Positions 1 through 64,000 of a DNA stretch of 64,000 bases are shown piece by piece. Position numbers and translations under genes: made by a program. Under the pieces are notes generated by a model. The model was not told the origin of the DNA. It saw nothing but the letters and a program-made list of their open reading frames with translations, and did no database searches. The stretch lies in contig NZ_SSSR01000002.1 of assembly GCF_009469695.1 (NCBI RefSeq), positions 310,001 through 374,000 of the forward strand, written 5' to 3'. The DNA comes from Propionivibrio limicola (GTDB lineage Bacteria > Pseudomonadota > Gammaproteobacteria > Burkholderiales > Rhodocyclaceae). Position 1 is the stretch's first letter. Each line of letters begins with the position of its first letter.

Positions 1-46
1 CATCGAGGAGCGTTTCCGCCTGGCCGGATACAAAACAGAGTGTCCT

Positions 47-640
47 GTGTATAACTTAACCAAAATCCAAAAGAAACAACGAGGTAAGTCACCAACGCCA
101 ACACCAACGTTAACCCCAACTCCAACCACCACCTGCACCGCAGGTGGTGGTGTCTTTGGCATTTTTTACGAGTCAGCAGGGCGACCAGACTGTCTGGTCG
201 CCAGGGCTAAGGATCTGGGCAAGGTACTCGCTGCTGCAGGCGAGGAGCAGGCCCGCTGGGCCGGAGCAGCGTGGCGCGCGACCGTGGGGGCGGGCGCTGC
301 TAAAGACGCCGAAGCCCTCGCGGTCGCGCTTTGCAAGCACGCCGCCGAGGGGAGGATGAGCCGCCCTGCGGCAATCGCTGCCGCCGAAAAAATGGAAGCG
401 GCCCGCAAAGTCCGGGCAGGCGCCGATCGGCGCTACGCAGAGGCGCTCGCCGTACCCCCGCCCGGCTTCGTCGCGGGCGGCGACGAAGCCGGTAAAAGTC
501 TTGTCGGCAGATTTTTGTCCACCCCGGCCGGAGCCGGGCCGATAAGTGTAGCCGGCGCGATCATCGGCAAAAAAATCGTCCCGCTGTCCGTGATTGCCGA
601 CGAGATCCGCGCCGGGAAAATGCGACTAATTGATCCATAG
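47..640 (+). CDS. Hypothetical protein, possibly 5'-partial
   Basis: I do not recognise this protein. From a GTG at 47 it would be 197 aa, but the frame is already open at position 2, so the gene may begin outside the window. Residues 16-29 are a Thr-Pro low-complexity run. The rest is Ala/Arg/Glu-rich and probably helical, with strong G/C third positions from about 220 to 480, which supports real coding. Two strong inverted repeats (125-151 and 180-202) lie inside the first third, which is odd for a coding region. A second start, ATG at 356, has GAGG five bases upstream and would give a 94-residue protein beginning MSRPAAIAAAEK. The 3' end overlaps the convergent gene at 626 by 15 bases. No domain or function can be assigned. 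Confidence 0.5.
   Translation: MYNLTKIQKKQRGKSPTPTPTLTPTPTTTCTAGGGVFGIFYESAGRPDCLVARAKDLGKVLAAAGEEQARWAGAAWRATVGAGAAKDAEALAVALCKHAAEGRMSRPAAIAAAEKMEAARKVRAGADRRYAEALAVPPPGFVAGGDEAGKSLVGRFLSTPAGAGPISVAGAIIGKKIVPLSVIADEIRAGKMRLIDP
125..151. repeat. 12-bp perfect hairpin
   Basis: ACCACCACCTGC (125-136) pairs perfectly with GCAGGTGGTGGT (140-151) around a 3-base loop. A run of six T follows at 162-167, ten bases after the stem, so this is at best a non-canonical terminator. It interrupts an open reading frame. Confidence 0.6.
180..202. repeat. 23-bp near-perfect palindrome
   Basis: GGCGACCAGAC (180-190) and GTCTGGTCGCC (192-202) are perfect reverse complements separated by one base. The size and symmetry fit a dimeric repressor operator as well as a hairpin. 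If it is an operator, the gene it serves would start downstream, for example at ATG 356. Confidence 0.55.
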
Positions 641-1336
641 AGGTAAGCCACCGGCTTTGCCGGTGCTATCTGACTGACGAGCGCTTGAACTATCAACCCA
701 ATCCCTTGAAGCGGCCTGGAGCCCTGAAATCAGATTTCCGTATGCCATCGTCACTGCATCCCCGGTGGTCTTTGCCTCGGCTTTATTACTCCTCGAAAAG
801 AGGCCAAATCCCCGCGAAAATTTCTCCGTGCTTTCCCCTAAGCCCCGAACACGCTTTGTTTCGCCGCTGCTCAGAGTTACCTCGACCTCAAGCGCGGCAT
901 ACGCCGTAATTTGTCGTTCGACAGTCCTTCCAACGAGGGGGATAAGAACAGTCGCGGGGATATCCTTCTTTATGAAGGCGAAGCGGGGATTGTCAGGCAA
1001 GTCAATTTCAGGATGAGGGACCGCAACCAGATCGATTCTCGTGAACTGTCGACCAACGACCTCTGGCAAGTCCTTTTGTGCTCGCCTGTAAACATCCTTG
1101 ATAACATCTTTGAAATGCGAAGGCACGTCGAGGTCGTCATCAATGGAAACAACCTCCACTTTGTCTTTATCGACCGTTCGAAAAAGTTTGACAAGGTGAG
1201 AAGAGGCGTCTGGCGCGGATGCTTGCTCGGCCACACTAGCTACTGATGGGTCCTCGACTTCCGTCGCAACCGATGATGAAGAAACGGCGATCATGATCGC
1301 GGCTACTGAGAAAATGCTCTTGAACGTTCTCGACAT
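626..1336 (-). CDS. Exported hypothetical protein
   Basis: Unrecognised protein of 236 aa. The ATG at 1336 was chosen because it places a clear signal peptide at the N-terminus (MSRTFKS, then a hydrophobic stretch IFSVAAIMIAV and a Ser/Ala region ending near VAT). There is no lipobox Cys. The body has alternating beta-like segments around residues 110-190 and a helical C-terminus, which loosely suggests an envelope protein; this is weak. It is one of three exported proteins on the minus strand (626-2894), each separated by intergenic gaps, so they may be transcribed separately. A 10-bp tandem repeat lies 55 bases upstream of the start. Confidence 0.6.
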   Translation of the reverse strand: MSRTFKSIFSVAAIMIAVSSSSVATEVEDPSVASVAEQASAPDASSHLVKLFRTVDKDKVEVVSIDDDLDVPSHFKDVIKDVYRRAQKDLPEVVGRQFTRIDLVAVPHPEIDLPDNPRFAFIKKDIPATVLIPLVGRTVERQITAYAALEVEVTLSSGETKRVRGLGESTEKFSRGFGLFSRSNKAEAKTTGDAVTMAYGNLISGLQAASRDWVDSSSARQSDSTGKAGGLPLWIN

Positions 1337-1390
1337 TATTTTCCAAATTCCGGGTTGGTTAGGGTATGCCAAGGGCACACTATAGCGAAT

Positions 1391-1438
1391 GTTTTGCGTT
1401 GTTTTGCGTTGTTTTGCGTTGTTTTGCGTTGTTTTGCG
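1391..1438. repeat. 10-bp tandem repeat, 4.8 copies
   Basis: The unit GTTTTGCGTT is repeated exactly four times, with a fifth copy of 8 bases. It lies in the gap upstream of the minus-strand gene that starts at 1336. Each unit carries one T4/A4 tract, so the tracts recur once per helical turn. Confidence 0.9.
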
Positions 1439-1540
1439 GGGCCTTGATCCTCAACTTATTGCGATTCTGCACTCAACAAGTGGATTTGCTTGATAGGATC
1501 GTCCAACGGGCGGTTCTATCCATTGAGCAGGGCGGCGTTG

Positions 1541-2005
1541 CTACCTCGCTGGAGCAAGTTTCCACTTGCCATAGTCCTGCATCAGCACCGCTTGGCCGAT
1601 TTCGAGGCGGGGCGTTGCTTCTTGGACGACGCGGTATTTTTCACCCCGCTCCGTCACGACCTCGTATTCGATTTGGGTCTGTACCACAGGCGCTTCATCG
1701 TGTGCGGCGCCGATGATCTCGCCGATACCTCCTAAAGCCCCCCAGGCGGCACCTGCAAGCGTTCCGCCGATGCCTCCATTATCTATGGTGTGGCCGACGG
1801 AGGCGCCGACTACGATATTCCCCATGGCTTCGGCCGGAAATGCTCTTTGCTTGGGTGGCGGGGTGAGATCGGGTAGGTCATATACAGCGACTACCGTTGC
1901 TGGAACGGTGCTCAATGGCTTCATGGGCGGTGCTGGCGTCGCAGGGCGAGAGGCACATCCCGCCATGAGGCAGGATGTGATGCAGAAAATGACGAGCTTG
2001 TTCAT
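1541..2005 (-). CDS. Lipoprotein with glycine-zipper segment
   Basis: Small lipoprotein of 154 aa from the ATG at 2005. The N-terminus MNKLVIFCITSCLMAGC is a lipoprotein signal peptide with lipobox LMAG|C, so the mature protein should be lipidated at Cys17. A Pro-rich linker follows. Then comes a Gly-rich segment (NIVVGASVGHTIDNGG and what follows, about residues 65-100) that resembles the glycine-zipper 2TM domain of SlyB/PcpY-like outer-membrane lipoproteins. The C-terminal third (YEVVTERGEKYRVVQ) resembles the small beta domain that follows the zipper in those families. An in-frame ATG at 2020 is an alternative start. The placement in the SlyB-like group is inferred from pattern only. Its precise role is unknown. 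Confidence 0.7.
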   Translation of the reverse strand: MNKLVIFCITSCLMAGCASRPATPAPPMKPLSTVPATVVAVYDLPDLTPPPKQRAFPAEAMGNIVVGASVGHTIDNGGIGGTLAGAAWGALGGIGEIIGAAHDEAPVVQTQIEYEVVTERGEKYRVVQEATPRLEIGQAVLMQDYGKWKLAPAR

Positions 2006-2147
2006 GGAAAGTCGCGGCATCTGAATTGGTGGCGGAGCAAATAGGGTATTTCTGGGGCATATTGTATTTGAACGTTGCCAGCCCTTCATCTTCTTTCGTT
2101 TGCGGAAGTTCGCGTTTCGCTACCTCCGATAGTTGATTGTCTCTAAC

Positions 2148-2894
2148 TCAACTGAAGAGGTTGCTCAAACGCTCCGCTGTGCGTTGCTCGTTTTTAGCAA
2201 AACGATCCCATTCTTTTGCGTGATGAGACGCCACTAACCCCATGCTGCGCTCAATGCCCGAGACCAAGCGTTGCTGTTCAGCTGCGGCACGTTCCGGGTT
2301 ATGGTCGGCAAGGAATTTGGCCACTGTACTGGCCTGAATGCCCAGTTCGGCGCCCATGACTTTTGCAGCCTCAGTGGTTGGCGCAATGCCGATTATGCCA
2401 ATACCTTGAGAACGGGCCGCCGCCTGAGCTGCTTCAGCCTTTTTGGCAGCTGTGGTGGCAACTATCTGAGATGCGTCTGCTTTTGATGCAGCTAGCTCGG
2501 CCGCCGACTGGGCGGAATTGGCAGTTGTTTGAGCAACAACCGACTTCTGGTCTGCCACGCTAGCCGAACTGCGGGCAACATCATCAACGACAATCGCAGA
2601 TTCGACAGCAGTCATACGAGCATCAAGCGTATTTACCCCGCTCTGCGCCGCTTCCGCAGAGGCGACTGCAGCAGCGGCCACAGTCATTGCGTCGCCGGCC
2701 AGCGATAGAGCGCCGGACGCAAGCGCGTCGGCGGAAGCGGCGACCACGCCGACATTGTTAAGCTGGCCGACGGTGGCAGCATCAGAGTAGGCAAAGCCGT
2801 CCGACACATTGGTGATTATCGATCCACCGGCATCAAGCGCAAGCGCACCGCTGGAAAGCAGCGACGAAATGACAACAACCATTGTCTTTCGCAT
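2148..2894 (-). CDS. Exported coiled-coil protein with YadA-like neck motif
   Basis: Predicted exported protein of 248 aa. From the ATG at 2894 it begins with a typical signal peptide (MRKTMVVVISSLLSSGALA). Residues about 28-48 (ITNVSDGFAYSDAATVGQLN) closely match the neck motif of trimeric autotransporter adhesins (consensus I-NV--G----DAV-V-QL). A long Ala/Ser-rich region of heptad character, suited to a trimeric coiled coil, follows to about residue 200. The C-terminus (ERLSNLFS) shows no beta-barrel anchor, so it cannot insert itself in the outer membrane as YadA does. It could be a periplasmic or surface-associated trimer, or a remnant. No good ribosome binding site is visible. The start codon overlaps the start region of the divergent helicase gene. 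ATG 2882 is an alternative start. Confidence 0.65.
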   Translation of the reverse strand: MRKTMVVVISSLLSSGALALDAGGSIITNVSDGFAYSDAATVGQLNNVGVVAASADALASGALSLAGDAMTVAAAAVASAEAAQSGVNTLDARMTAVESAIVVDDVARSSASVADQKSVVAQTTANSAQSAAELAASKADASQIVATTAAKKAEAAQAAARSQGIGIIGIAPTTEAAKVMGAELGIQASTVAKFLADHNPERAAAEQQRLVSGIERSMGLVASHHAKEWDRFAKNEQRTAERLSNLFS

Positions 2895-4851
2895 GGGAAA
2901 AGGAGCGGAGCGGCCGGATTTCATCGGGGGCAGCATCGGACAGGGCAAGAACGGGGATTTGTTCGTCAGCACCGCAGGAGGATGGCGCCAAGCAGATATC
3001 GGGGACGTTTTTGTCGCCGCTAGCGTCAAAGCTGTTGAGCAACTTGCTCAGGCCGGCAAGGAACTAGCGACAACCGTCTATGAGGCGGCCAAAACCGAAA
3101 TTAGCCGTGCAGCGCTGGAATTCAGACAGTCGCATGAGAAGGGAAAGCTTGAAGATTTTCGCGATCGGGCTGTGAATGCGTCAACCCGCCAGGAACGCTT
3201 GAGCGTTGAACGTGATTATTTGAAATATCAATCGGGGAGGCTCGAGAAAGCCGCTGAACGCGTCAAAGAGAAAGCGTGGAACGGCAGTCCAAACGAATCC
3301 ATGCGGAATGCGATGAAGGCCGCGCATGATCGGCTGATGAGTCATTCCTGCCAGATGAAAGGCCGAGTTGGCGAACTCAACAAGGAGTTGGATGGGGCGA
3401 ATAGTCACAAGATTCTCGTTGTCGACGAAGCCTCATTGTTGTCCAGCAAGGATGCGAATCGGATCGTTGAGGTTGCCCAAAAAGAAGGAATGCGCGTGGC
3501 CTTCCAGGGGGATGTCCGGCAGTTGCAGCCCGTGAGTGCCGGGAAGGCTTTTGAGACGGCTCAGCAATTCAGCAAAGACTTCTCCAAGGCGCAGTTGACT
3601 GAGATTCAGCGCCAAAAAACCGAGCTTGGAAAGGAAGTTGTTTCGGATATTTATCGAGGGGACTTGGTGGGAGCCTTTAAGACGCTCGAAGCCGGAGGGA
3701 AAGTGGATGTTTCGAGCACCCGGGAGGATTCGCTGAAAAAACTTGCCAGCGATCTTGCCAGCGGGGCGCGCGATCAACGTGAACAGTCCTTAGTCATGAC
3801 GGCGAGCCGCGCAGATAGGGACGCGATCAATCAAACGGTACGCGAAGCCTATAAGCAAATTGGTGACATATCCAAAGAAGGGGTTACGGTCGAGACGTGG
3901 CGTAGTCGTGGGCTAACCGAAGCTCAATCAAAGCAGGTCGGGCAGTATAACCATGGTGATGGTATTTCTTTCGCCATTGCAAACAAAAGCCAGGGTATTG
4001 CGGCTGGCGAGAGAGGGCAAGTAATAGGTAAAAACTCGGCTGATAACAAACTGACCGTGAGGATGGATGGGGGGCGGGAGGTCCTTGTTAATCCAAAGGA
4101 AATACGCGGAATGGAGGCCTTCGAGCGCCGTCAGATCGAAATTGCCCAAGGAGACAAAGTTCGATTTACAAAGAACGATCAGGCTACTGGCCGAACAAAC
4201 GGGGAAATAGGACATGTCCGGGATTTAAAGGGAATGGGAGCCACTGTTGAGTTTCGCGGCGCCGATGGCAAAAGTACCTATACCGACACAGTGAATTTGA
4301 GTCAGGTTCGCCATATGGATTACGGGTACGGGATGACCGTGCATAGTTCGCAGGGGAAAACCGTATCACAAGAAAACATCTCAGCGGTTTATATCAACCC
4401 GGACAATAAGAATCAGTCCATGGGACAACGCTCTTTCCTTGTTGCGGCAACACGCGGAGAGGATGCCCCCAAGGTATACACCCATCCATCACAAATCCAG
4501 CAGAGGCGAGAATTACAAGGGAGCGCAAAGAGTCAAGCAAGTGAAGCCGTAAAAGCGATCCTGCGGCAGCAAGACAAAACTAGCGCGGTTCGTGAGCTTG
4601 GTATCGATGCAGCAAGGGCGATCAATCAAGGTTGCGGAGAGAGTCGCGCTACGTCCGCTAGTCGCGAAAATGAAATGTTGCGACCTGCTTCTTCTGATAA
4701 ATCGGAAAAAGTACAAAGTCGCAATAGCGGAAAATCCAATGAATCAAATAGCGGCGAAAACAAAACAAGCAGTCGCATCGAGGGGGGTGGAAAAATGCCT
4801 TCGCGACGGCAGGAAATTTCTCTTTCTCCATCGGCTGGGCATGGGCGCTGA
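2869..4851 (+). CDS. TraI/MobF-type conjugative helicase remnant lacking Walker A
   Basis: The C-terminal two thirds match the superfamily 1 helicase half of MobF relaxases (TraI/TrwC). Motif II is VVDEASLL (about residues 184-191 from this start), motif III is FQGDVRQLQPVSAG, motif V is TVHSSQGKTVS, and a motif VI-like AATRGED follows. Such proteins nick and unwind plasmid or ICE DNA during conjugation. The N-terminal relaxase domain and the Walker A (GxGKT) motif I are both absent. The first 175 or so residues are instead an unrecognised helical region. Without Walker A, ATP hydrolysis is very unlikely. The gene therefore looks like a recombined or internally deleted copy, although the frame is intact. 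The start is uncertain: ATG 2869 or ATG 2893, neither with a good ribosome binding site, and both overlapping the divergent gene. The tail is Ser/Asn/Glu-rich and low-complexity. Confidence 0.75.
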   Translation: MTTTIVFRMGKGAERPDFIGGSIGQGKNGDLFVSTAGGWRQADIGDVFVAASVKAVEQLAQAGKELATTVYEAAKTEISRAALEFRQSHEKGKLEDFRDRAVNASTRQERLSVERDYLKYQSGRLEKAAERVKEKAWNGSPNESMRNAMKAAHDRLMSHSCQMKGRVGELNKELDGANSHKILVVDEASLLSSKDANRIVEVAQKEGMRVAFQGDVRQLQPVSAGKAFETAQQFSKDFSKAQLTEIQRQKTELGKEVVSDIYRGDLVGAFKTLEAGGKVDVSSTREDSLKKLASDLASGARDQREQSLVMTASRADRDAINQTVREAYKQIGDISKEGVTVETWRSRGLTEAQSKQVGQYNHGDGISFAIANKSQGIAAGERGQVIGKNSADNKLTVRMDGGREVLVNPKEIRGMEAFERRQIEIAQGDKVRFTKNDQATGRTNGEIGHVRDLKGMGATVEFRGADGKSTYTDTVNLSQVRHMDYGYGMTVHSSQGKTVSQENISAVYINPDNKNQSMGQRSFLVAATRGEDAPKVYTHPSQIQQRRELQGSAKSQASEAVKAILRQQDKTSAVRELGIDAARAINQGCGESRATSASRENEMLRPASSDKSEKVQSRNSGKSNESNSGENKTSSRIEGGGKMPSRRQEISLSPSAGHGR

Positions 4852-4946
4852 AGGAGGGAAGGGCAGCAAGCAGTTTTTTTGAGCGGTTCTTTTCGAATTT
4901 CGCCTCCTCAGATAGTTGTGTGTTACCACAAAAAACGGAGGAGAAA

Positions 4947-5246
4947 ATGCGAAGTACCGTTTCAAGAGAAACGGCTTTCCAAAATCGCCAGGCGCTGGAA
5001 GTTGCAATTGCAGCGTTAAGTCACCAGTCAGCACTTATGGTCCGACGATCCATTCGAGAGAATGACATCGTAGCCCGACGCGTGGCAAATGAAATAGCCA
5101 TTGCTGTCGCCTCGCTGGGGCGGGCAAACGATCTACTCAAACCTATCTGTCCTGATTCAGTGCTTTATGGGCATATCGGATTTTATGAGGGGATTAGGCG
5201 AAAAGTCGTGGAATTTACAGGAAACTTTATGAGGAAGCCGAAATGA
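4947..5246 (+). CDS. Hypothetical protein, first gene of a five-gene cassette
   Basis: Unrecognised soluble protein of 99 aa. The ATG at 4947 is well supported by CGGAGGAG just upstream. It appears helical throughout, has no signal peptide or membrane segment, and contains a basic middle section (MVRRSIRENDIVARRVANE). It opens a compact run of five genes (4947-8011), the first three junctions overlapping by four bases (ATGA), so translational coupling is likely. No function can be given. Confidence 0.65.
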   Translation: MRSTVSRETAFQNRQALEVAIAALSHQSALMVRRSIRENDIVARRVANEIAIAVASLGRANDLLKPICPDSVLYGHIGFYEGIRRKVVEFTGNFMRKPK

Positions 5247-5569
5247 AGAGTTTTTTTGTGACGGCGCTGATTGGTGCGCCGATAGTCGGGATACTTCTTT
5301 TCTTCGCCTTGCAGGGTAAGGAAGAGATCAAGCAGGAGCAGGCCGTTGAACGAATCGAGCAACAGATAGAGGCGGCTAAGTTCGACAAAGATTTTTCTTC
5401 GGCGTGGAATAGTAACGAGAAAGTATCGGCACCTGTCGATGGTGATATTAAAAGGCTCGAAGCGGAGCGCGATCGATTGGTTGCCAAACAAACAAAGACA
5501 GAAAAAGAGGGGGAGGAAGATATGGCAGACCTCCGTGATGCGTTGAAAGAGATTGGAGGAAAAAAATGA
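5243..5569 (+). CDS. Membrane-anchored coiled-coil hypothetical protein
   Basis: Unrecognised protein of 108 aa. Residues 3-25 form one hydrophobic segment (FVTALIGAPIVGILLFFALQ), either a membrane anchor or an uncleaved signal. The remainder is highly charged. Two helical stretches (about 28-48 and 70-105) have coiled-coil character, so the protein probably projects from the inner membrane. The start overlaps the previous stop by four bases and the stop overlaps the next start by four. The pattern (short N-terminal anchor plus charged coil) recalls accessory proteins of secretion or conjugation systems, but this is only an analogy. Confidence 0.65.
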   Translation: MKSFFVTALIGAPIVGILLFFALQGKEEIKQEQAVERIEQQIEAAKFDKDFSSAWNSNEKVSAPVDGDIKRLEAERDRLVAKQTKTEKEGEEDMADLRDALKEIGGKK

Positions 5570-6021
5570 GAAAGTTTATGGCTATGATACTTGCCTTGTC
5601 CTTCTCCGTGCCGGTGTTTGCGGCGATGGATTGCGCTGAGTTTTCTCAGGCTGCGGCAAAAGTCGCGCAAAAGTCCGGCGAGTATGGTGGGGCCGAGAAA
5701 GCCGTGGATAAACTCTATCCGAACATGGATAAACAAGTGCGTGGAACACTTGTTGCTATTGCTGGCAATGCAATTGAACAGTCCATCGGATATGAGTTTA
5801 TCGCACCGATGAATCATGGTATGTGCCTGTCATTTAACCGTAGTGGTGGCCGAGTCCCGTCGGGCCTGCCTAGCGAGTTGTCAAAAAAGAAATATGTCGA
5901 TATGGCCATAAATGCCTGCAAAAACACGACAAATGGTGTGGAAAGATCGGAGTGCGTTAAAAATATCTTTGAGGCTGCTCTCGATAATGCAATTGAGTTC
6001 GTTAATAGGGGCGGAAAATGA
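5566..6021 (+). CDS. Exported Cys-containing hypothetical protein
   Basis: Unrecognised exported protein of 151 aa. The signal peptide is MRKFMAMILALSFSVPVFA, with cleavage likely after AFA-like FAA near residue 20. The mature part contains four cysteines (MDCAEF, HGMCLSF, INACKN, RSECVKN), which could form two disulfides in the periplasm. GGAGG lies immediately before the start, which overlaps the upstream stop. It sits in the middle of the five-gene cassette. Nothing in the sequence identifies a family. Confidence 0.65.
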   Translation: MRKFMAMILALSFSVPVFAAMDCAEFSQAAAKVAQKSGEYGGAEKAVDKLYPNMDKQVRGTLVAIAGNAIEQSIGYEFIAPMNHGMCLSFNRSGGRVPSGLPSELSKKKYVDMAINACKNTTNGVERSECVKNIFEAALDNAIEFVNRGGK

Positions 6022-7289
6022 AAAAGACAATTTTATCCGTGGCTGTCGGCTTGCTTTGTGCGGCTGTTCAGGCTGATCCTTCTGTCTCACTAGACGCGAG
6101 TCGTCAGCAAGAGGTAAATAACTCGGATAAGGTTACCCGCGAAAAGAAAATGTCAATTGATAAGTCAAATGGCTCAAAGGCGACGACCGGGATATCGCGA
6201 GAGTCGTCGAGGGAAAAATCTGTCGAAAATAAATTTTCAGCGCGTCGATCAAATGAGCGAAAAGGCAGTCGTGATATGTCTGTTCAGGTCGATATAAATA
6301 GCCGACTTATCCAGCACTTCACTATGCGGTATGAAGTCAATAAACCGCCAGTTGTCGCTACAACCGAAATGGGAGTGCTCTCGCGCGGAAAGCTGATTTC
6401 AGGATTGCGCGATATGATGCGAGATCCAGATCCAGGTATGCGGCGATATGCCATATCTGAGTTGCGTGCTCTCGGAGTGGACGTGACTCCTAAGATGACT
6501 TTCGGGAAATTGGAAGCGGTTATCCAACAAAATCTTGGAATTGTTGAGTTTCTCGGGGCGTGCAAGCCATTTTCGCGGCAGCAGTTAGATTACCCTGTCG
6601 CAGCTCCCGGCAGGGGCTTCGACAGTAGCTGGGATATTCTTACCGTTCAGGAAAGCGCCCAGCGGCAAGTTTGGGCTGCTCAGCCGCGACCAGTTCTTGC
6701 CGATCCCAGTGACCCCACCATCAGTCGGTATGGAAAATGCCGTTTAGCTGCACATTTCTGGATTTCCGAGGCGGCTGAACTGGCAGCTTCCTCGCCAGTC
6801 GGAACGGAAGCCGAGGTTGATGCAAAAATTGTCGCGGCTTTTGAAAAAATGGAGGCTGATCCTGAACTGCAAGACGAAATTAGCGCCAAGGTAAACCAAG
6901 TGTGGGGTGCGGCTAGCTGTGGAGCATGGGTAAAACAGGCTAACACCTACGATGGTCGGCTTGATATGCAGTGTGGAGTTTTGCAGGTCATGGGCGACCA
7001 GGTGATCGTCTTGGGTATGCCGTCGCTTTCGCGCGATTCTATCAACGGGAAACGCTACGCGATCAACGTTTCGGCAGGTACTTCGACGACTTCGATCATC
7101 GAACGTGCAACGGATCGTTCGGATCGCACAAGTGCGTCAACCAAGTCAACGTCTTCAACGGAGTCCTTTGTGGAGACGAAACGTGATGTTCACATGAGTC
7201 GAAATCGGCAATCTGATTCGGGGATGAATAATCGCACTCAGCGCGGTAGTCAGTCGACGGTTTCGGTCAATCCACGGTCAGGGCAATAG
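6018..7289 (+). CDS. Exported hypothetical protein, 423 aa
   Basis: Unrecognised exported protein. A signal peptide (MKKTILSVAVGLLCAAVQA) is followed by a long Ser/Lys/Asn-rich, probably disordered section (residues 20-100). A folded core at about 110-360 contains Cys at ACKPF, KCRLA, ASCGAW and MQCGV. A second Ser/Thr-rich tail (about 360-423) follows. The two low-complexity flanks around a core with paired cysteines suggest an envelope or surface protein. It is the largest member of the cassette and overlaps the previous gene by four bases. The gap to the next gene is eight bases. Confidence 0.65.
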   Translation: MKKTILSVAVGLLCAAVQADPSVSLDASRQQEVNNSDKVTREKKMSIDKSNGSKATTGISRESSREKSVENKFSARRSNERKGSRDMSVQVDINSRLIQHFTMRYEVNKPPVVATTEMGVLSRGKLISGLRDMMRDPDPGMRRYAISELRALGVDVTPKMTFGKLEAVIQQNLGIVEFLGACKPFSRQQLDYPVAAPGRGFDSSWDILTVQESAQRQVWAAQPRPVLADPSDPTISRYGKCRLAAHFWISEAAELAASSPVGTEAEVDAKIVAAFEKMEADPELQDEISAKVNQVWGAASCGAWVKQANTYDGRLDMQCGVLQVMGDQVIVLGMPSLSRDSINGKRYAINVSAGTSTTSIIERATDRSDRTSASTKSTSSTESFVETKRDVHMSRNRQSDSGMNNRTQRGSQSTVSVNPRSGQ

Positions 7290-7297
7290 GAGAAAAG

Positions 7298-8011
7298 ATG
7301 AAGAGATTTCTTGCGGCCACTCTTTTGGTGGCGATCTTTCCGGTTAAGGCGGCAGTCTGCGACGATATTGAACTTGGAGACGCGGATATGAAGGACTTCG
7401 CGAAGTGGCGCGAAGCGGCCGTTAGCCGGCCTGAGTGCGCAAAGCCGGCCATGATGGCTGGGTTTGCGCTTGTAAATGCCGTGCATCCCTTGATGTTCTA
7501 TATGCCGGGGGCGCCCAGGGTGTGTGTGGACGCTGATCCGGGGGAGCGGAAAAAGCGCACGCAAATGCTTCGCGACGCCGTATCGTTTGCGAATCACGCC
7601 CTTGCGATTGAGCCGGCATATCTGCCCGCGTGGCGTGTCAAGCTGACTGCGTTTTCGCCCAATGTCGATTCTCAGGTGGGGCTACCGCCCTGTCAGGTTT
7701 GGAACATGGGCAACGCCAAGCGTTTTATGGCGACGGTAAATGATGGTCTGAGATCTGTTTCGAAAGTGGAGGACCGGTTTGACTTCATCAAATCAGCCCT
7801 TAAGGTTACTCTCGTACAAGGTTTTTTCAGGAGCGACAACTGGAAATTCTCGCCGAGCACGACGAGTCTCTATCCGAAGTTTTTGTCGGCCCAGGATGAG
7901 CAGCAGATAAAACGGCTGGCTCTCGCCGAGATCAGAGCGCTTATGCCAGCCTTGAAGGGGGATGCACAACGCGAAGCCCAGGCGATCTTTGATTATCTCA
8001 ATCAGCTTTAG
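7298..8011 (+). CDS. Exported TPR-like hypothetical protein
   Basis: Last gene of the five-gene cassette, 237 aa, with an AGGAGAA ribosome binding site. It has a signal peptide (MKRFLAATLLVAIFPVKAA). A helical repeat-like region includes AVSFANHALAIEPAYLPAW, which reads like a tetratricopeptide repeat. Cysteines at VCDD, PECAK, RVCVD and PPCQV could form disulfides. A TPR scaffold in the periplasm would fit a protein-assembly role, but no partner or pathway is visible. A strong terminator follows 22 bases after the stop and closes the operon. Confidence 0.65.
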   Translation: MKRFLAATLLVAIFPVKAAVCDDIELGDADMKDFAKWREAAVSRPECAKPAMMAGFALVNAVHPLMFYMPGAPRVCVDADPGERKKRTQMLRDAVSFANHALAIEPAYLPAWRVKLTAFSPNVDSQVGLPPCQVWNMGNAKRFMATVNDGLRSVSKVEDRFDFIKSALKVTLVQGFFRSDNWKFSPSTTSLYPKFLSAQDEQQIKRLALAEIRALMPALKGDAQREAQAIFDYLNQL

Positions 8012-8033
8012 CGTTGGAACAGAAGCAAGGGCC

Positions 8034-8059
8034 GCCCGGTGCTACGCCGGGCTTTTTTT
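8034..8059 (+). terminator. Intrinsic terminator of the five-gene cassette
   Basis: GCCCGG (8034-8039) pairs with CCGGGC (8047-8052) around a 7-base loop and is followed directly by seven T (8053-8059). Confidence 0.85.
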
Positions 8060-8336
8060 CGCCTAGCGCAGGGCGGCCGTCAGGGTGAAAGTGGCCTCGT
8101 CGCGTCGTTCGTGATCACTCGGCTATTCGCGAATTGTTTCCGCCGTCACAATACGGGCACAAACCACTGGGGTACGTGACGGGCACAAAACGGGCACAAA
8201 TCCGTCACACTCGAGTGTGACGGTGTGCCATTTTTCGACTAATTCGCTAGAGGTGGAATTCTTTTAGAACAATCTAAAAGTAAGTTTATCTTCTTGTTTT
8301 TGTTGATGTTTTTTTGTTTTTTGCCAGATATTTTTC
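8060..8336. other. Island edge next to tRNA-Arg with direct repeats
   Basis: No gene is visible in this 277-base stretch. It holds three copies of ACGGGCACAAA, at 8153-8163, 8179-8189 and 8190-8200, and a perfect palindrome at 8202-8223. An AT-rich segment (8224-8336) then runs up to the tRNA-Arg 3' end. Short direct repeats beside a tRNA 3' end are typical of arm-type integrase binding sites in an att region. That reading is inference, since no integrase gene is in the window. Confidence 0.45.
8202..8223. repeat. 22-bp perfect palindrome
   Basis: CCGTCACACTC (8202-8212) and GAGTGTGACGG (8213-8223) are exact reverse complements with no spacer. A short T run (8230-8235) follows six bases later. 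It could be an operator for a dimeric regulator or a hairpin. Confidence 0.75.
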
Positions 8337-8411
8337 TGGCCTCCCCGACAGGAATCGAACCTGTATCTCACGCTTAGGAGGCGTGTGCACTATCCATTGT
8401 GCTACGGGGAG
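8337..8411 (-). tRNA. tRNA-Arg (anticodon CCT)
   Basis: The full cloverleaf can be folded on the minus strand. Acceptor CTCCCCG pairs with CGGGGAG, the D stem is GCAC/GTGC, and anticodon stem CACGC/GCGTG carries loop CTCCTAA (anticodon CCT). T stem ACAGG/CCTGT has loop TTCGATT. Discriminator G and CCA are encoded (8337-8340). The first pair is C-G, which is unusual. Its 3' end faces the accessory region, so it is the likely attachment site. A TAGAAT -10-like box lies on the minus strand at 8422-8427. Confidence 0.95.
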
Positions 8412-8541
8412 GTCGGCCGGTATTCTACGCGAGGGCGTGTGTAACTACCAGCGTGGCGGTTGGGCGGGGAATTTGGTTGCTCAGTTCGGTATCTTCGTCG
8501 GTCATCCTGTCTTATGATTCGGATCCCTGTTTTTTCAATGG

Positions 8542-10464
8542 ATGCCCGATTTCATGCCGCATTTGATTTTGTCTAACGCTTCGCTCGCTTTTGGTCATGT
8601 GCCTTTGCTCGATCATGCGGAGCTTCAGCTTGATCCCGGCGAGCGGGTGGCGTTGATCGGTCGGAACGGTTGTGGGAAGTCGTCGTTGCTGCGGGCGCTG
8701 GCTGGGCAGGGAGCGCTTGATGATGGGACGGTTTGGCGCCAGCCGGGAATTCGGGTGGGCTACGTGTCGCAGGAGCCGCCGTTTGATCCCGACATTTCTG
8801 TGTTTGAGGCAGTAGTGGCCGGGATGGGCGATGTGTCGCGTTTGTTGGCCGAATACCATGCGGTATCGCACGCATTGGCCGGGGCGCACGGGGATCAGGA
8901 CGCGTTACTTGAACAGATGCATCGGCTGCAGGGAGAGTTGGAGGCGCGCGATGCGTGGTCGTTCGAGGCGCAAGCCGAGCGCGTCATCCAGCGTTTCATG
9001 CTGGATCCCGATGCCGTTGTCGGCACTCTGTCTGGCGGACAAAAGAAACGCCTTGCGCTGGCGCAGGCGCTGGCGGTGGCGCCCGATCTGCTGTTGCTTG
9101 ATGAACCGACCAACCATCTGGATATCGGTGCTATCGAGTGGCTTGAGGATCTTTTGCGTTCATCCGGCGTGTCGCTCATCTTCATTACCCATGACCGGCG
9201 TTTCCTTGATCGCGTGGCAACACGCATTGTGGAATTGGACCGTGGGCACCTTGCGTCTTTTCCGGGGCGCTTTGCCGAGTATCAGGGGCGCAAGGAGCAG
9301 ATGCTGCACGATGAGGCGGTGCAGAATGCTCGTTTCGACAAATTCCTGGCGCAGGAAGAGGTTTGGATTCGCAAGGGGGTCGAGGCGCGGCGTACTCGTA
9401 ACGAGGGGCGTGTGCTGCGGCTGGAGCAGCTGCGGCGTGAGCGTGTGGCCCGGCGTGATCGGCAGGGCAAGGTCGAGCTGATGCTTGATGCGGGTGATAA
9501 GAGCGGCAAGTTGGTGGCGGAGTTGCTTGGCGTCACCAAGCGCTTCGGCGACAAGACGGTGGTGCGCGATTTTTCCTGCCGTTTGCAGCGGGGCGACAAG
9601 ATTGGTCTGATCGGCCCGAACGGAGCCGGTAAGACGACGTTGTTGCGCCTGATTCTTGGAGAACTGGCGCCGGATGAGGGAACCGTGCGGCTTGGCACGA
9701 AATTGCAGGTGGCGTACTTCGATCAGTTCAGGGCGCAGCTCGACGAAGAGGCGGCGTTGGTCGATGTGATCTCGCCGGGTTCTGATTTCGTCGAGATCGG
9801 CAATGAGCGCAAGCACGTGATCGGCTATCTTGGGGACTTTCTGTTTGCGCCGGAGCGGGCGCGTTCGCCGGTCAAGTCGTTGTCCGGTGGCGAGCGCAAT
9901 CGCTTGCTTCTGGCTCGACTGTTTGCGCGTCCGGCCAACGTGCTGGTGCTGGACGAGCCGACCAATGACCTCGATATCGAGACGCTGGAATTGTTGGAGC
10001 AGTTGTTGCAGGACTACAGCGGGACTTTGTTCCTCGTCAGCCATGACCGTGCCTTTCTCGACAACGTGGTGACACAGACGATCGCAGCGGAAGGTGACGG
10101 CGTGTGGCGCGAGTACGCGGGCGGCTATCAGGATTGGGCGGATTATCAGGCGAAGCGTCGTGCCGAGTTGGCGGCCGCTGCGTCCGCCGCGCCGGCAAAG
10201 CGGGAGGCGCCAGCCAAGTCGGACCGGCCGGTCAAAGCCGATGCTCCTCGCAAGCTGAGCTACAAGGAAACGCGTGAACTGGCCGAATTGCCCGACCGCA
10301 TTGCGGCCCTTGAGGCCGAGCAAAAAGAGGTTGCCGTACGGCTTGAGGATCCCGCGCTGTATCAATCGGCACCGCAGGAGGCGCATGCGCTTTCCGAAAG
10401 GATGGCGCAAATCGACGACGAGTTGATGGCGCTGCTTGAGCGCTGGGCGGCGCTGGAGTCTTGA
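8542..10464 (+). CDS. uup: ABC-F family ATPase Uup
   Basis: Cytosolic ABC-F protein with two ATPase cassettes and no membrane domain. The first cassette has Walker A GRNGCGKSS, signature LSGGQKKR and Walker B LLLLDEPTNHLDI. The second has GPNGAGKTT, LSGGERNR and VLVLDEPTNDLDI. A charged linker (residues about 235-320) joins them. A C-terminal extension of about 100 residues (Ala/Lys-rich linker, then a two-helix coiled coil) is the hallmark of Uup, which binds DNA or ribosomes and is linked to transposon precise excision and ribosome function. The length of 640 aa is normal for Uup. ATG 8554 is an equally possible start; neither has a clear ribosome binding site. It is convergent with the patatin gene downstream. 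Confidence 0.93.
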   Translation: MPDFMPHLILSNASLAFGHVPLLDHAELQLDPGERVALIGRNGCGKSSLLRALAGQGALDDGTVWRQPGIRVGYVSQEPPFDPDISVFEAVVAGMGDVSRLLAEYHAVSHALAGAHGDQDALLEQMHRLQGELEARDAWSFEAQAERVIQRFMLDPDAVVGTLSGGQKKRLALAQALAVAPDLLLLDEPTNHLDIGAIEWLEDLLRSSGVSLIFITHDRRFLDRVATRIVELDRGHLASFPGRFAEYQGRKEQMLHDEAVQNARFDKFLAQEEVWIRKGVEARRTRNEGRVLRLEQLRRERVARRDRQGKVELMLDAGDKSGKLVAELLGVTKRFGDKTVVRDFSCRLQRGDKIGLIGPNGAGKTTLLRLILGELAPDEGTVRLGTKLQVAYFDQFRAQLDEEAALVDVISPGSDFVEIGNERKHVIGYLGDFLFAPERARSPVKSLSGGERNRLLLARLFARPANVLVLDEPTNDLDIETLELLEQLLQDYSGTLFLVSHDRAFLDNVVTQTIAAEGDGVWREYAGGYQDWADYQAKRRAELAAAASAAPAKREAPAKSDRPVKADAPRKLSYKETRELAELPDRIAALEAEQKEVAVRLEDPALYQSAPQEAHALSERMAQIDDELMALLERWAALES

Positions 10465-10504
10465 TTGACCGGCGGCTGATGGAGCGCGTCGGCCGGCTGG
10501 CGAT

Positions 10505-11437
10505 TTAGCCGCCGGAGGCTTTCCGGATGGCCTCTCGAATGTGCGGCAGGGCGGCCTGTGCTGCCTTCTCGCCTTCGAGAATCGAATCGTGCCGTGCCTG
10601 AAAGTCGGTTGATCCGACATTGCCGACCAGTGGTCGGATGACGACGTCGGCTTCCTTGAGTTCGTGCCGGGCCAGATTCTGGCCCATGATGGTGAAGGTT
10701 TGCAGCAGGATGTCGATTGTGCTGCGTACCGGCTGGTTGCCGGGGCGGGCGGCAATATCGACAGCGATGACGACATCGGCACCCAGTTGGCGGGCACTAT
10801 GCACCGGGATTAAGCTGGAAAGCCCACCATCAACATAATCCTGCCCGTTGATGCGTACTGGCTTGAAGACGCCGGGCACGGCGGCCGAGGCACGCACGGC
10901 CATGCCGGTGTTGCCCGTGCGGAAGAGGATGCTTTCGCCGTTGGTCAGATTGGTGGCGACGGCGCCGAAGGGTTTTTTCAGATGTTCGATGGGTCGGCGG
11001 GAGACGGCGTCGTTAACGAACTGCTGGAGCGATTCGCCTTTAAGTACGCCCCGGTCGGGTAGCGACCAGTCGCTGATTTTCGATTCATCCAGCTTGTGCG
11101 CGAGCTTCTGAAGCTCGAAGCCGTTCGCGCCGCCCGCATACAGGGCGCCGACAACGGCTCCGGCGCTGGTGCCGGTGACAATGTCCGGGGTGATTCCGTG
11201 CGCTTCAAGAACCTTGATGACGCCAATGTGCGCGAATCCGCGCGCGGCACCGCCGCCGAGCGCGAGGCCGATTTTGGGCGGCCGCGTCACGGAGGCGGTG
11301 GGAGAGGCAGCGGTGGCGGCCGCAGGCGGTGTCTCGAAAGGTATAAGCGGAAGGCTGCCGCAACCGCCAACCAAGAGGCTGGCGAGGCTGATGGCTGCCG
11401 AGAAAAGGCGGAAGCTGCGCGATACGCGGTATTGCAT
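10505..11437 (-). CDS. Patatin-like phospholipase, lipoprotein (RssA type)
   Basis: Predicted serine acyl hydrolase of 310 aa. The start at 11437 gives a lipoprotein signal (SLASLLVGGC, Cys26), so it is probably anchored in the envelope facing the periplasm. The patatin fold is clear. The oxyanion-hole motif is GGGAARG (61-67), the nucleophile motif GTSAG (Ser91), and the catalytic Asp lies in DGG (VDGGLSSLIP). These make a Ser-Asp dyad. It is the last gene of a lemA-GIDE-patatin row on the minus strand, 38 bases after the GIDE gene. Family members hydrolyse lipid acyl esters, but the substrate here is unknown. An earlier in-frame start would remove the lipobox from the N-terminus and is unlikely. 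Confidence 0.88.
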   Translation of the reverse strand: MQYRVSRSFRLFSAAISLASLLVGGCGSLPLIPFETPPAAATAASPTASVTRPPKIGLALGGGAARGFAHIGVIKVLEAHGITPDIVTGTSAGAVVGALYAGGANGFELQKLAHKLDESKISDWSLPDRGVLKGESLQQFVNDAVSRRPIEHLKKPFGAVATNLTNGESILFRTGNTGMAVRASAAVPGVFKPVRINGQDYVDGGLSSLIPVHSARQLGADVVIAVDIAARPGNQPVRSTIDILLQTFTIMGQNLARHELKEADVVIRPLVGNVGSTDFQARHDSILEGEKAAQAALPHIREAIRKASGG

Positions 11438-11475
11438 GGTGTTCCAGTCGAAAAAAACGCGAAGCCCGCGGGGCG

Positions 11476-12378
11476 TCAGAATGTCTGCTGCTGCAGGACG
11501 TAGGGGACAGCGGCGAGTGCGCCGAAGAAAACAGCGAGGTGAAACGCGCTCCACCCCAGATAGCGGCGTGCGAGTTTGTTGGGGTTGAGGTTCGAGAGCA
11601 GGTAATGACGCCCATTGCCCGGGCAGCGCAGCGTGTGCACGTCGGATTCATTGCGCGTTTCCCTGTGCATTTTGCTGACTTCCCGCCGTGCAGCTTGTCG
11701 TGCCAGCGCCCATTCCTGCATGTCGATGGTGCCGTCGCCGTTGAGATCGAAGCGGCGCAGCAGGTCGCGCTGGTCTTTCTTCCACTCGGTTAACAACGCG
11801 TTAAGGTCATGGTTGGCATCGAGTTCGATCGAGGCGCCGCCCAGCGTCTTGAATTCGCCTAGGGCGTAGATTTCGTCGTTGATCAGCAGCTTCCACTCGG
11901 TGTTCCGGTAGCGCCCTGCGGTCCAGGTCTCCTTGTGCCGGGTCAGGATCTCCGCGCCCTCGATATCGACAACACAGCGGCCCGTCGCGTCGTCGATGAT
12001 GAAGGAGGTGTCACTTTCTCCCTGGCTGACCGTATGCCATTTGTTGTCGCTGCTTTTTTCCTCGACCTGATAACGGTACCAGAGGCAGGGCAGGTGCGTC
12101 AGGTGTGAAAGGAGGGGCGGGTGGTCGAGCGGTTTGCCAGTGCCGATCAGTTCGACATAACCCTGCGCGGCTGATGCGATGCGCGACGTCGGTGTGTCGG
12201 TGATGGCGCGTCGCCGTTTCAGCGTGGACATCCAGGCAATCAGGCTGATTGCGGTCATCAGCGCCAGGCTGACCAGCCAGCCGGCGCGGGACTCGGCTTT
12301 CAGTCCGATGAAAAGCAGGATGAGTTGGGCGCCGGAGGTGATGAACTGGCCGTATCCCCGGCGGAGATTGACGAGCAT
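11476..12378 (-). CDS. GIDE-domain membrane protein with EF-hand
   Basis: Membrane protein of 300 aa with the GIDE/MUL1-like domain first described in a mitochondrial E3 ligase. Two membrane segments lie near the N-terminus (about 13-50) and one near the C-terminus (about 276-295). The soluble part between them has the GIDE pattern (LPCLWYRYQVEE; DDATGRCVVD; WKLLINDEIYALGEF). An unusual addition is a canonical EF-hand loop, DLNGDGTIDMQEW (about residues 213-225), whose Asp/Asn/Asp/Asp/Glu spacing fits calcium binding. No RING finger is present, so ubiquitin ligase activity is not implied. The start lies nine bases after lemA, and GIDE genes next to lemA are a known bacterial arrangement. Function is unknown. 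Confidence 0.8.
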   Translation of the reverse strand: MLVNLRRGYGQFITSGAQLILLFIGLKAESRAGWLVSLALMTAISLIAWMSTLKRRRAITDTPTSRIASAAQGYVELIGTGKPLDHPPLLSHLTHLPCLWYRYQVEEKSSDNKWHTVSQGESDTSFIIDDATGRCVVDIEGAEILTRHKETWTAGRYRNTEWKLLINDEIYALGEFKTLGGASIELDANHDLNALLTEWKKDQRDLLRRFDLNGDGTIDMQEWALARQAARREVSKMHRETRNESDVHTLRCPGNGRHYLLSNLNPNKLARRYLGWSAFHLAVFFGALAAVPYVLQQQTF

Positions 12379-12387
12379 GCGCGGGGG

Positions 12388-12960
12388 TTAGCTGAATAAT
12401 TGCTTCAGGTCGACATCCGCTTTTTCCGCAATCGAGAATTCGAGCAGCGGTTTGCTCTCGAAATTGAACATGCGGGCCATGATGGCGTCCGGGAATTGCT
12501 CGACGCGCACATTGTTGATATTGACGGCGTCGTTGTACAACTCACGGCGATCGGCAATGGCGTTCTCAAGGCTTGAAATGCGTTGTTGCAATTGCATGAA
12601 GTGCTCGTTGGACTTGAGTTCCGGGTAAGCCTCGGCCACCGCGAAAAGCCGGCCAAGCCCCATGCGCAAGGCCCCTTCTGCTTCGCCCAGAGCGCCGATG
12701 TTTTGTGTTTCACGGGCCGACTGCACCTGCGAGCGGGCTTCGATCACGCGTTGCAGCGTTTCCTGCTCAAATTGCTTGTATTGCTTGCAGACTTCGACCA
12801 GTTTCGGGAGTTCGTCGTGGCGCTGCTTGAGCAGTACGTCAATGTTGGCCCAAGCCTTGGCCACGGCGTGCTTGAGGGCGACAAGGCCGTTGTAGAGGGT
12901 GATTCCGTAAATGGCGATGACAATGATCGCGCCGAAAAAGAGGATGCTGCCAAGGGTCAT
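12388..12960 (-). CDS. lemA: LemA family protein
   Basis: 190 aa protein with an N-terminal membrane segment (about residues 4-25, LGSILFFGAIIVIAIYGITL) and the LemA helical domain. Typical motifs are YNGLVALKHAVAKAWANIDV, LLKQRHDELPKLVEVCK and YNDAVNINNVRVEQFPDAIMA. LemA proteins are membrane-anchored four-helix proteins exposed mainly outside the cytosol, and their biochemical function is not settled. GGAGACC-like sequence precedes the start. It heads the lemA-GIDE-patatin row, and the short spacing suggests co-transcription. Confidence 0.93.
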   Translation of the reverse strand: MTLGSILFFGAIIVIAIYGITLYNGLVALKHAVAKAWANIDVLLKQRHDELPKLVEVCKQYKQFEQETLQRVIEARSQVQSARETQNIGALGEAEGALRMGLGRLFAVAEAYPELKSNEHFMQLQQRISSLENAIADRRELYNDAVNINNVRVEQFPDAIMARMFNFESKPLLEFSIAEKADVDLKQLFS

Positions 12961-13030
12961 TTGAGGTCTCCGAGTGAGGCAATCAATGAGTGGTGATGTT
13001 CGAAGGGAAAAGGTTGGCGCGTCCAGTCCG

Positions 13031-13891
13031 CTATAGAGTGGCTGGCGGCGATGAAAGGTAGCGAGCCATTAACTCTTCTGGAAGGTTCAGTCGCGAGAGC
13101 AGCGCTTCCCGCTTGATATGCAGAAGTTTCTCGATGGCGTGAAAGTCGTCGGGCAGCGCGGCATTGGTCCAGTCGACTGCTGAATGCCGGGCCAGATTGA
13201 CGGCCAGTACGACGTTCTGAACGCGGGGCAGGCTGGCGTTGGCGTCGTCCATCAAGGTTTTGAGCAACTCGGGTAGTTGCCAGGTGTTGCAGAGGGCTAG
13301 TTGGAGATCGAACAGCCGGATGCCCAGCGTCTGAAGTTGCGCCGTTGTGCTGCGCAACGTGCTGTCGGCGAGTTGCTTGTCGCGGATTTCAATCGCCAGC
13401 CGGGGCGCAAAGCACCACAGCAGAATTTCGGCCAAGTCGTGGAGCAGTGCCGCCAGCGCCACTTCCTCGATGTTCAGATCGTGGCGTTCAAAGGCCCAGT
13501 CGTGCGCATAGTTCGAGGCTCGTTGCGCGCGGCGGATCACTTGCAGGACGCCGAGCAACGCTTGCGGTTCGTTGCTGAGTACCGTTTCGATCGTCAAGGG
13601 GGATTCGAAGCGCTGAAAGAATGGCTCTACGCCAAGCATCATGATCGCGCTGCCGATGGTCGTAATGTCAGTGCGCAGATGTTTGCCGCGGAACGGCTGG
13701 ATGTAGGCCAGGACCCGGACCGCCAGCAGCGGATCCTGCAGGACGATGGTGGCGATGTCCCGCCCGTTGATCCGGTCGATGTTCTGGCGTGCTTCTTCAA
13801 GCTGGCGAACCGTTTTGCGCAGGATCGGTATTTCATTCTGGGTGAAATACGTGACCCAAGCGTTCAGATCGTGCAATGGTTTTTCCACCAT
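13031..13891 (-). CDS. HDOD domain protein
   Basis: 286 aa protein made largely of an HDOD domain (residues about 20-225), a non-catalytic relative of HD phosphohydrolases used in signalling. Recognisable parts are NGRDIATIVLQDPLLAVRVL near the N-terminus, the helix around TTIGSAIMMLGVEPFF, and ALLHDLAEILLW, where the HD residues are retained. The start at 13891 has an AAGAAG-like ribosome binding site. HDOD proteins are often linked to cyclic di-GMP or two-component signalling, and a second HDOD protein fused to GGDEF lies at 48940-50940. No partner is adjacent here, and the downstream gene on this strand is lemA after a 70-base gap. Confidence 0.85.
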   Translation of the reverse strand: MVEKPLHDLNAWVTYFTQNEIPILRKTVRQLEEARQNIDRINGRDIATIVLQDPLLAVRVLAYIQPFRGKHLRTDITTIGSAIMMLGVEPFFQRFESPLTIETVLSNEPQALLGVLQVIRRAQRASNYAHDWAFERHDLNIEEVALAALLHDLAEILLWCFAPRLAIEIRDKQLADSTLRSTTAQLQTLGIRLFDLQLALCNTWQLPELLKTLMDDANASLPRVQNVVLAVNLARHSAVDWTNAALPDDFHAIEKLLHIKREALLSRLNLPEELMARYLSSPPATL

Positions 13892-14080
13892 AGTTTGCCG
13901 CTTCTTTGATTGCTCCGTGGGGATGTGGGTCGGTGCTTTTAAATCTCGCACCAAGCAGCGTCGCATGGTACCCGCCGTCATGCGCGGCGGCAAGCCGCGC
14001 CTGCCCCGGGGGCAGGAATAAGCTCTTGAGATGTTTGGAAAAGAAGCCTTGGGAAACATGTGATAACCCGTCGATGTTGG

Positions 14081-14086
14081 TACAAT
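14081..14086 (+). promoter_or_regulatory. Candidate -10 box for ndk
   Basis: TACAAT is preceded by GTTGG, an extended -10-like context, and lies 75 bases before the ndk start. No good -35 is visible at 16-18 bases, so this is a weak call. Confidence 0.4.
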
Positions 14087-14155
14087 GTCAGGCTATTTTT
14101 GTACGTCTACCGAACCGGCGGACGGTTTCTTGGTGTTTAAACTGGAGGGGCATGG

Positions 14156-14599
14156 ATGGCGATTGAACGAACCTTGTCGATTATCAAGCCCGATGCGGTG
14201 GCCAGGAATCTGGTCGGCAAGATTTGCAGCCGGTTCGAAGAGAATGGATTGCGGATCGTGGCAGCGCGGATGGTCTGGCTCTCCGCGCGCGAGGCGGGCG
14301 AGTTTTATGCGGTGCATAAGGAACGTCCCTTCTTCAACGACCTCGTTGTCTTCATGAGCGCCGGGCCGGTGATGGTGCAGGTGCTCGAAGGCGATGATGC
14401 CATCGCCAGAAACCGTGCCCTGATGGGGGCGACGGATCCGAAAAAGGCCGCTCCCGGAACGTTGCGTGCCGATTTCGCCGAATCGATCGAGGCAAATGCC
14501 GTACATGGCTCGGATGGGCCGGAGACGGCGAAGACCGAGGTCGCTTTCTTCTTCCCGGAAATGGACGTTTATGCGGCTCGTCCGGAAAAGGTTCTTTAG
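14156..14599 (+). CDS. ndk: Nucleoside diphosphate kinase
   Basis: 147 aa, the usual length. It transfers the gamma phosphate of ATP to nucleoside diphosphates through a phosphohistidine intermediate. The active-site His117 lies in NAVHGSD, and the N-terminal [12 protein letters not shown] and central [17 protein letters not shown] nucleotide-binding parts are conserved. The start has GGAGGGG five bases upstream. A second ATG at 14152 is out of frame and would stop after four codons. It begins a row of housekeeping genes (ndk-rlmN-pilW-rodZ-ispG-hisS-yfgM-bamB-der) conserved in this order in many beta- and gammaproteobacteria. Confidence 0.97.
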
Positions 14600-14631
14600 T
14601 TGTTAGCAACAAGTATTGGCAGTTTTCTTCA

Positions 14632-15729
14632 ATGACGATCAATTTGCTCGATTTTGACGCGGCCGGACTGACCGCTTTTTTTGCCAGCCAAGGAGAAAAG
14701 CCCTTTCGGGCCAAGCAAGTGCTGCGCTGGATACACCGCTTCGGGCAAAGCGATTTCGAGGCGATGACCGATATCGCCAAAAGTCTGCGCGAAAAGCTCA
14801 AGACGCTGGCGGTCGTTGCGCCGCCGGCAATTGTCTCGGACAAGCTTTCCGACGACGGTACGCGGAAGTTTCTGTTCGATGTCGGCGCGGGAAATGCGAT
14901 CGAAACCGTGTTCATCCCGGAAGACGATCGCGGCACGTTGTGCGTTTCGACGCAGGCCGGTTGCGCGCTCGATTGCGCGTTTTGCTCGACCGGCAAGCAG
15001 GGTTTCAACCGCAATCTGGCTGTCTCCGAAATCATTGGCCAGTTGTGGCAGGCCAACCGGGCGCTCGGCGCCGATCCGGCCGGTGATCGCATCATCAGCA
15101 ACGTGGTGCTGATGGGTATGGGCGAGCCGCTGGCCAATTTCGAGAACACCGTGACAGCGTTACGGTTGATGCTCGACGATAATGCCTACGGTCTTTCGCG
15201 CCGGCGCGTGACGGTCTCCACCTCGGGCCTGGTGCCGGCAATGGATCGTCTGCGTGACGAATGCCCGGTGGCTTTGGCCGTTTCGCTGCATGCGCCCAAT
15301 GATGCGTTGCGCGACAAGCTGGTGCCGATCAACCAGAAATATCCGTTGCGCGAATTGATGGCTGCGTGTGTGCGTTATCTGGAAAAGGCGCCGCGCGATT
15401 TTGTAACCTTCGAATATGTGATGCTGGCCGGCGTCAATGATTCCGAAGCGCATGCCCGCGAGTTGCTGGCGCTGACGCGTGGCGTCTCGTGCAAGTTCAA
15501 CCTCATTCCGTTCAATCCGTATCCCGGCTCGCCGTTCGAGAGGTCGTCGGCACCGGCAATTCGCCGTTTTGCCGAGATTCTGATGAATGCGGGCATTGTG
15601 ACGACAACGCGCAAGACGCGCGGCGACGATATCGATGCGGCATGTGGGCAGCTGGCCGGCCAGGTCAAGGATAAAACGCGGCGCACCGAAGGTCGTGTGA
15701 TCAGTATTCACAGGGAGAAGATGTCGTGA
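14632..15729 (+). CDS. rlmN: 23S rRNA/tRNA adenine-C2 methyltransferase RlmN
   Basis: Radical SAM enzyme of 365 aa that methylates C2 of A2503 in 23S rRNA and A37 in some tRNAs. The radical SAM cluster motif is CALDCAFC (C-x3-C-x2-C), followed by [11 protein letters not shown]. The [12 protein letters not shown] and [10 protein letters not shown] segments are characteristic. The C-terminal half holds the second catalytic Cys (DIDAACGQL), and the N-terminal HhH-like domain ([14 protein letters not shown]) is present. It lies 32 bases after ndk and overlaps the pilW GTG start by four bases. Confidence 0.97.
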
Positions 15730-16523
15730 AGTTCTTTCGTAAGCTGACGATTCTGGTTGGCTTGATCGGGTTGGGGGCTGTTGCAAGCGTATGTGCGCAG
15801 AACACGACCGAGCCGTCGCCGGAGTCATTTTCTCAACGCCCTGTTGCCAAGGACGCACGAACGCGCGCCAAGTTGCACACCGAACTGGGATCGCTGTATT
15901 TCCAGGACGGCGATTTGATCGTGGCGCTCGAGGAGCTGACCCTCGCTGCGGCGATCGACCCGACCTATGCCAAAGCCTTCGCGACGCGGGGCGTCGTTCT
16001 TTACCACGTCAAGGAGTTCGATTCGGCCGACCAGGACTTCAGGACGGCACTCAACCTCGACGAGAAAGATCCGGAAATCAGCAACAACTATGGCTGGTTC
16101 CTTTGCCGGACCGGCAAGCCTAAAGAGGCGCTCGGGCATTTTCAGCGTGCTATCAAGAACCCGCTGTATCGCACGCCGGGACTGGCCTATCTGAATGAAG
16201 GTGAGTGCTACATCAAGCTGGGCGAACTTGATCAGGCCGAGGAGTCGCTCCGTAAGGGAATGCGGCTCGTGCCGGGCAACCTCCAGGGTTTGTACCACCA
16301 AGCCGTGATCAGCTATAAGCGCGGCAATTACGATGCGGCGAGAAAATATTTGTCCGGCGTCATTCGATCGGAGCGCGTTCCGGCCGAGGTCTTGTGGTTG
16401 GCGCTCCGGATTGAACGGCAACTCGGTGACAAGGCCGCTGAAAGTGCAATCGCCGCAAGGTTGCGGCGCAGTTTCCCCGAGTCGCCCGAGTATCAGGCAT
16501 TTTTGAAAGGGAATTTCGAATGA
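15726..16523 (+). CDS. pilW: Type IV pilus biogenesis/stability protein PilW (PilF)
   Basis: 265 aa exported TPR protein starting at GTG 15726, overlapping the rlmN stop. A signal peptide (to about residue 24, VASVCA) is followed by several tetratricopeptide repeats (about 50-240), for example [40 protein letters not shown] and [20 protein letters not shown]. PilW/PilF is the outer-membrane pilotin that helps the PilQ secretin assemble. There is a Cys at the end of the signal region (SVCAQN), but the lipobox is not convincing. Its position between rlmN and rodZ is the conserved place for this gene. Other pilus genes are not in the window. Confidence 0.9.
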
Positions 16524-17488
16524 ACGGTGAGGTGACACCTGCGCAACCGATAAGTGATATCCCGGGGCAGGGTGGTGATCCGTCAAGCAGCGATGCCGAA
16601 TCGGCGCAAGCCAAAGGCATTGTCGGGCCGCAATTGCGGATGGCCAGGGAGGCGGCTGGCTGGTCCGTTGCCGAGATGTCGCGAATGCTCAAGATCACGC
16701 CCCATCAGGTCGAAGCGATCGAGAGCGAAAACTGGGCCGATCTGCCCTGCGAGACGATCACGCGCGGCTTCGTGCGCAACTATGCGCGTCAACTGGGCCT
16801 TGATGCGTTGCCGTTGATGAGTGCGCTGGCGTCTGCTTCGTTGCCGCAGAACGCGGCGCTTGAAATTGCAGCCGGAACGCCCGTCAAGCTCGGTTTGCGG
16901 GCTCGCATCGAGCGATGCGACTGGATCAAGGTGGTTCTGGGCTTGGTCGTACTGGCATTGGCGATTGCTGCTTATATTTTTGTCCCGGCGGATTTTTTCC
17001 GGACGTCGTTTTCGTTCTTGCCGTCGGCAGAGCCGTCATCAAGCCAGGTAGAACCTGAGGCGAGTGATGTCGGAGAGGCCGCCGGCGCTGCGGTTTCCGG
17101 CCAGGAAGTGGCTCCGGCGGAGTCGTCGACAGAACCGGCGATCGAGGCCCCTGCGGCCCCCGTTCAACCACCGCAGGCTGATGCGCCTGTGCCCGCGGCG
17201 GTGGCCCCGGCCGGTCCATTAGAAGCGGCTGGGCGCGCCGACGGCGCTGTTGTCGGGCAATTGAAATTCAGATTCGCGCAGTCTTCCTGGGTCGAGATCC
17301 GTAACGGCAAGGGCGAGGTAATTTTCTCCCAGCTCAACGCGGCGGGTTCGCAGCGGGTGGTTGAGGGGCAGCCGCCTTTCGCGCTGACCATCGGAAATGC
17401 CGGTTACGTGTCTTTGAACTACAACGGTAAGGATGTCGATTTTTCGCAGCGCAGCAAGGATAACGTTGCGCGCCTGACGCTTGAATGA
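16520..17488 (+). CDS. rodZ: Cytoskeletal protein RodZ
   Basis: 322 aa. An N-terminal Xre-type helix-turn-helix domain (about 35-100: [42 protein letters not shown]) would bind MreB. A single membrane segment follows at about 137-156, then a long Ala/Pro/Glu-rich periplasmic linker. The C-terminal DUF4115 beta domain (about 245-322, [20 protein letters not shown]) completes the fold. RodZ links MreB to the cell-wall elongation machinery and sets rod shape. It overlaps pilW and ispG by four bases each. Confidence 0.94.
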
Positions 17489-18726
17489 CCATGAATAACC
17501 AGATCGTTCAACGACGGCCGACGCGGGCCGTCAAAGTGGGAAAAGTTGTTGTCGGGGGGGGCGCACCGGTGGTCGTCCAGTCAATGACCAATACCGATAC
17601 GGCCGATGCCGTAAAGACGGCTCTTCAGTGCGCCGAATTGGCACGTGCCGGTTCCGAGCTCGTTCGCATCACGGTGAATACACCGGAGGCGGCCGCCGCT
17701 GTGCCGGCGATTCGCGAGCAGCTCGATCGCCTGGGCGTCGATGTGCCATTGATTGGCGATTTTCACTACAACGGGCATCGGCTGCTGGCGGATCATCCAG
17801 AGTGCGCGCAGGTGCTGGCCAAATACCGCATCAATCCCGGCAACGTCGGTCATGGCAAGAAGCGCGATGAACAGTTCGCGCAGATGATTGAAATTGCCGG
17901 CAAGTACGACAAGGCGGTGCGTATCGGCGTGAACTGGGGCAGCCTCGACCAGGAATTGCTGGCGCGCATCATGGATGCGAACGCACAGCGCGTCCAGCCG
18001 CTCGACGCGGTTGGCGTCATGCGCGAAGCCATGGTTACGTCGGCGCTGGAGTCGGCGGCCAAGGCCGAGGAATTGGGCCTGTCGGCCGATCGCATCATTC
18101 TTTCGTGCAAGGTTTCCGGCGTGCAGGATCTGATCGCCATTTATCGCGAGTTGTCGCGTCAGTCGAATTACGCATTGCATCTGGGGCTGACCGAAGCCGG
18201 TATGGGCTCGAAAGGGATTGTGGCCTCGACAGCGGCATTGGCCGTTTTGTTGCAGGAAGGTATTGGTGACACCATCCGTGTTTCGCTGACACCTGAGCCG
18301 GGCGGAAGACGTACACAGGAGGTGGTCGTCGCGCAGGAAATCCTGCAGACCATGGGGTTGCGTGCTTTCACGCCGATGGTGACGGCCTGCCCCGGTTGCG
18401 GACGGACGACAAGCACGTTCTTCCAGGAGCTGGCGCAGACGATCCAGAATCATGTGCGCGACAAGATGCCCGCGTGGCGGGCCGAGTTTGACGGTGTCGA
18501 GAACATGACGCTGGCGGTGATGGGGTGCATCGTGAACGGACCCGGGGAAAGCAAGCACGCCAATATCGGCATCAGTCTGCCGGGGACCGGGGAAATGCCG
18601 GCGGCACCGGTTTTCGAGGACGGCGTCAAAACCGTTACCTTGCGCGGCGACAATATCGCCCAGGAATTTATCGCCATCGTGGATCGCTACGTGGCACGAA
18701 CCTATAGAAGAAAGAGCGTAATCTAG
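17485..18726 (+). CDS. ispG: 4-hydroxy-3-methylbut-2-enyl diphosphate synthase IspG
   Basis: 413 aa enzyme of the MEP isoprenoid pathway. It reduces MEcPP to HMBPP with a [4Fe-4S] cluster. Cluster ligands lie in the C-terminal part, at [11 protein letters not shown] and [10 protein letters not shown]. The N-terminal TIM-barrel motifs [14 protein letters not shown] and [10 protein letters not shown] are conserved. ATG 17485 overlaps the rodZ stop; ATG 17491 two codons later is also possible. The next gene, hisS, starts two bases after the stop. Confidence 0.97.
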
Positions 18727-18728
18727 TT

Positions 18729-20015
18729 ATGAGTCAAAACATTCAGTCCGTGCGCGGGATGAACGATATCCTGCCGGACGAAGCCGAATTCTGGGAGCTT
18801 TTCGAAGAAACCGTCCGTGGCTGGTTGAAGAGCTACGGCTACCGCCCGATCCGTCTGCCGATCGTTGAGCCGACGCCGCTGTTCAAGCGGGCAATCGGCG
18901 AAGTGACCGATATCGTCGAGAAGGAAATGTATTCCTTCGAGGACAGCCTGAACGGCGAACAGTTGACCTTGCGGCCCGAAGGTACGGCCGGTTGCGTGCG
19001 GGCGGTCATTCAGCACAATCTCGCCGTGCAGCGTCCGCAGCGCTTGTACTACATGGGCCAGATGTTCCGTCACGAGCGGCCGCAAAAGGGGCGTTACCGC
19101 CAGTTCAATCAGGTCGGTATCGAAGCATTTGGTTTCAACGGCCCGGATATCGACGCGGAACACATCCTGATGGGCGCGCGTCTGTGGGATGATCTCGGCC
19201 TCGATGGCATCAAGCTGCAGCTCAACACGCTGGGCCAGCTTGAGGAGCGCGCAAAGTACCGCGCCGAGCTGGTTGGCTATTTCGAGAAATACGTCGATTT
19301 GCTTGATGAGGATGCCAAGCGGCGTCTCTACACCAACCCGTTGCGTATTCTCGACAGCAAGAACCCAGCGATGCAAGAGATGATTGCTGGCGCGCCACGT
19401 CTGATGCAACACCTTGGCGCTGAGTCGATGGCGCACTTCGAGGGGGTGCAACAGGTGCTGCGCGATGTCGGTATCCCCTACGAAATCAATACCCGCCTCG
19501 TGCGTGGCCTCGACTACTATAACCTGACCGTTTTTGAGTGGGTGACCGACCGCCTTGGTGCACAGGGGACGGTGTGTGCGGGTGGTCGCTATGATGGTTT
19601 GGTCGAGCAGTTGGGAGGCAAAGCGACGCCGGCGTGCGGTTTTGCCATGGGCGTCGAGCGTCTGGTGACCTTGATTCGCGAATCGGGCGGCGAGCCGGAG
19701 CTTGAGGGGACTGATGTTTTCCTCGTGCATCAAGGGGAAGCCGCCTCGCGTCTGGCGCCCCGCGTGGCTGAGTCGCTGCGGGACCAGGGAATCGATGTGC
19801 TGTTCAACTGTGGCGGCGGGAGCTTCAAGTCGCAAATGAAGAAAGCCGACGCTTCGGGGGCGACATTCGCGATCATCATCGGCGATGATGAGGCGAGTGC
19901 GGGGGAAGTGACATTGAAATCCCTGCGTGCCGAAGGTGGCGAGCAAAAACGTGTCGGCGTCGATCAGGTGGCCGACGAGATCATGAACTCTTTTTTTGAT
20001 GAGGATGAAGCTTGA
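18729..20015 (+). CDS. hisS: Histidyl-tRNA synthetase
   Basis: 428 aa class II aminoacyl-tRNA synthetase. Motif 1 lies around [19 protein letters not shown], motif 2 is [18 protein letters not shown], and motif 3 is [10 protein letters not shown]. Histidine-specific parts include [26 protein letters not shown] and [10 protein letters not shown]-terminal anticodon-binding domain (about 330-428) is present. This distinguishes it from the paralogue HisZ at 27328, which lacks that domain. The stop overlaps the next start (TGATG). Confidence 0.97.
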
Positions 20016-20707
20016 TGGCTACTTACGATCTTGAAGAGCAGGAACAACTGGCCGAGATCAAGGCCTGGTGGAAACAGTATGGCGGGTTGATCACCAATCT
20101 CCTCACGGCGGCTGCTCTGGTCATTCTGGCCTGGCAGGGGTGGAACTGGTACCAGCGCAATCAGGCGGCTCAGGCCGGAGTGGTCTTTAACGCTCTGCAG
20201 CAGGCGGTGCAGGTCGGTGATTCCCAGCGCGTCAAGGCGGCAAGCGGTGAGTTGCTGGAGAAATTCGGTGGCACGGCTTACGCGCCGCTCGGGGCTTTGT
20301 CGGCGGCCAAGGCAATGGTCGAGGCGGGTGATGCCAAGACGGCGAAGCTTCAACTCATCTGGGTGGCGGAAAATGGCAAGGATGAATTGCGCGACCTCGG
20401 CAGGCTACGCGCGGCCTCCCTGTTGAGCGACGAGAAGGAGTTCGAGCAGGCGCTCAAGCAACTGGAAGGCGAATCGACGCCGGGATTCGCCGCGCGGTTT
20501 GCGGAGTTGCGCGGCGATATTCTGCTCGCGCAGGGTAAGAAGGGCGAAGCCGAAACCGCTTATCAGAAAGCGATGTCGGCTTTGTCCTCTGCTTCGGAAA
20601 ACAACGGCGCTCAGAAAGTCGAGCAGGGTTGGCAGTTGCAGTCGAACGCGGTTCAGCGCGAGCTTTTGCAGCAGAAGATCGATTCGCTAGGCGAGAGCAA
20701 GCAATGA
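20015..20707 (+). CDS. YfgM-like ancillary SecYEG translocon protein
   Basis: 230 aa from ATG 20015, whose first base overlaps the hisS stop. The N-terminus is cytosolic ([20 protein letters not shown]), a membrane segment spans about residues 20-41 (LITNLLTAAALVILAWQGW), and the periplasmic part is a TPR-like helical domain. This fits YfgM, which associates with SecYEG and periplasmic chaperones. The hisS-yfgM-bamB-der order matches E. coli, which supports the assignment. A TTG at 20012 is a less likely start. Confidence 0.9.
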   Translation: MATYDLEEQEQLAEIKAWWKQYGGLITNLLTAAALVILAWQGWNWYQRNQAAQAGVVFNALQQAVQVGDSQRVKAASGELLEKFGGTAYAPLGALSAAKAMVEAGDAKTAKLQLIWVAENGKDELRDLGRLRAASLLSDEKEFEQALKQLEGESTPGFAARFAELRGDILLAQGKKGEAETAYQKAMSALSSASENNGAQKVEQGWQLQSNAVQRELLQQKIDSLGESKQ

Positions 20708-21846
20708 CGAAAAGAGGTATTGTTGTCGCTCTTCTGGGCGCATTGCTCGCTGGATGTTCAGCGCTTGACGCGATCAATCCGTTTGCCAGTTCGGGGCCGA
20801 AAATGGCTGAACTCAAACCGTTCAAGGCGACGGCGGAAGCACGGGTCGTTTGGCGAGACAGTATCGGCAAGGCCGATGTTTATGCTTTTACACCGGCCGT
20901 GGTGGGCTCAACTGTTTATGCGGCTGGCAGTGATGGCAGTTTGGCGCGCATAGACGACGGCAAGCAGGTTTGGAAAATCAATGCCGGGCAGCCGCTCTCC
21001 GGTGGCGTTGGTGCTGACAGGAATCTCGTCGTCGTGGGTTCGCCGAAGGGGCTTCTGCTGGCGTTTTCTACCGATGACGGCAAGCTCGTCTGGCAAGCGA
21101 AAGCGACGAGCGAGATTCTGGCTCCGCCTGCGCTGGGAGAGGGGCTGGTTGTGATTCGCACCGGCGATAACCGGTTGGCTGCCTATGACGTCGTCGACGG
21201 CAGGCGTAAGTGGATTTTCCAGCGACCAACGCCTGCGCTCTCGTTGCGGGTGACCGCCAGTCCTGTCATTGAAGGCAAATACGTGTTTGCCGGGTTTCCC
21301 GGCGGTAAGCTGATCGCAGTGAGTGTCGCCAACGGCGCTGCTGTCTGGGAAGGGACGGTTGCGTTGCCAAAGGGAGCGACAGAGCTTGAGCGCGTGGCGG
21401 ACATTACCAGTGCTCCCGTTATTGCGGGGCGTGCGGTTTGCGCGGTTGCCTATCAGGGCCGGGTGGCCTGTTTCGATCTCGGCAATGGCAATCTCGTCTG
21501 GGCGCGCGATATGTCGAGCGCGGCCGGGCTGACAATCGCCAAGCGCCACCTCTATGTGACGGACGACAAGGGGGCCGTCCACGCGCTCGATATGGCCAGT
21601 GGTGCAAGCCTGTGGAAGCAGGACGCGTTGTCACTGCGTCGCGTTACGGCGCCGGTTGATCATCGAGGACTGGTTGCCGTTGCCGATGTCCAAGGGGTTG
21701 TTCATTTTCTGAATCGTGAGGACGGCTCGTTCGCTGTCCGTTTGGCCACCGACGGTAGTCCGGTTGTTGGCAATCTGCAGACGGCTGACGGCACGTTACT
21801 TGTACAAACCAGCAAAGGCGGTGTTTACGCCATTGAGGCTCAATGA
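20704..21846 (+). CDS. bamB: Outer membrane assembly lipoprotein BamB
   Basis: 380 aa from ATG 20704, chosen because it opens with a lipoprotein signal ([14 protein letters not shown]; lipidated Cys near residue 16) and overlaps the yfgM stop. The mature protein is a PQQ-like beta-propeller with repeated blades ending in patterns such as [25 protein letters not shown] and GASLWKQD. BamB is a subunit of the BAM complex that inserts beta-barrel proteins in the outer membrane. The stop overlaps the der start by four bases. Confidence 0.95.
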
Positions 21847-23348
21847 AACCCACCATCGTAATCGTTGGTCGTCCGAATGTTGGTAAGTCGACCCTTTTTA
21901 ACCGTCTGACCAAAACGCGTGACGCACTTGTTGCCGACATGCCCGGCTTGACGCGTGATCGCCACTACGGCCATGGCAAGGTGGGTAGCAAGCCTTATCT
22001 AGTCGTCGATACAGGGGGGTTCGAACCTCTCGCCAAAGACGGCATCATGCACGAAATGGCACGCCAGGCGGAGCAGGCGATCGCTGAAGCGGACGCCATC
22101 GTCTTTGTCGTCGACGGCCGGGTTGGTGTCACCGCACTCGACAAGGAAATTGCGAACAAACTGCGCAAGGTCGATCGGCCCGTTTTCCTGGCGGTTAATA
22201 AGTCTGAAGGCATGAATCATGGCGTTGTTATCGCCGATTTTCATGAACTTGGCTTGGGAGAGCCTCTGGCTATTTCTGCGTCGCACGGCGAAGGGGTGCG
22301 CGGCCTGATTGAACTGGCGCTTGAGCCTTTCCCCGAACCTGACGAAAACGAGGCAGAAAGCGATGTGCTTAAAGTGGCCATCGTTGGACGCCCGAACGTT
22401 GGCAAGAGCACGATGATCAACGCTCTGCTTGGCGAGGAGAGGGTGATTGCTTTCGACATGCCGGGAACGACCCGCGACTCGATCTACGTCGATTTTGAAC
22501 GGGGCGGAAAGAAATATACGTTGATCGATACGGCCGGTTTGCGGCGCAAGGGCAAGGTTTTTGAAACCATTGAAAAGTTTTCGGTTATCAAGACGTTGCA
22601 GTCGATCGAAGATGCGAACGTGGTTGTACTCGTTCTCGATGCCCGGCAGGATATCTCGGACCAGGACGCCCATATCGCCGGCTTTATCGTCGAGTCCGGC
22701 CGCGCGCTGGTTGTGGCCGTCAATAAGTGGGATGGTCTTGACCCCTATGATCGCGACCAGATCAAGGCTGATCTCGAAGCTAAACTGAAATTTCTCAGTT
22801 TTGCCAATTTTCACTATGTCTCGGCGCTCAATGGGCAGGGGCTCGAAGCCGTGTTCCGCTCGGTCGATGCGGCCTATAAGGCGGCAACGGCAGATCTTGC
22901 GACACCGAAGCTTACACGTACCCTTATCGATGCCGTCGCCAAGCAATCGCCGCCACGAGGCGGTATTTTCCGTCCGAAGTTACGTTATGCGCATCAAGGT
23001 GGACGCAATCCGCCAGTGATCGTCATTCATGGAAATGCGCTGGACAAAGTACCGGACTCCTATCGCCGTTATCTTGAGCATGTATTCCGCGAAGTGTTCA
23101 GTTTGCAAGGAACGCCTTTGCGTATCCAGTTCAATATTTCGGATAACCCCTTTGCCGAACGCAAGCCGCCGGAAACGACGCGCCGGAAGCCGAAACCGAA
23201 ATCGCAGGGAGATGCACCGTCATTGAACCGGGGGCGGTCGCTTGCTGCGGGCAAGTCATCGCCAAATAAGGCGGGGCAACGGACAGTGAGGACGACATTG
23301 AAAGGGGCATCAACGACGGTGAAGCCCAAGGCCGGACGGGGCAAGTAG
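21843..23348 (+). CDS. der: Ribosome assembly GTPase Der (EngA)
   Basis: 501 aa GTPase with two tandem G domains, the mark of Der. Both have [10 protein letters not shown]-loops (residues 8-16 and about 181-189), DTGGF and DTAGL switch motifs, and NKSEG and NKWDG G4 motifs. A KH-like C-terminal domain follows to about residue 440. It acts in 50S ribosome assembly. The last 60 or so residues are a basic, Lys/Arg/Ser/Thr-rich tail ([16 protein letters not shown] and beyond), making the protein longer than most homologues. Such tails vary between species and may contact rRNA. Confidence 0.97.
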
Positions 23349-23484
23349 TTTCCAACTTGGTTTGTTTTTCTGCTTTGCGAGGCTTTTGCCCTTAAAGAGG
23401 GCGATAGCCGTTGTGGTAATCGCGATGAAAATCAATTAAGCTCTACCAGTCGCTATCCAACACCAACAACATGGAGTTCGAACC

Positions 23485-23727
23485 ATGAGCACTAAAGGGC
23501 AACTGATGTTACAAGACCCGTTTCTCAACGTCCTGCGTCGCGAACACGTGCCGGTCTCAATCTACTTGGTCAATGGCATCAAGTTGCAGGGGCAGGTCGA
23601 GTCGTTTGATCAGTACGTCATTCTGCTCAAGAATACCGTAACCCAGATGGTATACAAGCATGCTATTTCCACGGTTGTTCCCTCGCGTCCGGTGAACTTC
23701 CAGCAGGACGGTAGTGGCGAGTCCTGA
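23485..23727 (+). CDS. hfq: RNA chaperone Hfq
   Basis: 80 aa Sm-like protein. Sm1 spans [20 protein letters not shown] with [20 protein letters not shown], and Sm2 is [14 protein letters not shown]. These residues form the hexamer and the proximal face that binds U-rich sRNA ends. It pairs sRNAs with mRNAs and protects RNA. The conserved neighbour hflX follows. A 136-base gap separates it from der, so it probably has its own promoter. A terminator lies between it and hflX. Confidence 0.98.
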
Positions 23728-23777
23728 TTTTTGCAGTGCATGTTTGCTTTGTTTCTGCGTTCTTGTCTCTTGGTTAC

Positions 23778-23816
23778 AGAGTCCCCGCTTGGCGCTGGCT
23801 TAAGCGGGACTCTTTT
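23778..23816 (+). terminator. Intrinsic terminator after hfq
   Basis: AGAGTCCCCGCTT (23778-23790) pairs with AAGCGGGACTCT (23802-23813), with one bulged C, followed by TTT and a T-rich stretch. It lies 50 bases after the hfq stop. Confidence 0.75.
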
Positions 23817-23839
23817 GCTTTTTCCAGAAAAAGAATCCC

Positions 23840-24961
23840 ATGTTTGAACGTCCCGCCGCGGGCGAGCGTGCGGTGATTGTTCAGCTCGATTTTGGCACCG
23901 ACGATATCGCTGAGCAGTTGGAAGAGGTTCGCCTGCTGACCGAATCCGCTGGTGCTCAAGTATGCGCTGAGGTTTTCGGTCGCCGTCAAAGCCCTGATTC
24001 GGCGACCTACGCCGGCAAAGGCAAGGTCGAAGAGGTGGCAGCGGAGGTTGCGGCTCACGAAGCCAATCTCGTCATCTTTAATCACGAACTGTCGCCGGCG
24101 CAGGAGCGAAATCTTGAGCGTGCATTGAAATGCCGGGTTATCGATCGGACAAGCTTGATCCTGGACATTTTCGCGCAGCGTGCGCAAAGCTCCGAGGGTA
24201 AATTACAGGTTGAACTCGCTCAGCTCGATCATTTGGCCACGCGGCTGGTGCGGGGCTGGACGCACTTGGAACGTCAGAAGGGTGGTATTGGTCTGCGCGG
24301 TCCGGGCGAAACGCAGTTGGAAACCGACCGTCGTCTTCTCGGCAAGCGAGTCAAGGTCCTGCGCGAGCGTTTGCAGAAGCTGGAAAGGCAGCGAGGCGTT
24401 CAGCGTAAGGCGCGTTCTCGAAATGAAATGTTGTCTGTTTCGTTGGTCGGCTATACAAATGCCGGGAAGTCTACACTTTTCAACGCATTGACTCATGCCG
24501 GAGCGTATGCGGCCAACCAGCTTTTCGCGACGCTCGACACAACTTCCCGCAAACTCTGGCTGGGTGAGGCTGGTAACATTGTCATCTCGGATACGGTCGG
24601 TTTCATTCGTGACTTGCCGCATTCTCTCGTCGCCGCGTTCCACGCTACTCTTGAAGCGACGTCGCAGGCTGATTTATTGCTGCACGTTGTCGACTCGGCG
24701 AGTCCGGCACGGGATGATCAGGTTGCCGAGGTTAATAAGGTGCTTGAGGAGATTGGCGCGAGTGGGGTTCGCCAGTTGATGGTCCTCAATAAGCAGGATT
24801 TGACCGGGCTGCCGCCGGCTGTCGAGCGGGACGAGTATGGTAGAATTACACGCGTTCGCTTGAGTGCTAAATGTGGTGATGGCTTGTCATTGTTGCGTGA
24901 TGCACTGACCGAAATCGCACTCGAAAAGATCCAGTCTTCGCGTTCGGCCGAAGGCCGCTGA
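23840..24961 (+). CDS. hflX: GTPase HflX
   Basis: 373 aa ribosome-associated GTPase. The N-terminal HflX domain (about 1-190) includes SATYAGKGKVEE and GIGLRGPGETQLETDRR. The G domain has P-loop GYTNAGKST (204-212), DTVGFIRDLP and NKQDL. HflX splits stalled or heat-damaged ribosomes. The length is shorter than in E. coli but normal for betaproteobacteria. The next gene is hflK, as in most proteobacteria. Confidence 0.96.
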   Translation: MFERPAAGERAVIVQLDFGTDDIAEQLEEVRLLTESAGAQVCAEVFGRRQSPDSATYAGKGKVEEVAAEVAAHEANLVIFNHELSPAQERNLERALKCRVIDRTSLILDIFAQRAQSSEGKLQVELAQLDHLATRLVRGWTHLERQKGGIGLRGPGETQLETDRRLLGKRVKVLRERLQKLERQRGVQRKARSRNEMLSVSLVGYTNAGKSTLFNALTHAGAYAANQLFATLDTTSRKLWLGEAGNIVISDTVGFIRDLPHSLVAAFHATLEATSQADLLLHVVDSASPARDDQVAEVNKVLEEIGASGVRQLMVLNKQDLTGLPPAVERDEYGRITRVRLSAKCGDGLSLLRDALTEIALEKIQSSRSAEGR

Positions 24962-25029
24962 TCTGTCTTTATACCCTGTCAATTTTCCGGGTTCAAGTTC
25001 TCGCTATGATCTCAACCATTGGAGTTCTT

Positions 25030-26259
25030 ATGTCGCTCAACGATCCGCAGTGGGGGAATCGAGGCAGTGAAAATGGTGGCGGTAAACGCCCAAACCAGGG
25101 GCCGCCCGATCTTGAGGAGATGTGGCGCGATCTAAATCGCCGTCTGTTCGGCAAGCTGGGGCGGTCGGGCGGGGGCAATGACGGCGGTGGTCGCATTTCG
25201 CGTAATATCGATCCCAAGTTTTTGGGGGGCGGTATCGGGATGGTCGTTGGACTTGTCGTTGTCCTCTGGCTGGCCAGCGGGTTTTATATTGTTGATGCCT
25301 CGCAACGTGGGCTTGTTCTCCGGTTTGGCGAATACAAGGAGAGCACCGAGTCGGGGCTGCGCTGGCGCTTGCCTTATCCGATCGAGTCGCACGAACTGGT
25401 TAATATTTCCGGTGTTCGGACCGTTGAAGTCGGCTATCGCGGTAGCGAGAGAAACAAAGTGTTGAAAGAGGCGCTGATGCTGACGGATGATGAAAATATC
25501 ATTAACATCCAGTTTGCAGTGCAGTATATCCTCAAGGATCCTGTTGAATATATTTTCGAGAATCGGACCCCCGACGAGGCGGTGATGCAAGCGGCCGAAA
25601 CCGCTATTCGGGAGATAGTCGGCAAAAGCAAGATGGACTTTGTCCTTTACGAAGGGCGCGAACAGATTGCTGTAAAGGCGTCCGAACTCATGCAGCAGAT
25701 CCTTGACCGTTACAAGACCGGTATCCTGATTTCAAAAGTGACAATGCAGAATGCGCAACCTCCGGAGCAGGTTCAAGCGGCGTTTGATGACGCCGTCAAA
25801 GCCGGGCAGGATCGGGAGCGCCAGAAGAATGAGGGCCAAGCGTACGCGAATGACGTTATCCCGAAGGCTAGAGGTACGGCCGCCCGCTTGATGCAAGAAG
25901 CCGAAGCCTATAAGCAACGCCTGGTTGCCACGGCCGAGGGTGATGCGAGCCGATTCAAGCAACTTCAGGCCGAGTATGCAAAAGCACCCGAGGTGACGCG
26001 TAACCGCCTTTATCTCGAAACGATGCAGCAGGTTTATTCGAACGTGAGCAAGGTGATGATTGATGCCAAGGGGCAGGGGAATCTGCTTTACCTTCCGCTG
26101 GACAAACTGATGCAGGGAGTCACGGTCAGTGGTCCGGATTCCTCTGCATCGAACGGTGCTCCTGTTTTGCCGAATGTCTCTCAGTCGCAACCGTCGTCGG
26201 ATCGCTCGGATTTGCGCTCTCGAGACGCTTTGCGGTCGCGTGACCGGGAGGCTCGATAA
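25030..26259 (+). CDS. hflK: FtsH protease regulator HflK
   Basis: 409 aa from ATG 25030, which has GGAG eight bases upstream; the in-frame ATG 25006 has no site. A Gly/Arg/Asn-rich cytosolic N-terminus is followed by one membrane segment (about 70-92, GMVVGLVVVLWLASGFYIV). An SPFH/band-7 domain follows (RGLVLRFGEYKESTESGLRW), then a long Ala/Glu-rich helical region and a disordered Ser-rich tail. With HflC it forms the periplasmic cage around FtsH and restrains its proteolysis. It overlaps hflC. Confidence 0.95.
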   Translation: MSLNDPQWGNRGSENGGGKRPNQGPPDLEEMWRDLNRRLFGKLGRSGGGNDGGGRISRNIDPKFLGGGIGMVVGLVVVLWLASGFYIVDASQRGLVLRFGEYKESTESGLRWRLPYPIESHELVNISGVRTVEVGYRGSERNKVLKEALMLTDDENIINIQFAVQYILKDPVEYIFENRTPDEAVMQAAETAIREIVGKSKMDFVLYEGREQIAVKASELMQQILDRYKTGILISKVTMQNAQPPEQVQAAFDDAVKAGQDRERQKNEGQAYANDVIPKARGTAARLMQEAEAYKQRLVATAEGDASRFKQLQAEYAKAPEVTRNRLYLETMQQVYSNVSKVMIDAKGQGNLLYLPLDKLMQGVTVSGPDSSASNGAPVLPNVSQSQPSSDRSDLRSRDALRSRDREAR

Positions 26260-27149
26260 TGAAAGCAAGTCTGAATTTTGTTTCTGCGATTGCCGCAGCG
26301 GTCTTGGTCGTTCTCAGTATGTCCATGTTCACGGTTGACCAGCGCCAACATGCGGTTGTTTTCCAGTTGGGGGAGGTGCGCGAAGTCATTGCCGAGCCCG
26401 GTCTGTATTTCAAGTGGCCCTTGATCCAGAACGTCCGCTATTTCGACAAGCGGATCTTGACGCTTGACAGTGCCGAGCCGGAGCGTTTTATTACCTCCGA
26501 GAAGAAAAACGTTCTGGTTGATTCGTACGTGAAATGGCGGATTGTCGACCCGAAGCTCTACTACGTTTCTGTCGCGGGGGATGAATCCCGGGCCAAGACC
26601 CGTTTATCACAGACTGTTAACGCCGGCTTGCGCGAGGAGTTCGGGAAGCGCACCGTTCATGATGTCGTGTCCGGCGAGCGGGACAAAATCATGGAGCAAA
26701 TGCGCCAAAAGGCCGATCTCGATGCCAGGAAGATCGGTGTTCAGATCGTTGATGTTCGGGTCAAGCGCGTCGATTTGCCGACGGAGGTCAGCGAGTCGGT
26801 CTATCGCAGGATGGAAGCCGAGCGCAAGCGGGTCGCCAATGAACTTCGTTCGGAAGGGTCTGCTGAGGCGGAAAAGATTAGGGCTGATGCAGATCGACAA
26901 CGCGAAGTGATCGTCGCCGAAGCTTACCGCGATGCGCAAAAAGTCAAAGGGGACGGAGATGCGAAAGCCGCTGCCATTTACGCTCAGGCATTCAACCAGA
27001 ATCCAGAGTTTTACGCTTTCTACCGTAGTCTTGAAGCGTACCGAGGTGCCTTCAGGAATAAGTCGGATGTCGTAGTCGTCGAACCGAGTTCTGACTTCTT
27101 CAAATACATGAAGAACGTCAGCAAAGGCGGGGATAGATCGGTTAAATGA
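26259..27149 (+). CDS. hflC: FtsH protease regulator HflC
   Basis: 296 aa SPFH/band-7 protein, partner of HflK. A membrane segment at about 5-24 is followed by VDQRQHAVVFQLGEVREVI and EPGLYFKWPLIQNVRYFDKR. The coiled-coil helix RRMEAERKRVANELRSEG and the C-terminal domain FYAFYRSLEAYRGAFRNKSD are typical. The start overlaps the hflK stop and the stop overlaps the DUF2065 gene, so translational coupling is likely. Confidence 0.96.
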   Translation: MKASLNFVSAIAAAVLVVLSMSMFTVDQRQHAVVFQLGEVREVIAEPGLYFKWPLIQNVRYFDKRILTLDSAEPERFITSEKKNVLVDSYVKWRIVDPKLYYVSVAGDESRAKTRLSQTVNAGLREEFGKRTVHDVVSGERDKIMEQMRQKADLDARKIGVQIVDVRVKRVDLPTEVSESVYRRMEAERKRVANELRSEGSAEAEKIRADADRQREVIVAEAYRDAQKVKGDGDAKAAAIYAQAFNQNPEFYAFYRSLEAYRGAFRNKSDVVVVEPSSDFFKYMKNVSKGGDRSVK

Positions 27150-27327
27150 CCGATTCCCTAGTTCTCGCACTGGCGTTGATGCTCGTGATAGAAGGCATCA
27201 TGCCGCTTGCAGCTCCAGCGGCATGGCGCGATACGTTTCGTCGCTTGATTCAGCTCAAAGATGGTCAGCTACGTTTCGTGGGTTTGGCCTCGATCTTGGC
27301 AGGAATTATTCTAATCATGGTTTTTAG

Positions 27328-27331
<4 letters not shown>
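27146..27331 (+). CDS. DUF2065 small membrane protein (YjeT-like)
   Basis: 61 aa with two hydrophobic segments: [20 protein letters not shown] (about 4-24) and [17 protein letters not shown] (about 43-60). A conserved polar loop lies between them ([16 protein letters not shown]). It matches the DUF2065/YjeT family, which in proteobacteria sits directly after hflC, as here. Its role is unknown; the position suggests a link to HflKC-FtsH. It overlaps both neighbours by four bases. Confidence 0.9.
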
Positions 27332-29795
<2,464 letters not shown>

Positions 29796-29815
29796 GCTTC
29801 CGTTTGGCCGTTGTG

Positions 29816-29839
29816 AAAAGCCGGAATTTTCCGGCTTTT
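29816..29839 (+). terminator. Intrinsic terminator after purA
   Basis: AAAAGCCGGA (29816-29825) and TCCGGCTTTT (29830-29839) form a perfect 10-bp stem with a 4-base loop. The T's close the stem and continue as CTTGTTT. It can work in both directions. Confidence 0.85.
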
Positions 29840-29970
29840 CTTGTTTATCGGCTGTGTTTTTCTCGCGCGTTGCAATGGAGTGGGGATGGCTGTCTTCTCG
29901 GGTGCTTGCGTTAGCTCTGGCGCGTAGGTATTTTGTTTGTGTGTTTTAAATGCGCGAAGGTATTGTTGGT

Positions 29971-31011
29971 ATGGGAATTCTTGACTGGTTCAAGAGTCGG
30001 CCGTCGCAATTGGATCACCATCGCGAGGCGGACCCGGATAGTGAGTTGAGGAAGATCGTCGATAAGGCCATCTCTTTGACGAATCCGCGCTTGAAGTTGC
30101 TTCCCCTCGCGGAAGAGAGTCTTCTGCCCGCAGTAAAAACAACGGTTGCCTATTTGCGCGAGGCGAACAGTGAGTTGCCCGGAGCAATCGAGGTGTCTGC
30201 TGCTCAGTGGGCTTCTCTGCCCGAGCTCAAGGCTTTTTTTGTATCCGCTTCAGATGTGCCTGTAGTCTTGGCGAGGTCGACCAACCTGCGTACGCTTTTT
30301 GACAAGTATCCCGGTTTGGGGGAAGTGTATTTCATCCTGGGCATGGCGTTTGCCGAGCAGCAAGCAAATGCCATTTCTTTGCAAGACGCGGGTGGTGTAC
30401 TCGACTCGACCAAAACGGTTGTTAGCTTTTCCGATCATCGGGTGCGTATTTGCGGGCAATCCGAAGCGGAGGTTCGGCACATTCTCGGGACGCAGGTGTT
30501 TGAATACCTCGTTGCACAGGCGATGTCTGAAATTGCTGAGGAGCGTACCGAGCGACGTGAGTTGGAGGACAACCGGTCGCTGATTCGAGCGCGTCTGCGT
30601 CTTCTTCGCCAGCAGGGGCCTGGATTGGGTAGCGTGTTGGGTAGTCCTCCTTCGAGCGTGGGAGAGCAGTCAAAGCTTGAGGCGGCTCTTCTGGAAAATG
30701 AACGGCAACTCGAAGAGTTGGGAAGCCCAAAGGATGTTCTGGAAACCGAACTCGAAATGTTGCGCGGCGTGCTAGAGCATCCGGAAAAGTATTTCCAAGT
30801 TGAGCGGCGCCAGTTTCTCGTCGACTCGATGAATATTGTCCTTGATGAGAAAACAGCCGGATTGGGGGGCGGTGCTTCACGAATCGCTTTTTCTGAAGCC
30901 CGGCTGATGGGCGTGCCGGTTTTGCAACGGGCGTTCATTGTTGGGCGCGTAGCTCGCTCCGACGTGCCGGTTACGAAGATGAATTTCGAGAATGCGGTGC
31001 GCTACTTGTGA
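29971..31011 (+). CDS. Hypothetical protein between purA and rnr
   Basis: Unrecognised protein of 346 aa from ATG 29971 (MGILDWFKSR); GAAGG lies about ten bases upstream. No signal peptide or membrane segment is seen. Residues 25-150 look globular. Residues about 190-265 are charged helices of coiled-coil type (ERTERRELEDNRSLIRARLR; EAALLENERQLEELGS), and a globular C-terminus follows. GC content and codon use match the core genes. It sits in the slot that NsrR holds in enterobacteria (purA-x-rnr-rlmB) but bears no resemblance to that regulator. A cytosolic structural or signalling role is possible; nothing more can be said. Confidence 0.75.
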   Translation: MGILDWFKSRPSQLDHHREADPDSELRKIVDKAISLTNPRLKLLPLAEESLLPAVKTTVAYLREANSELPGAIEVSAAQWASLPELKAFFVSASDVPVVLARSTNLRTLFDKYPGLGEVYFILGMAFAEQQANAISLQDAGGVLDSTKTVVSFSDHRVRICGQSEAEVRHILGTQVFEYLVAQAMSEIAEERTERRELEDNRSLIRARLRLLRQQGPGLGSVLGSPPSSVGEQSKLEAALLENERQLEELGSPKDVLETELEMLRGVLEHPEKYFQVERRQFLVDSMNIVLDEKTAGLGGGASRIAFSEARLMGVPVLQRAFIVGRVARSDVPVTKMNFENAVRYL

Positions 31012-31180
31012 GGCTGGCAAGAGTGCTGGAAGCAGGGAGTGTTGGCCTCTGTATGAAAAATCGTAATAGAGGCCATTTCGCTGGACGCAGAAGCTGAAAT
31101 TTTAGATAGCGTTAAAACGCAATAAGAAAGGCTGTCGTGGCGAAAGAGATTCGGCAAAAATTGAACTTTAATGGACAACA

Positions 31181-31213
31181 AAAAACCCCGGGAACAAAGT
31201 TCGTCGGGGTTTG
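31181..31213 (-). terminator. Terminator downstream of tRNA-Leu
   Basis: Read on the minus strand, AAACCCCG pairs with CGGGGTTT around a 14-base loop and the T run extends to six T's. It lies 26 bases past the tRNA 3' end. Confidence 0.75.
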
Positions 31214-31238
31214 TAAAAGTTTTTCTTTAGAAACTGTT

Positions 31239-31325
31239 TGGTGCCCAGGAGAGGACTCGAACCTCCACAGTGTTGCCACCACTAGGACCTGAACCTAGCG
31301 CGTCTACCAATTTCGCCACCTGGGC
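31239..31325 (-). tRNA. tRNA-Leu (anticodon CAG)
   Basis: Class II tRNA on the minus strand. Acceptor GCCCAGG pairs with CCTGGGC, discriminator A and CCA are encoded, anticodon stem CTAGG/CCTAG carries loop TTCAGGT (anticodon CAG), and the variable arm is long (TGGTGGCAACACTG). T arm GGAGG/CCTCT-type with TTCGAGT is present. About 87 bases. Confidence 0.96.
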
Positions 31326-31364
31326 GTTTCCGAAGAAGGAAACATTTTATAGGAACTAAAAAAA

Positions 31365-33755
31365 ATGTCAATAAAAAAATTATCAAAGATTAGAAAAAGT
31401 GATCCATTTCTCCAACGTGAGGCGACGAAGTATTTACTGCCCCTCCCTTCGCGCGAGTACATCCTGCAAATCATCGAAGCGCAAGCCAAACCGGTCAAAT
31501 TTGAGCAGCTTTGCGCTTTGCTCGATATTCGTCGCGATGAGTACGAGGTTTTTCAGAGACGCTTGGCCGCGATGGAGCGCAGTGCCGAGTTGATGCGAAA
31601 TCGCAAAGAGGCGTACATCGTTCCCGAGCGGGCGAGTCTTATTGCGGGGCATGTGGAGGGGCACGCTGACGGGTATGGATTCTTGGTGCCCGATGATGGC
31701 GGCGAGGACCTGTTTCTTGATGCCAAGCAGATGTCTGGCGTGCTGCATCGCGACCGGGTTCTGGCGAGGGTTTCCGGTATCGATCGCAAGGGGCGCCGTG
31801 AGGGCGTGATCGTTGAAATAACCGAGCGGGCAAATAGTCGGGTTGTTGGGCGCGTATTGATTGAGCATGGAATTACCCTTGTTGTGCCGGAAAACAAGCG
31901 AATCAATCAGGACATTCTGGTCGTTGCTGCGCGCAAGGGTCAGGAGGGTAAAAAAAGGGCGAATGAAGTTAAGGATGTGAAATCGGGGCAGGTGGTGATG
32001 GTCGAGATTGTCGAGCAGCCCTCCCGGCATTCTCAGCCCTTGGGGCGCATCGTTGAAGTTCTCGGTAACTATGCTGATCCTGGTATGGAAATAGAGATCG
32101 CGCTGCGGAAGCACGATCTGCCTTTCGAGTTTTCGCCTGTGGCGCTTGAGGAAACCAATGCGCTGCCCACTCGAATCAGGAAATCCGAGTGGGCCGATCG
32201 CAAGGATTTGCGGGATATTCCCTTGGTGACGATCGATAGCGAGAGTGCCAAGGACTTTGACGACGCGGTGTTTGCCGAGAAAAAAGGACGTGGATGGCGT
32301 CTTGTCGTGGCGATTGCCGATGTTAGTCATTATGTCGCGCCCGGTATGGCATTGGACCGTGATGCGACGGAACGGGGTAATTCCGTTTACTTCCCGCGGC
32401 GGGTGATACCGATGTTGCCGGAGAAGCTCTCGAACGGCTTATGTTCGCTCAAGCCGGATGTCGACCGCCTGGCGATGGTATGCGATATGGACATTAGTTC
32501 GGGCGGTGCGATCAAAGACTATCGGTTTTATCCGGCAATTTTTCGTTCGAAGGCCCGATTGACGTATACGCAGGTTTGGGGATGGCTTTCAGGCAGCCTT
32601 GAGGCTGATACCGATTTGCATAAAGGATTGCAGCCGGGGTTGCAGGATCTTTATGCGCTTTTCAAGGTGTTGCAAAGCGCTCGTGGCAAGCGTGGGGCCA
32701 TAGATTTTGAGACAACCGAAACGATGATGGTCTTCAACAAGCAGGGCAAGATCGACAGCATCGTTCCTGTTCAACGCAACGATGCGCATCGCTTGATCGA
32801 AGAGTGCATGTTGGCTGCGAATGTGTGTGCGTCGGATTTTCTGCAAAAGAACAAGCAACCCTGCTTGTATCGAATTCACGAAGGCCCAACGCTCGAAAAA
32901 CTGGAAGGGTTGCGTAGCTTTCTTAAAGAGTTTGGTTTAAGCCTGTCAGGCGGGGATGATCCAACCGCCAAGGATTATGCGGCCCTGCTTGAGAAAGTGA
33001 AGTCTCGCCCGGATGCGGCGTTGCTGCAAACTGTAATGCTTCGCTCGCTGCGGCAAGCGGTTTACAGTCCGGACAATGTCGGGCATTTCGGCCTTTCGTA
33101 TGAGCACTACACCCACTTTACGTCGCCGATCAGGCGGTATCCCGATTTGCTGATACATCGCGCTATTAAAGCGGTGCTCGATGGCAAGCAGTATTCGCCT
33201 GGCGATTGGGATGCGGTTGGACTTCATTGCTCCATGACAGAGCGACGCGCCGATGAAGCGACACGTGACGTCGAGGTGTGGCTGAAGTGTTATTACATGC
33301 GCGATCGGATAGGCGAGGAGTTTGATGGCACGATTGCGGGGGTTGCGCCGTTCGGTGTATTCGTCGCACTCGATTCCGTTTATGTCGAAGGTTTAGTGCA
33401 CGTTTCGGAACTTGGCGAGGATTATTTCGTTTTTGATAACACCAAGCACCAGATGCTCGGGGAGCGCACCGGCAAGCGTTATCGTTTGGGTGATCGTTTG
33501 CGGGTGAAACTTGTTCGTGCTGACCTCGAAAGCGGGCGGATTGATTTTGTTCTTGCCGATCCTTTGTCCGAGGGGCTGTCTTTCGAGGTTTCAAATATCG
33601 AACCCAGGCAACAGAGCGCTTCGGATAAGGCGGTGAGAAGCAATCCCCACAAGACAGGGGGAGCGATCGCGAAGGTTCCCCGCGAATCCATGTCAAAAGC
33701 AGCGACTCCAGTCGGTGGGGTAAAAAAACGCACTACGCCACGGAAATCCCGTTAA
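31365..33755 (+). CDS. rnr: Ribonuclease R
   Basis: 796 aa 3'-5' exoribonuclease of the RNase II/R family. An N-terminal winged-helix region (about 25-85) is followed by two cold-shock domains (about 90-260). The catalytic RNB domain opens with LVTIDSESAKDFDDAVF, containing the metal-binding Asp cluster (D291, D297, D299, D300). The HFTSPIRRYPDLLIHR signature follows, then a C-terminal S1 domain (about 655-735) and a basic Lys/Ser-rich tail. It degrades structured RNA. AGGA lies 11 bases before the start. rlmB follows, as is usual. Confidence 0.97.
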   Translation: MSIKKLSKIRKSDPFLQREATKYLLPLPSREYILQIIEAQAKPVKFEQLCALLDIRRDEYEVFQRRLAAMERSAELMRNRKEAYIVPERASLIAGHVEGHADGYGFLVPDDGGEDLFLDAKQMSGVLHRDRVLARVSGIDRKGRREGVIVEITERANSRVVGRVLIEHGITLVVPENKRINQDILVVAARKGQEGKKRANEVKDVKSGQVVMVEIVEQPSRHSQPLGRIVEVLGNYADPGMEIEIALRKHDLPFEFSPVALEETNALPTRIRKSEWADRKDLRDIPLVTIDSESAKDFDDAVFAEKKGRGWRLVVAIADVSHYVAPGMALDRDATERGNSVYFPRRVIPMLPEKLSNGLCSLKPDVDRLAMVCDMDISSGGAIKDYRFYPAIFRSKARLTYTQVWGWLSGSLEADTDLHKGLQPGLQDLYALFKVLQSARGKRGAIDFETTETMMVFNKQGKIDSIVPVQRNDAHRLIEECMLAANVCASDFLQKNKQPCLYRIHEGPTLEKLEGLRSFLKEFGLSLSGGDDPTAKDYAALLEKVKSRPDAALLQTVMLRSLRQAVYSPDNVGHFGLSYEHYTHFTSPIRRYPDLLIHRAIKAVLDGKQYSPGDWDAVGLHCSMTERRADEATRDVEVWLKCYYMRDRIGEEFDGTIAGVAPFGVFVALDSVYVEGLVHVSELGEDYFVFDNTKHQMLGERTGKRYRLGDRLRVKLVRADLESGRIDFVLADPLSEGLSFEVSNIEPRQQSASDKAVRSNPHKTGGAIAKVPRESMSKAATPVGGVKKRTTPRKSR

Positions 33756-33845
33756 GTGTGGTTCGGTGTCATTCGAAAGGTTGTTTCGTCGGAGGCGACT
33801 ATTGAGTATTAGAATACGCGCCCCTTGCCGACATCGAGAGTGATT

Positions 33846-34586
33846 ATGTCCAACACGAGCTTTATCTACGGTTTTCATGCCATTACAGCCAAACTGCGCC
33901 ATCAACCGGAAGCAGTCGTGGAGATATTCATTGACGCGGATAGGCATGATGCGCGTGCGCGGGATCTGATCCGTCATGCTGAATTGCAGTCGGTTCGTGT
34001 AATGCCGGTTGATGGAAAGCGTCTTGAGGGGATGGCAGGGGGGGGGCGTCGGCACCAGGGCGTGGTCGCCAGAGTGACCTCCGAAAAGAGGCCCGTGTCG
34101 CTGGATGATGTGCTGGAAACGCTTGAAGAACCCCCTTTTCTTCTTGTTCTGGATGGCGTGCAGGATCCCCATAATCTGGGCGCCTGTTTGCGTGTTGCCG
34201 ATGCGGCGGGGGTTCATGCTGTGATTGCGCCGAAGGACCGGGCGGTGGGGCTTACGCAAACGGCGATCAAGGTTGCCAGTGGCGCAGCCGAAAGTGTTCC
34301 ATATATTACTGTGACGAATCTGGCGCGGACGCTGCGCGAACTTCGGGAGCGGGATATCTGGATCATAGGGACTGATGCGGAGACCGATGAGGGGTTGTAT
34401 GAAGCCGAATGGCCTCAAGCAACGGCCTGGGTGCTTGGAGCGGAAGGCGATGGCATGCGTCGGCTGACGCGCGAAACCTGCGACCAGTTGGTGACGATTC
34501 CCATGATGGGCTCGGTGCAAAGTTTGAACGTCTCGGTGGCGGCTGGCGTATGTCTTTATGAGGCGCGGCGTCGGCGCGGTGTTTGA
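33846..34586 (+). CDS. rlmB: 23S rRNA 2'-O-methyltransferase RlmB
   Basis: 246 aa SPOUT-class methyltransferase that modifies G2251 in the 23S rRNA P loop. The N-terminal substrate-binding domain begins FIYGFHAITAKLRHQPEAV. SPOUT motifs are LDGVQDPHNLGACLRVADAAG, VLGAEGDGMRRL and IPMMGSVQSLNVSVAAGV, which form the trefoil knot and SAM pocket. ATG 33846 is the family start. It follows rnr by 90 bases. Confidence 0.96.
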   Translation: MSNTSFIYGFHAITAKLRHQPEAVVEIFIDADRHDARARDLIRHAELQSVRVMPVDGKRLEGMAGGGRRHQGVVARVTSEKRPVSLDDVLETLEEPPFLLVLDGVQDPHNLGACLRVADAAGVHAVIAPKDRAVGLTQTAIKVASGAAESVPYITVTNLARTLRELRERDIWIIGTDAETDEGLYEAEWPQATAWVLGAEGDGMRRLTRETCDQLVTIPMMGSVQSLNVSVAAGVCLYEARRRRGV

Positions 34587-34731
34587 GCCAGGCGGTACGA
34601 GCGAAGCGTGGTGAGGCGCTCTCTTGACCCGCGAGTCTGGGTGCGTACGGTACGGCTCTGGCGGCAATGGAATCATGCGCTTATGTTGCAACAGTTAGCC
34701 TCGGTTGATTGCCTTGCTCCGTCTGGTTCAA

Positions 34732-34760
34732 TTGACCGGTAGAGGTGCTGAGCGTATACT
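34732..34760 (+). promoter_or_regulatory. Strong sigma-70-type promoter
   Basis: The -35 box is TTGACC (34732-34737) and the -10 box TATACT (34755-34760), with an exact 17-base spacer. Transcription should begin near 34767. It would make either a short RNA ending at 34840 or, by readthrough, the decarboxylase mRNA. Confidence 0.7.
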
Positions 34761-34766
34761 TCTTCG

Positions 34767-34840
34767 GTGCCGTAAGACTTCCTGTCCTTTCCGTTGGAAT
34801 GATGTGTAATGACCGTGTAGCAGATGCTCGGTCTTTTTTT
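34767..34840 (+). ncRNA. Candidate small RNA or attenuated leader
   Basis: From the predicted start to a hairpin (GACCG 34811-34815, CGGTC 34829-34833) followed by seven T (34834-34840) is about 74 bases. The inner AGC/GCT pairs extend the stem. No start codon with a ribosome binding site is inside. It could be a free-standing Hfq-type sRNA or a transcription attenuator for the downstream operon. Evidence is positional only. Confidence 0.4.
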
Positions 34841-35017
34841 ATTTCCGACAAAATAGTCCAAGAGTTTCCTGCGGCCATAAAAACGGTGTGGCTGAGGGGG
34901 ATGTTGCGCAGCTGCACCTTTTTGGGGTCATCGGATGATCGCGCTACAGGCTCGGCGCTTGGGGGCATCTCCGAGGTTTGCACCACTCAGAAATAAGCCA
35001 AGGAGCATTAATCGTTT

Positions 35018-36565
35018 ATGGCAATCCGCAATGAACTTTTAGAAGAGTTGGATGCTCGCCGCAAGGATGCGTTAGCTTGCGGGGGGCTGGATAAACTCGA
35101 GAAACGGCGCCAGAAAGGTCTTCTCTGTGCGCGGGATCGTCTGGATGGACTCTACGATTCGGGTTCTTTCCAGGAAGCGGGCATGCACGTCGATCATGAT
35201 ACGACCGGCATGGATCACAAGAAGATGCCGGGTGATGGCGTGGTCACAGGTGTCGGCAACGTTGATGGGCGTCCGGTTGCGGCGTTTTCCCAAGACTTTA
35301 CCGTCTCTGGTGGGTCCTTGGGGCGCATGCATGCCAAGAAAATCTGCGATCTCATGGAGACCGCCTCTAATCTTGGCGTCCCTGTTGTGGCCATCAATGA
35401 CTCCGGTGGTGCCCGAATCCAGGAAGCCGTGCATTCGCTTTCCGGCTATGGTCAGGTGTTTTACCGTAACGTAGAGCTGTCGGGTCTTGTTCCTCAGATT
35501 GCGATTATTGCCGGCCCGTGCGCAGGTGGTGCTGCATACAGTCCCGCGCTGATGGATTTTCTCATCATGACCCGCAAGGGCGCGCAGATGTTCATCTGCG
35601 GTCCCGATGTCATTAAGGCGGCTACGGGCCAGGAAGCGCCGATCGAAATGTTTGGTACCGCCGATGCCCACGCCTCGGTAAGCGGGAACATCCATTTCAT
35701 CGCTAATGACGATAAGCATGCCCTTGAAATTACGCGCAAGCTTTTGTCGTTCCTGCCGCTCAATAACATGCAGGATCCTCCCCACCGTATTCCGAGTGCC
35801 GTGAACGTGGCAGCGGACGACGGCATGAACGCGCTTGTTCCCGAAGATATCAAGAATCCGCTTGACGTTTCGAAAGTCATCGCGCGCTTGGTCGATGGCG
35901 GCGACTTCCTGGAAGTTCAGCGTGATTTCGCCAAGAACATCATCGTTGGCTTCGGTCGCATTGATGGAATGGTCGTCGGTATCATCGCCAACCAGCCGAT
36001 GGTCAAGGCTGGCACGCTTGATGTGGACTCGTCCGACAAAGGTGCGCGCTTCATCCGCTTCTGCAACGCCTTCAATATTCCGCTCGTTACTTTGGTCGAT
36101 ATTCCCGGCTTCATGCCGGGTCTCGCGCAGGAACGGGGTGGCATCATCCGTCATGGCGCTAAGATGCTGTTCTCCTATGCGGCAGCGACTGTGCCGAAGA
36201 TCACCGTCATCCTGCGCAAAGCTTATGGTGGCGCGTACCTGGCGATGTGTTCGAAGGACATGGGAGCGGACTTCGTTTTCGCTTGGCCGACGGCGGAAAT
36301 TGCCGTTATGGGCGCTGAAGGCGCGGTTCGCGTGATCTACAAGAAGGAGATCGAGGCGGCCGAGGATCCAAAAGCGAAAGAAGCCGAGCTCATTGCGATG
36401 TACCGCAAGGAATTTGCGTCACCGTACCAAGCGGCCGAGCATGGCATGATCACCGACGTGATTGCGCCGTCCGAGACGCGGTCGCGCGTGTCGTTGGCAT
36501 TGCGTATTTCGCTGACCAAGCGTTTGACGCGGCCGCCCAAGAAGCACGGGTTGATTCCGCTATGA
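35018..36565 (+). CDS. mmdA: Methylmalonyl-CoA decarboxylase alpha subunit (carboxyltransferase)
   Basis: 515 aa acyl-CoA carboxyltransferase of the PccB/MmdA family. It moves the carboxyl group from methylmalonyl-CoA to biotin on the carrier protein. Two crotonase-like halves are visible. The N half has SGGARIQEAVHSLSGYG and AGPCAGGAAYSPALMDF. The C half has QPMVKAGTLDVDSSDKGARF, DIPGFMPGLAQERGGIIRHG, AYGGAYLAMCSKDMGADF and AVMGAEGAVRV. Its neighbours (delta-like subunits, biotin carrier, Na+-pump beta subunit) and the lack of a biotin carboxylase point to the decarboxylase rather than propionyl-CoA carboxylase. Glutaconyl-CoA decarboxylase is less likely because GcdA is longer. Confidence 0.88.
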   Translation: MAIRNELLEELDARRKDALACGGLDKLEKRRQKGLLCARDRLDGLYDSGSFQEAGMHVDHDTTGMDHKKMPGDGVVTGVGNVDGRPVAAFSQDFTVSGGSLGRMHAKKICDLMETASNLGVPVVAINDSGGARIQEAVHSLSGYGQVFYRNVELSGLVPQIAIIAGPCAGGAAYSPALMDFLIMTRKGAQMFICGPDVIKAATGQEAPIEMFGTADAHASVSGNIHFIANDDKHALEITRKLLSFLPLNNMQDPPHRIPSAVNVAADDGMNALVPEDIKNPLDVSKVIARLVDGGDFLEVQRDFAKNIIVGFGRIDGMVVGIIANQPMVKAGTLDVDSSDKGARFIRFCNAFNIPLVTLVDIPGFMPGLAQERGGIIRHGAKMLFSYAAATVPKITVILRKAYGGAYLAMCSKDMGADFVFAWPTAEIAVMGAEGAVRVIYKKEIEAAEDPKAKEAELIAMYRKEFASPYQAAEHGMITDVIAPSETRSRVSLALRISLTKRLTRPPKKHGLIPL

Positions 36566-36879
36566 CCGGCAATAACAGCGTTATGGCCGTTATTGCGGCA
36601 AACGACGCGGCTGCTCCGAGCGGGATGGACATTTCACCAGTTCAGAATTCTGCGCAAGAAAACACGCAAACGATGACTGATGCGGTGATGGAGGTTCAGG
36701 CAAAGGGCGGCTTCTCGGCCAAGCCAACAATGGGGGAACTTATTGAGTTCCAGGTCACCGGCTTGCTGGTGGTGTTCGTCGTCCTCGGCGGTATCACCCT
36801 CGTTTGCAACCTGATGGCCCGGATCCTCAAAGCCGTTGTTCCCGATCTTTACCACGTTAAATCCAAGAAAGCACTATGA
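36562..36879 (+). CDS. Decarboxylase delta-like subunit, copy 1 (OadG/MmdD family)
   Basis: 105 aa small membrane subunit. A disordered N-terminus is followed by GGFSAKPTMGELIEFQ and one membrane segment (about 66-90, TGLLVVFVVLGGITLVCNL), ending soon after with a short basic tail. Delta/gamma subunits of Na+-translocating decarboxylases anchor the soluble subunits to the membrane pump. It overlaps mmdA by four bases and the second copy by four. It lacks the C-terminal domain that the second copy has, and shares with it a nearly identical membrane segment at both protein and DNA level. Confidence 0.8.
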   Translation: MTGNNSVMAVIAANDAAAPSGMDISPVQNSAQENTQTMTDAVMEVQAKGGFSAKPTMGELIEFQVTGLLVVFVVLGGITLVCNLMARILKAVVPDLYHVKSKKAL

Positions 36880-37430
36880 GCCAACATGATTCAAATGCGG
36901 CAACGACCGCGTCGGCCAAGGGCGTTGAGCCGGCAGTGAAGGACCTCGCTGTGCCACAGGACGCTGCGCAAGCAGGTGCGCAGAAGACCGAGGCGATGGT
37001 GGTCGAGGTGCCGGGTAAGGGGAAAGGCGGTTTCTCAGAAAAGCCGACGATGGGGGAGTTGGTAGAGTTCCAGCTCACCGGCCTGTTGGTGGTATTCGTC
37101 GTCCTCGGCGGTATCACCCTCGTTTGCACTCTGATCGCCCGTATCCTTCAGGTCGTTGCGCCTGACCAGTTCCACGGTAGGTCGAAGCCTGCTGCTGCGC
37201 CGGCTAAGCCGGCAGCACCGGCCAAGCCCGTTGCGCACGCCGCACCGGCTGCGACGAAGACCATTCATCCGGGACTCTCTGATGAGAAGCTGGTAGCCAT
37301 TCTGGCGGCTGCAACACATGAAACACTCGGTAAGTCTGCAACCATCGTCATGTTCCGTCCGATCGACAGCATGGATTGGACGTGGTCTCTACAGGGTCGC
37401 GTTGGACTCCATACCTCACACAAAGTCTAA
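36876..37430 (+). CDS. Decarboxylase delta-like subunit, copy 2, with epsilon-like C-terminus
   Basis: 184 aa. The N-terminus is Ala/Lys/Glu-rich, then GGFSEKPTMGELVEFQ and a membrane segment (about 69-93). An Ala/Pro/Lys linker (about 107-128) follows. The C-terminal domain (about 130-184) begins LSDEKLVAILAAATHETLGK and ends in MDWTWSLQGRVGLHTSHKV. This end resembles the MmdE epsilon subunit and the C-terminus of OadG proteins, so the gene may combine delta and epsilon functions. It directly follows copy 1. The two together are unusual for this operon type. Confidence 0.8.
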   Translation: MSQHDSNAATTASAKGVEPAVKDLAVPQDAAQAGAQKTEAMVVEVPGKGKGGFSEKPTMGELVEFQLTGLLVVFVVLGGITLVCTLIARILQVVAPDQFHGRSKPAAAPAKPAAPAKPVAHAAPAATKTIHPGLSDEKLVAILAAATHETLGKSATIVMFRPIDSMDWTWSLQGRVGLHTSHKV

Positions 37431-37465
37431 GTGCCGTTTTTAGTTACGCAAAAAAGGAATTTATT

Positions 37466-37858
37466 ATGAAGATGCTCAAGATCACCCTGGAAGGCAAGAC
37501 GTACGAAGTTGGCGTTGAAGTTGTTGAAGGCGGCGTTGCCCCCGTCGCCGCGCCTGTTCAAGCTGCGCCGGCTGTTGCCGTTGCTGCACCTGTCGCGGCC
37601 CCCGCCCCGGCTCCCGCGCCTGCACCTGTTGCCGCCGCCGCAGGTGGTCAGTCTGTTATCAGCCCGATGCCGGGCGTGGTCATGAAGGTTCGCGTTGCCG
37701 TCGGCCAACAAGTCGCCAAGGATGAGGAAGTCATCATTCTCGAAGCCATGAAGATGGAATCGCCGATCTGCGCGCCCTGTGCTGGTACGGTTGCCTCGAT
37801 CCAGGTCAAGGAAGGCGATGCCGTCACCGAAGGCCAAATCCTGATCCAACTGAGCTGA
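37466..37858 (+). CDS. mmdC: Biotin carboxyl carrier subunit
   Basis: 130 aa from ATG 37466 (AAAAAGGAA upstream). A short N-terminal domain ([20 protein letters not shown]) is joined by an Ala/Pro/Val linker (about 25-60) to a biotinyl domain. The biotinylated lysine is Lys96 in EAMKM, followed by the usual hairpin ([20 protein letters not shown]). It carries the carboxyl group from the alpha subunit to the membrane beta subunit. A biotin protein ligase from elsewhere in the genome is needed. Confidence 0.93.
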
Positions 37859-37865
37859 GGAAACC

Positions 37866-39032
37866 ATGTCTGGAATCATTGAGCAATTCATGCTGATGAT
37901 GACCCAGTCGACCGGGTTCTCTCAGATTACCGGCGGCATGGTCATCATGTGGGCAGTCTGCGCTGTCCTTTTTTATCTCGCCATCGTGAAGGAATACGAG
38001 CCTCTGCTGTTGCTGCCGATCACCTTCGGTGCATTGCTGGCGAATATCCCGACCATGGGCGTGTTGAACGAGCCGTATGTTGACAACCTCGTTCATGTGC
38101 CGGGTGGGTTGTATTACTACATTTCGCAAGGTATTCATCTTGAGTTGTTTCCGCCAATTATCTTCTTGGGTGTTGGCGCTCTGACGGATTTCGGTCCGCT
38201 GATCGCTAATCCGCGCACCCTGTTGTTGGGGGCGGCGGCGCAGCTTGGTATTTTCGCGACAATGTTTGCTGCGGTGATGAGTGGCGTGTTCACGCCGGGA
38301 GAGGGCGCGTCCATCGGTATTATCGGGGGCGCTGATGGTCCGACCTCGATCTTTACCGCCAACAAATTGGCTCCTCATCTGATTGGTCCGATCGCTGTTG
38401 CAGCTTATACCTACATGTCGCTGGTGCCGCTGATTCAGCCACCGATCATGAAGTGGCTGACGACGGATGCCGAGCGTGTTATCCGGATGAAGACGCTGCG
38501 CCCCGTCGGCAAGCTTGAGCGAATCGTGTTTGCTATCGTGGTCATGGTAGTTGTGATTCTCGTCGTTCCCCCTGCATCGGCGCTGGTAGCGATGTTGATG
38601 CTTGGTAACATCATGCGCGAATCGGGGGTGGTCGAGCGTTTGACGAAGGCTTCGCAGAACGAGATCATCAACATCGTAACGATCTTCCTCGGAACGTCAG
38701 TGGGCTTGACGATGGGTGCCGAGAACTTCCTGCAGACCAAGACGCTGTTGATTATCGCCATGGGCGTTATCGCGTTTGGCGTGTCGACTGCCGGTGGTGT
38801 GCTTCTGGCAAAAGCGATGAACAAGCTGTCGCCCAACAATCCGATTAACCCGCTCATCGGGTCGGCTGGCGTTTCTGCAGTTCCGATGGCAGCGCGGGTA
38901 TCACAAGTGGTTGGTGCCGAATACGATAAGCAAAACTTCCTGCTGATGCATGCCATGGGGCCGAATGTGGCCGGGGTTATCGGTACGGCGGTTTGCGCTG
39001 GTTACTTTATTTCCCGCTTGGGCGGTTTCTAA
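37866..39032 (+). CDS. mmdB: Na+-translocating decarboxylase beta subunit
   Basis: 388 aa integral membrane protein of the OadB/MmdB/GcdB family. It decarboxylates carboxybiotin and uses the energy to pump Na+ out. About nine to eleven membrane segments can be drawn. The conserved GGADGPT (154-160, with the catalytic Asp157) and the [20 protein letters not shown] and [13 protein letters not shown] segments are typical. It starts seven bases after the carrier gene and is closed by a strong terminator. It is the ion-pumping heart of the operon. Confidence 0.95.
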
Positions 39033-39056
39033 TAAAGTAAATTCGGTTCATCCGGT

Positions 39057-39091
39057 AAAAAAGGGGACTGTCGAAAGACAGTCCCCTTTTT
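39057..39091. terminator. Bidirectional terminator between mmdB and cysN
   Basis: AAAAAGGGGACTGTC (39058-39072) and GACAGTCCCCTTTTT (39077-39091) form a perfect 15-bp stem with a GAAA loop. The A and T runs flank it symmetrically, so it can end both convergent operons. Confidence 0.93.
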
Positions 39092-39108
39092 GTTTGCGGA
39101 GAACCGGG

Positions 39109-40389
39109 TCAGAGGATCATGCCGGCGCCTACCGTGTTGTTTGTCGATTCATCAATGACGATGAACGCGCCCGTACTTCTGTTCTGGGCATATGGATCAA
39201 CGAAAATCGGCTGAGCGAGTTTTAAGCTGACCTTGGCAATATCGTTCATTACGAGTTTCTCGGCAGTCTGTTTTCCCAGTGCATTGATATCCATGCGGAA
39301 ATCAATGCCGGCAAGCATGGCCTTGCTGTCGCGCGTGGTGTGCCGGATCAGGTACTTGCGACGCGGGTCGAGCGGAGTTTCCGAGAGCCAGCAGAGCATG
39401 GCGTCGATGTGCTTGGTGACGGTCGGCAGCTCGCCGCTTTTGACAATCATGTCGCCGCGCGAGATGTCGATCTCGTCTTCCAGAAGAAGGGTGATCGATT
39501 GTTCGGCAAAGGCTTCGGGGAGCGAGTCGTCGAGCAGACGGATGTCCTTGACGCGCGATTCGAGGCCGGAAGGGAGGACGGTAATTGCATCGCCGATGGC
39601 AATGCGGCCCGATTCGACACGCCCCATGAAGCCGCGATAATCGTGCAGTTCCGGGTTGGCTGAGTCCTGCGGACGGCAGACGTATTGCACGGGAAAGCGG
39701 AAGTCTTCGGCGTGTTCGATGTGCGACGTGTTCGCCGTCTCCAGCAGTTCGAGCAGCGTCGGCCCTTGGTACCAGTCGAGCTGGTCGCCGCGTTCGACGA
39801 CCATGTCGCCATTCAAGGCGGACATCGGAATGAAATGAACGTCCTCGATACCAAGCTTGGCCGCAAATTCAAGATAGTCGGCCATGATCTTGTCGAAAAC
39901 GTCTTTTGAATAATCGACGAGATCCATCTTGTTAACGGCGACGACGAGGTGCGGGATATTCACCAGGTGCGTCAGGTACGAGTGGCGGCGCGTCTGCGTC
40001 AGCACGCCCTTGCGCGCGTCGATCAAGATGACCGCGAGATCGGCGGTCGAGGCGGCGGTGACCATGTTGCGCGTATATTGCTCGTGGCCGGGCGCGTCGG
40101 CGATGATGTACTTGCGTGTGCCGGTAGTGAAGTAGCGGTAGGCGACGTCGATGGTGATGCCTTGTTCGCGCTCGGCCTGCAGGCCGTCGGTGAGCAGCGA
40201 GAGGTCGACGGCTTCCATACCGCGCTTTTTCGATGTTTTTTCGATGGCGGTGAGCGTGTCGGCGAGGATCGCCTTGGTGTCATAGAGCAGACGCCCGATC
40301 AACGTGCTTTTCCCGTCATCGACGCTGCCGCAGGTGAGGAAGCGCAACAGGCCGTGGTCGATCGTTGCTGTCGTATTGGTCGTAGTCAT
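39109..40389 (-). CDS. cysN: Sulfate adenylyltransferase subunit 1 (GTPase)
   Basis: 426 aa EF-Tu-like GTPase subunit of ATP sulfurylase. With CysD it makes adenylylsulfate (APS) from ATP and sulfate and couples this to GTP hydrolysis. G motifs are GSVDDGKST (about 21-29), DAPGHEQYTRNM and NKMDLVD. Beta-barrel domains II and III follow. There is no fused APS kinase domain, in keeping with an APS reductase (not PAPS) route. Its start overlaps the cysD stop by one base. Confidence 0.96.
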   Translation of the reverse strand: MTTTNTTATIDHGLLRFLTCGSVDDGKSTLIGRLLYDTKAILADTLTAIEKTSKKRGMEAVDLSLLTDGLQAEREQGITIDVAYRYFTTGTRKYIIADAPGHEQYTRNMVTAASTADLAVILIDARKGVLTQTRRHSYLTHLVNIPHLVVAVNKMDLVDYSKDVFDKIMADYLEFAAKLGIEDVHFIPMSALNGDMVVERGDQLDWYQGPTLLELLETANTSHIEHAEDFRFPVQYVCRPQDSANPELHDYRGFMGRVESGRIAIGDAITVLPSGLESRVKDIRLLDDSLPEAFAEQSITLLLEDEIDISRGDMIVKSGELPTVTKHIDAMLCWLSETPLDPRRKYLIRHTTRDSKAMLAGIDFRMDINALGKQTAEKLVMNDIAKVSLKLAQPIFVDPYAQNRSTGAFIVIDESTNNTVGAGMIL

Positions 40390-41303
40390 CAGAAGTAACC
40401 TTCCTTCTTGCGTTGTTCCATGGAGGCCTCGGACGTTTGGTCGTCGAGGCGCGTCGCGCCCCGCTCGGTAATCGTCGTCGTGGCCGTTTCGGCAATGATT
40501 TTTTCGATTGTATCGGCGTCGGAGAGAACAGGCGCCGTGCAGGTGATGTCGCCGACGGTGCGGAAACGGACGAGCATCTCTTCGATCTTCTCGTCCGGCC
40601 GGGCGGGAGTAACGTCGGTGACCGGTTGCAACCCGCCGTTGCGGACGACGATCGGCCGCGTGTGGGCGTAATAGATCGACGGCAGTTCGAGCTTTTCGCG
40701 CTCGATGTATTGCCAGACGTCGAACTCGGTCCAGTTCGAGATCGGGAAGACGCGGATGTTCTCACCTTTGAAGCTGCGGGCGTTATAGAGATCCCACAAC
40801 TCCGGCCGCTGATTCTTCGGATCCCATTGGCCGAACTCGTCGCGGAACGAGAAGATGCGTTCCTTGGCGCGTGCTTTCTCCTCGTCGCGCCGGGCGCCGC
40901 CGAGGCAGGCGTCGAAGCCGAATTCCTCGATCGCTTCAAGCAGCGTCACCGACTGGTGCTTGTTGCGCGATTCGTCCGGCGATTTCAGCACGACGGTGCC
41001 GCGTTTCATCGACTCTTCAACCGAGCGCACGATCAGGCGCTCGCCGAGTTCGGCGGCGCGCTTGTCGCGGAAATCGGTGACTTCCTTGTAGTTGTGACCG
41101 GTGTCGATGTGCATCAGGGGGAAGGGGAACTTGCCGGGGCGGAACGCCTTTTCGGCGATGCGCAGCATGCAGATCGAATCCTTGCCGCCCGAGAAGAGCA
41201 GCACCGGATTGCTGCACTGACCGGCGACCTCGCGCATGATGTGGATGGCTTCCGATTCGAGCCAGTCGAGGTGCGACAGTGTTTGTTTCGTTGTAGTCGT
41301 CAT
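40389..41303 (-). CDS. cysD: Sulfate adenylyltransferase subunit 2
   Basis: 304 aa PP-loop (ATP pyrophosphatase) enzyme, catalytic partner of CysN. The PP-loop is LLFSGGKDSICML. Other family parts are PFPLMHIDTGHNYKEV, GGARRDEEKARAKERIFSFRD, QRPELWDLYN and FPISNWTEFDVWQYI. The start was set at 41303 (MTTTTKQTLSHLDWLESEAI); the longer open frame upstream runs through a repeat element and is not coding. The operon continues into cysN. Confidence 0.96.
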   Translation of the reverse strand: MTTTTKQTLSHLDWLESEAIHIMREVAGQCSNPVLLFSGGKDSICMLRIAEKAFRPGKFPFPLMHIDTGHNYKEVTDFRDKRAAELGERLIVRSVEESMKRGTVVLKSPDESRNKHQSVTLLEAIEEFGFDACLGGARRDEEKARAKERIFSFRDEFGQWDPKNQRPELWDLYNARSFKGENIRVFPISNWTEFDVWQYIEREKLELPSIYYAHTRPIVVRNGGLQPVTDVTPARPDEKIEEMLVRFRTVGDITCTAPVLSDADTIEKIIAETATTTITERGATRLDDQTSEASMEQRKKEGYF

Positions 41304-41323
41304 TTTTTTGAACCTAAAAGATA

Positions 41324-41413
41324 AACCACCAAGACGCCAAGGACACCAAGTTGCACCAAGAAAAACAGGGGGATCACTTGGTGATCCTTTGTGTTCTTTG
41401 TGTCTTGGTGGTT
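41324..41413. repeat. CCAAG-type palindromic element, copy a
   Basis: An imperfect palindrome about 90 bases long between cysH and cysD. The left arm reads ACCACCAAG-ACGCCAAG-GACACCAAG-TTGCACCAAG followed by AAAAACAGGGGG. The right arm is CACTTGGTG...TGTCTTGGTGGTT. Its outer end meets the cysH stop codon. It would form a long hairpin in the cys mRNA. Confidence 0.85.
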
Positions 41414-42138
41414 CAGATTTTCTTAATGTGCAGTCCGCATTCCTTCGTTTCCGGATTCTCCCACCACCAGCGGCCGGAGCGGACATCTTCGCCAACGGTA
41501 ACGGATCGGGTGCAGGGAGCGCAGCCGATGCTCGGGTAGAACTTGTCATGCAGGACGTTGTACGGCACGTTGTGCAGCTTGATGTAAGTCCATACCTCGC
41601 GCTCGGTCCAGTCGGCGAGCGGATTGAATTTTTCCAGCCCGTTCGTTTCGTCGTAGATCTGCACCGGCAAACCGCCGCGCGTGGCCGATTGCTGGGCGCG
41701 CATGCCGGTGATCCAGGCTTTCTTGCCGGCGAGGGCGCGTTGCAGCGGCTCGACCTTGCGGATATGGCAGCAGCCCTTGCGCAGGTCGACCGATTCGTAG
41801 AAGGCGTTGATGCCGTGCTCGCGGGTGTAGGCTTCGATCAGGTCGTGACGCGGATAGAAAAGTTTCAGCGTCAGTCCGTAGTGTTTCCTGACTTCGGCGA
41901 TCAAATCGTAGGTTTCCGGCGGCAGACGGCCGGTATCGAGCGAAAAGTTCTCGATGTCGAACTTCTCGGACTGGATGATGTCGGTCAGGACCATGTCTTC
42001 GGCGCTGAGACTGTTGGCCAGTGCGGCCGGCGAAAAGTCGCTGGCGATCCTGCGCAGCAGGGCGCGAACCTGTTCGGTCTTGGCGGCGACGGAGTCAAGC
42101 AGCGCTTGATCGTCGGGTTTGGCGAGTTTGATGCCCAC
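41413..42138 (-). CDS. cysH: Adenylylsulfate (APS) reductase
   Basis: 241 aa thioredoxin-dependent reductase making sulfite from APS. Unlike the PAPS-specific type it carries the [4Fe-4S] cysteines (RKGCCHIRK and IGCAPCTRS), plus the C-terminal catalytic Cys in KECGLHIKK. The PP-loop-like N-terminal region and TGMRAQQSATRGGL, important for APS binding, are conserved. It sits between DUF934 and cysD and is separated from cysD by a palindromic repeat. Confidence 0.95.
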   Translation of the reverse strand: MGIKLAKPDDQALLDSVAAKTEQVRALLRRIASDFSPAALANSLSAEDMVLTDIIQSEKFDIENFSLDTGRLPPETYDLIAEVRKHYGLTLKLFYPRHDLIEAYTREHGINAFYESVDLRKGCCHIRKVEPLQRALAGKKAWITGMRAQQSATRGGLPVQIYDETNGLEKFNPLADWTEREVWTYIKLHNVPYNVLHDKFYPSIGCAPCTRSVTVGEDVRSGRWWWENPETKECGLHIKKI

Positions 42139-42158
42139 TCTGTTTCTCCTGCAATAAC

Positions 42159-42665
42159 TCAGGCCGCGCGGCGGCGGAACAACGGTTGCGGCTGATCGAC
42201 CGCGGCCTGATAGGTTTCGCTGAAATCGTTGAGGCCGGCGAGAGCGGCGGCGATGTCCTTGTCGGCGCGGACGGCGTAGGCGTCGAAGCCGCAGCGCTTC
42301 ATGAAAAATAGCTGGTCGTGCAGCACATCGCCGATGGCGCGCAGTTCGCCCGTGTAGCCATAGCGTTCGCGCAGCAGGCGCGCCGTCGAGTAGCCGCGAC
42401 CGTCGGCAAATTTCGGGAAATTGACGGCGACGACGGCGAAATGGGCAAGATCGCCGGCGATGGCTTCCGGACCTTCGGCGCTGTCGAGCCAGACGCCAAT
42501 CGGTGCGCCAAGCGCAAGGATTTCGTCCTTGCGTGCCTGCCAGACGGCGAGCGGCAGCAACTGGTTGGCACCGAACGTCACGGCATCAGCCGTTTCACCC
42601 TCCGCCAATTTGACGACTTGCCAGGCATCTTCGACGATCTGGCCGTTCTTGATGATCTTAGACAT
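42159..42665 (-). CDS. DUF934 protein of sulfite reduction
   Basis: 168 aa DUF934 family protein from ATG 42665 (MSKIIKNGQIVEDAWQVV). The core carries LGAPIGVWLDSAEGPEAI and FPKFADGRGYSTARLLRERYGY, which are family hallmarks. Members are nearly always next to cysI in beta- and gammaproteobacteria and are thought to assist sulfite reductase, but the biochemistry is not established. It overlaps the end of cysI by eight bases and precedes cysH by 20. Confidence 0.92.
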   Translation of the reverse strand: MSKIIKNGQIVEDAWQVVKLAEGETADAVTFGANQLLPLAVWQARKDEILALGAPIGVWLDSAEGPEAIAGDLAHFAVVAVNFPKFADGRGYSTARLLRERYGYTGELRAIGDVLHDQLFFMKRCGFDAYAVRADKDIAAALAGLNDFSETYQAAVDQPQPLFRRRAA

Positions 42666-44358
42666 TGGCTTCTCCCGTAGCTTGTTTGGCGGTTTTTTTG
42701 CGATCACGTCCCTGATAGGCGCGCTCCTTGAACGGCTCGATGCCGAGACGCTGGAAGGTGTCGATAAAGCGTTCGCTGTCCGTGCGGTTTTCGACATAGA
42801 CATTGACCAGCGCTTCGACGACGTCCGGTACTTCCTCGGCCGAGAACGACGGGCCGATGACCTTGCCGAGCGTCGTCGCGTTGCCTTGCTGGCCGCCGAC
42901 CGTGACCTGGTACCACTCCTCGTTGTTCTTATCGACGCCGAGCACGCCGATGTTGGCAACGTGGTGGTGGCCGCAGGAGTTCATGCACCCCGAGATGTTC
43001 AGCGAAATGTCGCCGAGATCGTGCAGGTAGTCGAGATCGTCGAATTTCTGGTGGATAGCCTGCGCGATCGGCACCGAGCGGGCGTTGGCCAGCGCGCACA
43101 GATCGCCGCCGGGGCAGCAGATCATGTCGGTCAGAAGCCCGATGTTTGCGGTAGCGAGGCCTTGGGCGCGGGCGAGGGTCCAGACTTCCAAGAGATCGCG
43201 CTGGCGGACGTCGGCCAGCACCACGTTCTGTTCGTGCGTCACCCGCAGCTCGCCAAAGCTGAAGCGGTCAGCGAGATCAGCGACGGCGTCCATCTGCACG
43301 TCGGAGATGTCGCCCGGGGCAACGCCGGCCGCTTTCAGCGACAGCGTCACGGCCGCGTAGCCGGGCACTTTGTGCGGACGCACGCTGCGTTTGACCCACG
43401 CGGCAAACGCTTTATTGCCCGCGACAGCTTCGTCGAACGCGGTGTCGTTGGCCGGCAGCGATTCGTAGGCCGGCGGGGCGAAGTGCGCCGCAATCCGGTT
43501 GAACTCTCCGTCGGTCAGCGTCGCCGGGCCGTCCTTGATGAACGCCCATTCTTCCTCGACTTGGCGGGCGAATTCCTCCACGCCGAGGGCGTTCACCAGA
43601 ATCTTGATGCGCGCCTTGTACATGTTGTCGCGACGGCCGTAGCGGTTATACACGCGCAGCAGGGCGTCGAGGTAGGTCAGCAGGTGCTGGCGCGGCAGGA
43701 ATTCGCGCACGACCTTGCCGATGACTGGGGTGCGCCCCATGCCGCCACCGGCAAAGACGCGAACGCCGATCTCGCCAGATTCGTTCGTGACGATTTCCAG
43801 CCCGACGTCATGCGCGCGGATGACAGCGCGGTCCTCTGCCGCCGCATTGACGGCAATCTTGAACTTGCGCGGCAGGAAGGCGAATTCCGGGTGGAACGTC
43901 GACCACTGGCGCAGCACTTCGCACCACGGGCGCGGGTCGGTCAACTCGTCGGGCGCGACGCCGGCGAACGGATCGGTCGTGATGTTGCGGATGCAGTTGC
44001 CCGAAGTCTGGATGGCGTGCATCTCGACGGTCGCCAGTTCGCCGAGGATTTCCGGCGTTTCCTCGAACTTCGGCCAGTTGAGCTGCATGTTCTGGCGGGT
44101 CGTGAAGTGGCCGACGCTCTTGTCGTAGCGGCGCGAGATGTCGGCAAGCTTGCGTAACTGATCCGCCGCAAGCAGACCGTACGGAATGGCGATGCGCAGC
44201 ATCGGGCCGTGGCGCTGGATATAGAGGCCGTTCTGCAAGCGCAGCGGGCGCAATTCGTCGTCGGAGAGCGTACCGGCTAGGTTGCGGGCGATTTGGCCGC
44301 GATACTGGGCGACGCGCTCGTTGATGAGCTGTTGGTCGATGCTGTCGTAGCGATACAT
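42658..44358 (-). CDS. cysI: Sulfite reductase hemoprotein (CysI/nitrite-sulfite reductase)
   Basis: 566 aa siroheme-[4Fe-4S] reductase that takes sulfite to sulfide. The cluster and siroheme ligands are MICCPGGDLC and SGCMNSCGHHHVANIG. The two ferredoxin-like half domains each contain a TTRQNMQLNWP- or THEQNVVLADV-type segment. No flavoprotein CysJ is next to it, so the electron donor is probably ferredoxin or encoded elsewhere. It is preceded by a TauE/SafE transporter 28 bases upstream. Confidence 0.94.
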   Translation of the reverse strand: MYRYDSIDQQLINERVAQYRGQIARNLAGTLSDDELRPLRLQNGLYIQRHGPMLRIAIPYGLLAADQLRKLADISRRYDKSVGHFTTRQNMQLNWPKFEETPEILGELATVEMHAIQTSGNCIRNITTDPFAGVAPDELTDPRPWCEVLRQWSTFHPEFAFLPRKFKIAVNAAAEDRAVIRAHDVGLEIVTNESGEIGVRVFAGGGMGRTPVIGKVVREFLPRQHLLTYLDALLRVYNRYGRRDNMYKARIKILVNALGVEEFARQVEEEWAFIKDGPATLTDGEFNRIAAHFAPPAYESLPANDTAFDEAVAGNKAFAAWVKRSVRPHKVPGYAAVTLSLKAAGVAPGDISDVQMDAVADLADRFSFGELRVTHEQNVVLADVRQRDLLEVWTLARAQGLATANIGLLTDMICCPGGDLCALANARSVPIAQAIHQKFDDLDYLHDLGDISLNISGCMNSCGHHHVANIGVLGVDKNNEEWYQVTVGGQQGNATTLGKVIGPSFSAEEVPDVVEALVNVYVENRTDSERFIDTFQRLGIEPFKERAYQGRDRKKTAKQATGEANV

Positions 44359-44386
44359 GGTTCGCTGTCCTTATGATGAAAAAGAA

Positions 44387-45163
44387 TTACAACGCAATCA
44401 GTTTGCCGCCGACGAGAACGAGCATGCTCGCCAGAATCGGCCGCAGGAAACGCTCGGGCACCTTCGCCGACAGGTGGCTGCCGAGCCAGATGCCGGGCAA
44501 CGAGCCCAACAACAGGCTGCCGAGCAGCGCCCAGTCGATGCTTCCCAGCGCCCAGTGTCCGATGCCGGCGACCAGCGTCAGCGGTACGGCGTGGGCAAGG
44601 TCGCTGCCCACGATGCGGATGGCGGGGAGCTTCGGATAAAGAAAGAATAGAACAGCCACGCCGAGCGCACCGGCACCCACTGAGGAAATCGTGACGAGTA
44701 TACCGAGCACCAAACCGACAGCTACGGTAATTGGAGCCCGGTATTGCGTATGAGTTCTATCCTCCGCATGGGCCAGGGCATACCGCTGCAGCTTGTGGCG
44801 GAAGATGATCGCCAGCGCCGTAAGCAGCAGGGCGATGCCCAGCGAAACCGAAATGGTATGCGTCACGGCCGCGCTTTGCGTGGGCAGCCGGGAGAGAACC
44901 CAGATCGTGATGATCGCGGCGGGAATGCTGCCGGCGGCGAGCAGGCCGGTGATGCGCCAGTCGACATGGCCCTTGCGCGCATGAACGGTGGTGCCGCCAG
45001 CCTTCGTGATGGCGGCGTAGAGGAGATCGGTACCGACGGCGGTGGCCGGATGCACGCCGAAGAGCAGCACCAACAGGGGCGTCATCAGCGAGCCGCCACC
45101 GACGCCGGTGAGACCGACGATGCCGCCGACGATGAATCCGGAAAGAGGGTAGAGCCAGTCCAT
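44387..45163 (-). CDS. TauE/SafE family sulfite exporter-like permease
   Basis: 258 aa membrane protein with about eight membrane segments. The first is YPLSGFIVGGIVGLTGVGGGSLMTPLLVLLFG, which contains the family GxxGxGGG pattern, and a repeat-like second half follows (GLVLGILVTISSVGAGALGV). It is the first gene of the minus-strand sulfur operon. A role in sulfite, sulfate or organosulfur transport is likely from context. The start faces cysB across a 108-base region holding a LysR-type box. Confidence 0.9.
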   Translation of the reverse strand: MDWLYPLSGFIVGGIVGLTGVGGGSLMTPLLVLLFGVHPATAVGTDLLYAAITKAGGTTVHARKGHVDWRITGLLAAGSIPAAIITIWVLSRLPTQSAAVTHTISVSLGIALLLTALAIIFRHKLQRYALAHAEDRTHTQYRAPITVAVGLVLGILVTISSVGAGALGVAVLFFLYPKLPAIRIVGSDLAHAVPLTLVAGIGHWALGSIDWALLGSLLLGSLPGIWLGSHLSAKVPERFLRPILASMLVLVGGKLIAL

Positions 45164-45233
45164 GAAATTTCACCCCGCCTGTTGAAAGTCTGCGCATGGT
45201 AGACCGGACGGCTTGAGTGAAAAAGAATAATAA

Positions 45234-45253
45234 GTTAGATTGCTAGAACTAAC
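45234..45253. promoter_or_regulatory. LysR-type operator between tauE and cysB
   Basis: GTTAG (45234-45238) and CTAAC (45249-45253) form an inverted repeat separated by ten bases, which matches the LysR-type TNA-N-TNA box size. ATAA and TTAT flanks extend it. CysB probably binds here and controls both the sulfur operon and itself. Confidence 0.55.
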
Positions 45254-45271
45254 TGTTATTAAGTGGCGGCG

Positions 45272-46219
45272 ATGAAGCTACAACAACTGCGTTATCTGGT
45301 CGAGGTGGCCCGTTGCGGACTCAATGTGTCCGAGGCGGCCGAGGTGTTGTACACGTCCCAGCCTGGCATTTCCAAGCAGATCAAACTGCTTGAGGATGAG
45401 CTTGGCGTTGTCGTTTTCGAGCGCAGCGGCAAGCGCCTGACCGGCATCACCGAGCCGGGCAAGCGCATCCTCGAAATCGCCGGGCGTGTGTTGCAGGAAG
45501 TCGGCAACATCAAGCGCGTCGGGCAGGAATACGCGGGCGGCGAAACGGGCAGCCTGGTGATCGCCACGACCCATACGCAGGCGCGCTACGCGTTGCCGGC
45601 CGTGGTCAAGCGGTTCGTGGAGCGGCATCCGGATGTGCGCCTCTCGATGCATCAGGGCAATCCGACGCAAATCGCCGAATGGACGATCAAGGGCGAGGCG
45701 GATATTGCCATCGCCACCGAGGCGCTCGATCAGTATCCGCAGCTCATCATGTTGCCTTGCTATCAATGGGGGCACAGCGTCATCGCGCCGGAAGGTCATC
45801 CCATTCTGGCCGAAAAATCGATCACGCTGGCGACGTTGGCCCGCTGGCCGTTGATTACGTACGATCCGGCTTTCTCCGGGCGTTCGCGCATCAACCATGC
45901 CTTCGAGCGCGCCCAGCTGACGCCCAATATCGTGCTGGCGGCGATCGATGCTGACGTCATCAAGACCTACGTTGGATTGGGCCTCGGATTGGGCATCATC
46001 GCCAGCATGGCGTTCGATCCTGCACGCGACCAAGGGCTGCAGGCGATCAACGTCGAACACCTGTTCGGTTCGAATACGACGCGCATCGGCCTGCGGCGCG
46101 GCACTTACCTGCGCCGTTTCGAATACGATTTCATTGAACTGTTTGCCTCACATCTGACCAAAAGGGCTGTCGATATGGCGATGGCCGGTTCCGGAGCGAA
46201 TGATGAATACCAACTTTGA
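45272..46219 (+). CDS. cysB: LysR-family regulator CysB
   Basis: 315 aa LysR-type transcriptional regulator from ATG 45272. The winged HTH is MKLQQLRYLVEVARCGLNVS and EAAEVLYTSQPGISKQIKLLEDELG. The ligand-binding domain has features of CysB/Cbl (TTHTQARYALPAVVKRFVERHPDV; PLITYDPAFSGRSRINHAF). CysB senses sulfur status through O/N-acetylserine and activates sulfate assimilation. It is divergent from the sulfur operon. Its end overlaps the small gene at 46200. Confidence 0.92.
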   Translation: MKLQQLRYLVEVARCGLNVSEAAEVLYTSQPGISKQIKLLEDELGVVVFERSGKRLTGITEPGKRILEIAGRVLQEVGNIKRVGQEYAGGETGSLVIATTHTQARYALPAVVKRFVERHPDVRLSMHQGNPTQIAEWTIKGEADIAIATEALDQYPQLIMLPCYQWGHSVIAPEGHPILAEKSITLATLARWPLITYDPAFSGRSRINHAFERAQLTPNIVLAAIDADVIKTYVGLGLGLGIIASMAFDPARDQGLQAINVEHLFGSNTTRIGLRRGTYLRRFEYDFIELFASHLTKRAVDMAMAGSGANDEYQL

Positions 46220-46559
46220 CCGCGAATTCGAGCGTCTGGCGGGCCCGCCCAAAAGCCCGCTGGCGCAACTGTTCGCCGCCCTGATCGGTCTTGTTGTCCT
46301 GGGGCTGGCGTTCATGTTCTCGCTCGTCGTCTTTGCCATCGTGGCGGTTGTCGGCGTTTTCCTCTGGCTTTATTTCTGGTGGAAGACGCGTGCGTTGCGC
46401 AAACAGATTCAAGCGCAAATGGCCGATGCGCAGACCGCGTGGCAGCAGAAACCCACATTCGACGCGTCTTCCGGAAAAGAAGAGTTGCCCGGCGCCATCA
46501 TCGATGGCGAGTCCACGCGCGTGGATGAGCCTGGCGACAGATCCCCGGGACGAGATTAG
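46200..46559 (+). CDS. Small membrane protein of unknown function
   Basis: 119 aa. Residues about 20-60 form one long or two close hydrophobic segments (LFAALIGLVVLGLAFMFSLV, VFAIVAVVGVFLWLYFWW) and the C-terminal half is polar and disordered-looking. The start overlaps the cysB stop by 20 bases, so it is probably co-translated. The gene has normal codon use for the region. It ends 15 bases from the convergent patatin gene. Confidence 0.65.
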   Translation: MMNTNFDREFERLAGPPKSPLAQLFAALIGLVVLGLAFMFSLVVFAIVAVVGVFLWLYFWWKTRALRKQIQAQMADAQTAWQQKPTFDASSGKEELPGAIIDGESTRVDEPGDRSPGRD

Positions 46560-46574
46560 GGCCGCCTGGCCCGA

Positions 46575-48758
46575 TCAAGGGGTGCCGAGCAACAGGTAGA
46601 GGTTCGACGATCCTGAAGGCGAGTGGGCATAGCCGAGATAAACCGGACCCAGCGGGGTATCGCCGCCAAAGTAGATGCCGGTGCTGTTGATCCAGCCATC
46701 CTGTCGGGTTTCCGTGTAGCGGTCGCTGACCCGGCCTCTTTCGAAAGCCAGGCCGGCGCGCAAATCACCGCGGAGACCGAGCGGCATGCGGCCGATAACC
46801 TTTTCCGCCCGGATCTGACCGTAGGTCGCCGCGCCGCCCAGAATCTGGTCTTTGCCGAATGCGGACAGGTTGAAGAGCCCTCCGAGGGACGCCGGATCAT
46901 AGGTCGGTAACGGGTCATTGACGCCCATCGAACGGGAAATCCGCGCGTTGACGACGTAATCGCCAATCGAATAGGCGGCGGCAAGATTGGCGTCGATGCG
47001 TCCGTAGTCGTTATCGACCGAGTGGAAGTAGCGAACCTGAGCCTTCCAGCCGCGCGTCGGGAAGTAGGCCCGGTCGAACTGATCGAGATCCAGACTGGCG
47101 ATCCAGCCACTGTTGTCGAGCGACGGGTTGTCAAAGATCGGCGAGCCGGTCTCCAGCTCCGCGTCGCGTTTTTGTTCCAGCCAACCTGCGCGCAGGCGGC
47201 CGAGCAGGCCGATGTTCATCCCTGCACCGAGCGAAGCAAAGCGCGTATCGATCTTGTATTCCGCCAGGCGGTCGCCATCCTGATACAGGCCAGCGTGCTC
47301 ACGCCGGATGCCGGCCAGGGCTTCCACGAAGAAGCGTTGTTGCGGGTCGAGTGGCTGGTAATACTCGATGCCGATATTGGGATTGCTGCCGATTTCTGCC
47401 GTTGTCAACAACTCGGCGCCCAGGCTGTTGAGCCAGGTCTTGTGATAGGCGCCGCGCAGCAGGTAGGAGGATCCATCGATCTCTTCCGTTTCCAGCGCGA
47501 CGCCAAAGCGCAGGTAGTCCGGACCCCAGAATTTTTCGAGGGGCGTCACGGTCATGATTCGCCGGTCGCGGATCGGCTGCATCGAGTATTCGACGCGCTC
47601 ATAGTAGCCATCGCCATAGACCCGCAAGATGTCCCGGTTGAGTTCCTGCGTATCGATGGTGTCGCCGGGTTTTGCGCGCAGGTGCCGCTCGACAGCGCCG
47701 GGATTGACGTAGCGCAAGCCGGCGACGTTGATTTCTTCCAGAACGCTGGTTTCCCGTTTGGCGATCTCCATCGTGTTCCACCAGGCGGCGTATTCCTCGT
47801 CGGGGACCGAGAGGCTGCGCAGCTTGTCGGCAATCGCTTCCGCCGCCTTGCGGCCACGGTCGGCGGTCTCGGCATGCCTTTCGAAGTCGCCCGCCGTAAT
47901 GCCTTCGAGATCGGGTTTTATGTAGATGTCCGACGGTCTTAGCAGGGCAAGCGAGCGGGAGACATTCTGCTCGGTCAGGATATTCACCATCTGCGCCGAA
48001 ACGGTCAGCAGCGAGCCAATTTCCTCCGGTTTGAGCAGCGGGCTGCCAACGTTCACGGCGATGACTACGTCGGGGCTGCAACGTGCATGCACTTCCGAGA
48101 TCGGCACGTTGTCGACCAAGCCTCCGTCGACCAGCTTGTGGCCGTTCTGCTCGACCGGGGCCAGCAGGCCGGGGACCGACATGCTGGCGCGCATCGCGGT
48201 TGTCAGGTTGCCGTCCCGGAAAACGATGCGGTCGCCGTTGCCGATGTCGGTGGCGATGATCGAGAGCGGCAATGGCAGATCTTCAATATGACGCTCGGTG
48301 ACATCGGCGTGAACCAGGTGGTTGAAGAACAAGCGGATTTTCTGGCCAGTCACGACGCCGGGCGGCAGCACCACGCCCTTGTCCGTTACGCCCATTTCGG
48401 AAGCCGGCAGGAAACGCGTGTTGATTTTCTTGTTGCGGTAGCTCTGCTCGCTGTAATCCGGCGCGTCGATGAACATGTCGCGCCAATCGGCTTTGGCGAG
48501 CTCTTCCCGCATGACCTGCGGACTCAGACCGGCGGCGTAGCTGCCGGCGACGAGGGCACCCATGCTGGTGCCGGCGATACAGTCAATCTTCACCTTGTGC
48601 CGTTCGAGCACCTCCAGCACGCCAATATGAGCCGCGCCCCGCGCGCCGCCGCCGCCAAGCACAAGCCCGACCGTCGGGCGGGCGGTAGCTTCGGCCCCGA
48701 TCAGCAGCGAACAGAGCGTGAAAAAGGGGGCAAGAAATCGGATCGTCGGTGTTTTCAT
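46575..48758 (-). CDS. plpD: Patatin-like phospholipase with beta-barrel (PlpD, type Vd autotransporter)
   Basis: 727 aa. A signal peptide (to about residue 26, ATA) leads into a patatin domain with GGGGARG (35-41), GTSMG (nucleophile Ser65) and DGG (211-213). A POTRA-like module follows at about 310-385 (LEEINVAGLRYVNPGAVERH). A 16-stranded Omp85-type barrel ends the protein (about 400-727; WIASLDLDQFDRAYFPTRGW). This is the architecture of PlpD, in which the barrel secretes the lipase to the surface. It has no clear partner in the window and lies convergent with the gene at 46200. Confidence 0.93.
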   Translation of the reverse strand: MKTPTIRFLAPFFTLCSLLIGAEATARPTVGLVLGGGGARGAAHIGVLEVLERHKVKIDCIAGTSMGALVAGSYAAGLSPQVMREELAKADWRDMFIDAPDYSEQSYRNKKINTRFLPASEMGVTDKGVVLPPGVVTGQKIRLFFNHLVHADVTERHIEDLPLPLSIIATDIGNGDRIVFRDGNLTTAMRASMSVPGLLAPVEQNGHKLVDGGLVDNVPISEVHARCSPDVVIAVNVGSPLLKPEEIGSLLTVSAQMVNILTEQNVSRSLALLRPSDIYIKPDLEGITAGDFERHAETADRGRKAAEAIADKLRSLSVPDEEYAAWWNTMEIAKRETSVLEEINVAGLRYVNPGAVERHLRAKPGDTIDTQELNRDILRVYGDGYYERVEYSMQPIRDRRIMTVTPLEKFWGPDYLRFGVALETEEIDGSSYLLRGAYHKTWLNSLGAELLTTAEIGSNPNIGIEYYQPLDPQQRFFVEALAGIRREHAGLYQDGDRLAEYKIDTRFASLGAGMNIGLLGRLRAGWLEQKRDAELETGSPIFDNPSLDNSGWIASLDLDQFDRAYFPTRGWKAQVRYFHSVDNDYGRIDANLAAAYSIGDYVVNARISRSMGVNDPLPTYDPASLGGLFNLSAFGKDQILGGAATYGQIRAEKVIGRMPLGLRGDLRAGLAFERGRVSDRYTETRQDGWINSTGIYFGGDTPLGPVYLGYAHSPSGSSNLYLLLGTP

Positions 48759-48939
48759 TGGGTCTCTTTGTCGATGGCCGCGCTACAGCTACAGGGTAAA
48801 ACAGGCGTCATCATAATGCCGAAACCCATTGGCCCGATCACAGAGGTGCACGCCACGGCGTTGGAAGCGGTTTTGCCTTCGGGGGCGGGTAGTCCGGAGC
48901 ACTATCGCCCTTGCGCACGGGGGCAGAGGCTGCCTCCCG

Positions 48940-50940
48940 CTAAACGTCGCCGGGAGAGCAAACGACGCAGTTGCGCCCTTCTTTCTTGGCCTTGTAGAGC
49001 GCAGTGTCGGCCGTTTCAATCAGGGCGGTGCTGTCGACGCCGCGACCGGCCGTCGCCAGCCCGATACTGATCGTCACCGGGATGCGTTGCTTGTTCCAGC
49101 GGAAAACCGCCTTCTCGATATGCATGCGCATGCGTTCGGCGATTTGCTCGGCGTTATGTTTCGGCGCCCGGGTCAGGATGGCGACAAATTCCTCGCCGCC
49201 ATAACGAAACACCATGTCTTCGCTGCGCGTGCTGCGTTTGAGTATGCCCGCCAGATGGCGCAAGATGGCGTCGCCGGCCGCATGGCCGTGGGTATCGTTG
49301 ATGTCCTTGAAGTGATCGATGTCAATCATCAGACAGGTGAGCGGCATGCCGGTGGTGCGGCTGTAAATCAGTTCCGAGGCAAGAAAGTCGAGGCCTTTGC
49401 GCCGGTTGGGCAACTGTGTCAGCGGGTCGGTCAGCGCGTCTTGCAGCAAGCGTTTCTGGGCGATGGCGAATTCGTCCGTGGAACGCATGATGCCTTGCCG
49501 TTCGCGGTGGATCTCTTCGCGCATGGCCCGCATGCGCGCGGCCAGATTGATATGGGCGCGCAACGCCTGGTCGTTGATCGGCTTGGTCAGCACGTCGTCG
49601 GCGCCGGCCTTGATGGCTTCCGTCGCGCGTTTTTCACCATTCGGCGGCAGCAGGAACAGGAGATAGCAATCTTTGCCGTGCGGCGTTTGGCGGACGCGGC
49701 GGCAGAATTCCGCAGCGCGAAGCCGCGGCGCGGAGAGGTCGGCGATGATGATTTCTGCCGGCGGATGTGAGTCGGCCAAGGGATATGCCTCGGCTTCATC
49801 GACGAGCACAGGCTGGTGGCCGAGCGTTTCGATCTGTTGCATCAGCGCCGGAAGTTCCGGGAGCGGAATGCCGATCAGCAGGACGCGCAGATGCGGGAAG
49901 CCGTTGGCGCGCCGATCCGTGCCGCCGTTCGTCGGGGCTTTGTCAGCTTCTTTCTTGCCGACGCTGCGCGGAGTTTCGGCCGTCAACGAGGCCAGGCCGG
50001 TGATGGACATTCGTCTCAACGGCGGCGTGGCGGCCAGAATTTCAGCAAAAGGCGGTAGCGATTGTGTCCTGATTTGCAGCTTGGCGCCCCATTCGCACCA
50101 GCGCCCAACCATCCGGTCGACCAGCTCGTTAAGCGTGTCGCCGCTGATGCCGAGTCGCGCCGCCCGCGCCAGCAGGCCGGGCAGCAGGCTCCAGCGCCCT
50201 TCCTCGTCGACCATGCAGAGATGACCGAGCGCGCTGGCGAAAGACAGCGCATGGGTCAGCGTCTGCACGCGCGAACCGTCGGCAAAACCCGCGGCGTCGG
50301 GGTTTTCGTGATGGAAGGCGGCTTGGGCGAGCATTTCCGGCAGTCCCCATTCGCAGAGCAGACTGGCGCCAAGTTCGCGGTGCTCCATGCTGAAGCGTTG
50401 CAGTTCGAGTTCGACGAGATCGCGGCCGCCTTCCCGCGCCACGCGCAGGACCTCGGCGTATTCGTCGGGGAACAGCGAGGCCAGTGCCAGTTCGCCGACG
50501 CGGGCAAGCAGGCCGATGGTGAAGATTTCCTCGCTGGCGATGCCCGCCGTGTCGGCGAGTTCCTGGCAGGCGATCCCCGTCGCCAGCGAGTGCCCCCAGA
50601 ACCCCTCGTAGTCGAAAGCCGAGCACAAACCATAGCGATACCCTTGCATCACCGACAGCCCGATGACGAGGTCGCGCACGCGGAACGAGCCGAGGGCGAC
50701 AATCGCCCGATGCAGGGAAATGATCGGGCGCGAACGTCCGAAGGCGGCGGCGTTGGCGAAATAAAGCACTCGCCCGGCGATGGCGGGGTCGGATTGCACC
50801 AGATGCACGAGATCGGCGATACGAAAATCATCGGCCTGCAGCAGCCGGATGATCGACAAAGCCACCCCCTTGGGCGAAGGCAGCTTCCCCGTCGCTTTGA
50901 GTGCCGAGTAACGGTCCGGATCGACCAGACGCATATCCAA
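48940..50940 (-). CDS. HDOD-receiver-GGDEF signalling protein
   Basis: 666 aa. An HDOD domain (about 20-230) is followed by a degenerate response-regulator receiver (about 350-465) and a GGDEF diguanylate cyclase (about 500-660). The cyclase is intact: GGEEF at 581-585 with the RxxD inhibitory site RSED at 572-575, exactly five residues before it. The receiver retains a phospho-acceptor-like Asp (EIIIADLSAP) and the LTKP Lys, but lacks the usual acidic pair near its start. It would make c-di-GMP in the cytosol under HDOD or receiver control. Confidence 0.9.
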   Translation of the reverse strand: MDMRLVDPDRYSALKATGKLPSPKGVALSIIRLLQADDFRIADLVHLVQSDPAIAGRVLYFANAAAFGRSRPIISLHRAIVALGSFRVRDLVIGLSVMQGYRYGLCSAFDYEGFWGHSLATGIACQELADTAGIASEEIFTIGLLARVGELALASLFPDEYAEVLRVAREGGRDLVELELQRFSMEHRELGASLLCEWGLPEMLAQAAFHHENPDAAGFADGSRVQTLTHALSFASALGHLCMVDEEGRWSLLPGLLARAARLGISGDTLNELVDRMVGRWCEWGAKLQIRTQSLPPFAEILAATPPLRRMSITGLASLTAETPRSVGKKEADKAPTNGGTDRRANGFPHLRVLLIGIPLPELPALMQQIETLGHQPVLVDEAEAYPLADSHPPAEIIIADLSAPRLRAAEFCRRVRQTPHGKDCYLLFLLPPNGEKRATEAIKAGADDVLTKPINDQALRAHINLAARMRAMREEIHRERQGIMRSTDEFAIAQKRLLQDALTDPLTQLPNRRKGLDFLASELIYSRTTGMPLTCLMIDIDHFKDINDTHGHAAGDAILRHLAGILKRSTRSEDMVFRYGGEEFVAILTRAPKHNAEQIAERMRMHIEKAVFRWNKQRIPVTISIGLATAGRGVDSTALIETADTALYKAKKEGRNCVVCSPGDV

Positions 50941-51023
50941 AATCTCCAGTCTACTTTTACATCATAGACGGAAGTTGGCGTGTTCAAGGTGTTGTGGTGA
51001 TGGAATGCCGAGCTAAAAAAGCG

Positions 51024-51124
51024 AACCACCAAGTCACCAAGGGCTCCAAGTTTCACCAAGAAAAATTCTGGGAGTGTTTTGCTTTTCTTGGTGCTTCTTT
51101 GAGTTCTTGGTGTCTTTGTGGTGA
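51024..51124. repeat. CCAAG-type palindromic element, copy b
   Basis: About 100 bases between DUF1841 and the GGDEF gene. The left arm reads ACCACCAAG-TCACCAAG-GGCTCCAAG-TTTCACCAAG then AAAAATTC. The right arm is TTTTCTTGGTGCTTCTTTGAG then TTCTTGGTGTCTTTGTGGTG. The loop is longer than in the other copies. Confidence 0.8.
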
Positions 51125-51147
51125 AGCTTTTCGATTTTCTGTTACGG

Positions 51148-51579
51148 CTACGTCTTCTGCGCGACTCGCTGGATCGATTCGAGATATTTCACAGCGTCCA
51201 TCGGGCCGCCGTTGCGTTGGGCTTCCCAGATGGTTTCGCCGAGGCATTCCATGATGGCGTGTTCGGCGTCGTGGACGTCGAGGCGCGTGCGCAGCGTTTC
51301 ATAGGCAGCGCGGATGCCGGGCGGCTGGTCGATGCTGATCTGTTCGGCGATGGCCAGATGCAGCGACAGGTGGAGGAACGGGTTCATCTGCCCCGTTTCC
51401 GGGGTGAATTCCTGTTCGACGGCCGCTTCCTGGCTCTCCAGCAGGGCGTGGTATTCGGGATGTTCGGCGATGAGGTCGGCGGCGACGGCTTCGGCGCCGT
51501 CGAGAATCTGCCGGTCGCGGTGTTTGCGCCAGGCGTCGCAGAAAAAGCGGCGAACTTGCTCACGGGAGGGATTGAACAT
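51148..51579 (-). CDS. DUF1841 protein
   Basis: 143 aa from ATG 51579 (MFNPSREQVRRFFCDAWRKH), a typical DUF1841 start. The central LIAEHPEYHALLESQEAAVE and FLHLSLHLAIAEQISIDQPPG match the family, which is confined mainly to beta- and gammaproteobacteria and has no known function. The start lies within the last 20 bases of the FIST gene, so it belongs to the same unit. Conserved His and Glu residues in a helical bundle are suggestive of metal binding, unproven. Confidence 0.85.
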   Translation of the reverse strand: MFNPSREQVRRFFCDAWRKHRDRQILDGAEAVAADLIAEHPEYHALLESQEAAVEQEFTPETGQMNPFLHLSLHLAIAEQISIDQPPGIRAAYETLRTRLDVHDAEHAIMECLGETIWEAQRNGGPMDAVKYLESIQRVAQKT

Positions 51580-52699
51580 GGGCTTCCTTCGAATGTGGGC
51601 GGATGAGGGCGGTGACGACGGCGTTCTGTAAATGGCGGTTGAGGCGTTGCGACGTGCCGGATGACGGTGCAATTTGTCCCGTTCCGTACGTACCGATGAC
51701 CGGCAAGCCGGGAAAACGTTCAAGCAGCGCGGCCAGATCGCGGTCGTCGCGACCGTAGAAGTACGGGCCGCGCCCGATGCAGGAAAACATCAGGGCGCAG
51801 GCAGGCAGCGTTTGGGCCGCGCCGTCGCTCGCCGCGAGGCTGTCGAGCGTGCGCCGCATGTCGGCCTCGGCGGACGACGGTTCGCGGATGGCCCAGTTCA
51901 GATACTGGCCGGGCGCGACGCGTTCGCCGAGCGTCAGCGATGAGTCGCTGTTGGCCGCGATGATCGGTAGCGGACGGTGGCGCCCTTGCGCCGCCGCCAG
52001 TCGGGCTTCGCCGGGGTTTGCGGTTGCGTCGTCGAGCAGAACGGCGGTGAGTTGGTGCAGCGACTGGGCCAGATGCGGGCGCAGTTCCGGCGGCAGGGCG
52101 AGGCGCAGACTGTCCTGCGCCGAGTGTCCACCGATCGCGTTTAGGTCGTAGCCGTTGCTGCGTTCGACCCGCTGTGGGGAGCCGAGCAAGCGCAACCCGC
52201 AGGAGACGCCGACATCGATGTGCGCGTTCGGGAATTGCAGTTCGCACCGTTGTTCGTCGATCAGACGGCCCTGCTGCCAGACGGGCGGCGCGGCATTTCC
52301 GGAGAATGTACTGCCGAAGCGCGGAGCCCCTTCGCGCCAAGCGGGCGGGAAATTGCCGCCGGCGTAGCTGAACGTCGGTGTCGAGGCGTCTGCGCTGGGG
52401 GCGGGCGAGAGGTCGCCGCAGAAAAGCATGATGGCGGCGGCCGGCCGGTCGACGGCCCAGCCTTCCTCGGTCAACACGCCGGAAGCGATGCCGCCGGCAA
52501 TCTGCAGGCAGGAGGCGGCGCGCGCCGCCGCCGTAATGGCCTGCCGGGCGTGGTCGTGATGGGTGAATTCCGGCGTCAGGAAAAGCAGGGCGCTGCGGGC
52601 ATGCGGCTGGTCGCTTTTGGCGAGGGCGCGCGCCACCGCCTCCTCCACGAGTTGTGGCAACGGCTCGTTGCCGGAAACAAGCGCGGTGGCGATGGTCAT
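51560..52699 (-). CDS. FIST domain signal-transduction protein
   Basis: 379 aa, made of FIST_N (about 25-200) and FIST_C (about 215-355). Recognisable parts are GGIASGVLTEEGW and ALMFSCIGRGPYFYGRDDRD with PVIGTYGTGQIAP, the last typical of FIST_C. FIST proteins are thought to sense small ligands such as amino acids. It starts at 52699, overlapping the nth stop by four bases. The association with an Rnf-nth operon is therefore structural, with no obvious functional link. Confidence 0.85.
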   Translation of the reverse strand: MTIATALVSGNEPLPQLVEEAVARALAKSDQPHARSALLFLTPEFTHHDHARQAITAAARAASCLQIAGGIASGVLTEEGWAVDRPAAAIMLFCGDLSPAPSADASTPTFSYAGGNFPPAWREGAPRFGSTFSGNAAPPVWQQGRLIDEQRCELQFPNAHIDVGVSCGLRLLGSPQRVERSNGYDLNAIGGHSAQDSLRLALPPELRPHLAQSLHQLTAVLLDDATANPGEARLAAAQGRHRPLPIIAANSDSSLTLGERVAPGQYLNWAIREPSSAEADMRRTLDSLAASDGAAQTLPACALMFSCIGRGPYFYGRDDRDLAALLERFPGLPVIGTYGTGQIAPSSGTSQRLNRHLQNAVVTALIRPHSKEAHVQSLP

Positions 52700-53379
52700 T
52701 TTTCGGTCGAGACTATTGGCTTTGGCATGGGGATCATCACGTCGTCCCCGCACGTTTTTTCCTTGTACTCGCACAGGTCGACGATCAGGCAGCGTCCGCA
52801 TTCCGGCTTGCGCGCCTTGCAGATGTAGCGACCGTGCAGGATCAGCCAGTGGTGGGCGTCGTGCCGGAATTCGGCGGGCACGACTTTCAGCAGCTTTTGT
52901 TCGACCGCCAGCGGCGTTTTTCCGGGGGCGAGCCCGATGCGGTTGGCGACACGGAAAATGTGCGTGTCCACCGCAATCGTCGGTTCGCCAAAGGCGGTGT
53001 TGAGAACCACGTTGGCCGTCTTGCGGCCGACGCCGGGCAAGGCTTCGAGCGATTCGCGGTCGCGCGGCACGTCGCCGCCGTGTTTTTCGAGCAGCTGGCG
53101 GCAGGTGGCGATGACGTTCTTCGCCTTGTTACGGTAGAGGCCGATGCGGTTGATGTACGTCTCCAGCCCGGCCTCGCCGAGCGCGGCCATGGTTTCCGGC
53201 GTCGGCGCGTCGGCGAACAGCCGCCGCGTGGCGAGGTTGACGCTCTTGTCGGTGGCTTGCGCGGAGAGGATGACGGCGACCAGCAGCTGGAACGGCGTCG
53301 CGTATTCGAGCTCGGTTGTCGGCGCCGGATTGGCGGCGCGCAGGCGTTCGAAAATGGCTTGGCGCTTGGCGGCGTTCAT
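52696..53379 (-). CDS. nth: Endonuclease III
   Basis: 227 aa DNA glycosylase/AP lyase of base excision repair. The helix-hairpin-helix LPGVGRKTANVVL holds catalytic Lys120. The catalytic Asp138 lies in VDTHIFRVANR. The [4Fe-4S] cluster ligands follow C-x6-C-x2-C-x5-C in CKARKPECGRCLIVDLC. It removes oxidised pyrimidines. It follows rsxE by six bases, the same rsx-nth linkage as in E. coli. Confidence 0.96.
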   Translation of the reverse strand: MNAAKRQAIFERLRAANPAPTTELEYATPFQLLVAVILSAQATDKSVNLATRRLFADAPTPETMAALGEAGLETYINRIGLYRNKAKNVIATCRQLLEKHGGDVPRDRESLEALPGVGRKTANVVLNTAFGEPTIAVDTHIFRVANRIGLAPGKTPLAVEQKLLKVVPAEFRHDAHHWLILHGRYICKARKPECGRCLIVDLCEYKEKTCGDDVMIPMPKPIVSTEK

Positions 53380-53385
53380 GATCGG

Positions 53386-54081
53386 TTACTGCGCGGCGGA
53401 GACTGTCTGCGGTGCCGGCGGTAGCGTCTTGCGCGAACGGTGCGCGGCAATGCGTGCGTCGACCCAGTTTTTCCAGGCGATCAGGCAGCCGAGTACGATG
53501 AAGGCGCCGGGCGGCAGCATGGCGATCAGGAAGCCGGGATAGTCGGCAGGTAGCAATTGCAGCGGCTGGAGGCCGGGAATGACCATGTCGATGCCGGAAA
53601 ACAGCGTGCCCTTGCCGATCAGCTCGCGCAGCCCGCCGAGCAGCGAGAGCGTCCACAGCATGCCGACGCCCATGAAGACACCGTCGAACAGCGATTGCAG
53701 CGGCGGGTTCTTGTTGGCGAAGGCTTCGACGCGGGCGAGCACAATGCAGTTGGTGACAATCAGCGGGATGAAGATGCCGAGCACGAGATAGAGCTGGTGC
53801 AGGTTGGCGTTGAACAAGAGGTCGATCACCGTCACCAGCGAGGCGACGACGAGGATGAACACCGGAATGCGGATTTCATGCGGGATCAGGTTGCGCAGGC
53901 TGGCGACGGCGACGCTCGACGCCGCCATGACGATGATCGTCGCCAGCGACAGCATTGCGCCGTTGACGAGGTTCGTCGTCACGGCGAGCAAGGGGCACAG
54001 ACCGAGAATCTGCACGAGACTGGTGTTCTGCTTCCAGAGGCCGTTGGCGGCGATCTGGCGGAATTCGTTGCGGGTGATCAT
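53386..54081 (-). CDS. rsxE: Electron transport complex subunit RsxE (RnfE)
   Basis: 231 aa membrane protein of the RnfA/RnfE family with about six membrane segments. KQNTSLVQILGLCPLLAVTTN and NCIVLARVEAFANKNP are the family half-repeats, with Cys residues that hold the intramembrane [2Fe-2S] cluster with RsxA. It is the last Rnf gene before nth. A palindromic repeat lies between rsxG and this gene. Confidence 0.94.
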   Translation of the reverse strand: MITRNEFRQIAANGLWKQNTSLVQILGLCPLLAVTTNLVNGAMLSLATIIVMAASSVAVASLRNLIPHEIRIPVFILVVASLVTVIDLLFNANLHQLYLVLGIFIPLIVTNCIVLARVEAFANKNPPLQSLFDGVFMGVGMLWTLSLLGGLRELIGKGTLFSGIDMVIPGLQPLQLLPADYPGFLIAMLPPGAFIVLGCLIAWKNWVDARIAAHRSRKTLPPAPQTVSAAQ

Positions 54082-54104
54082 GGCGTGACCTCGGCAAAAA
54101 AGCG

Positions 54105-54190
54105 AACCACCAAGACTCCAAGATCACCAAGAGGCACCAAGTAAAATCGTTTTCCTTGGTGAAACTTGGTGCTCTTGGTGACTTGGTGGT
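54105..54190. repeat. CCAAG-type palindromic element, copy c
   Basis: About 86 bases between rsxG and rsxE. The left arm reads ACCACCAAG-ACTCCAAG-ATCACCAAG-AGGCACCAAG followed by TAAAATCG. The right arm is CCTTGGTG-AAACTTGGTG-CTCTTGGTG-ACTTGGTGGT. The arms pair almost fully. Confidence 0.87.
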
Positions 54191-54207
54191 GAATGGTTTT
54201 CATGTGT

Positions 54208-54864
54208 TCATTGCCCGGCAGTAAGCCGTACCCGGTTCGCTTCCACATACAGCGCGGCCTTGCGCACGGCTTTGATGATGGCGCGTGGCGTGACGGTGGC
54301 GCCGGCGACGGAATCGAAGCGACCGCCGTCCTTTTTGACTTTCCAGTCGCGCTCATCGACGATGCTGGGCGCGAGTCCGTCGAACTGGGTGATCCACGGG
54401 CCTTCCCGGTTTTTGTCCTTTTTCGGCTCGATGTAGTCGCCGACGCCCGGCGTCTCCTTGTGCTGAATGACGCGGACGCCGCGCAGCGTGCCATCGACGC
54501 CGAGCGCGATCAGCAGGCGGATCTTGCCAGCGTAGCCGTCGGGCGCCACGGCTTCGAAGACGAGGGTTTCAATCTGGCCGTTCTTGCGCGCGCGGAACAG
54601 TTTCATTTCCGTGTCCGTGCCCAGCGCCGCGACCGGTTCGAGGCGCACGAAGTCGTTGAGCAAGTCGTTGTCGTAGGACTGGCGCGGCAGCACTTCATCG
54701 ATCAGCTTCATTTTCTCTTCCGCGGCCGCCGCCTCGATGGCCGGGCGTGTCCAGAGATAAGCGCCGGAGAGCAGCGCGGTGAAGACGACCATGAACAGGA
54801 CCAGGATGAGAGCCGTGCGGACGGCCATTTGCGGGGCGGAGGGCGGGCGGACGAGGTGGTTCAT
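54208..54864 (-). CDS. rsxG: Electron transport complex subunit RsxG (RnfG)
   Basis: 218 aa from ATG 54864. One N-terminal membrane segment (about 17-38, LILVLFMVVFTALLSGAYL) anchors a periplasmic FMN-binding domain. The covalent FMN site is the AGATVTPRAI motif near the C-terminus, with the Thr of GAT carrying the flavin. KETPGVGDYIEPKKDK is conserved. It overlaps rsxD by four bases and precedes rsxE. Confidence 0.94.
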   Translation of the reverse strand: MNHLVRPPSAPQMAVRTALILVLFMVVFTALLSGAYLWTRPAIEAAAAEEKMKLIDEVLPRQSYDNDLLNDFVRLEPVAALGTDTEMKLFRARKNGQIETLVFEAVAPDGYAGKIRLLIALGVDGTLRGVRVIQHKETPGVGDYIEPKKDKNREGPWITQFDGLAPSIVDERDWKVKKDGGRFDSVAGATVTPRAIIKAVRKAALYVEANRVRLTAGQ

Positions 54865-55880
54865 TTTTCGCCCTTCATCCCGAAAATCGGCGGCTGTGTG
54901 TAAAGGTCGATCAATGGCACGCAGAGGTTGAGCAGCAGGACGGAGAACGCCACACCGTCCGGGTAACCGCCGAAAACTCGGATCAGGTAGGCAATGAGGC
55001 CCGCCGCAAAACCGAAGATCAGCTTGCCCTTCGGCGTCGTGCTGCCGGACACCGGATCGGTGACGATGAAAAAGGCGCCGAGCATTGTGCCGCCGGAAAA
55101 GAGGTGGAAGAGCGGGCTGGCAAACTGGGCCGGGTTCCACAGCCAGAGTGCGCCGGAGAGGGCAACCATCCCGCCGAGGAAGCTGAGCGGAAGGTGCCAG
55201 CCGATGACCTTGCGCTGCCAGAGCCACAGTCCACCGGCGAGGTAGGCTGCCGCCACCCACTCCCAGCCGTGGCCGCCCATCCGGCCGAAGATGCGCGTGT
55301 CGGCCAGGATGGCGCCCACGGAAACCTGGCCTTCACCGAGCTTGAGCGCGGTCTTCAGCGTGTCGAGCGGCGTCGCGCCGTTCATCGCATCGAGGCGCGG
55401 CAGCTGGCCGAACATGACGGCCACGTGGTCGGCGAAGCTCGCGTCCATGTTGAGCGACGGCCAGCGCGACATCAGCGCCGGAAAGGAGACGATGCAGACG
55501 GCAAAGGCGATCATCGCCGGATTGAAAGGGTTCTGGCCGAGCCCGCCGTAGAGATGCTTGGCGACAACGATGGCGAAGGCGACGCCGACGACGATCAGCC
55601 ACCACGGCGCCATGGGCGGGAACGCGAGCGCGATCAGCCAGGCGGTGACGATGGCGCTGCCGTCGCCGAGAAACAGGCCGAGCGGCTTGTCGACCAGCTT
55701 GAGCATCACGGCTTCGGCGGCCAGCGCAGTTGCCGTGGCGATGGCCAGTTGCACGAGCACGATCGGTCCGAGCAGCCAGAGATAGACGCCAATCGCCGGC
55801 AACAGCGCCGCCAGCACCTGCAGCATGATCCGGCGGACGCTGACGTTCTGGGTCAGATAGGGAGGGGAAGTGAAGTTCAT
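54861..55880 (-). CDS. rsxD: Electron transport complex subunit RsxD (RnfD)
   Basis: 339 aa membrane protein of the NqrB/RnfD family, with about nine membrane segments. The covalent FMN site is in NGATPLDTLK, an SGAT-type motif. GLGQNPFNPAMIAFAVCIVS and GGTMLGAFFIVTDPVSGSTT are conserved. It forms the core electron and ion path of the Rnf complex with RsxG. The start is separated from rsxC by a palindromic repeat. Confidence 0.95.
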   Translation of the reverse strand: MNFTSPPYLTQNVSVRRIMLQVLAALLPAIGVYLWLLGPIVLVQLAIATATALAAEAVMLKLVDKPLGLFLGDGSAIVTAWLIALAFPPMAPWWLIVVGVAFAIVVAKHLYGGLGQNPFNPAMIAFAVCIVSFPALMSRWPSLNMDASFADHVAVMFGQLPRLDAMNGATPLDTLKTALKLGEGQVSVGAILADTRIFGRMGGHGWEWVAAAYLAGGLWLWQRKVIGWHLPLSFLGGMVALSGALWLWNPAQFASPLFHLFSGGTMLGAFFIVTDPVSGSTTPKGKLIFGFAAGLIAYLIRVFGGYPDGVAFSVLLLNLCVPLIDLYTQPPIFGMKGEK

Positions 55881-55920
55881 GGCGCTTTAATCTCTTACGC
55901 AGCAGAGGCGATAAATGCTT

Positions 55921-56009
55921 CACCACCAAGGCACCAAGAGCACAAAGATTCACCAAGAAAACAGGGGGGGGGCTTGGTGCCCCCTTGGTGTCTTGGTGCC
56001 TTGGTGGTT
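55921..56009. repeat. CCAAG-type palindromic element, copy d
   Basis: 89 bases between rsxC and rsxD. The left arm reads CACCACCAAG-GCACCAAG-AGCACAAAG-ATTCACCAAG then AAAACAGGGGGG. The right arm is GGCTTGGTGC-CCCCTTGGTG-TCTTGGTG-CCTTGGTGGTT. It shares AAAACAGGGGG with copy a, showing the two are related. Confidence 0.88.
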
Positions 56010-56040
56010 TGCTTTTTTGGTTGCACGACGACTGGTTTTC

Positions 56041-57741
56041 TCATTCTTCTTCTCTCTGCGCCCTCTGTATCTCTGCGTTGGAAGCGTTCTGCGGTTCCTG
56101 CAACGGCACCCGTCGCGCCTCGATTTCGGCGATTTCCTTCCTTTGGGCGACGGTCAGCTCGTCGGTGTTTTTCGGTTTGACCTGCTCACGCTGCTTGCGA
56201 GCGCGTTCCATCGCGGCGGCGATGGCCGCTTTCTTGGCGGCGTCGGGGTCGAAGGCCGGTTGCTCTGTGGCGGGCTGGCCGGTGTCGGCGGGTTGTTGCG
56301 TTGGAGCCGCGACTCTGGCTGCCGCTGCTTTTGCCAGCCGTTCGGCCTTTTCCGCCTTTTCGCGTTCTTCGCGCTCATTGCGGAGTTCGAAGCGCTCCCG
56401 GGCCGCGTCGGCATTCTCCTTTTCGCGTTCGCGCGCCCAGATTTCGCTTTTGGCGAAGCGGAAATACTGGACGAGCGGAATGCGGGACGGGCAAACGTAG
56501 CTGCAACAGCCGCATTCGATGCAGTCGAACAGGTTATATTCCTGCGTCTTGCCGAAGTTGTGGGCGCGCGCAAACCAGTAGAGCTCCAAGGGCTGCAACT
56601 CATGCGGGCAAGCCTCGGCGCAGGCACCGCAACGGATGCAGGGCATTTCCGGCGCGGGGGGCGGAAAAATGGCCGGTGAGCTGGCAATAATGCAGTTGGT
56701 GGCCTTGACGATCGGCGCGTCGAGACCTGGCATGTCGAAGCCCATCATCGGGCCGCCCATCACGTAGCGGTTGGTGTCGGCCTTCGGCTGCATCAGCGGT
56801 ACGAGGTCGCGCAACGGCGTGCCGAGCAGTACCTCCCAGTTGCGCGGCTGCGCGACATTGCCGGTGAGCGTCACGATGCGCGAAATGACCGGCTCGCCAA
56901 ACGCGATGGCCCGCCAGGCGGTGTAGGCCGTGGCGACGTTGAAACACTGCACGCCCAGGTCCGGCGAGCGTTTGCTGGCCGGGATTTCCTTGCCGGTGAG
57001 TACGCGGATCAGTTGCTTGGCGCCGCCGGCCGGGTAGAGCGTTGGTACCGCGATGACTTCGAAGTTCTCGCCGACGGCCTTGACGGCGGCCTGCATGGCG
57101 GCGATGGCCTCGGGCTTGTTGTCCTCGATGCCGATCAGCACGCGTTTCGGTTGCAGCAGGTCGCGGAAAATGCCGATGCCGCGCACGATGTCTTCGCCGC
57201 GCTCGCGCATCAACAGATCGTCGCAGCTCATGAACGGCTCGCACTCGGCGCCGTTGATGACGAGCTCTTCCATCGGCACGTCGCTGGCGGCGGTCAGCTT
57301 GGCGTGACTTGGAAAAACGGCGCCGCCCAAGCCGACCACGCCGGCATCGCGCAGGAGTTCGCGAACCTGTTCCGGTTCGAGTCGGCCGTAATCGACGGGC
57401 TGGCGTTTGATCCACTCGTCGCGACCGTCCGCCTCGATGACGACCGATAGCGTTGGCAAACCGGAGGGATGCGCGGCGAGGCGTTCCTCGATGGCGATGA
57501 CGGTCCCCGAGGTCGGCGCATGCACGGCCGACGATATCCATTTGTCCGGAGCGCCGATGCGCTGCCCCTTGCGGACGCGATCGCCGGCCTGCACCAGCGG
57601 GTGCGGCTGGCCACCGATGCTCTGGTGCAGCGGTACGATCAGCTGTGCCGGCACGGGGGCTGCCGCGATCGGAAAACGGACCGAATCGGCCTTGTAGGTC
57701 GGCGGCTTGATACCGCCCTTGAACTTGAACAACGAAAACAT
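56041..57741 (-). CDS. rsxC: Electron transport complex subunit RsxC (RnfC)
   Basis: 566 aa peripheral subunit that passes electrons from NADH or ferredoxin into Rnf. After the N-terminal RnfC domain (about 1-120) comes a complex I 51-kDa-like segment (about 125-300). Two ferredoxin-type [4Fe-4S] sites follow, CIRCGACAEACP and CIECGCCSYVCP (about 370-425), then a Glu/Lys/Ala-rich coiled tail. The last codons (NAEIQRAQREEE) run through a CAGAG-type repeat, so this C-terminus may have been added by repeat insertion. Confidence 0.94.
   Translation of the reverse strand: MFSLFKFKGGIKPPTYKADSVRFPIAAAPVPAQLIVPLHQSIGGQPHPLVQAGDRVRKGQRIGAPDKWISSAVHAPTSGTVIAIEERLAAHPSGLPTLSVVIEADGRDEWIKRQPVDYGRLEPEQVRELLRDAGVVGLGGAVFPSHAKLTAASDVPMEELVINGAECEPFMSCDDLLMRERGEDIVRGIGIFRDLLQPKRVLIGIEDNKPEAIAAMQAAVKAVGENFEVIAVPTLYPAGGAKQLIRVLTGKEIPASKRSPDLGVQCFNVATAYTAWRAIAFGEPVISRIVTLTGNVAQPRNWEVLLGTPLRDLVPLMQPKADTNRYVMGGPMMGFDMPGLDAPIVKATNCIIASSPAIFPPPAPEMPCIRCGACAEACPHELQPLELYWFARAHNFGKTQEYNLFDCIECGCCSYVCPSRIPLVQYFRFAKSEIWAREREKENADAARERFELRNEREEREKAEKAERLAKAAAARVAAPTQQPADTGQPATEQPAFDPDAAKKAAIAAAMERARKQREQVKPKNTDELTVAQRKEIAEIEARRVPLQEPQNASNAEIQRAQREEE
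56051..56079. repeat. Half CAGAG-type element inside rsxC 3' end
   Basis: On the minus strand the last rsxC codons read AACGCAGAG-ATACAGAG-GGCGCAGAG, then AGAA. This is the same unit ladder as the left arm of copy e. No matching right arm is present. Confidence 0.7.
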
Positions 57742-57750
57742 AAATCAATA

Positions 57751-57828
57751 ACCACAGAGGCACAGAGGCACCGAGGCCGCACAGAGAAAAATGCTTTGTT
57801 TTCTCTGTGTCCCTGTGTCTCTGTGGTG
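57751..57828. repeat. CAGAG-type palindromic element, copy e
   Basis: 78 bases between rsxB and rsxC. The left arm reads ACCACAGAG-GCACAGAG-GCACCGAG-GCCGCACAGAG then AAAAATGC. The right arm is TTTTCTCTGTGT-CCCTGTGT-CTCTGTGGT. Same layout as the CCAAG copies, with different unit bases. Confidence 0.88.
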
Positions 57829-57842
57829 AATAGGTTTGCGGC

Positions 57843-58385
57843 TCATGCGACTCGCTTTATTTCGAAGACCGGGTATTTCCATTTCCAGGTATCGATGTTC
57901 TCGACGATGCGTTCCATGTGGATGCATTCGACCGGACACGGTTTGACGCACAACTCGCAGCCGGTGCACAACGAGGCGACGACGGTATGCATCTGCTTGG
58001 CGGCGCCGACGATCGCGTCGACCGGGCAGGCCTGTACGCAGAGGGTGCAGCCGATGCACAGCTGTTCGTCGATGATGGCCACTTGTTTCGGCTTCTCCTC
58101 GGCATCGAGCGGTTTGACCTCGCGCCCGAGCAGGTCGGCCAGCTTGCGCACGCCTTCCATGCCGCCGGGCGGGCAGCGGTTGATGTCGGCTTCGCCTTCG
58201 GCAATCGCTTCGGCGTAAGGCTTGCAGCCGGGGTAGCCGCACTGGCCGCATTGCGTTTGCGGCAGGATGGCGTCGATTTTCTCGACGAGCGGGTTGCCTT
58301 GCACCTTGAACTTGACCGAGGCGTAGCCAAGCGCCGCGCCGAGGATGACGGCGCCGAGCGCCATGATCAGGATGGCGGTGATCAT
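57843..58385 (-). CDS. rsxB: Electron transport complex subunit RsxB (RnfB)
   Basis: 180 aa. An N-terminal membrane segment (about 3-24, [19 protein letters not shown]) is followed by the four-Cys Fe-S motif CGQCGYPGC and two ferredoxin-type clusters, [12 protein letters not shown] and [12 protein letters not shown]. RsxB brings electrons to the membrane core. It overlaps rsxA by four bases. The tail after the last cluster is short, as in proteobacterial Rsx. Confidence 0.95.
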
Positions 58386-58966
58386 TGGTACTTGTCCAGG
58401 CCGGCAAAGCCCATGAAAGCGAGCGACATCAGGCCGGCCGTGATCATGGCGATGGCCGCGCCGCGGAAATGCACCGGCACGTCGGCGCCTTCGATGCGTT
58501 CGCGCAGACCGGCGAAGAGGACGAGCACGAGCGAGAAGCCGATGGCGCTGCCAGCGCCGAAGAGCAGCGACTCCAGAAAGTTGTGCTGGTTGGCCATGTT
58601 CAGCAACGGCACGCCGAGCACAGCGCAGTTGGTGGTGATCAGCGGCAGGTAGATACCGAGCACCTGATGCAGGACCGGACTCGATTTCTGGATCGCCATT
58701 TCGGTGAGCTGTACGACGGCGGCGATGGTGACGATGAACGAAATGGTGCGCAGGTATTCAAGCCCGAAGGGCGAAAGCAGATAGTGGTCGATGACGTAGC
58801 TGGCGCCGGTCGCAACGGTCAGCACGAAGGTCGTGGCGGCGCCCATGCCGATCGCGGTGTCCAGTTTCTTGGAAACCCCCATGAACGGGCACAGGCCGAG
58901 AATCTTCACCAGTACGACGTTGTTGACGAGAACGGCGCCGACGATGATGAATAAGTAATGGGTCAT
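58382..58966 (-). CDS. rsxA: Electron transport complex subunit RsxA (RnfA)
   Basis: 194 aa from ATG 58966 ([20 protein letters not shown]). Six membrane segments are seen, with [13 protein letters not shown] and [14 protein letters not shown] half-repeats that are inverted relatives of RsxE. The two subunits form the membrane core with a [2Fe-2S] centre. It is the first gene of the rsxABCDGE-nth unit. The upstream gap (58967-59237) should hold the promoter, but I see no clear box there. Confidence 0.95.
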
Positions 58967-59237
58967 AGCGAATGAGTGGACGGAGATGCGGTCGCTCGAA
59001 CGTCGGCCGCCAAGGGCCCGGATTATCCTCCTCGGACAGAGACGCTTCAACCACGTTGCAGGTAATGAAATTCCTTGCGGCTCCTGTTGTGGCCGATCAG
59101 GCGACGTTCGCCGTTAATCAAATCGCAATAACTTTGTCAGAAGCTGCCCGGCGAGCCGGCCGGAAGGTCTTCAGCGTCCTGCGCTCATCTCCGGATTCAT
59201 TCATCACCTATTTGAAGTTTTCCAATAAGGAGTGGCT

Positions 59238-60977
59238 GTGTTTACGAACACGTTCAAGAAAACCTTGCTTTCCGTCATCATATCCGGCGTGATCGTCGCC
59301 GCCTGCGGTGGCGGTTCGTCCGATTCCAGCGATTCATCCACCCCGGCAGTCGTTACCGATCCGACAGTTGAAACAATCAGCCTGTCGCGGATCGGGCGCA
59401 CCGCATCCCAAGGGTTTGCCGTTTCCGCATCCGAGATCGTCGCTTTTGACAAGACGGGCAAGCGCATTTTCACGGTCAATGCCGAGAGCGGTGCTGTTGA
59501 CGTTTTCGACGCGTCCAATGTCACGGCGCCGGTGCTGAACTCCAGCCTCAACCTGGCCCAGATACTGCACGCGAACGGCAAGGTGAGCGATGTTGCCGTT
59601 GTCGGGGCGGCCAACAGCATTGCCATCAGTGGCGATCTTGTCGCCGTTGCCGTCGAAGCGAATCCGAAGACCAGCAATGGCTGGGTCGTGTTCCTCAATC
59701 GCGCAACACTGACCTATGTACAGGCCGTTCAGGTCGGCGCGCTGCCCGACATGGTGACGTTTACGCCTGACGGGACGAAATCCGTCGTGGCCATCGAGGG
59801 CGAGCCGGAAGACTACACGGTCGATCCGGAGGGCCGCGTTGACATCATCAACGTAAGTGACTTCTCGTTGCGCAGCGCCACGTTCACCGCTTTCAACGTC
59901 GGTGGCGCTCGCCATTCCGAACTGCCGTCCGATGTGCGCGTGTTCGGACAGGTTGTCGATTCGACCGGCGCCATCGTTCGTTCCTCAACAGTTGCCGAAG
60001 ACCTTGAGCCGGAATATGTCGCCATTTCAGACGATTCGAAAACCGCCTACGTTTCGCTGCAGGAAGCCAACGCGATCGCCGTTGTTGACCTCACCGCCGC
60101 TAACGTGACGAAGATCATTTCCCTCGGATTCAAGAATCATTCGTTGGCCGGCAACGGCCTCGATCCGAGCGATAAGGATTCCGGCGCGACGATCGGCAAC
60201 TGGCCGGTCTACGGCATGTACATGCCGGATTCGATCGCGTCCTATCAGGTGAATGGACAGACGTACCTCGTTACCGCCAACGAGGGCGATTCCCGTGCCG
60301 ATTGGGGTGTCGAGGACGCCAGTGGCGATAACGTCAATAATGAGGAAACGCGCGTCAAGAATCTGTCGCTCGACACCACCGTGTTCACCGACGCCACGAC
60401 GCTCAAGATGGATGCCAACCTGGGTCGCCTAAAGGTCACCACAAAGCTGGGCGATGCCAACGGTGACGGTCTGTATGAGAAGCTATTCGCGTTTGGTGGT
60501 CGTTCCTTCTCGATCTGGAACGCAACGACCGGTGCTCTCGTTTTTGATTCGGGTGATGCCTTCGAGAAGAAAACGGCCGAGATTTACGGCAACGACTTCA
60601 ACAATAACCACGAAGAAAACGACGGTGACGGCCGTAGCGACGACAAGGGGCCGGAACCGGAAGCCCTCGCCATCGGCAAGATCTACGACAAGACGTACGC
60701 CTTTGTCGGCCTTGAGCGCATGGGCGGCATCATGGTGTATGACATCACCAATCCGGCGGCGCCGACCTTTGTTCAGTATCTCAACGACCGTAACCTGGTG
60801 GTTGATCCGGCTGACAACTCCGGTTCGACTTACAGCGTCGATGCGGGTGACCTTGGCCCTGAAGGCTTCAAGTTCGTTTCCGCCTCCGATAGCCCCAACG
60901 GCAAGCCGCTGCTGATCGTTGGCAATGAAGTCAGTGGCACGACCGCCATTCACGAGATCGCTGTCACCACGAAGTAA
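59238..60977 (+). CDS. Choice-of-anchor I lipoprotein
   Basis: 579 aa from GTG 59238; AAGGAG lies five bases upstream, which favours this start over GTG 59232. A lipoprotein signal (LLSVIISGVIVAAC) puts Cys near residue 23, followed by a Gly/Ser/Asp linker. The body is a beta-propeller-like repeat of the choice-of-anchor I type, with the conserved DSIASYQVNGQTYLVTANEGDSRADWG and KGPEPEALAIG regions. Such proteins are usually extracellular or outer-membrane and may be phosphatases or bind metal. It stands alone between rsx and pyrD. Confidence 0.88.
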   Translation: MFTNTFKKTLLSVIISGVIVAACGGGSSDSSDSSTPAVVTDPTVETISLSRIGRTASQGFAVSASEIVAFDKTGKRIFTVNAESGAVDVFDASNVTAPVLNSSLNLAQILHANGKVSDVAVVGAANSIAISGDLVAVAVEANPKTSNGWVVFLNRATLTYVQAVQVGALPDMVTFTPDGTKSVVAIEGEPEDYTVDPEGRVDIINVSDFSLRSATFTAFNVGGARHSELPSDVRVFGQVVDSTGAIVRSSTVAEDLEPEYVAISDDSKTAYVSLQEANAIAVVDLTAANVTKIISLGFKNHSLAGNGLDPSDKDSGATIGNWPVYGMYMPDSIASYQVNGQTYLVTANEGDSRADWGVEDASGDNVNNEETRVKNLSLDTTVFTDATTLKMDANLGRLKVTTKLGDANGDGLYEKLFAFGGRSFSIWNATTGALVFDSGDAFEKKTAEIYGNDFNNNHEENDGDGRSDDKGPEPEALAIGKIYDKTYAFVGLERMGGIMVYDITNPAAPTFVQYLNDRNLVVDPADNSGSTYSVDAGDLGPEGFKFVSASDSPNGKPLLIVGNEVSGTTAIHEIAVTTK

Positions 60978-61256
60978 CGTGTGAACAGGCTGTTGAAATT
61001 TGCCCTGACACTTTTGGCAAGTTGACGCCTGCTATTGATTCGGCCCGCTGAAGTTTGCACCTTTGCCACCTTGCTCTGCTGCCAAGCGGATTTGACGTGA
61101 AAAAATGCAAGCATCACAGGGTTGAATCAATAACGACCTGTTAAGGCTAAGAGGGGAAGAAGTGCGCGGACGTGCTCAGGCGAATGTCGGCAAACGCGGG
61201 GAAACGTCGGGCCGCGACGTGCAACAGGTGTCGCGGCTTCCGGAAATTACCGCTTG

Positions 61257-62297
61257 TTACCGTTTGCCGATGGCCTTTGCCGCGGCCGCCGAGGCTTCGG
61301 CGACCAGCTCCGGACCGCGATAGATGAAGCCGGTATAAAGCTGGACGAGGCTGGCGCCGGCCTCGATCTTGGCGGCGGCCTGTTCGCCGTCCATGATGCC
61401 GCCGACGCCGATGATCGGCACTTCGCCGGCGAGCGCGGCGGAGAGTTTCTTCAGGACGGCGGTCGAACGTTCGAAGACCGGGGCGCCGGAAAGGCCGCCG
61501 GTTTCTTCGGCGTTCGGGCAGCCTTTGACTTCCTCGCGCGAAAGCGTGGTGTTGGTGGCGATGACCGCATCCATGCGGTGCTGGCGCAGCAGGTCGGCGA
61601 TCGACTGGATTTGCACGTCTTCGAGGTCCGGCGCGATCTTCAGGGCGAGCGGCACGTATTTTCCGTGCTTGTCCGCGAGCTGCATCTGCCTGGCCTTGAG
61701 ACTGGCGAGCAGCGCGTCGAGCGCGTCGTCCTTCTGCAGTTCGCGCAGATTCTTGGTGTTCGGGCTGGAGATGTTGACGGCGACGTAGCTGGCGGCGGTG
61801 TAAACACGTTCCAGACAGATCAGGTAATCGTCGGCGGCTTTCTCGATCGGCGTGTCGAAATTCTTGCCGATGTTGATGCCGAGGATGCCGCCGTTTCTGG
61901 CGAACTGCGAGGCGGCGACGTTGGCGAGCAACTTGTCGACGCCTTCGTTATTGAAGCCCATGCGGTTGATGATCGCCTGCTTTTCCGGGATGCGGAACAT
62001 GCGCGGCTTGGGGTTGCCCGGCTGCGGGCGCGGCGTGACGGTGCCGACCTCGATGAAGCCGAAACCGAGTGCGGCCAGCGCGTCGATATGCTCGGCGTTC
62101 TTGTCCAGCCCGGCGGCGAGACCGACCGGGTTGGGGAAGGTCAGGCCCATCATGTTGACCGGGCAGGATGGGACCGGCGGCGTCATCGCACAGGCCAGGC
62201 GGCTTTTGTGGAGGAAATCGATGCCGGACATGGCAAGGCCGTGCGCGGTTTCCGGATCGAGCGAGAAGAGGAATTTTCGGATCAGTGTATAGAGCAT
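61257..62297 (-). CDS. pyrD: Dihydroorotate dehydrogenase (quinone)
   Basis: 346 aa class 2 enzyme of pyrimidine synthesis, bound to the inner membrane and using quinone. The N-terminal helical region binds the membrane ([20 protein letters not shown]). FMN-site motifs are [44 protein letters not shown] (catalytic Ser) and [20 protein letters not shown]. The length is normal for class 2. The gene stands alone. Confidence 0.97.
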
Positions 62298-62397
62298 CGG
62301 CGGATTTTACCGTAATGTCCGCAGGCGCTGGCCGTCCGTTGGCTGTGTCCGGATAATGGAGCGGGTTCCAATTTGGAGCAAATGAGGAGGGCAGGTC

Positions 62398-63366
62398 TTG
62401 CTGATCAATTGTGTGGCTTATGAAAACGGGACTCGTCTGAGCAGTCTGCAGGTCGAGGAAATCAGCGATTTTCTGGCGCGGCCGGAGTGCTTTGTGTGGG
62501 TGTCGCTTCGTGATGCGACGCCAGATGAATTGCAACTGATGAAGGAAGAGTTCGCCCTGCACGAACTGGCGGTGGAAGATGCGCACCACGGGCACCAGCG
62601 TCCGAAGATCGAGGAGTATGGCGATTCGCTGTTCGCCGTCTTGCACTTGCTTGAACTCACCGCTGGCGGCGAGTTGAATGTGGGCGAAGTGGCCGTGTTC
62701 GTCGGGCGCAATTATGTGCTCTCCGTCAGAAACCGTAGCCGGCAGGATTTTCGCGCCGTTCGCGAGCGTTGCGAACGCGAGCCGCACCTGCTCCGGCATG
62801 GCGCGGGGTTTGTGTTCTATGCGCTGATGGATGCGATCGTCGACCGCTATTTTCCGATCATCGATCGGCTCGAATCGGAGCTTGAAGACATCGAGGCGCA
62901 GATTTTCAGCAAAGGCGCGGCGCTTGCCAACATCAAGCGGCTTTATGAACTCAAAGGGAAAATCATGCGCATCAAGCACGCCGTTGCCCCACTGCTGGAG
63001 GAAACCGGCAAGCTCGCCGGTACGCGGGGGCCGGTTGTCTGCGCCAACAGCCGCGAGTATTTCCGCGATGTCCTCGATCATCTGACACGCATCAACGGCT
63101 CACTCGACATCATCCGCGACACCATCGGTACGGCGATTCAGGCGAACCTGTCGATGGTGGCGATCGAGGAGGGGGAAGTGAACAAGAAGCTGGCGGCGTG
63201 GGCGGGGATTTTCGCCGTCGTTACGGCGTTGGCCGGTATCTGGGGCATGAATTTCAGGAACATGCCGGAACTCGACTGGGAGTACGGCTATCCCGTGGCG
63301 CTTCTGTTGCTGGTCGCTGCCGGCAGTTATCTCCGCTACCGCTTCAAGCGTGCCGGCTGGCTTTGA
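62398..63366 (+). CDS. corA: CorA-family divalent cation transporter
   Basis: 322 aa starting at TTG 62398, which has GGAGG eight bases upstream; no ATG fits. The large cytosolic N-terminal domain (ISDFLARPECFVWVSLRDAT; ELAVEDAHHGHQRPKIEEYG) is followed by a long stalk helix and two C-terminal membrane helices. The signature GMN is in GIWGMNFRNMPE, at the pore mouth. It probably moves Mg2+ (or Co2+/Ni2+). ZntB is a related possibility, but its pore motif is also GxN, so the substrate cannot be settled here. Confidence 0.92.
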   Translation: MLINCVAYENGTRLSSLQVEEISDFLARPECFVWVSLRDATPDELQLMKEEFALHELAVEDAHHGHQRPKIEEYGDSLFAVLHLLELTAGGELNVGEVAVFVGRNYVLSVRNRSRQDFRAVRERCEREPHLLRHGAGFVFYALMDAIVDRYFPIIDRLESELEDIEAQIFSKGAALANIKRLYELKGKIMRIKHAVAPLLEETGKLAGTRGPVVCANSREYFRDVLDHLTRINGSLDIIRDTIGTAIQANLSMVAIEEGEVNKKLAAWAGIFAVVTALAGIWGMNFRNMPELDWEYGYPVALLLLVAAGSYLRYRFKRAGWL

Positions 63367-63396
63367 AGCGTTGGCGAGGGCGGTGCAACGTCCGGA

Positions 63397-64000
63397 TCAG
63401 AAGTTCAGCGTCCGCCATTCGCCGTTGATCAGTCCTTCGGTCGGGCGAAAGCGGGTCTTGTACGCCATCTTTCGGCTTTCCTTGATCCAGTAGCCGAGGT
63501 AAAGGTAAGGCAGGCGGTTGACCCGGCACTGGTCGATCTGCCACAGGACGTTGTAGGTGCCGAGACCGGCGCTTGCCGCGTCCGGGTCGAAGAAGGTGTA
63601 GACGGATGAGAGGCCGTCGTCGAGGACGTCGATGACGCTGACCATGCGCAGCACGCCGTTTTCGGTAAATTCGATCAGCCGGGTATCAACGGTACTCTGC
63701 AGCAGGAAGTTCTCGTATTGTTCGCTGTCGTCCTGGTCCATGCCGCCCCCGGCGTGGCGCCGGCTCTGGTAGCGGCGATAGAGTGCGTAATGCTCGTCAA
63801 TGAACATCAGCGGCCGTTCGTGCGCCACCAACGCGGTGTTGGCTTTGACGCAGCGGCGCTGGCTGCGGTCTGGCTGAAAGTAGTCGACAGGCACGCGCAC
63901 CGGCACGCAGGCGTGACAGTCGGGGCAATGTGGCCGGTAGGTGAACAGGCCGCTACGCCGGAAACCGTGGCGCACGAGTTCGCTGTAGGCGTCGGTGGTG
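63397..64000 (-). CDS. bpt: Aspartate/glutamate leucyltransferase Bpt (5'-partial)
   Basis: The frame continues past the window end, so the N-terminus is missing. The visible 201 or so residues match bacterial Bpt, an N-end-rule enzyme that adds Leu to N-terminal Asp or Glu of proteins for ClpS/Clp[33 protein letters not shown] is present in outline, with the Cys cluster HCPDCHAC, and [24 protein letters not shown] and [15 protein letters not shown] follow. Likely neighbour of aat in other genomes, but that would be outside the window. Confidence 0.93.

What the first reader, a model, noticed from the sequence alone, without database searches (positions are those of the whole stretch)
41324..57828. 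A family of five reiterated-unit palindromes in intergenic gaps
Five elements of 80-100 bases (41324-41413, 51024-51124, 54105-54190, 55921-56009, 57751-57828) share one plan. A left arm has four short units ending in CCAAG or CAGAG, then an A run, then a right arm with the complementary units. All start ACCAC and end GTGGT (or GTGG). All five have the A run on the + strand, so they share one orientation, opposite to the surrounding genes. None encodes a protein, and none lies in 8.5-41 kb. They could be mobile palindromes of the REP/MITE kind or mRNA structures. I cannot name an established family with certainty.
Basis: partly seen in the sequence, partly recalled or inferred. Interest (0 to 1): 0.72.

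Follow-up and report, generated by a model that had tools for sequence, protein, structure and literature searches.

The report
Palindromic repeats tied to nuclease gene
These hairpin-forming DNA repeats look like empty copies of a little-studied mobile element whose full version carries one small nuclease-like gene in its middle, which would give a widespread kind of bacterial 'junk' repeat a likely maker.

Summary
The window holds five palindromes of 77-98 bp. Each arm is built of 7-nt units (CACCAAG, or CACAGAG in one copy), spaced mostly 8, 9 and 10 nt. About 61 places in the 3.1-Mb genome match a model of them.

They are not RAYT-linked REPs. The gene that goes with them is GxxExxY (PF13366/TIGR04256), a small PD-(D/E)XK nuclease-fold protein. 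In this genome and its genus the gene sits in the loop between two such arms. A sister species has one with CACCAAG arms and one of the outer ends seen on window copies.

Across 110 GxxExxY loci from many phyla, 62 have inverted CRCNRAG arrays on both sides, against 0 of 90 loci of three other families and 2 of 5,171 random placements. Gene-less palindromes resemble the gene arms of their own contig. Junctions are filled or empty between species, and a young subfamily has sharp borders.

Best reading: the window palindromes are gene-less members of a nuclease-bearing palindromic element. That the nuclease moves them is inferred. Two further small-protein families (23S-IVP four-helix bundle, DUF559) have palindrome classes of their own, which suggests a general kind of system.

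The parts
41324..41412 (+). Gene-less palindrome, CACCAAG units, between two PAPS-reductase-like genes; the stop codon of the minus-strand ORF 41413-42138 touches its right edge
   Evidence: best hit of model R1 (97.9 bits; R1 was built from the five window copies)
51015..51131 (+). Gene-less palindrome (arms 51025-51122) with outer ends AAAAAAGCGA / GAAGCTTTT, between a HDOD-GGDEF gene and a DUF1841 gene
54096..54200 (+). Gene-less palindrome (arms 54106-54190), spacing 8,9,10 / 10,9,8, between rnfG and rnfE
   Evidence: the same junction carries an element in L086, L087 and (degenerate) L089, and no array seen by eye in the other relatives printed
55913..56018 (-). Gene-less palindrome (arms 55922-56008) with outer ends in the opposite sense to 51024 and 54105, between rnfD and rnfC
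56054..56084 (-). Relic left arm of an older CGCAGAG-type element, read as the C-terminal codons of rnfC; several sister species have a CGCAGAG or CACRGAG element at this junction
   Evidence: L082 against L083, L085-L087, L089, L092
57751..57827 (+). Gene-less palindrome, CACAGAG subtype with a three-unit right arm, upstream of rnfC

Best explanation
The five palindromes are gene-less members of a family of palindromic elements. The complete form carries one small gene, GxxExxY (a PD-(D/E)XK nuclease-fold protein), in the loop between two inverted arrays of 7-nt units. Shown by sequence: the gene sits between such arrays in this genome, in its genus and in many phyla; arm type tracks protein type; gene-less copies in the same contig resemble the gene's own arms; and the elements come and go at orthologous junctions. 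Inferred: the GxxExxY protein recognises the iterated units, or the hairpin/cruciform that they form, and nicks or cuts there, which lets copies be made or moved by repair or replication. The short palindromes would then be non-autonomous derivatives mobilised in trans, much as REPs are thought to be by RAYTs but with an unrelated enzyme. Copies are kept mostly on the 3' side of genes and between operon genes, where a folded insert does little harm.
Against: No transposition was observed and no consistent target-site duplication was seen. 15 of 31 R1-positive class genomes have no PF13366 gene, so copies persist, or move, without it. Genome-level co-occurrence is not specific: R1-positive genomes are also richer in IVP (14 of 31 versus 42 of 243, p 0.0013) and DUF559 genes (16 of 31 versus 69 of 243, p 0.013), though GxxExxY is the strongest in a joint fit (odds ratios 6.4, 3.0, 2.1); none of this is corrected for phylogeny. 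This genome's only GxxExxY gene has CGCAGAG arms, not the CACCAAG arms of most of its palindromes. Only 8 of 28 Bacteroidota-group loci pass the strict array test. One GxxExxY query found 4 of 72,556 plasmid records and no phage, unlike an ordinary transposon. Six copies beside trpE are 66-82% identical and look largely vertical, and two appear frameshifted by eye. The outer 13-bp inverted repeats of the young copies are not seen on the gene-bearing G286 element.
Confidence: 0.6

Rival explanations
1. REP-like MITEs mobilised by a conventional transposase (RAYT or a TIR-dependent enzyme); GxxExxY is cargo, or merely exploits palindromes as a landing site.
For: In a young subfamily of this genome (11 of 53 parsed copies at 93% identity or more to L021, itself counted) some copies run to about 153 bp with 13-bp inverted ends TAGTNGTCAGTCA; both ends are recognisable with up to 2 mismatches in 4 of the 11 (L021, L338, L340, L352) and in L335, L354 and L357 outside that set. 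The genome has three Y1_Tnp genes.
Against: None of the three Y1_Tnp genes is flanked by these arrays, and one has a different GTAG-type palindrome. Cargo would not explain why CRCNRAG arms go with GxxExxY (62 of 110 against 0 of 90) and track the protein. No transposase sharing the 13-bp ends was noticed, but the whole genome was not searched for them.
Confidence: 0.21
2. IVS-like RNA elements: in the transcript the arms form a stem that RNase III or GxxExxY itself processes, so that insertions in operons and rRNA are tolerated; the DNA moves by an unrelated route.
For: Strong hairpins on both strands. Same plan as 23S rRNA intervening sequences, whose S23/IVP ORF lies in the loop of a stem cut by RNase III (PMC4990558, passages read). 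IVP genes elsewhere also lie between inverted heptamer arrays. Most copies lie between co-directional or convergent genes (28 tandem, 14 convergent, 3 divergent, 3 inside a predicted gene, 5 unassigned of 53, rough gene calls with some known errors).
Against: Spacers facing each other in the stem are complementary in only 12 of 96 cells, fewer than with shuffled partners, which interrupts a long RNase III helix. Mobility is not explained.
Confidence: 0.22
3. Host regulatory sites: paired tandem octamer-like arrays bound by IHF/HU-type proteins or acting as bidirectional terminators.
For: Geobacter metallireducens 'class 2' sites (tandem TCTCCGTS[Y], in pairs on opposite strands) were put forward as possible IHF/HU-recognised global regulator sites (PMC2700814, legends and passages read). 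Some copies end in TTCGCTTTTTT on one strand.
Against: Few copies lie between divergent genes. Junctions differ between species of the genus. A regulatory site does not predict a nuclease gene inside it. The terminator scan found no clear excess in the region, 23 against 18.7 (sd 4.5) in shuffles.
Confidence: 0.1
4. Chance or assembly artefact.
For: The source genome is a 56-contig assembly.
Against: 0.035 clusters expected in the window against 5 found; the same kind of element occurs in other genomes of the genus and in other phyla.
Confidence: 0.01

Closest known systems
REP / RAYT (repetitive extragenic palindromes and their tyrosine transposases)
   Same: Many dispersed imperfect palindromes, and a cognate small gene flanked by the same kind of palindrome
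   Different: About 77-128 bp rather than 20-40 bp; arms of 7-nt iterations; cognate protein is a PD-(D/E)XK nuclease fold, not a Y1 HUH transposase
23S rRNA intervening sequences (IVS) with the S23/IVP ORF
   Same: One small ORF in the loop of a long inverted repeat; here IVP genes also lie between inverted heptamer arrays
   Different: Inserted beside protein genes; a different protein (GxxExxY) and different units for the window family
Geobacter metallireducens class 1 and class 2 'global regulator binding sites' (PMC2700814, 2009)
   Same: Tandem GTTGCTYN or TCTCCGTS[Y] units in inverted pairs at variable distance; class 2 resembles the GxxExxY-type unit
   Different: Read there as possible IHF/HU sites; no gene family was linked in the passages read
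MITEs
   Same: Short, non-autonomous, dispersed, inverted ends in some young copies
   Different: No consistent target duplication seen and no transposase with the same ends found
Cas4 and Hjc-type PD-(D/E)XK nucleases
   Same: Among the nearest folds; D, ExK, QxxxY motif
   Different: GxxExxY is a stand-alone protein of about 125 aa; its own activity is untested

Membership tests
REP (RAYT-associated) | 20-40 bp single palindrome | tested here: not met
   53 of 60 places parsed; these are 77-128 bp with four-unit arms
REP (RAYT-associated) | Unpaired GTAG or CGTC tag at one end | tested here: inconclusive
   Arms begin ACCACC with outer AAAAAGCGA; the 13-bp inverted ends of young copies contain the string GTAG, but inside a paired repeat
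REP (RAYT-associated) | RAYT gene flanked by the same repeat | tested here: not met
   3 Y1_Tnp genes in the genome, 0 flanked by CACCAAG arrays; one flanked by another palindrome
MITE | Terminal inverted repeats | tested here: inconclusive
   13-bp ends at both sides in 7 own-genome copies with up to 2 mismatches; not recognised on the others
MITE | Target-site duplication | tested here: inconclusive
   None consistent by eye in the young copies
MITE | Autonomous relative with the same ends | tested here: inconclusive
   A GxxExxY element in G286 shares arms and one outer end but not the 13-bp ends
GxxExxY element (proposed here) | GxxExxY gene between inverted arrays of the same unit class | tested here: met
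   for 62 of 110 loci by the strict test
GxxExxY element (proposed here) | Nuclease acts on the arms | not testable with these tools
   Only fold and motif evidence
PD-(D/E)XK nuclease superfamily (GxxExxY protein) | Family model above cut-off and catalytic residues | tested here: met
   PF13366 141.3 bits, cut-off 22; TIGR04256 145.9 bits, cut-off 35; D64, E74, K76 in 75 of 75
23S rRNA IVS | Lies within 23S rRNA | tested here: not met
   Window copies lie beside protein genes; Rfam found only two tRNAs in the window

The most novel reading that the evidence does not exclude
Many of the unexplained palindromic repeats of bacteria and archaea belong to a general class of one-gene systems in which a small nucleic-acid enzyme or binding protein (GxxExxY, DUF559 or the 23S-IVP four-helix bundle) is paired with its own class of iterated-unit palindromes and spreads it without a classical transposase. 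The spreading mechanism would be new, for example structure-specific nicking of cruciforms or hairpins followed by repair copying.
Probability: 0.42. Interest if true: 0.93.

Novelty: new variant of a known kind. Interest (0 to 1): 0.82.

Why it matters
Tandem-heptamer palindromes occur across many phyla and have been read as regulator sites or left unnamed. A cognate gene gives them a candidate maker, turns a descriptive oddity into a testable enzyme-substrate pair, gives a role to a large 'GxxExxY' family with almost no literature in the library searched, and suggests that REP/RAYT is one case of a wider principle.

Tried and rejected
Rfam at gathering thresholds: only two tRNAs in the window. 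Literature searches on the repeat strings: 20 of 197 papers listed, none of them relevant by title, and 0 papers. Searches for PF13366, PDDEXK_3, TIGR04256 and GxxExxY listed 3 papers; one passage of one was read and is unrelated. No paper linking GxxExxY, DUF559 or IVP genes to palindromes appeared in the listings (listings only, up to 20 rows each); most subscription journals are not held, so this is weak. Profile search of PDB sequences: 0 matches. A plain Foldseek search was not obtained. One GxxExxY protein query gave 4 of 72,556 plasmid records and no phage, hence no filled/empty pairs. Defence-system models: only weak Cas4 similarity.

Spacer anti-complementarity first looked stronger (12 of 96 against 36% by shuffling). 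Part of that came from mixing orientations: after orienting the 16 copies it is 12 against a mean of 26, with 1 of 5,000 shuffles as low, and shared descent may still contribute. In gene-bearing arms the spacers are not anti-complementary (45 of 85 against about 33 expected), so it is not a general rule.

The unit-spacing parse allowed only spacings within 1 of 8, 9, 10, so it cannot prove that spacing by itself. Seven of 60 places did not parse. The gene-context calls were rough and misassign some window copies known to lie between co-directional genes. One search scored 150 of 359 candidates and at most 16 per genome, so copy numbers are lower bounds.
Full report
WHAT IS THERE. Each arm is built of 7-nt units (CACCAAG in four copies, CACAGAG at 57751), typically 8, 9 and 10 nt apart toward the loop and mirrored outward. 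All fold strongly on both strands. They lie in short gaps: between two PAPS-reductase-like genes, between HDOD-GGDEF and DUF1841 genes, and in the rnf gene cluster. Over 22 copies from this genome conservation stops about 9-10 nt outside the arms.

COPIES IN THE GENOME. A covariance model of the five (R1) gives 117 stranded matches in the 3.1-Mb genome at E 0.01 or less, 61 distinct places counted by hand (150 of 359 candidates scored, so a lower bound). Sixty of these places were fetched; the 61st is the window's 57751 copy. 53 of 60 parse as four plus four units, 16 with both arms exactly 8,9,10 and 42 with at least one such arm (the parser allowed only spacings within 1 of these). Length is 77-128 bp, median pairwise identity 78%. 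Eleven copies are at least 93% identical to L021 (itself counted) and have unrelated flanks by eye; some young copies run to about 153 bp with 13-bp inverted ends TAGTNGTCAGTCA, recognisable at both ends with up to 2 mismatches in 4 of the 11 and in three further copies. This looks like recent dispersal with sharp borders; no consistent target duplication was seen.

THE LINKED GENE. The genome has one PF13366 (PDDEXK_3, TIGR04256 GxxExxY) gene. It lies between inverted CGCAGAG arrays, with an ATG directly after the last left unit. In the genus, G286 has a GxxExxY gene at the same trpE-trpG junction with CACCAAG arms, left spacing 8,9,10 and the outer end AAAGCGAACCACC, as in window copies 51024 and 54105; an ATG lies in the spacer before the fourth unit. 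Its right arm has five units. So the window palindromes match a GxxExxY element without the gene. The trpE-trpG site and a second site are used by GxxExxY lineages only about 50-56% identical to each other with different arms, while six copies beside trpE are 66-82% identical. Of the 11 genus genes printed, two do not show both arms (L375 right, L378 left).

CONTROLS. For 30 GxxExxY loci of the class, the best inverted alignment of the two flanks exceeds the 99th percentile of 785 same-locus controls in 21. For 80 loci from a scan of named genomes, four with cut flanks were dropped, and 49 of 76 exceed the 99th percentile of 9,898 controls. Requiring two or more CRCNRAG units on both sides in inverted sense: GxxExxY 62 of 110, 23S-IVP 0 of 30, DUF559 0 of 30, ParE toxin 0 of 30, random placements 2 of 5,171 (here the four cut loci are kept). 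The direct, wrong orientation occurs in 13 of 110. By group (sorted by me from record titles) the strict test is met in 9 of 9 Proteobacteria, 6 of 6 Verrucomicrobiota, 5 of 7 Chloroflexota, 4 of 5 Planctomycetota, 2 of 6 Acidobacteriota, 2 of 4 Desulfo/Geobacter and 8 of 28 in the Bacteroidota group, so the association is not universal. The one archaeal locus does not meet it, though a separate palindrome lies downstream of its gene.

COGNATE MATCH. 31 gene-less palindromes were found in the 80 contigs; 11 within 300 bp of the gene were dropped, and 12 of the rest lie in contigs with gene arms (8 contigs). These 12 resemble the arms of their own contig (mean unit distance 0.60) more than those of others (1.31; 0 of 5,000 permutations); arm type correlates with protein distance (Mantel r 0.27, 0 of 1,000 permutations; shared descent may contribute). 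Over 274 class genomes 16 of 31 with R1 matches have PF13366 against 29 of 243 without (p 1.1e-6; p 3.6e-6 without the source genome). The same test is weaker but positive for IVP (14 of 31 versus 42 of 243, p 0.0013) and DUF559 (16 of 31 versus 69 of 243, p 0.013); in a joint fit the odds ratios are 6.4, 3.0 and 2.1, so part of the co-occurrence marks repeat-rich genomes. Over 31 genomes of the genus and order, 7 of 8 PF13366-positive genomes have R1 matches against 3 of 23 (p 0.0003; within the 19 of the genus p 0.02). Against a strict dependence: 15 of 31 R1-positive class genomes lack the gene, and this genome's own gene has the other arm type.

JUNCTIONS (read by eye). At rnfC-rnfD, relatives carry CGCAGAG elements (L083, L085, L086, L089), CACRGAG elements (L087, L092) or none (for example L088, L090, L091, L094, L096). 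The window genome has a CGCAGAG relic inside the end of rnfC plus the CACCAAG palindrome. At rnfG-rnfE the element is present in this genome, L086, L087 and, degenerate, L089; no array was seen in the rest of the 18 loci printed. At trpE-trpG gene-bearing elements alternate with junctions without one, such as L197, L198, L201 and L216. The species are too diverged to read exact insertion points.

HOW IT MOST LIKELY WORKS. Shown: architecture, specificity of unit class to gene family, dispersal, presence/absence. Inferred: the protein recognises the iterated units or the hairpin/cruciform and cuts, and copying follows through repair or replication. The near-absence from plasmids (4 of 72,556 records) and phages (none) for one query and the residence beside trpE in several species suggest a chromosomal, slow, REP/RAYT-like way of life. 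In the short copies, facing spacers in the stem are paired less often than chance (12 of 96 against a mean of 26 after orientation, 1 of 5,000 shuffles as low), so short helices are separated by kept mismatches; gene-bearing arms do not show this.

A WIDER PATTERN. The 23S-IVP four-helix-bundle family, taken as a control, proved positive with its own 7-nt units: 23 of 30 above the 99th percentile. A search for inverted pairs with a gap of 200-1,600 bp in the 80 loci gave 51 pairs, 29 round the target gene; some of the other 22 enclosed IVP-like, DUF559-like and a second GxxExxY gene, judged by eye. DUF559 then tested positive: 23 of 30 above 34 in the flank score, and CCCTC..GAGGG hairpins on both sides in 23 of 30, against 1 of 110 GxxExxY, 0 of 30 IVP, 0 of 30 ParE and 1 of 5,171 random. 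ParE was negative in the flank score (1 of 30 above 28, 0 above 34, loci from 104 genomes).

WHAT IS KNOWN. REPs and RAYTs: abstract and passages of PMC3733652 seen. IVS: passages of PMC4990558 seen. Geobacter metallireducens class 1 and 2 sites: passages and supplementary legends of PMC2700814 read; class 2 (TCTCCGTS[Y], inverted pairs) is the same kind of array and was put forward as a possible IHF/HU site. In the library searched I found no paper tying GxxExxY, DUF559 or IVP genes to palindromes (listings), but most subscription journals are not held.

Noticed in passing
L242-L271 (30 loci of PF05635): 23S-IVP four-helix-bundle genes are flanked by inverted arrays of other 7-nt units (TAGTTGC, TTCAGTG, GGGAGTA and others): 23 of 30 above the 99th percentile
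   Followed up: partly
L272-L301 (30 loci of PF04480): DUF559 genes are flanked on both sides by CCCTC..GAGGG hairpins in 23 of 30
   Followed up: partly
L021, L335, L338, L340, L352, L354, L357 (own genome): Copies of about 144-154 bp with 13-bp inverted ends TAGTNGTCAGTCA (up to 2 mismatches); no gene with these ends was looked for genome-wide
   Followed up: partly
window 56054-56084: Relic CGCAGAG arm supplies the last codons of rnfC; some sister species also seem to read into the left arm of their element (by eye)
   Followed up: partly
L334 (own genome, Y1_Tnp gene): A Y1 transposase gene flanked by a GTAGGTCGGGTTAGCGCAGCGTAACCCGAC palindrome, a REP-type pair distinct from the window family
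   Followed up: no
L001, L375, L383 against L381, L380, L384 (beside trpE): Nearly all units of both arms read CGC in one group of species and CAC in the other although the proteins are 66-82% identical, as if the units changed together (by eye; L375 lacks the right arm)
   Followed up: no
L383/L196 and L384/L202: Two GxxExxY genes at trpE-trpG appear frameshifted while their arms remain (by eye)
   Followed up: no
L122:1850-2050 (Methanothrix MAG): A CACAGAG/CGCAGAG palindrome lies just downstream of an archaeal GxxExxY gene
   Followed up: no
16 short palindromes of the own genome listed: Spacers that face each other in the stem are mismatched more often than chance (12 of 96 paired against a mean of 26)
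   Followed up: partly
274 class genomes: Genomes with R1 palindromes also hold more IVP and DUF559 genes, so these repeat systems tend to occur together
   Followed up: no
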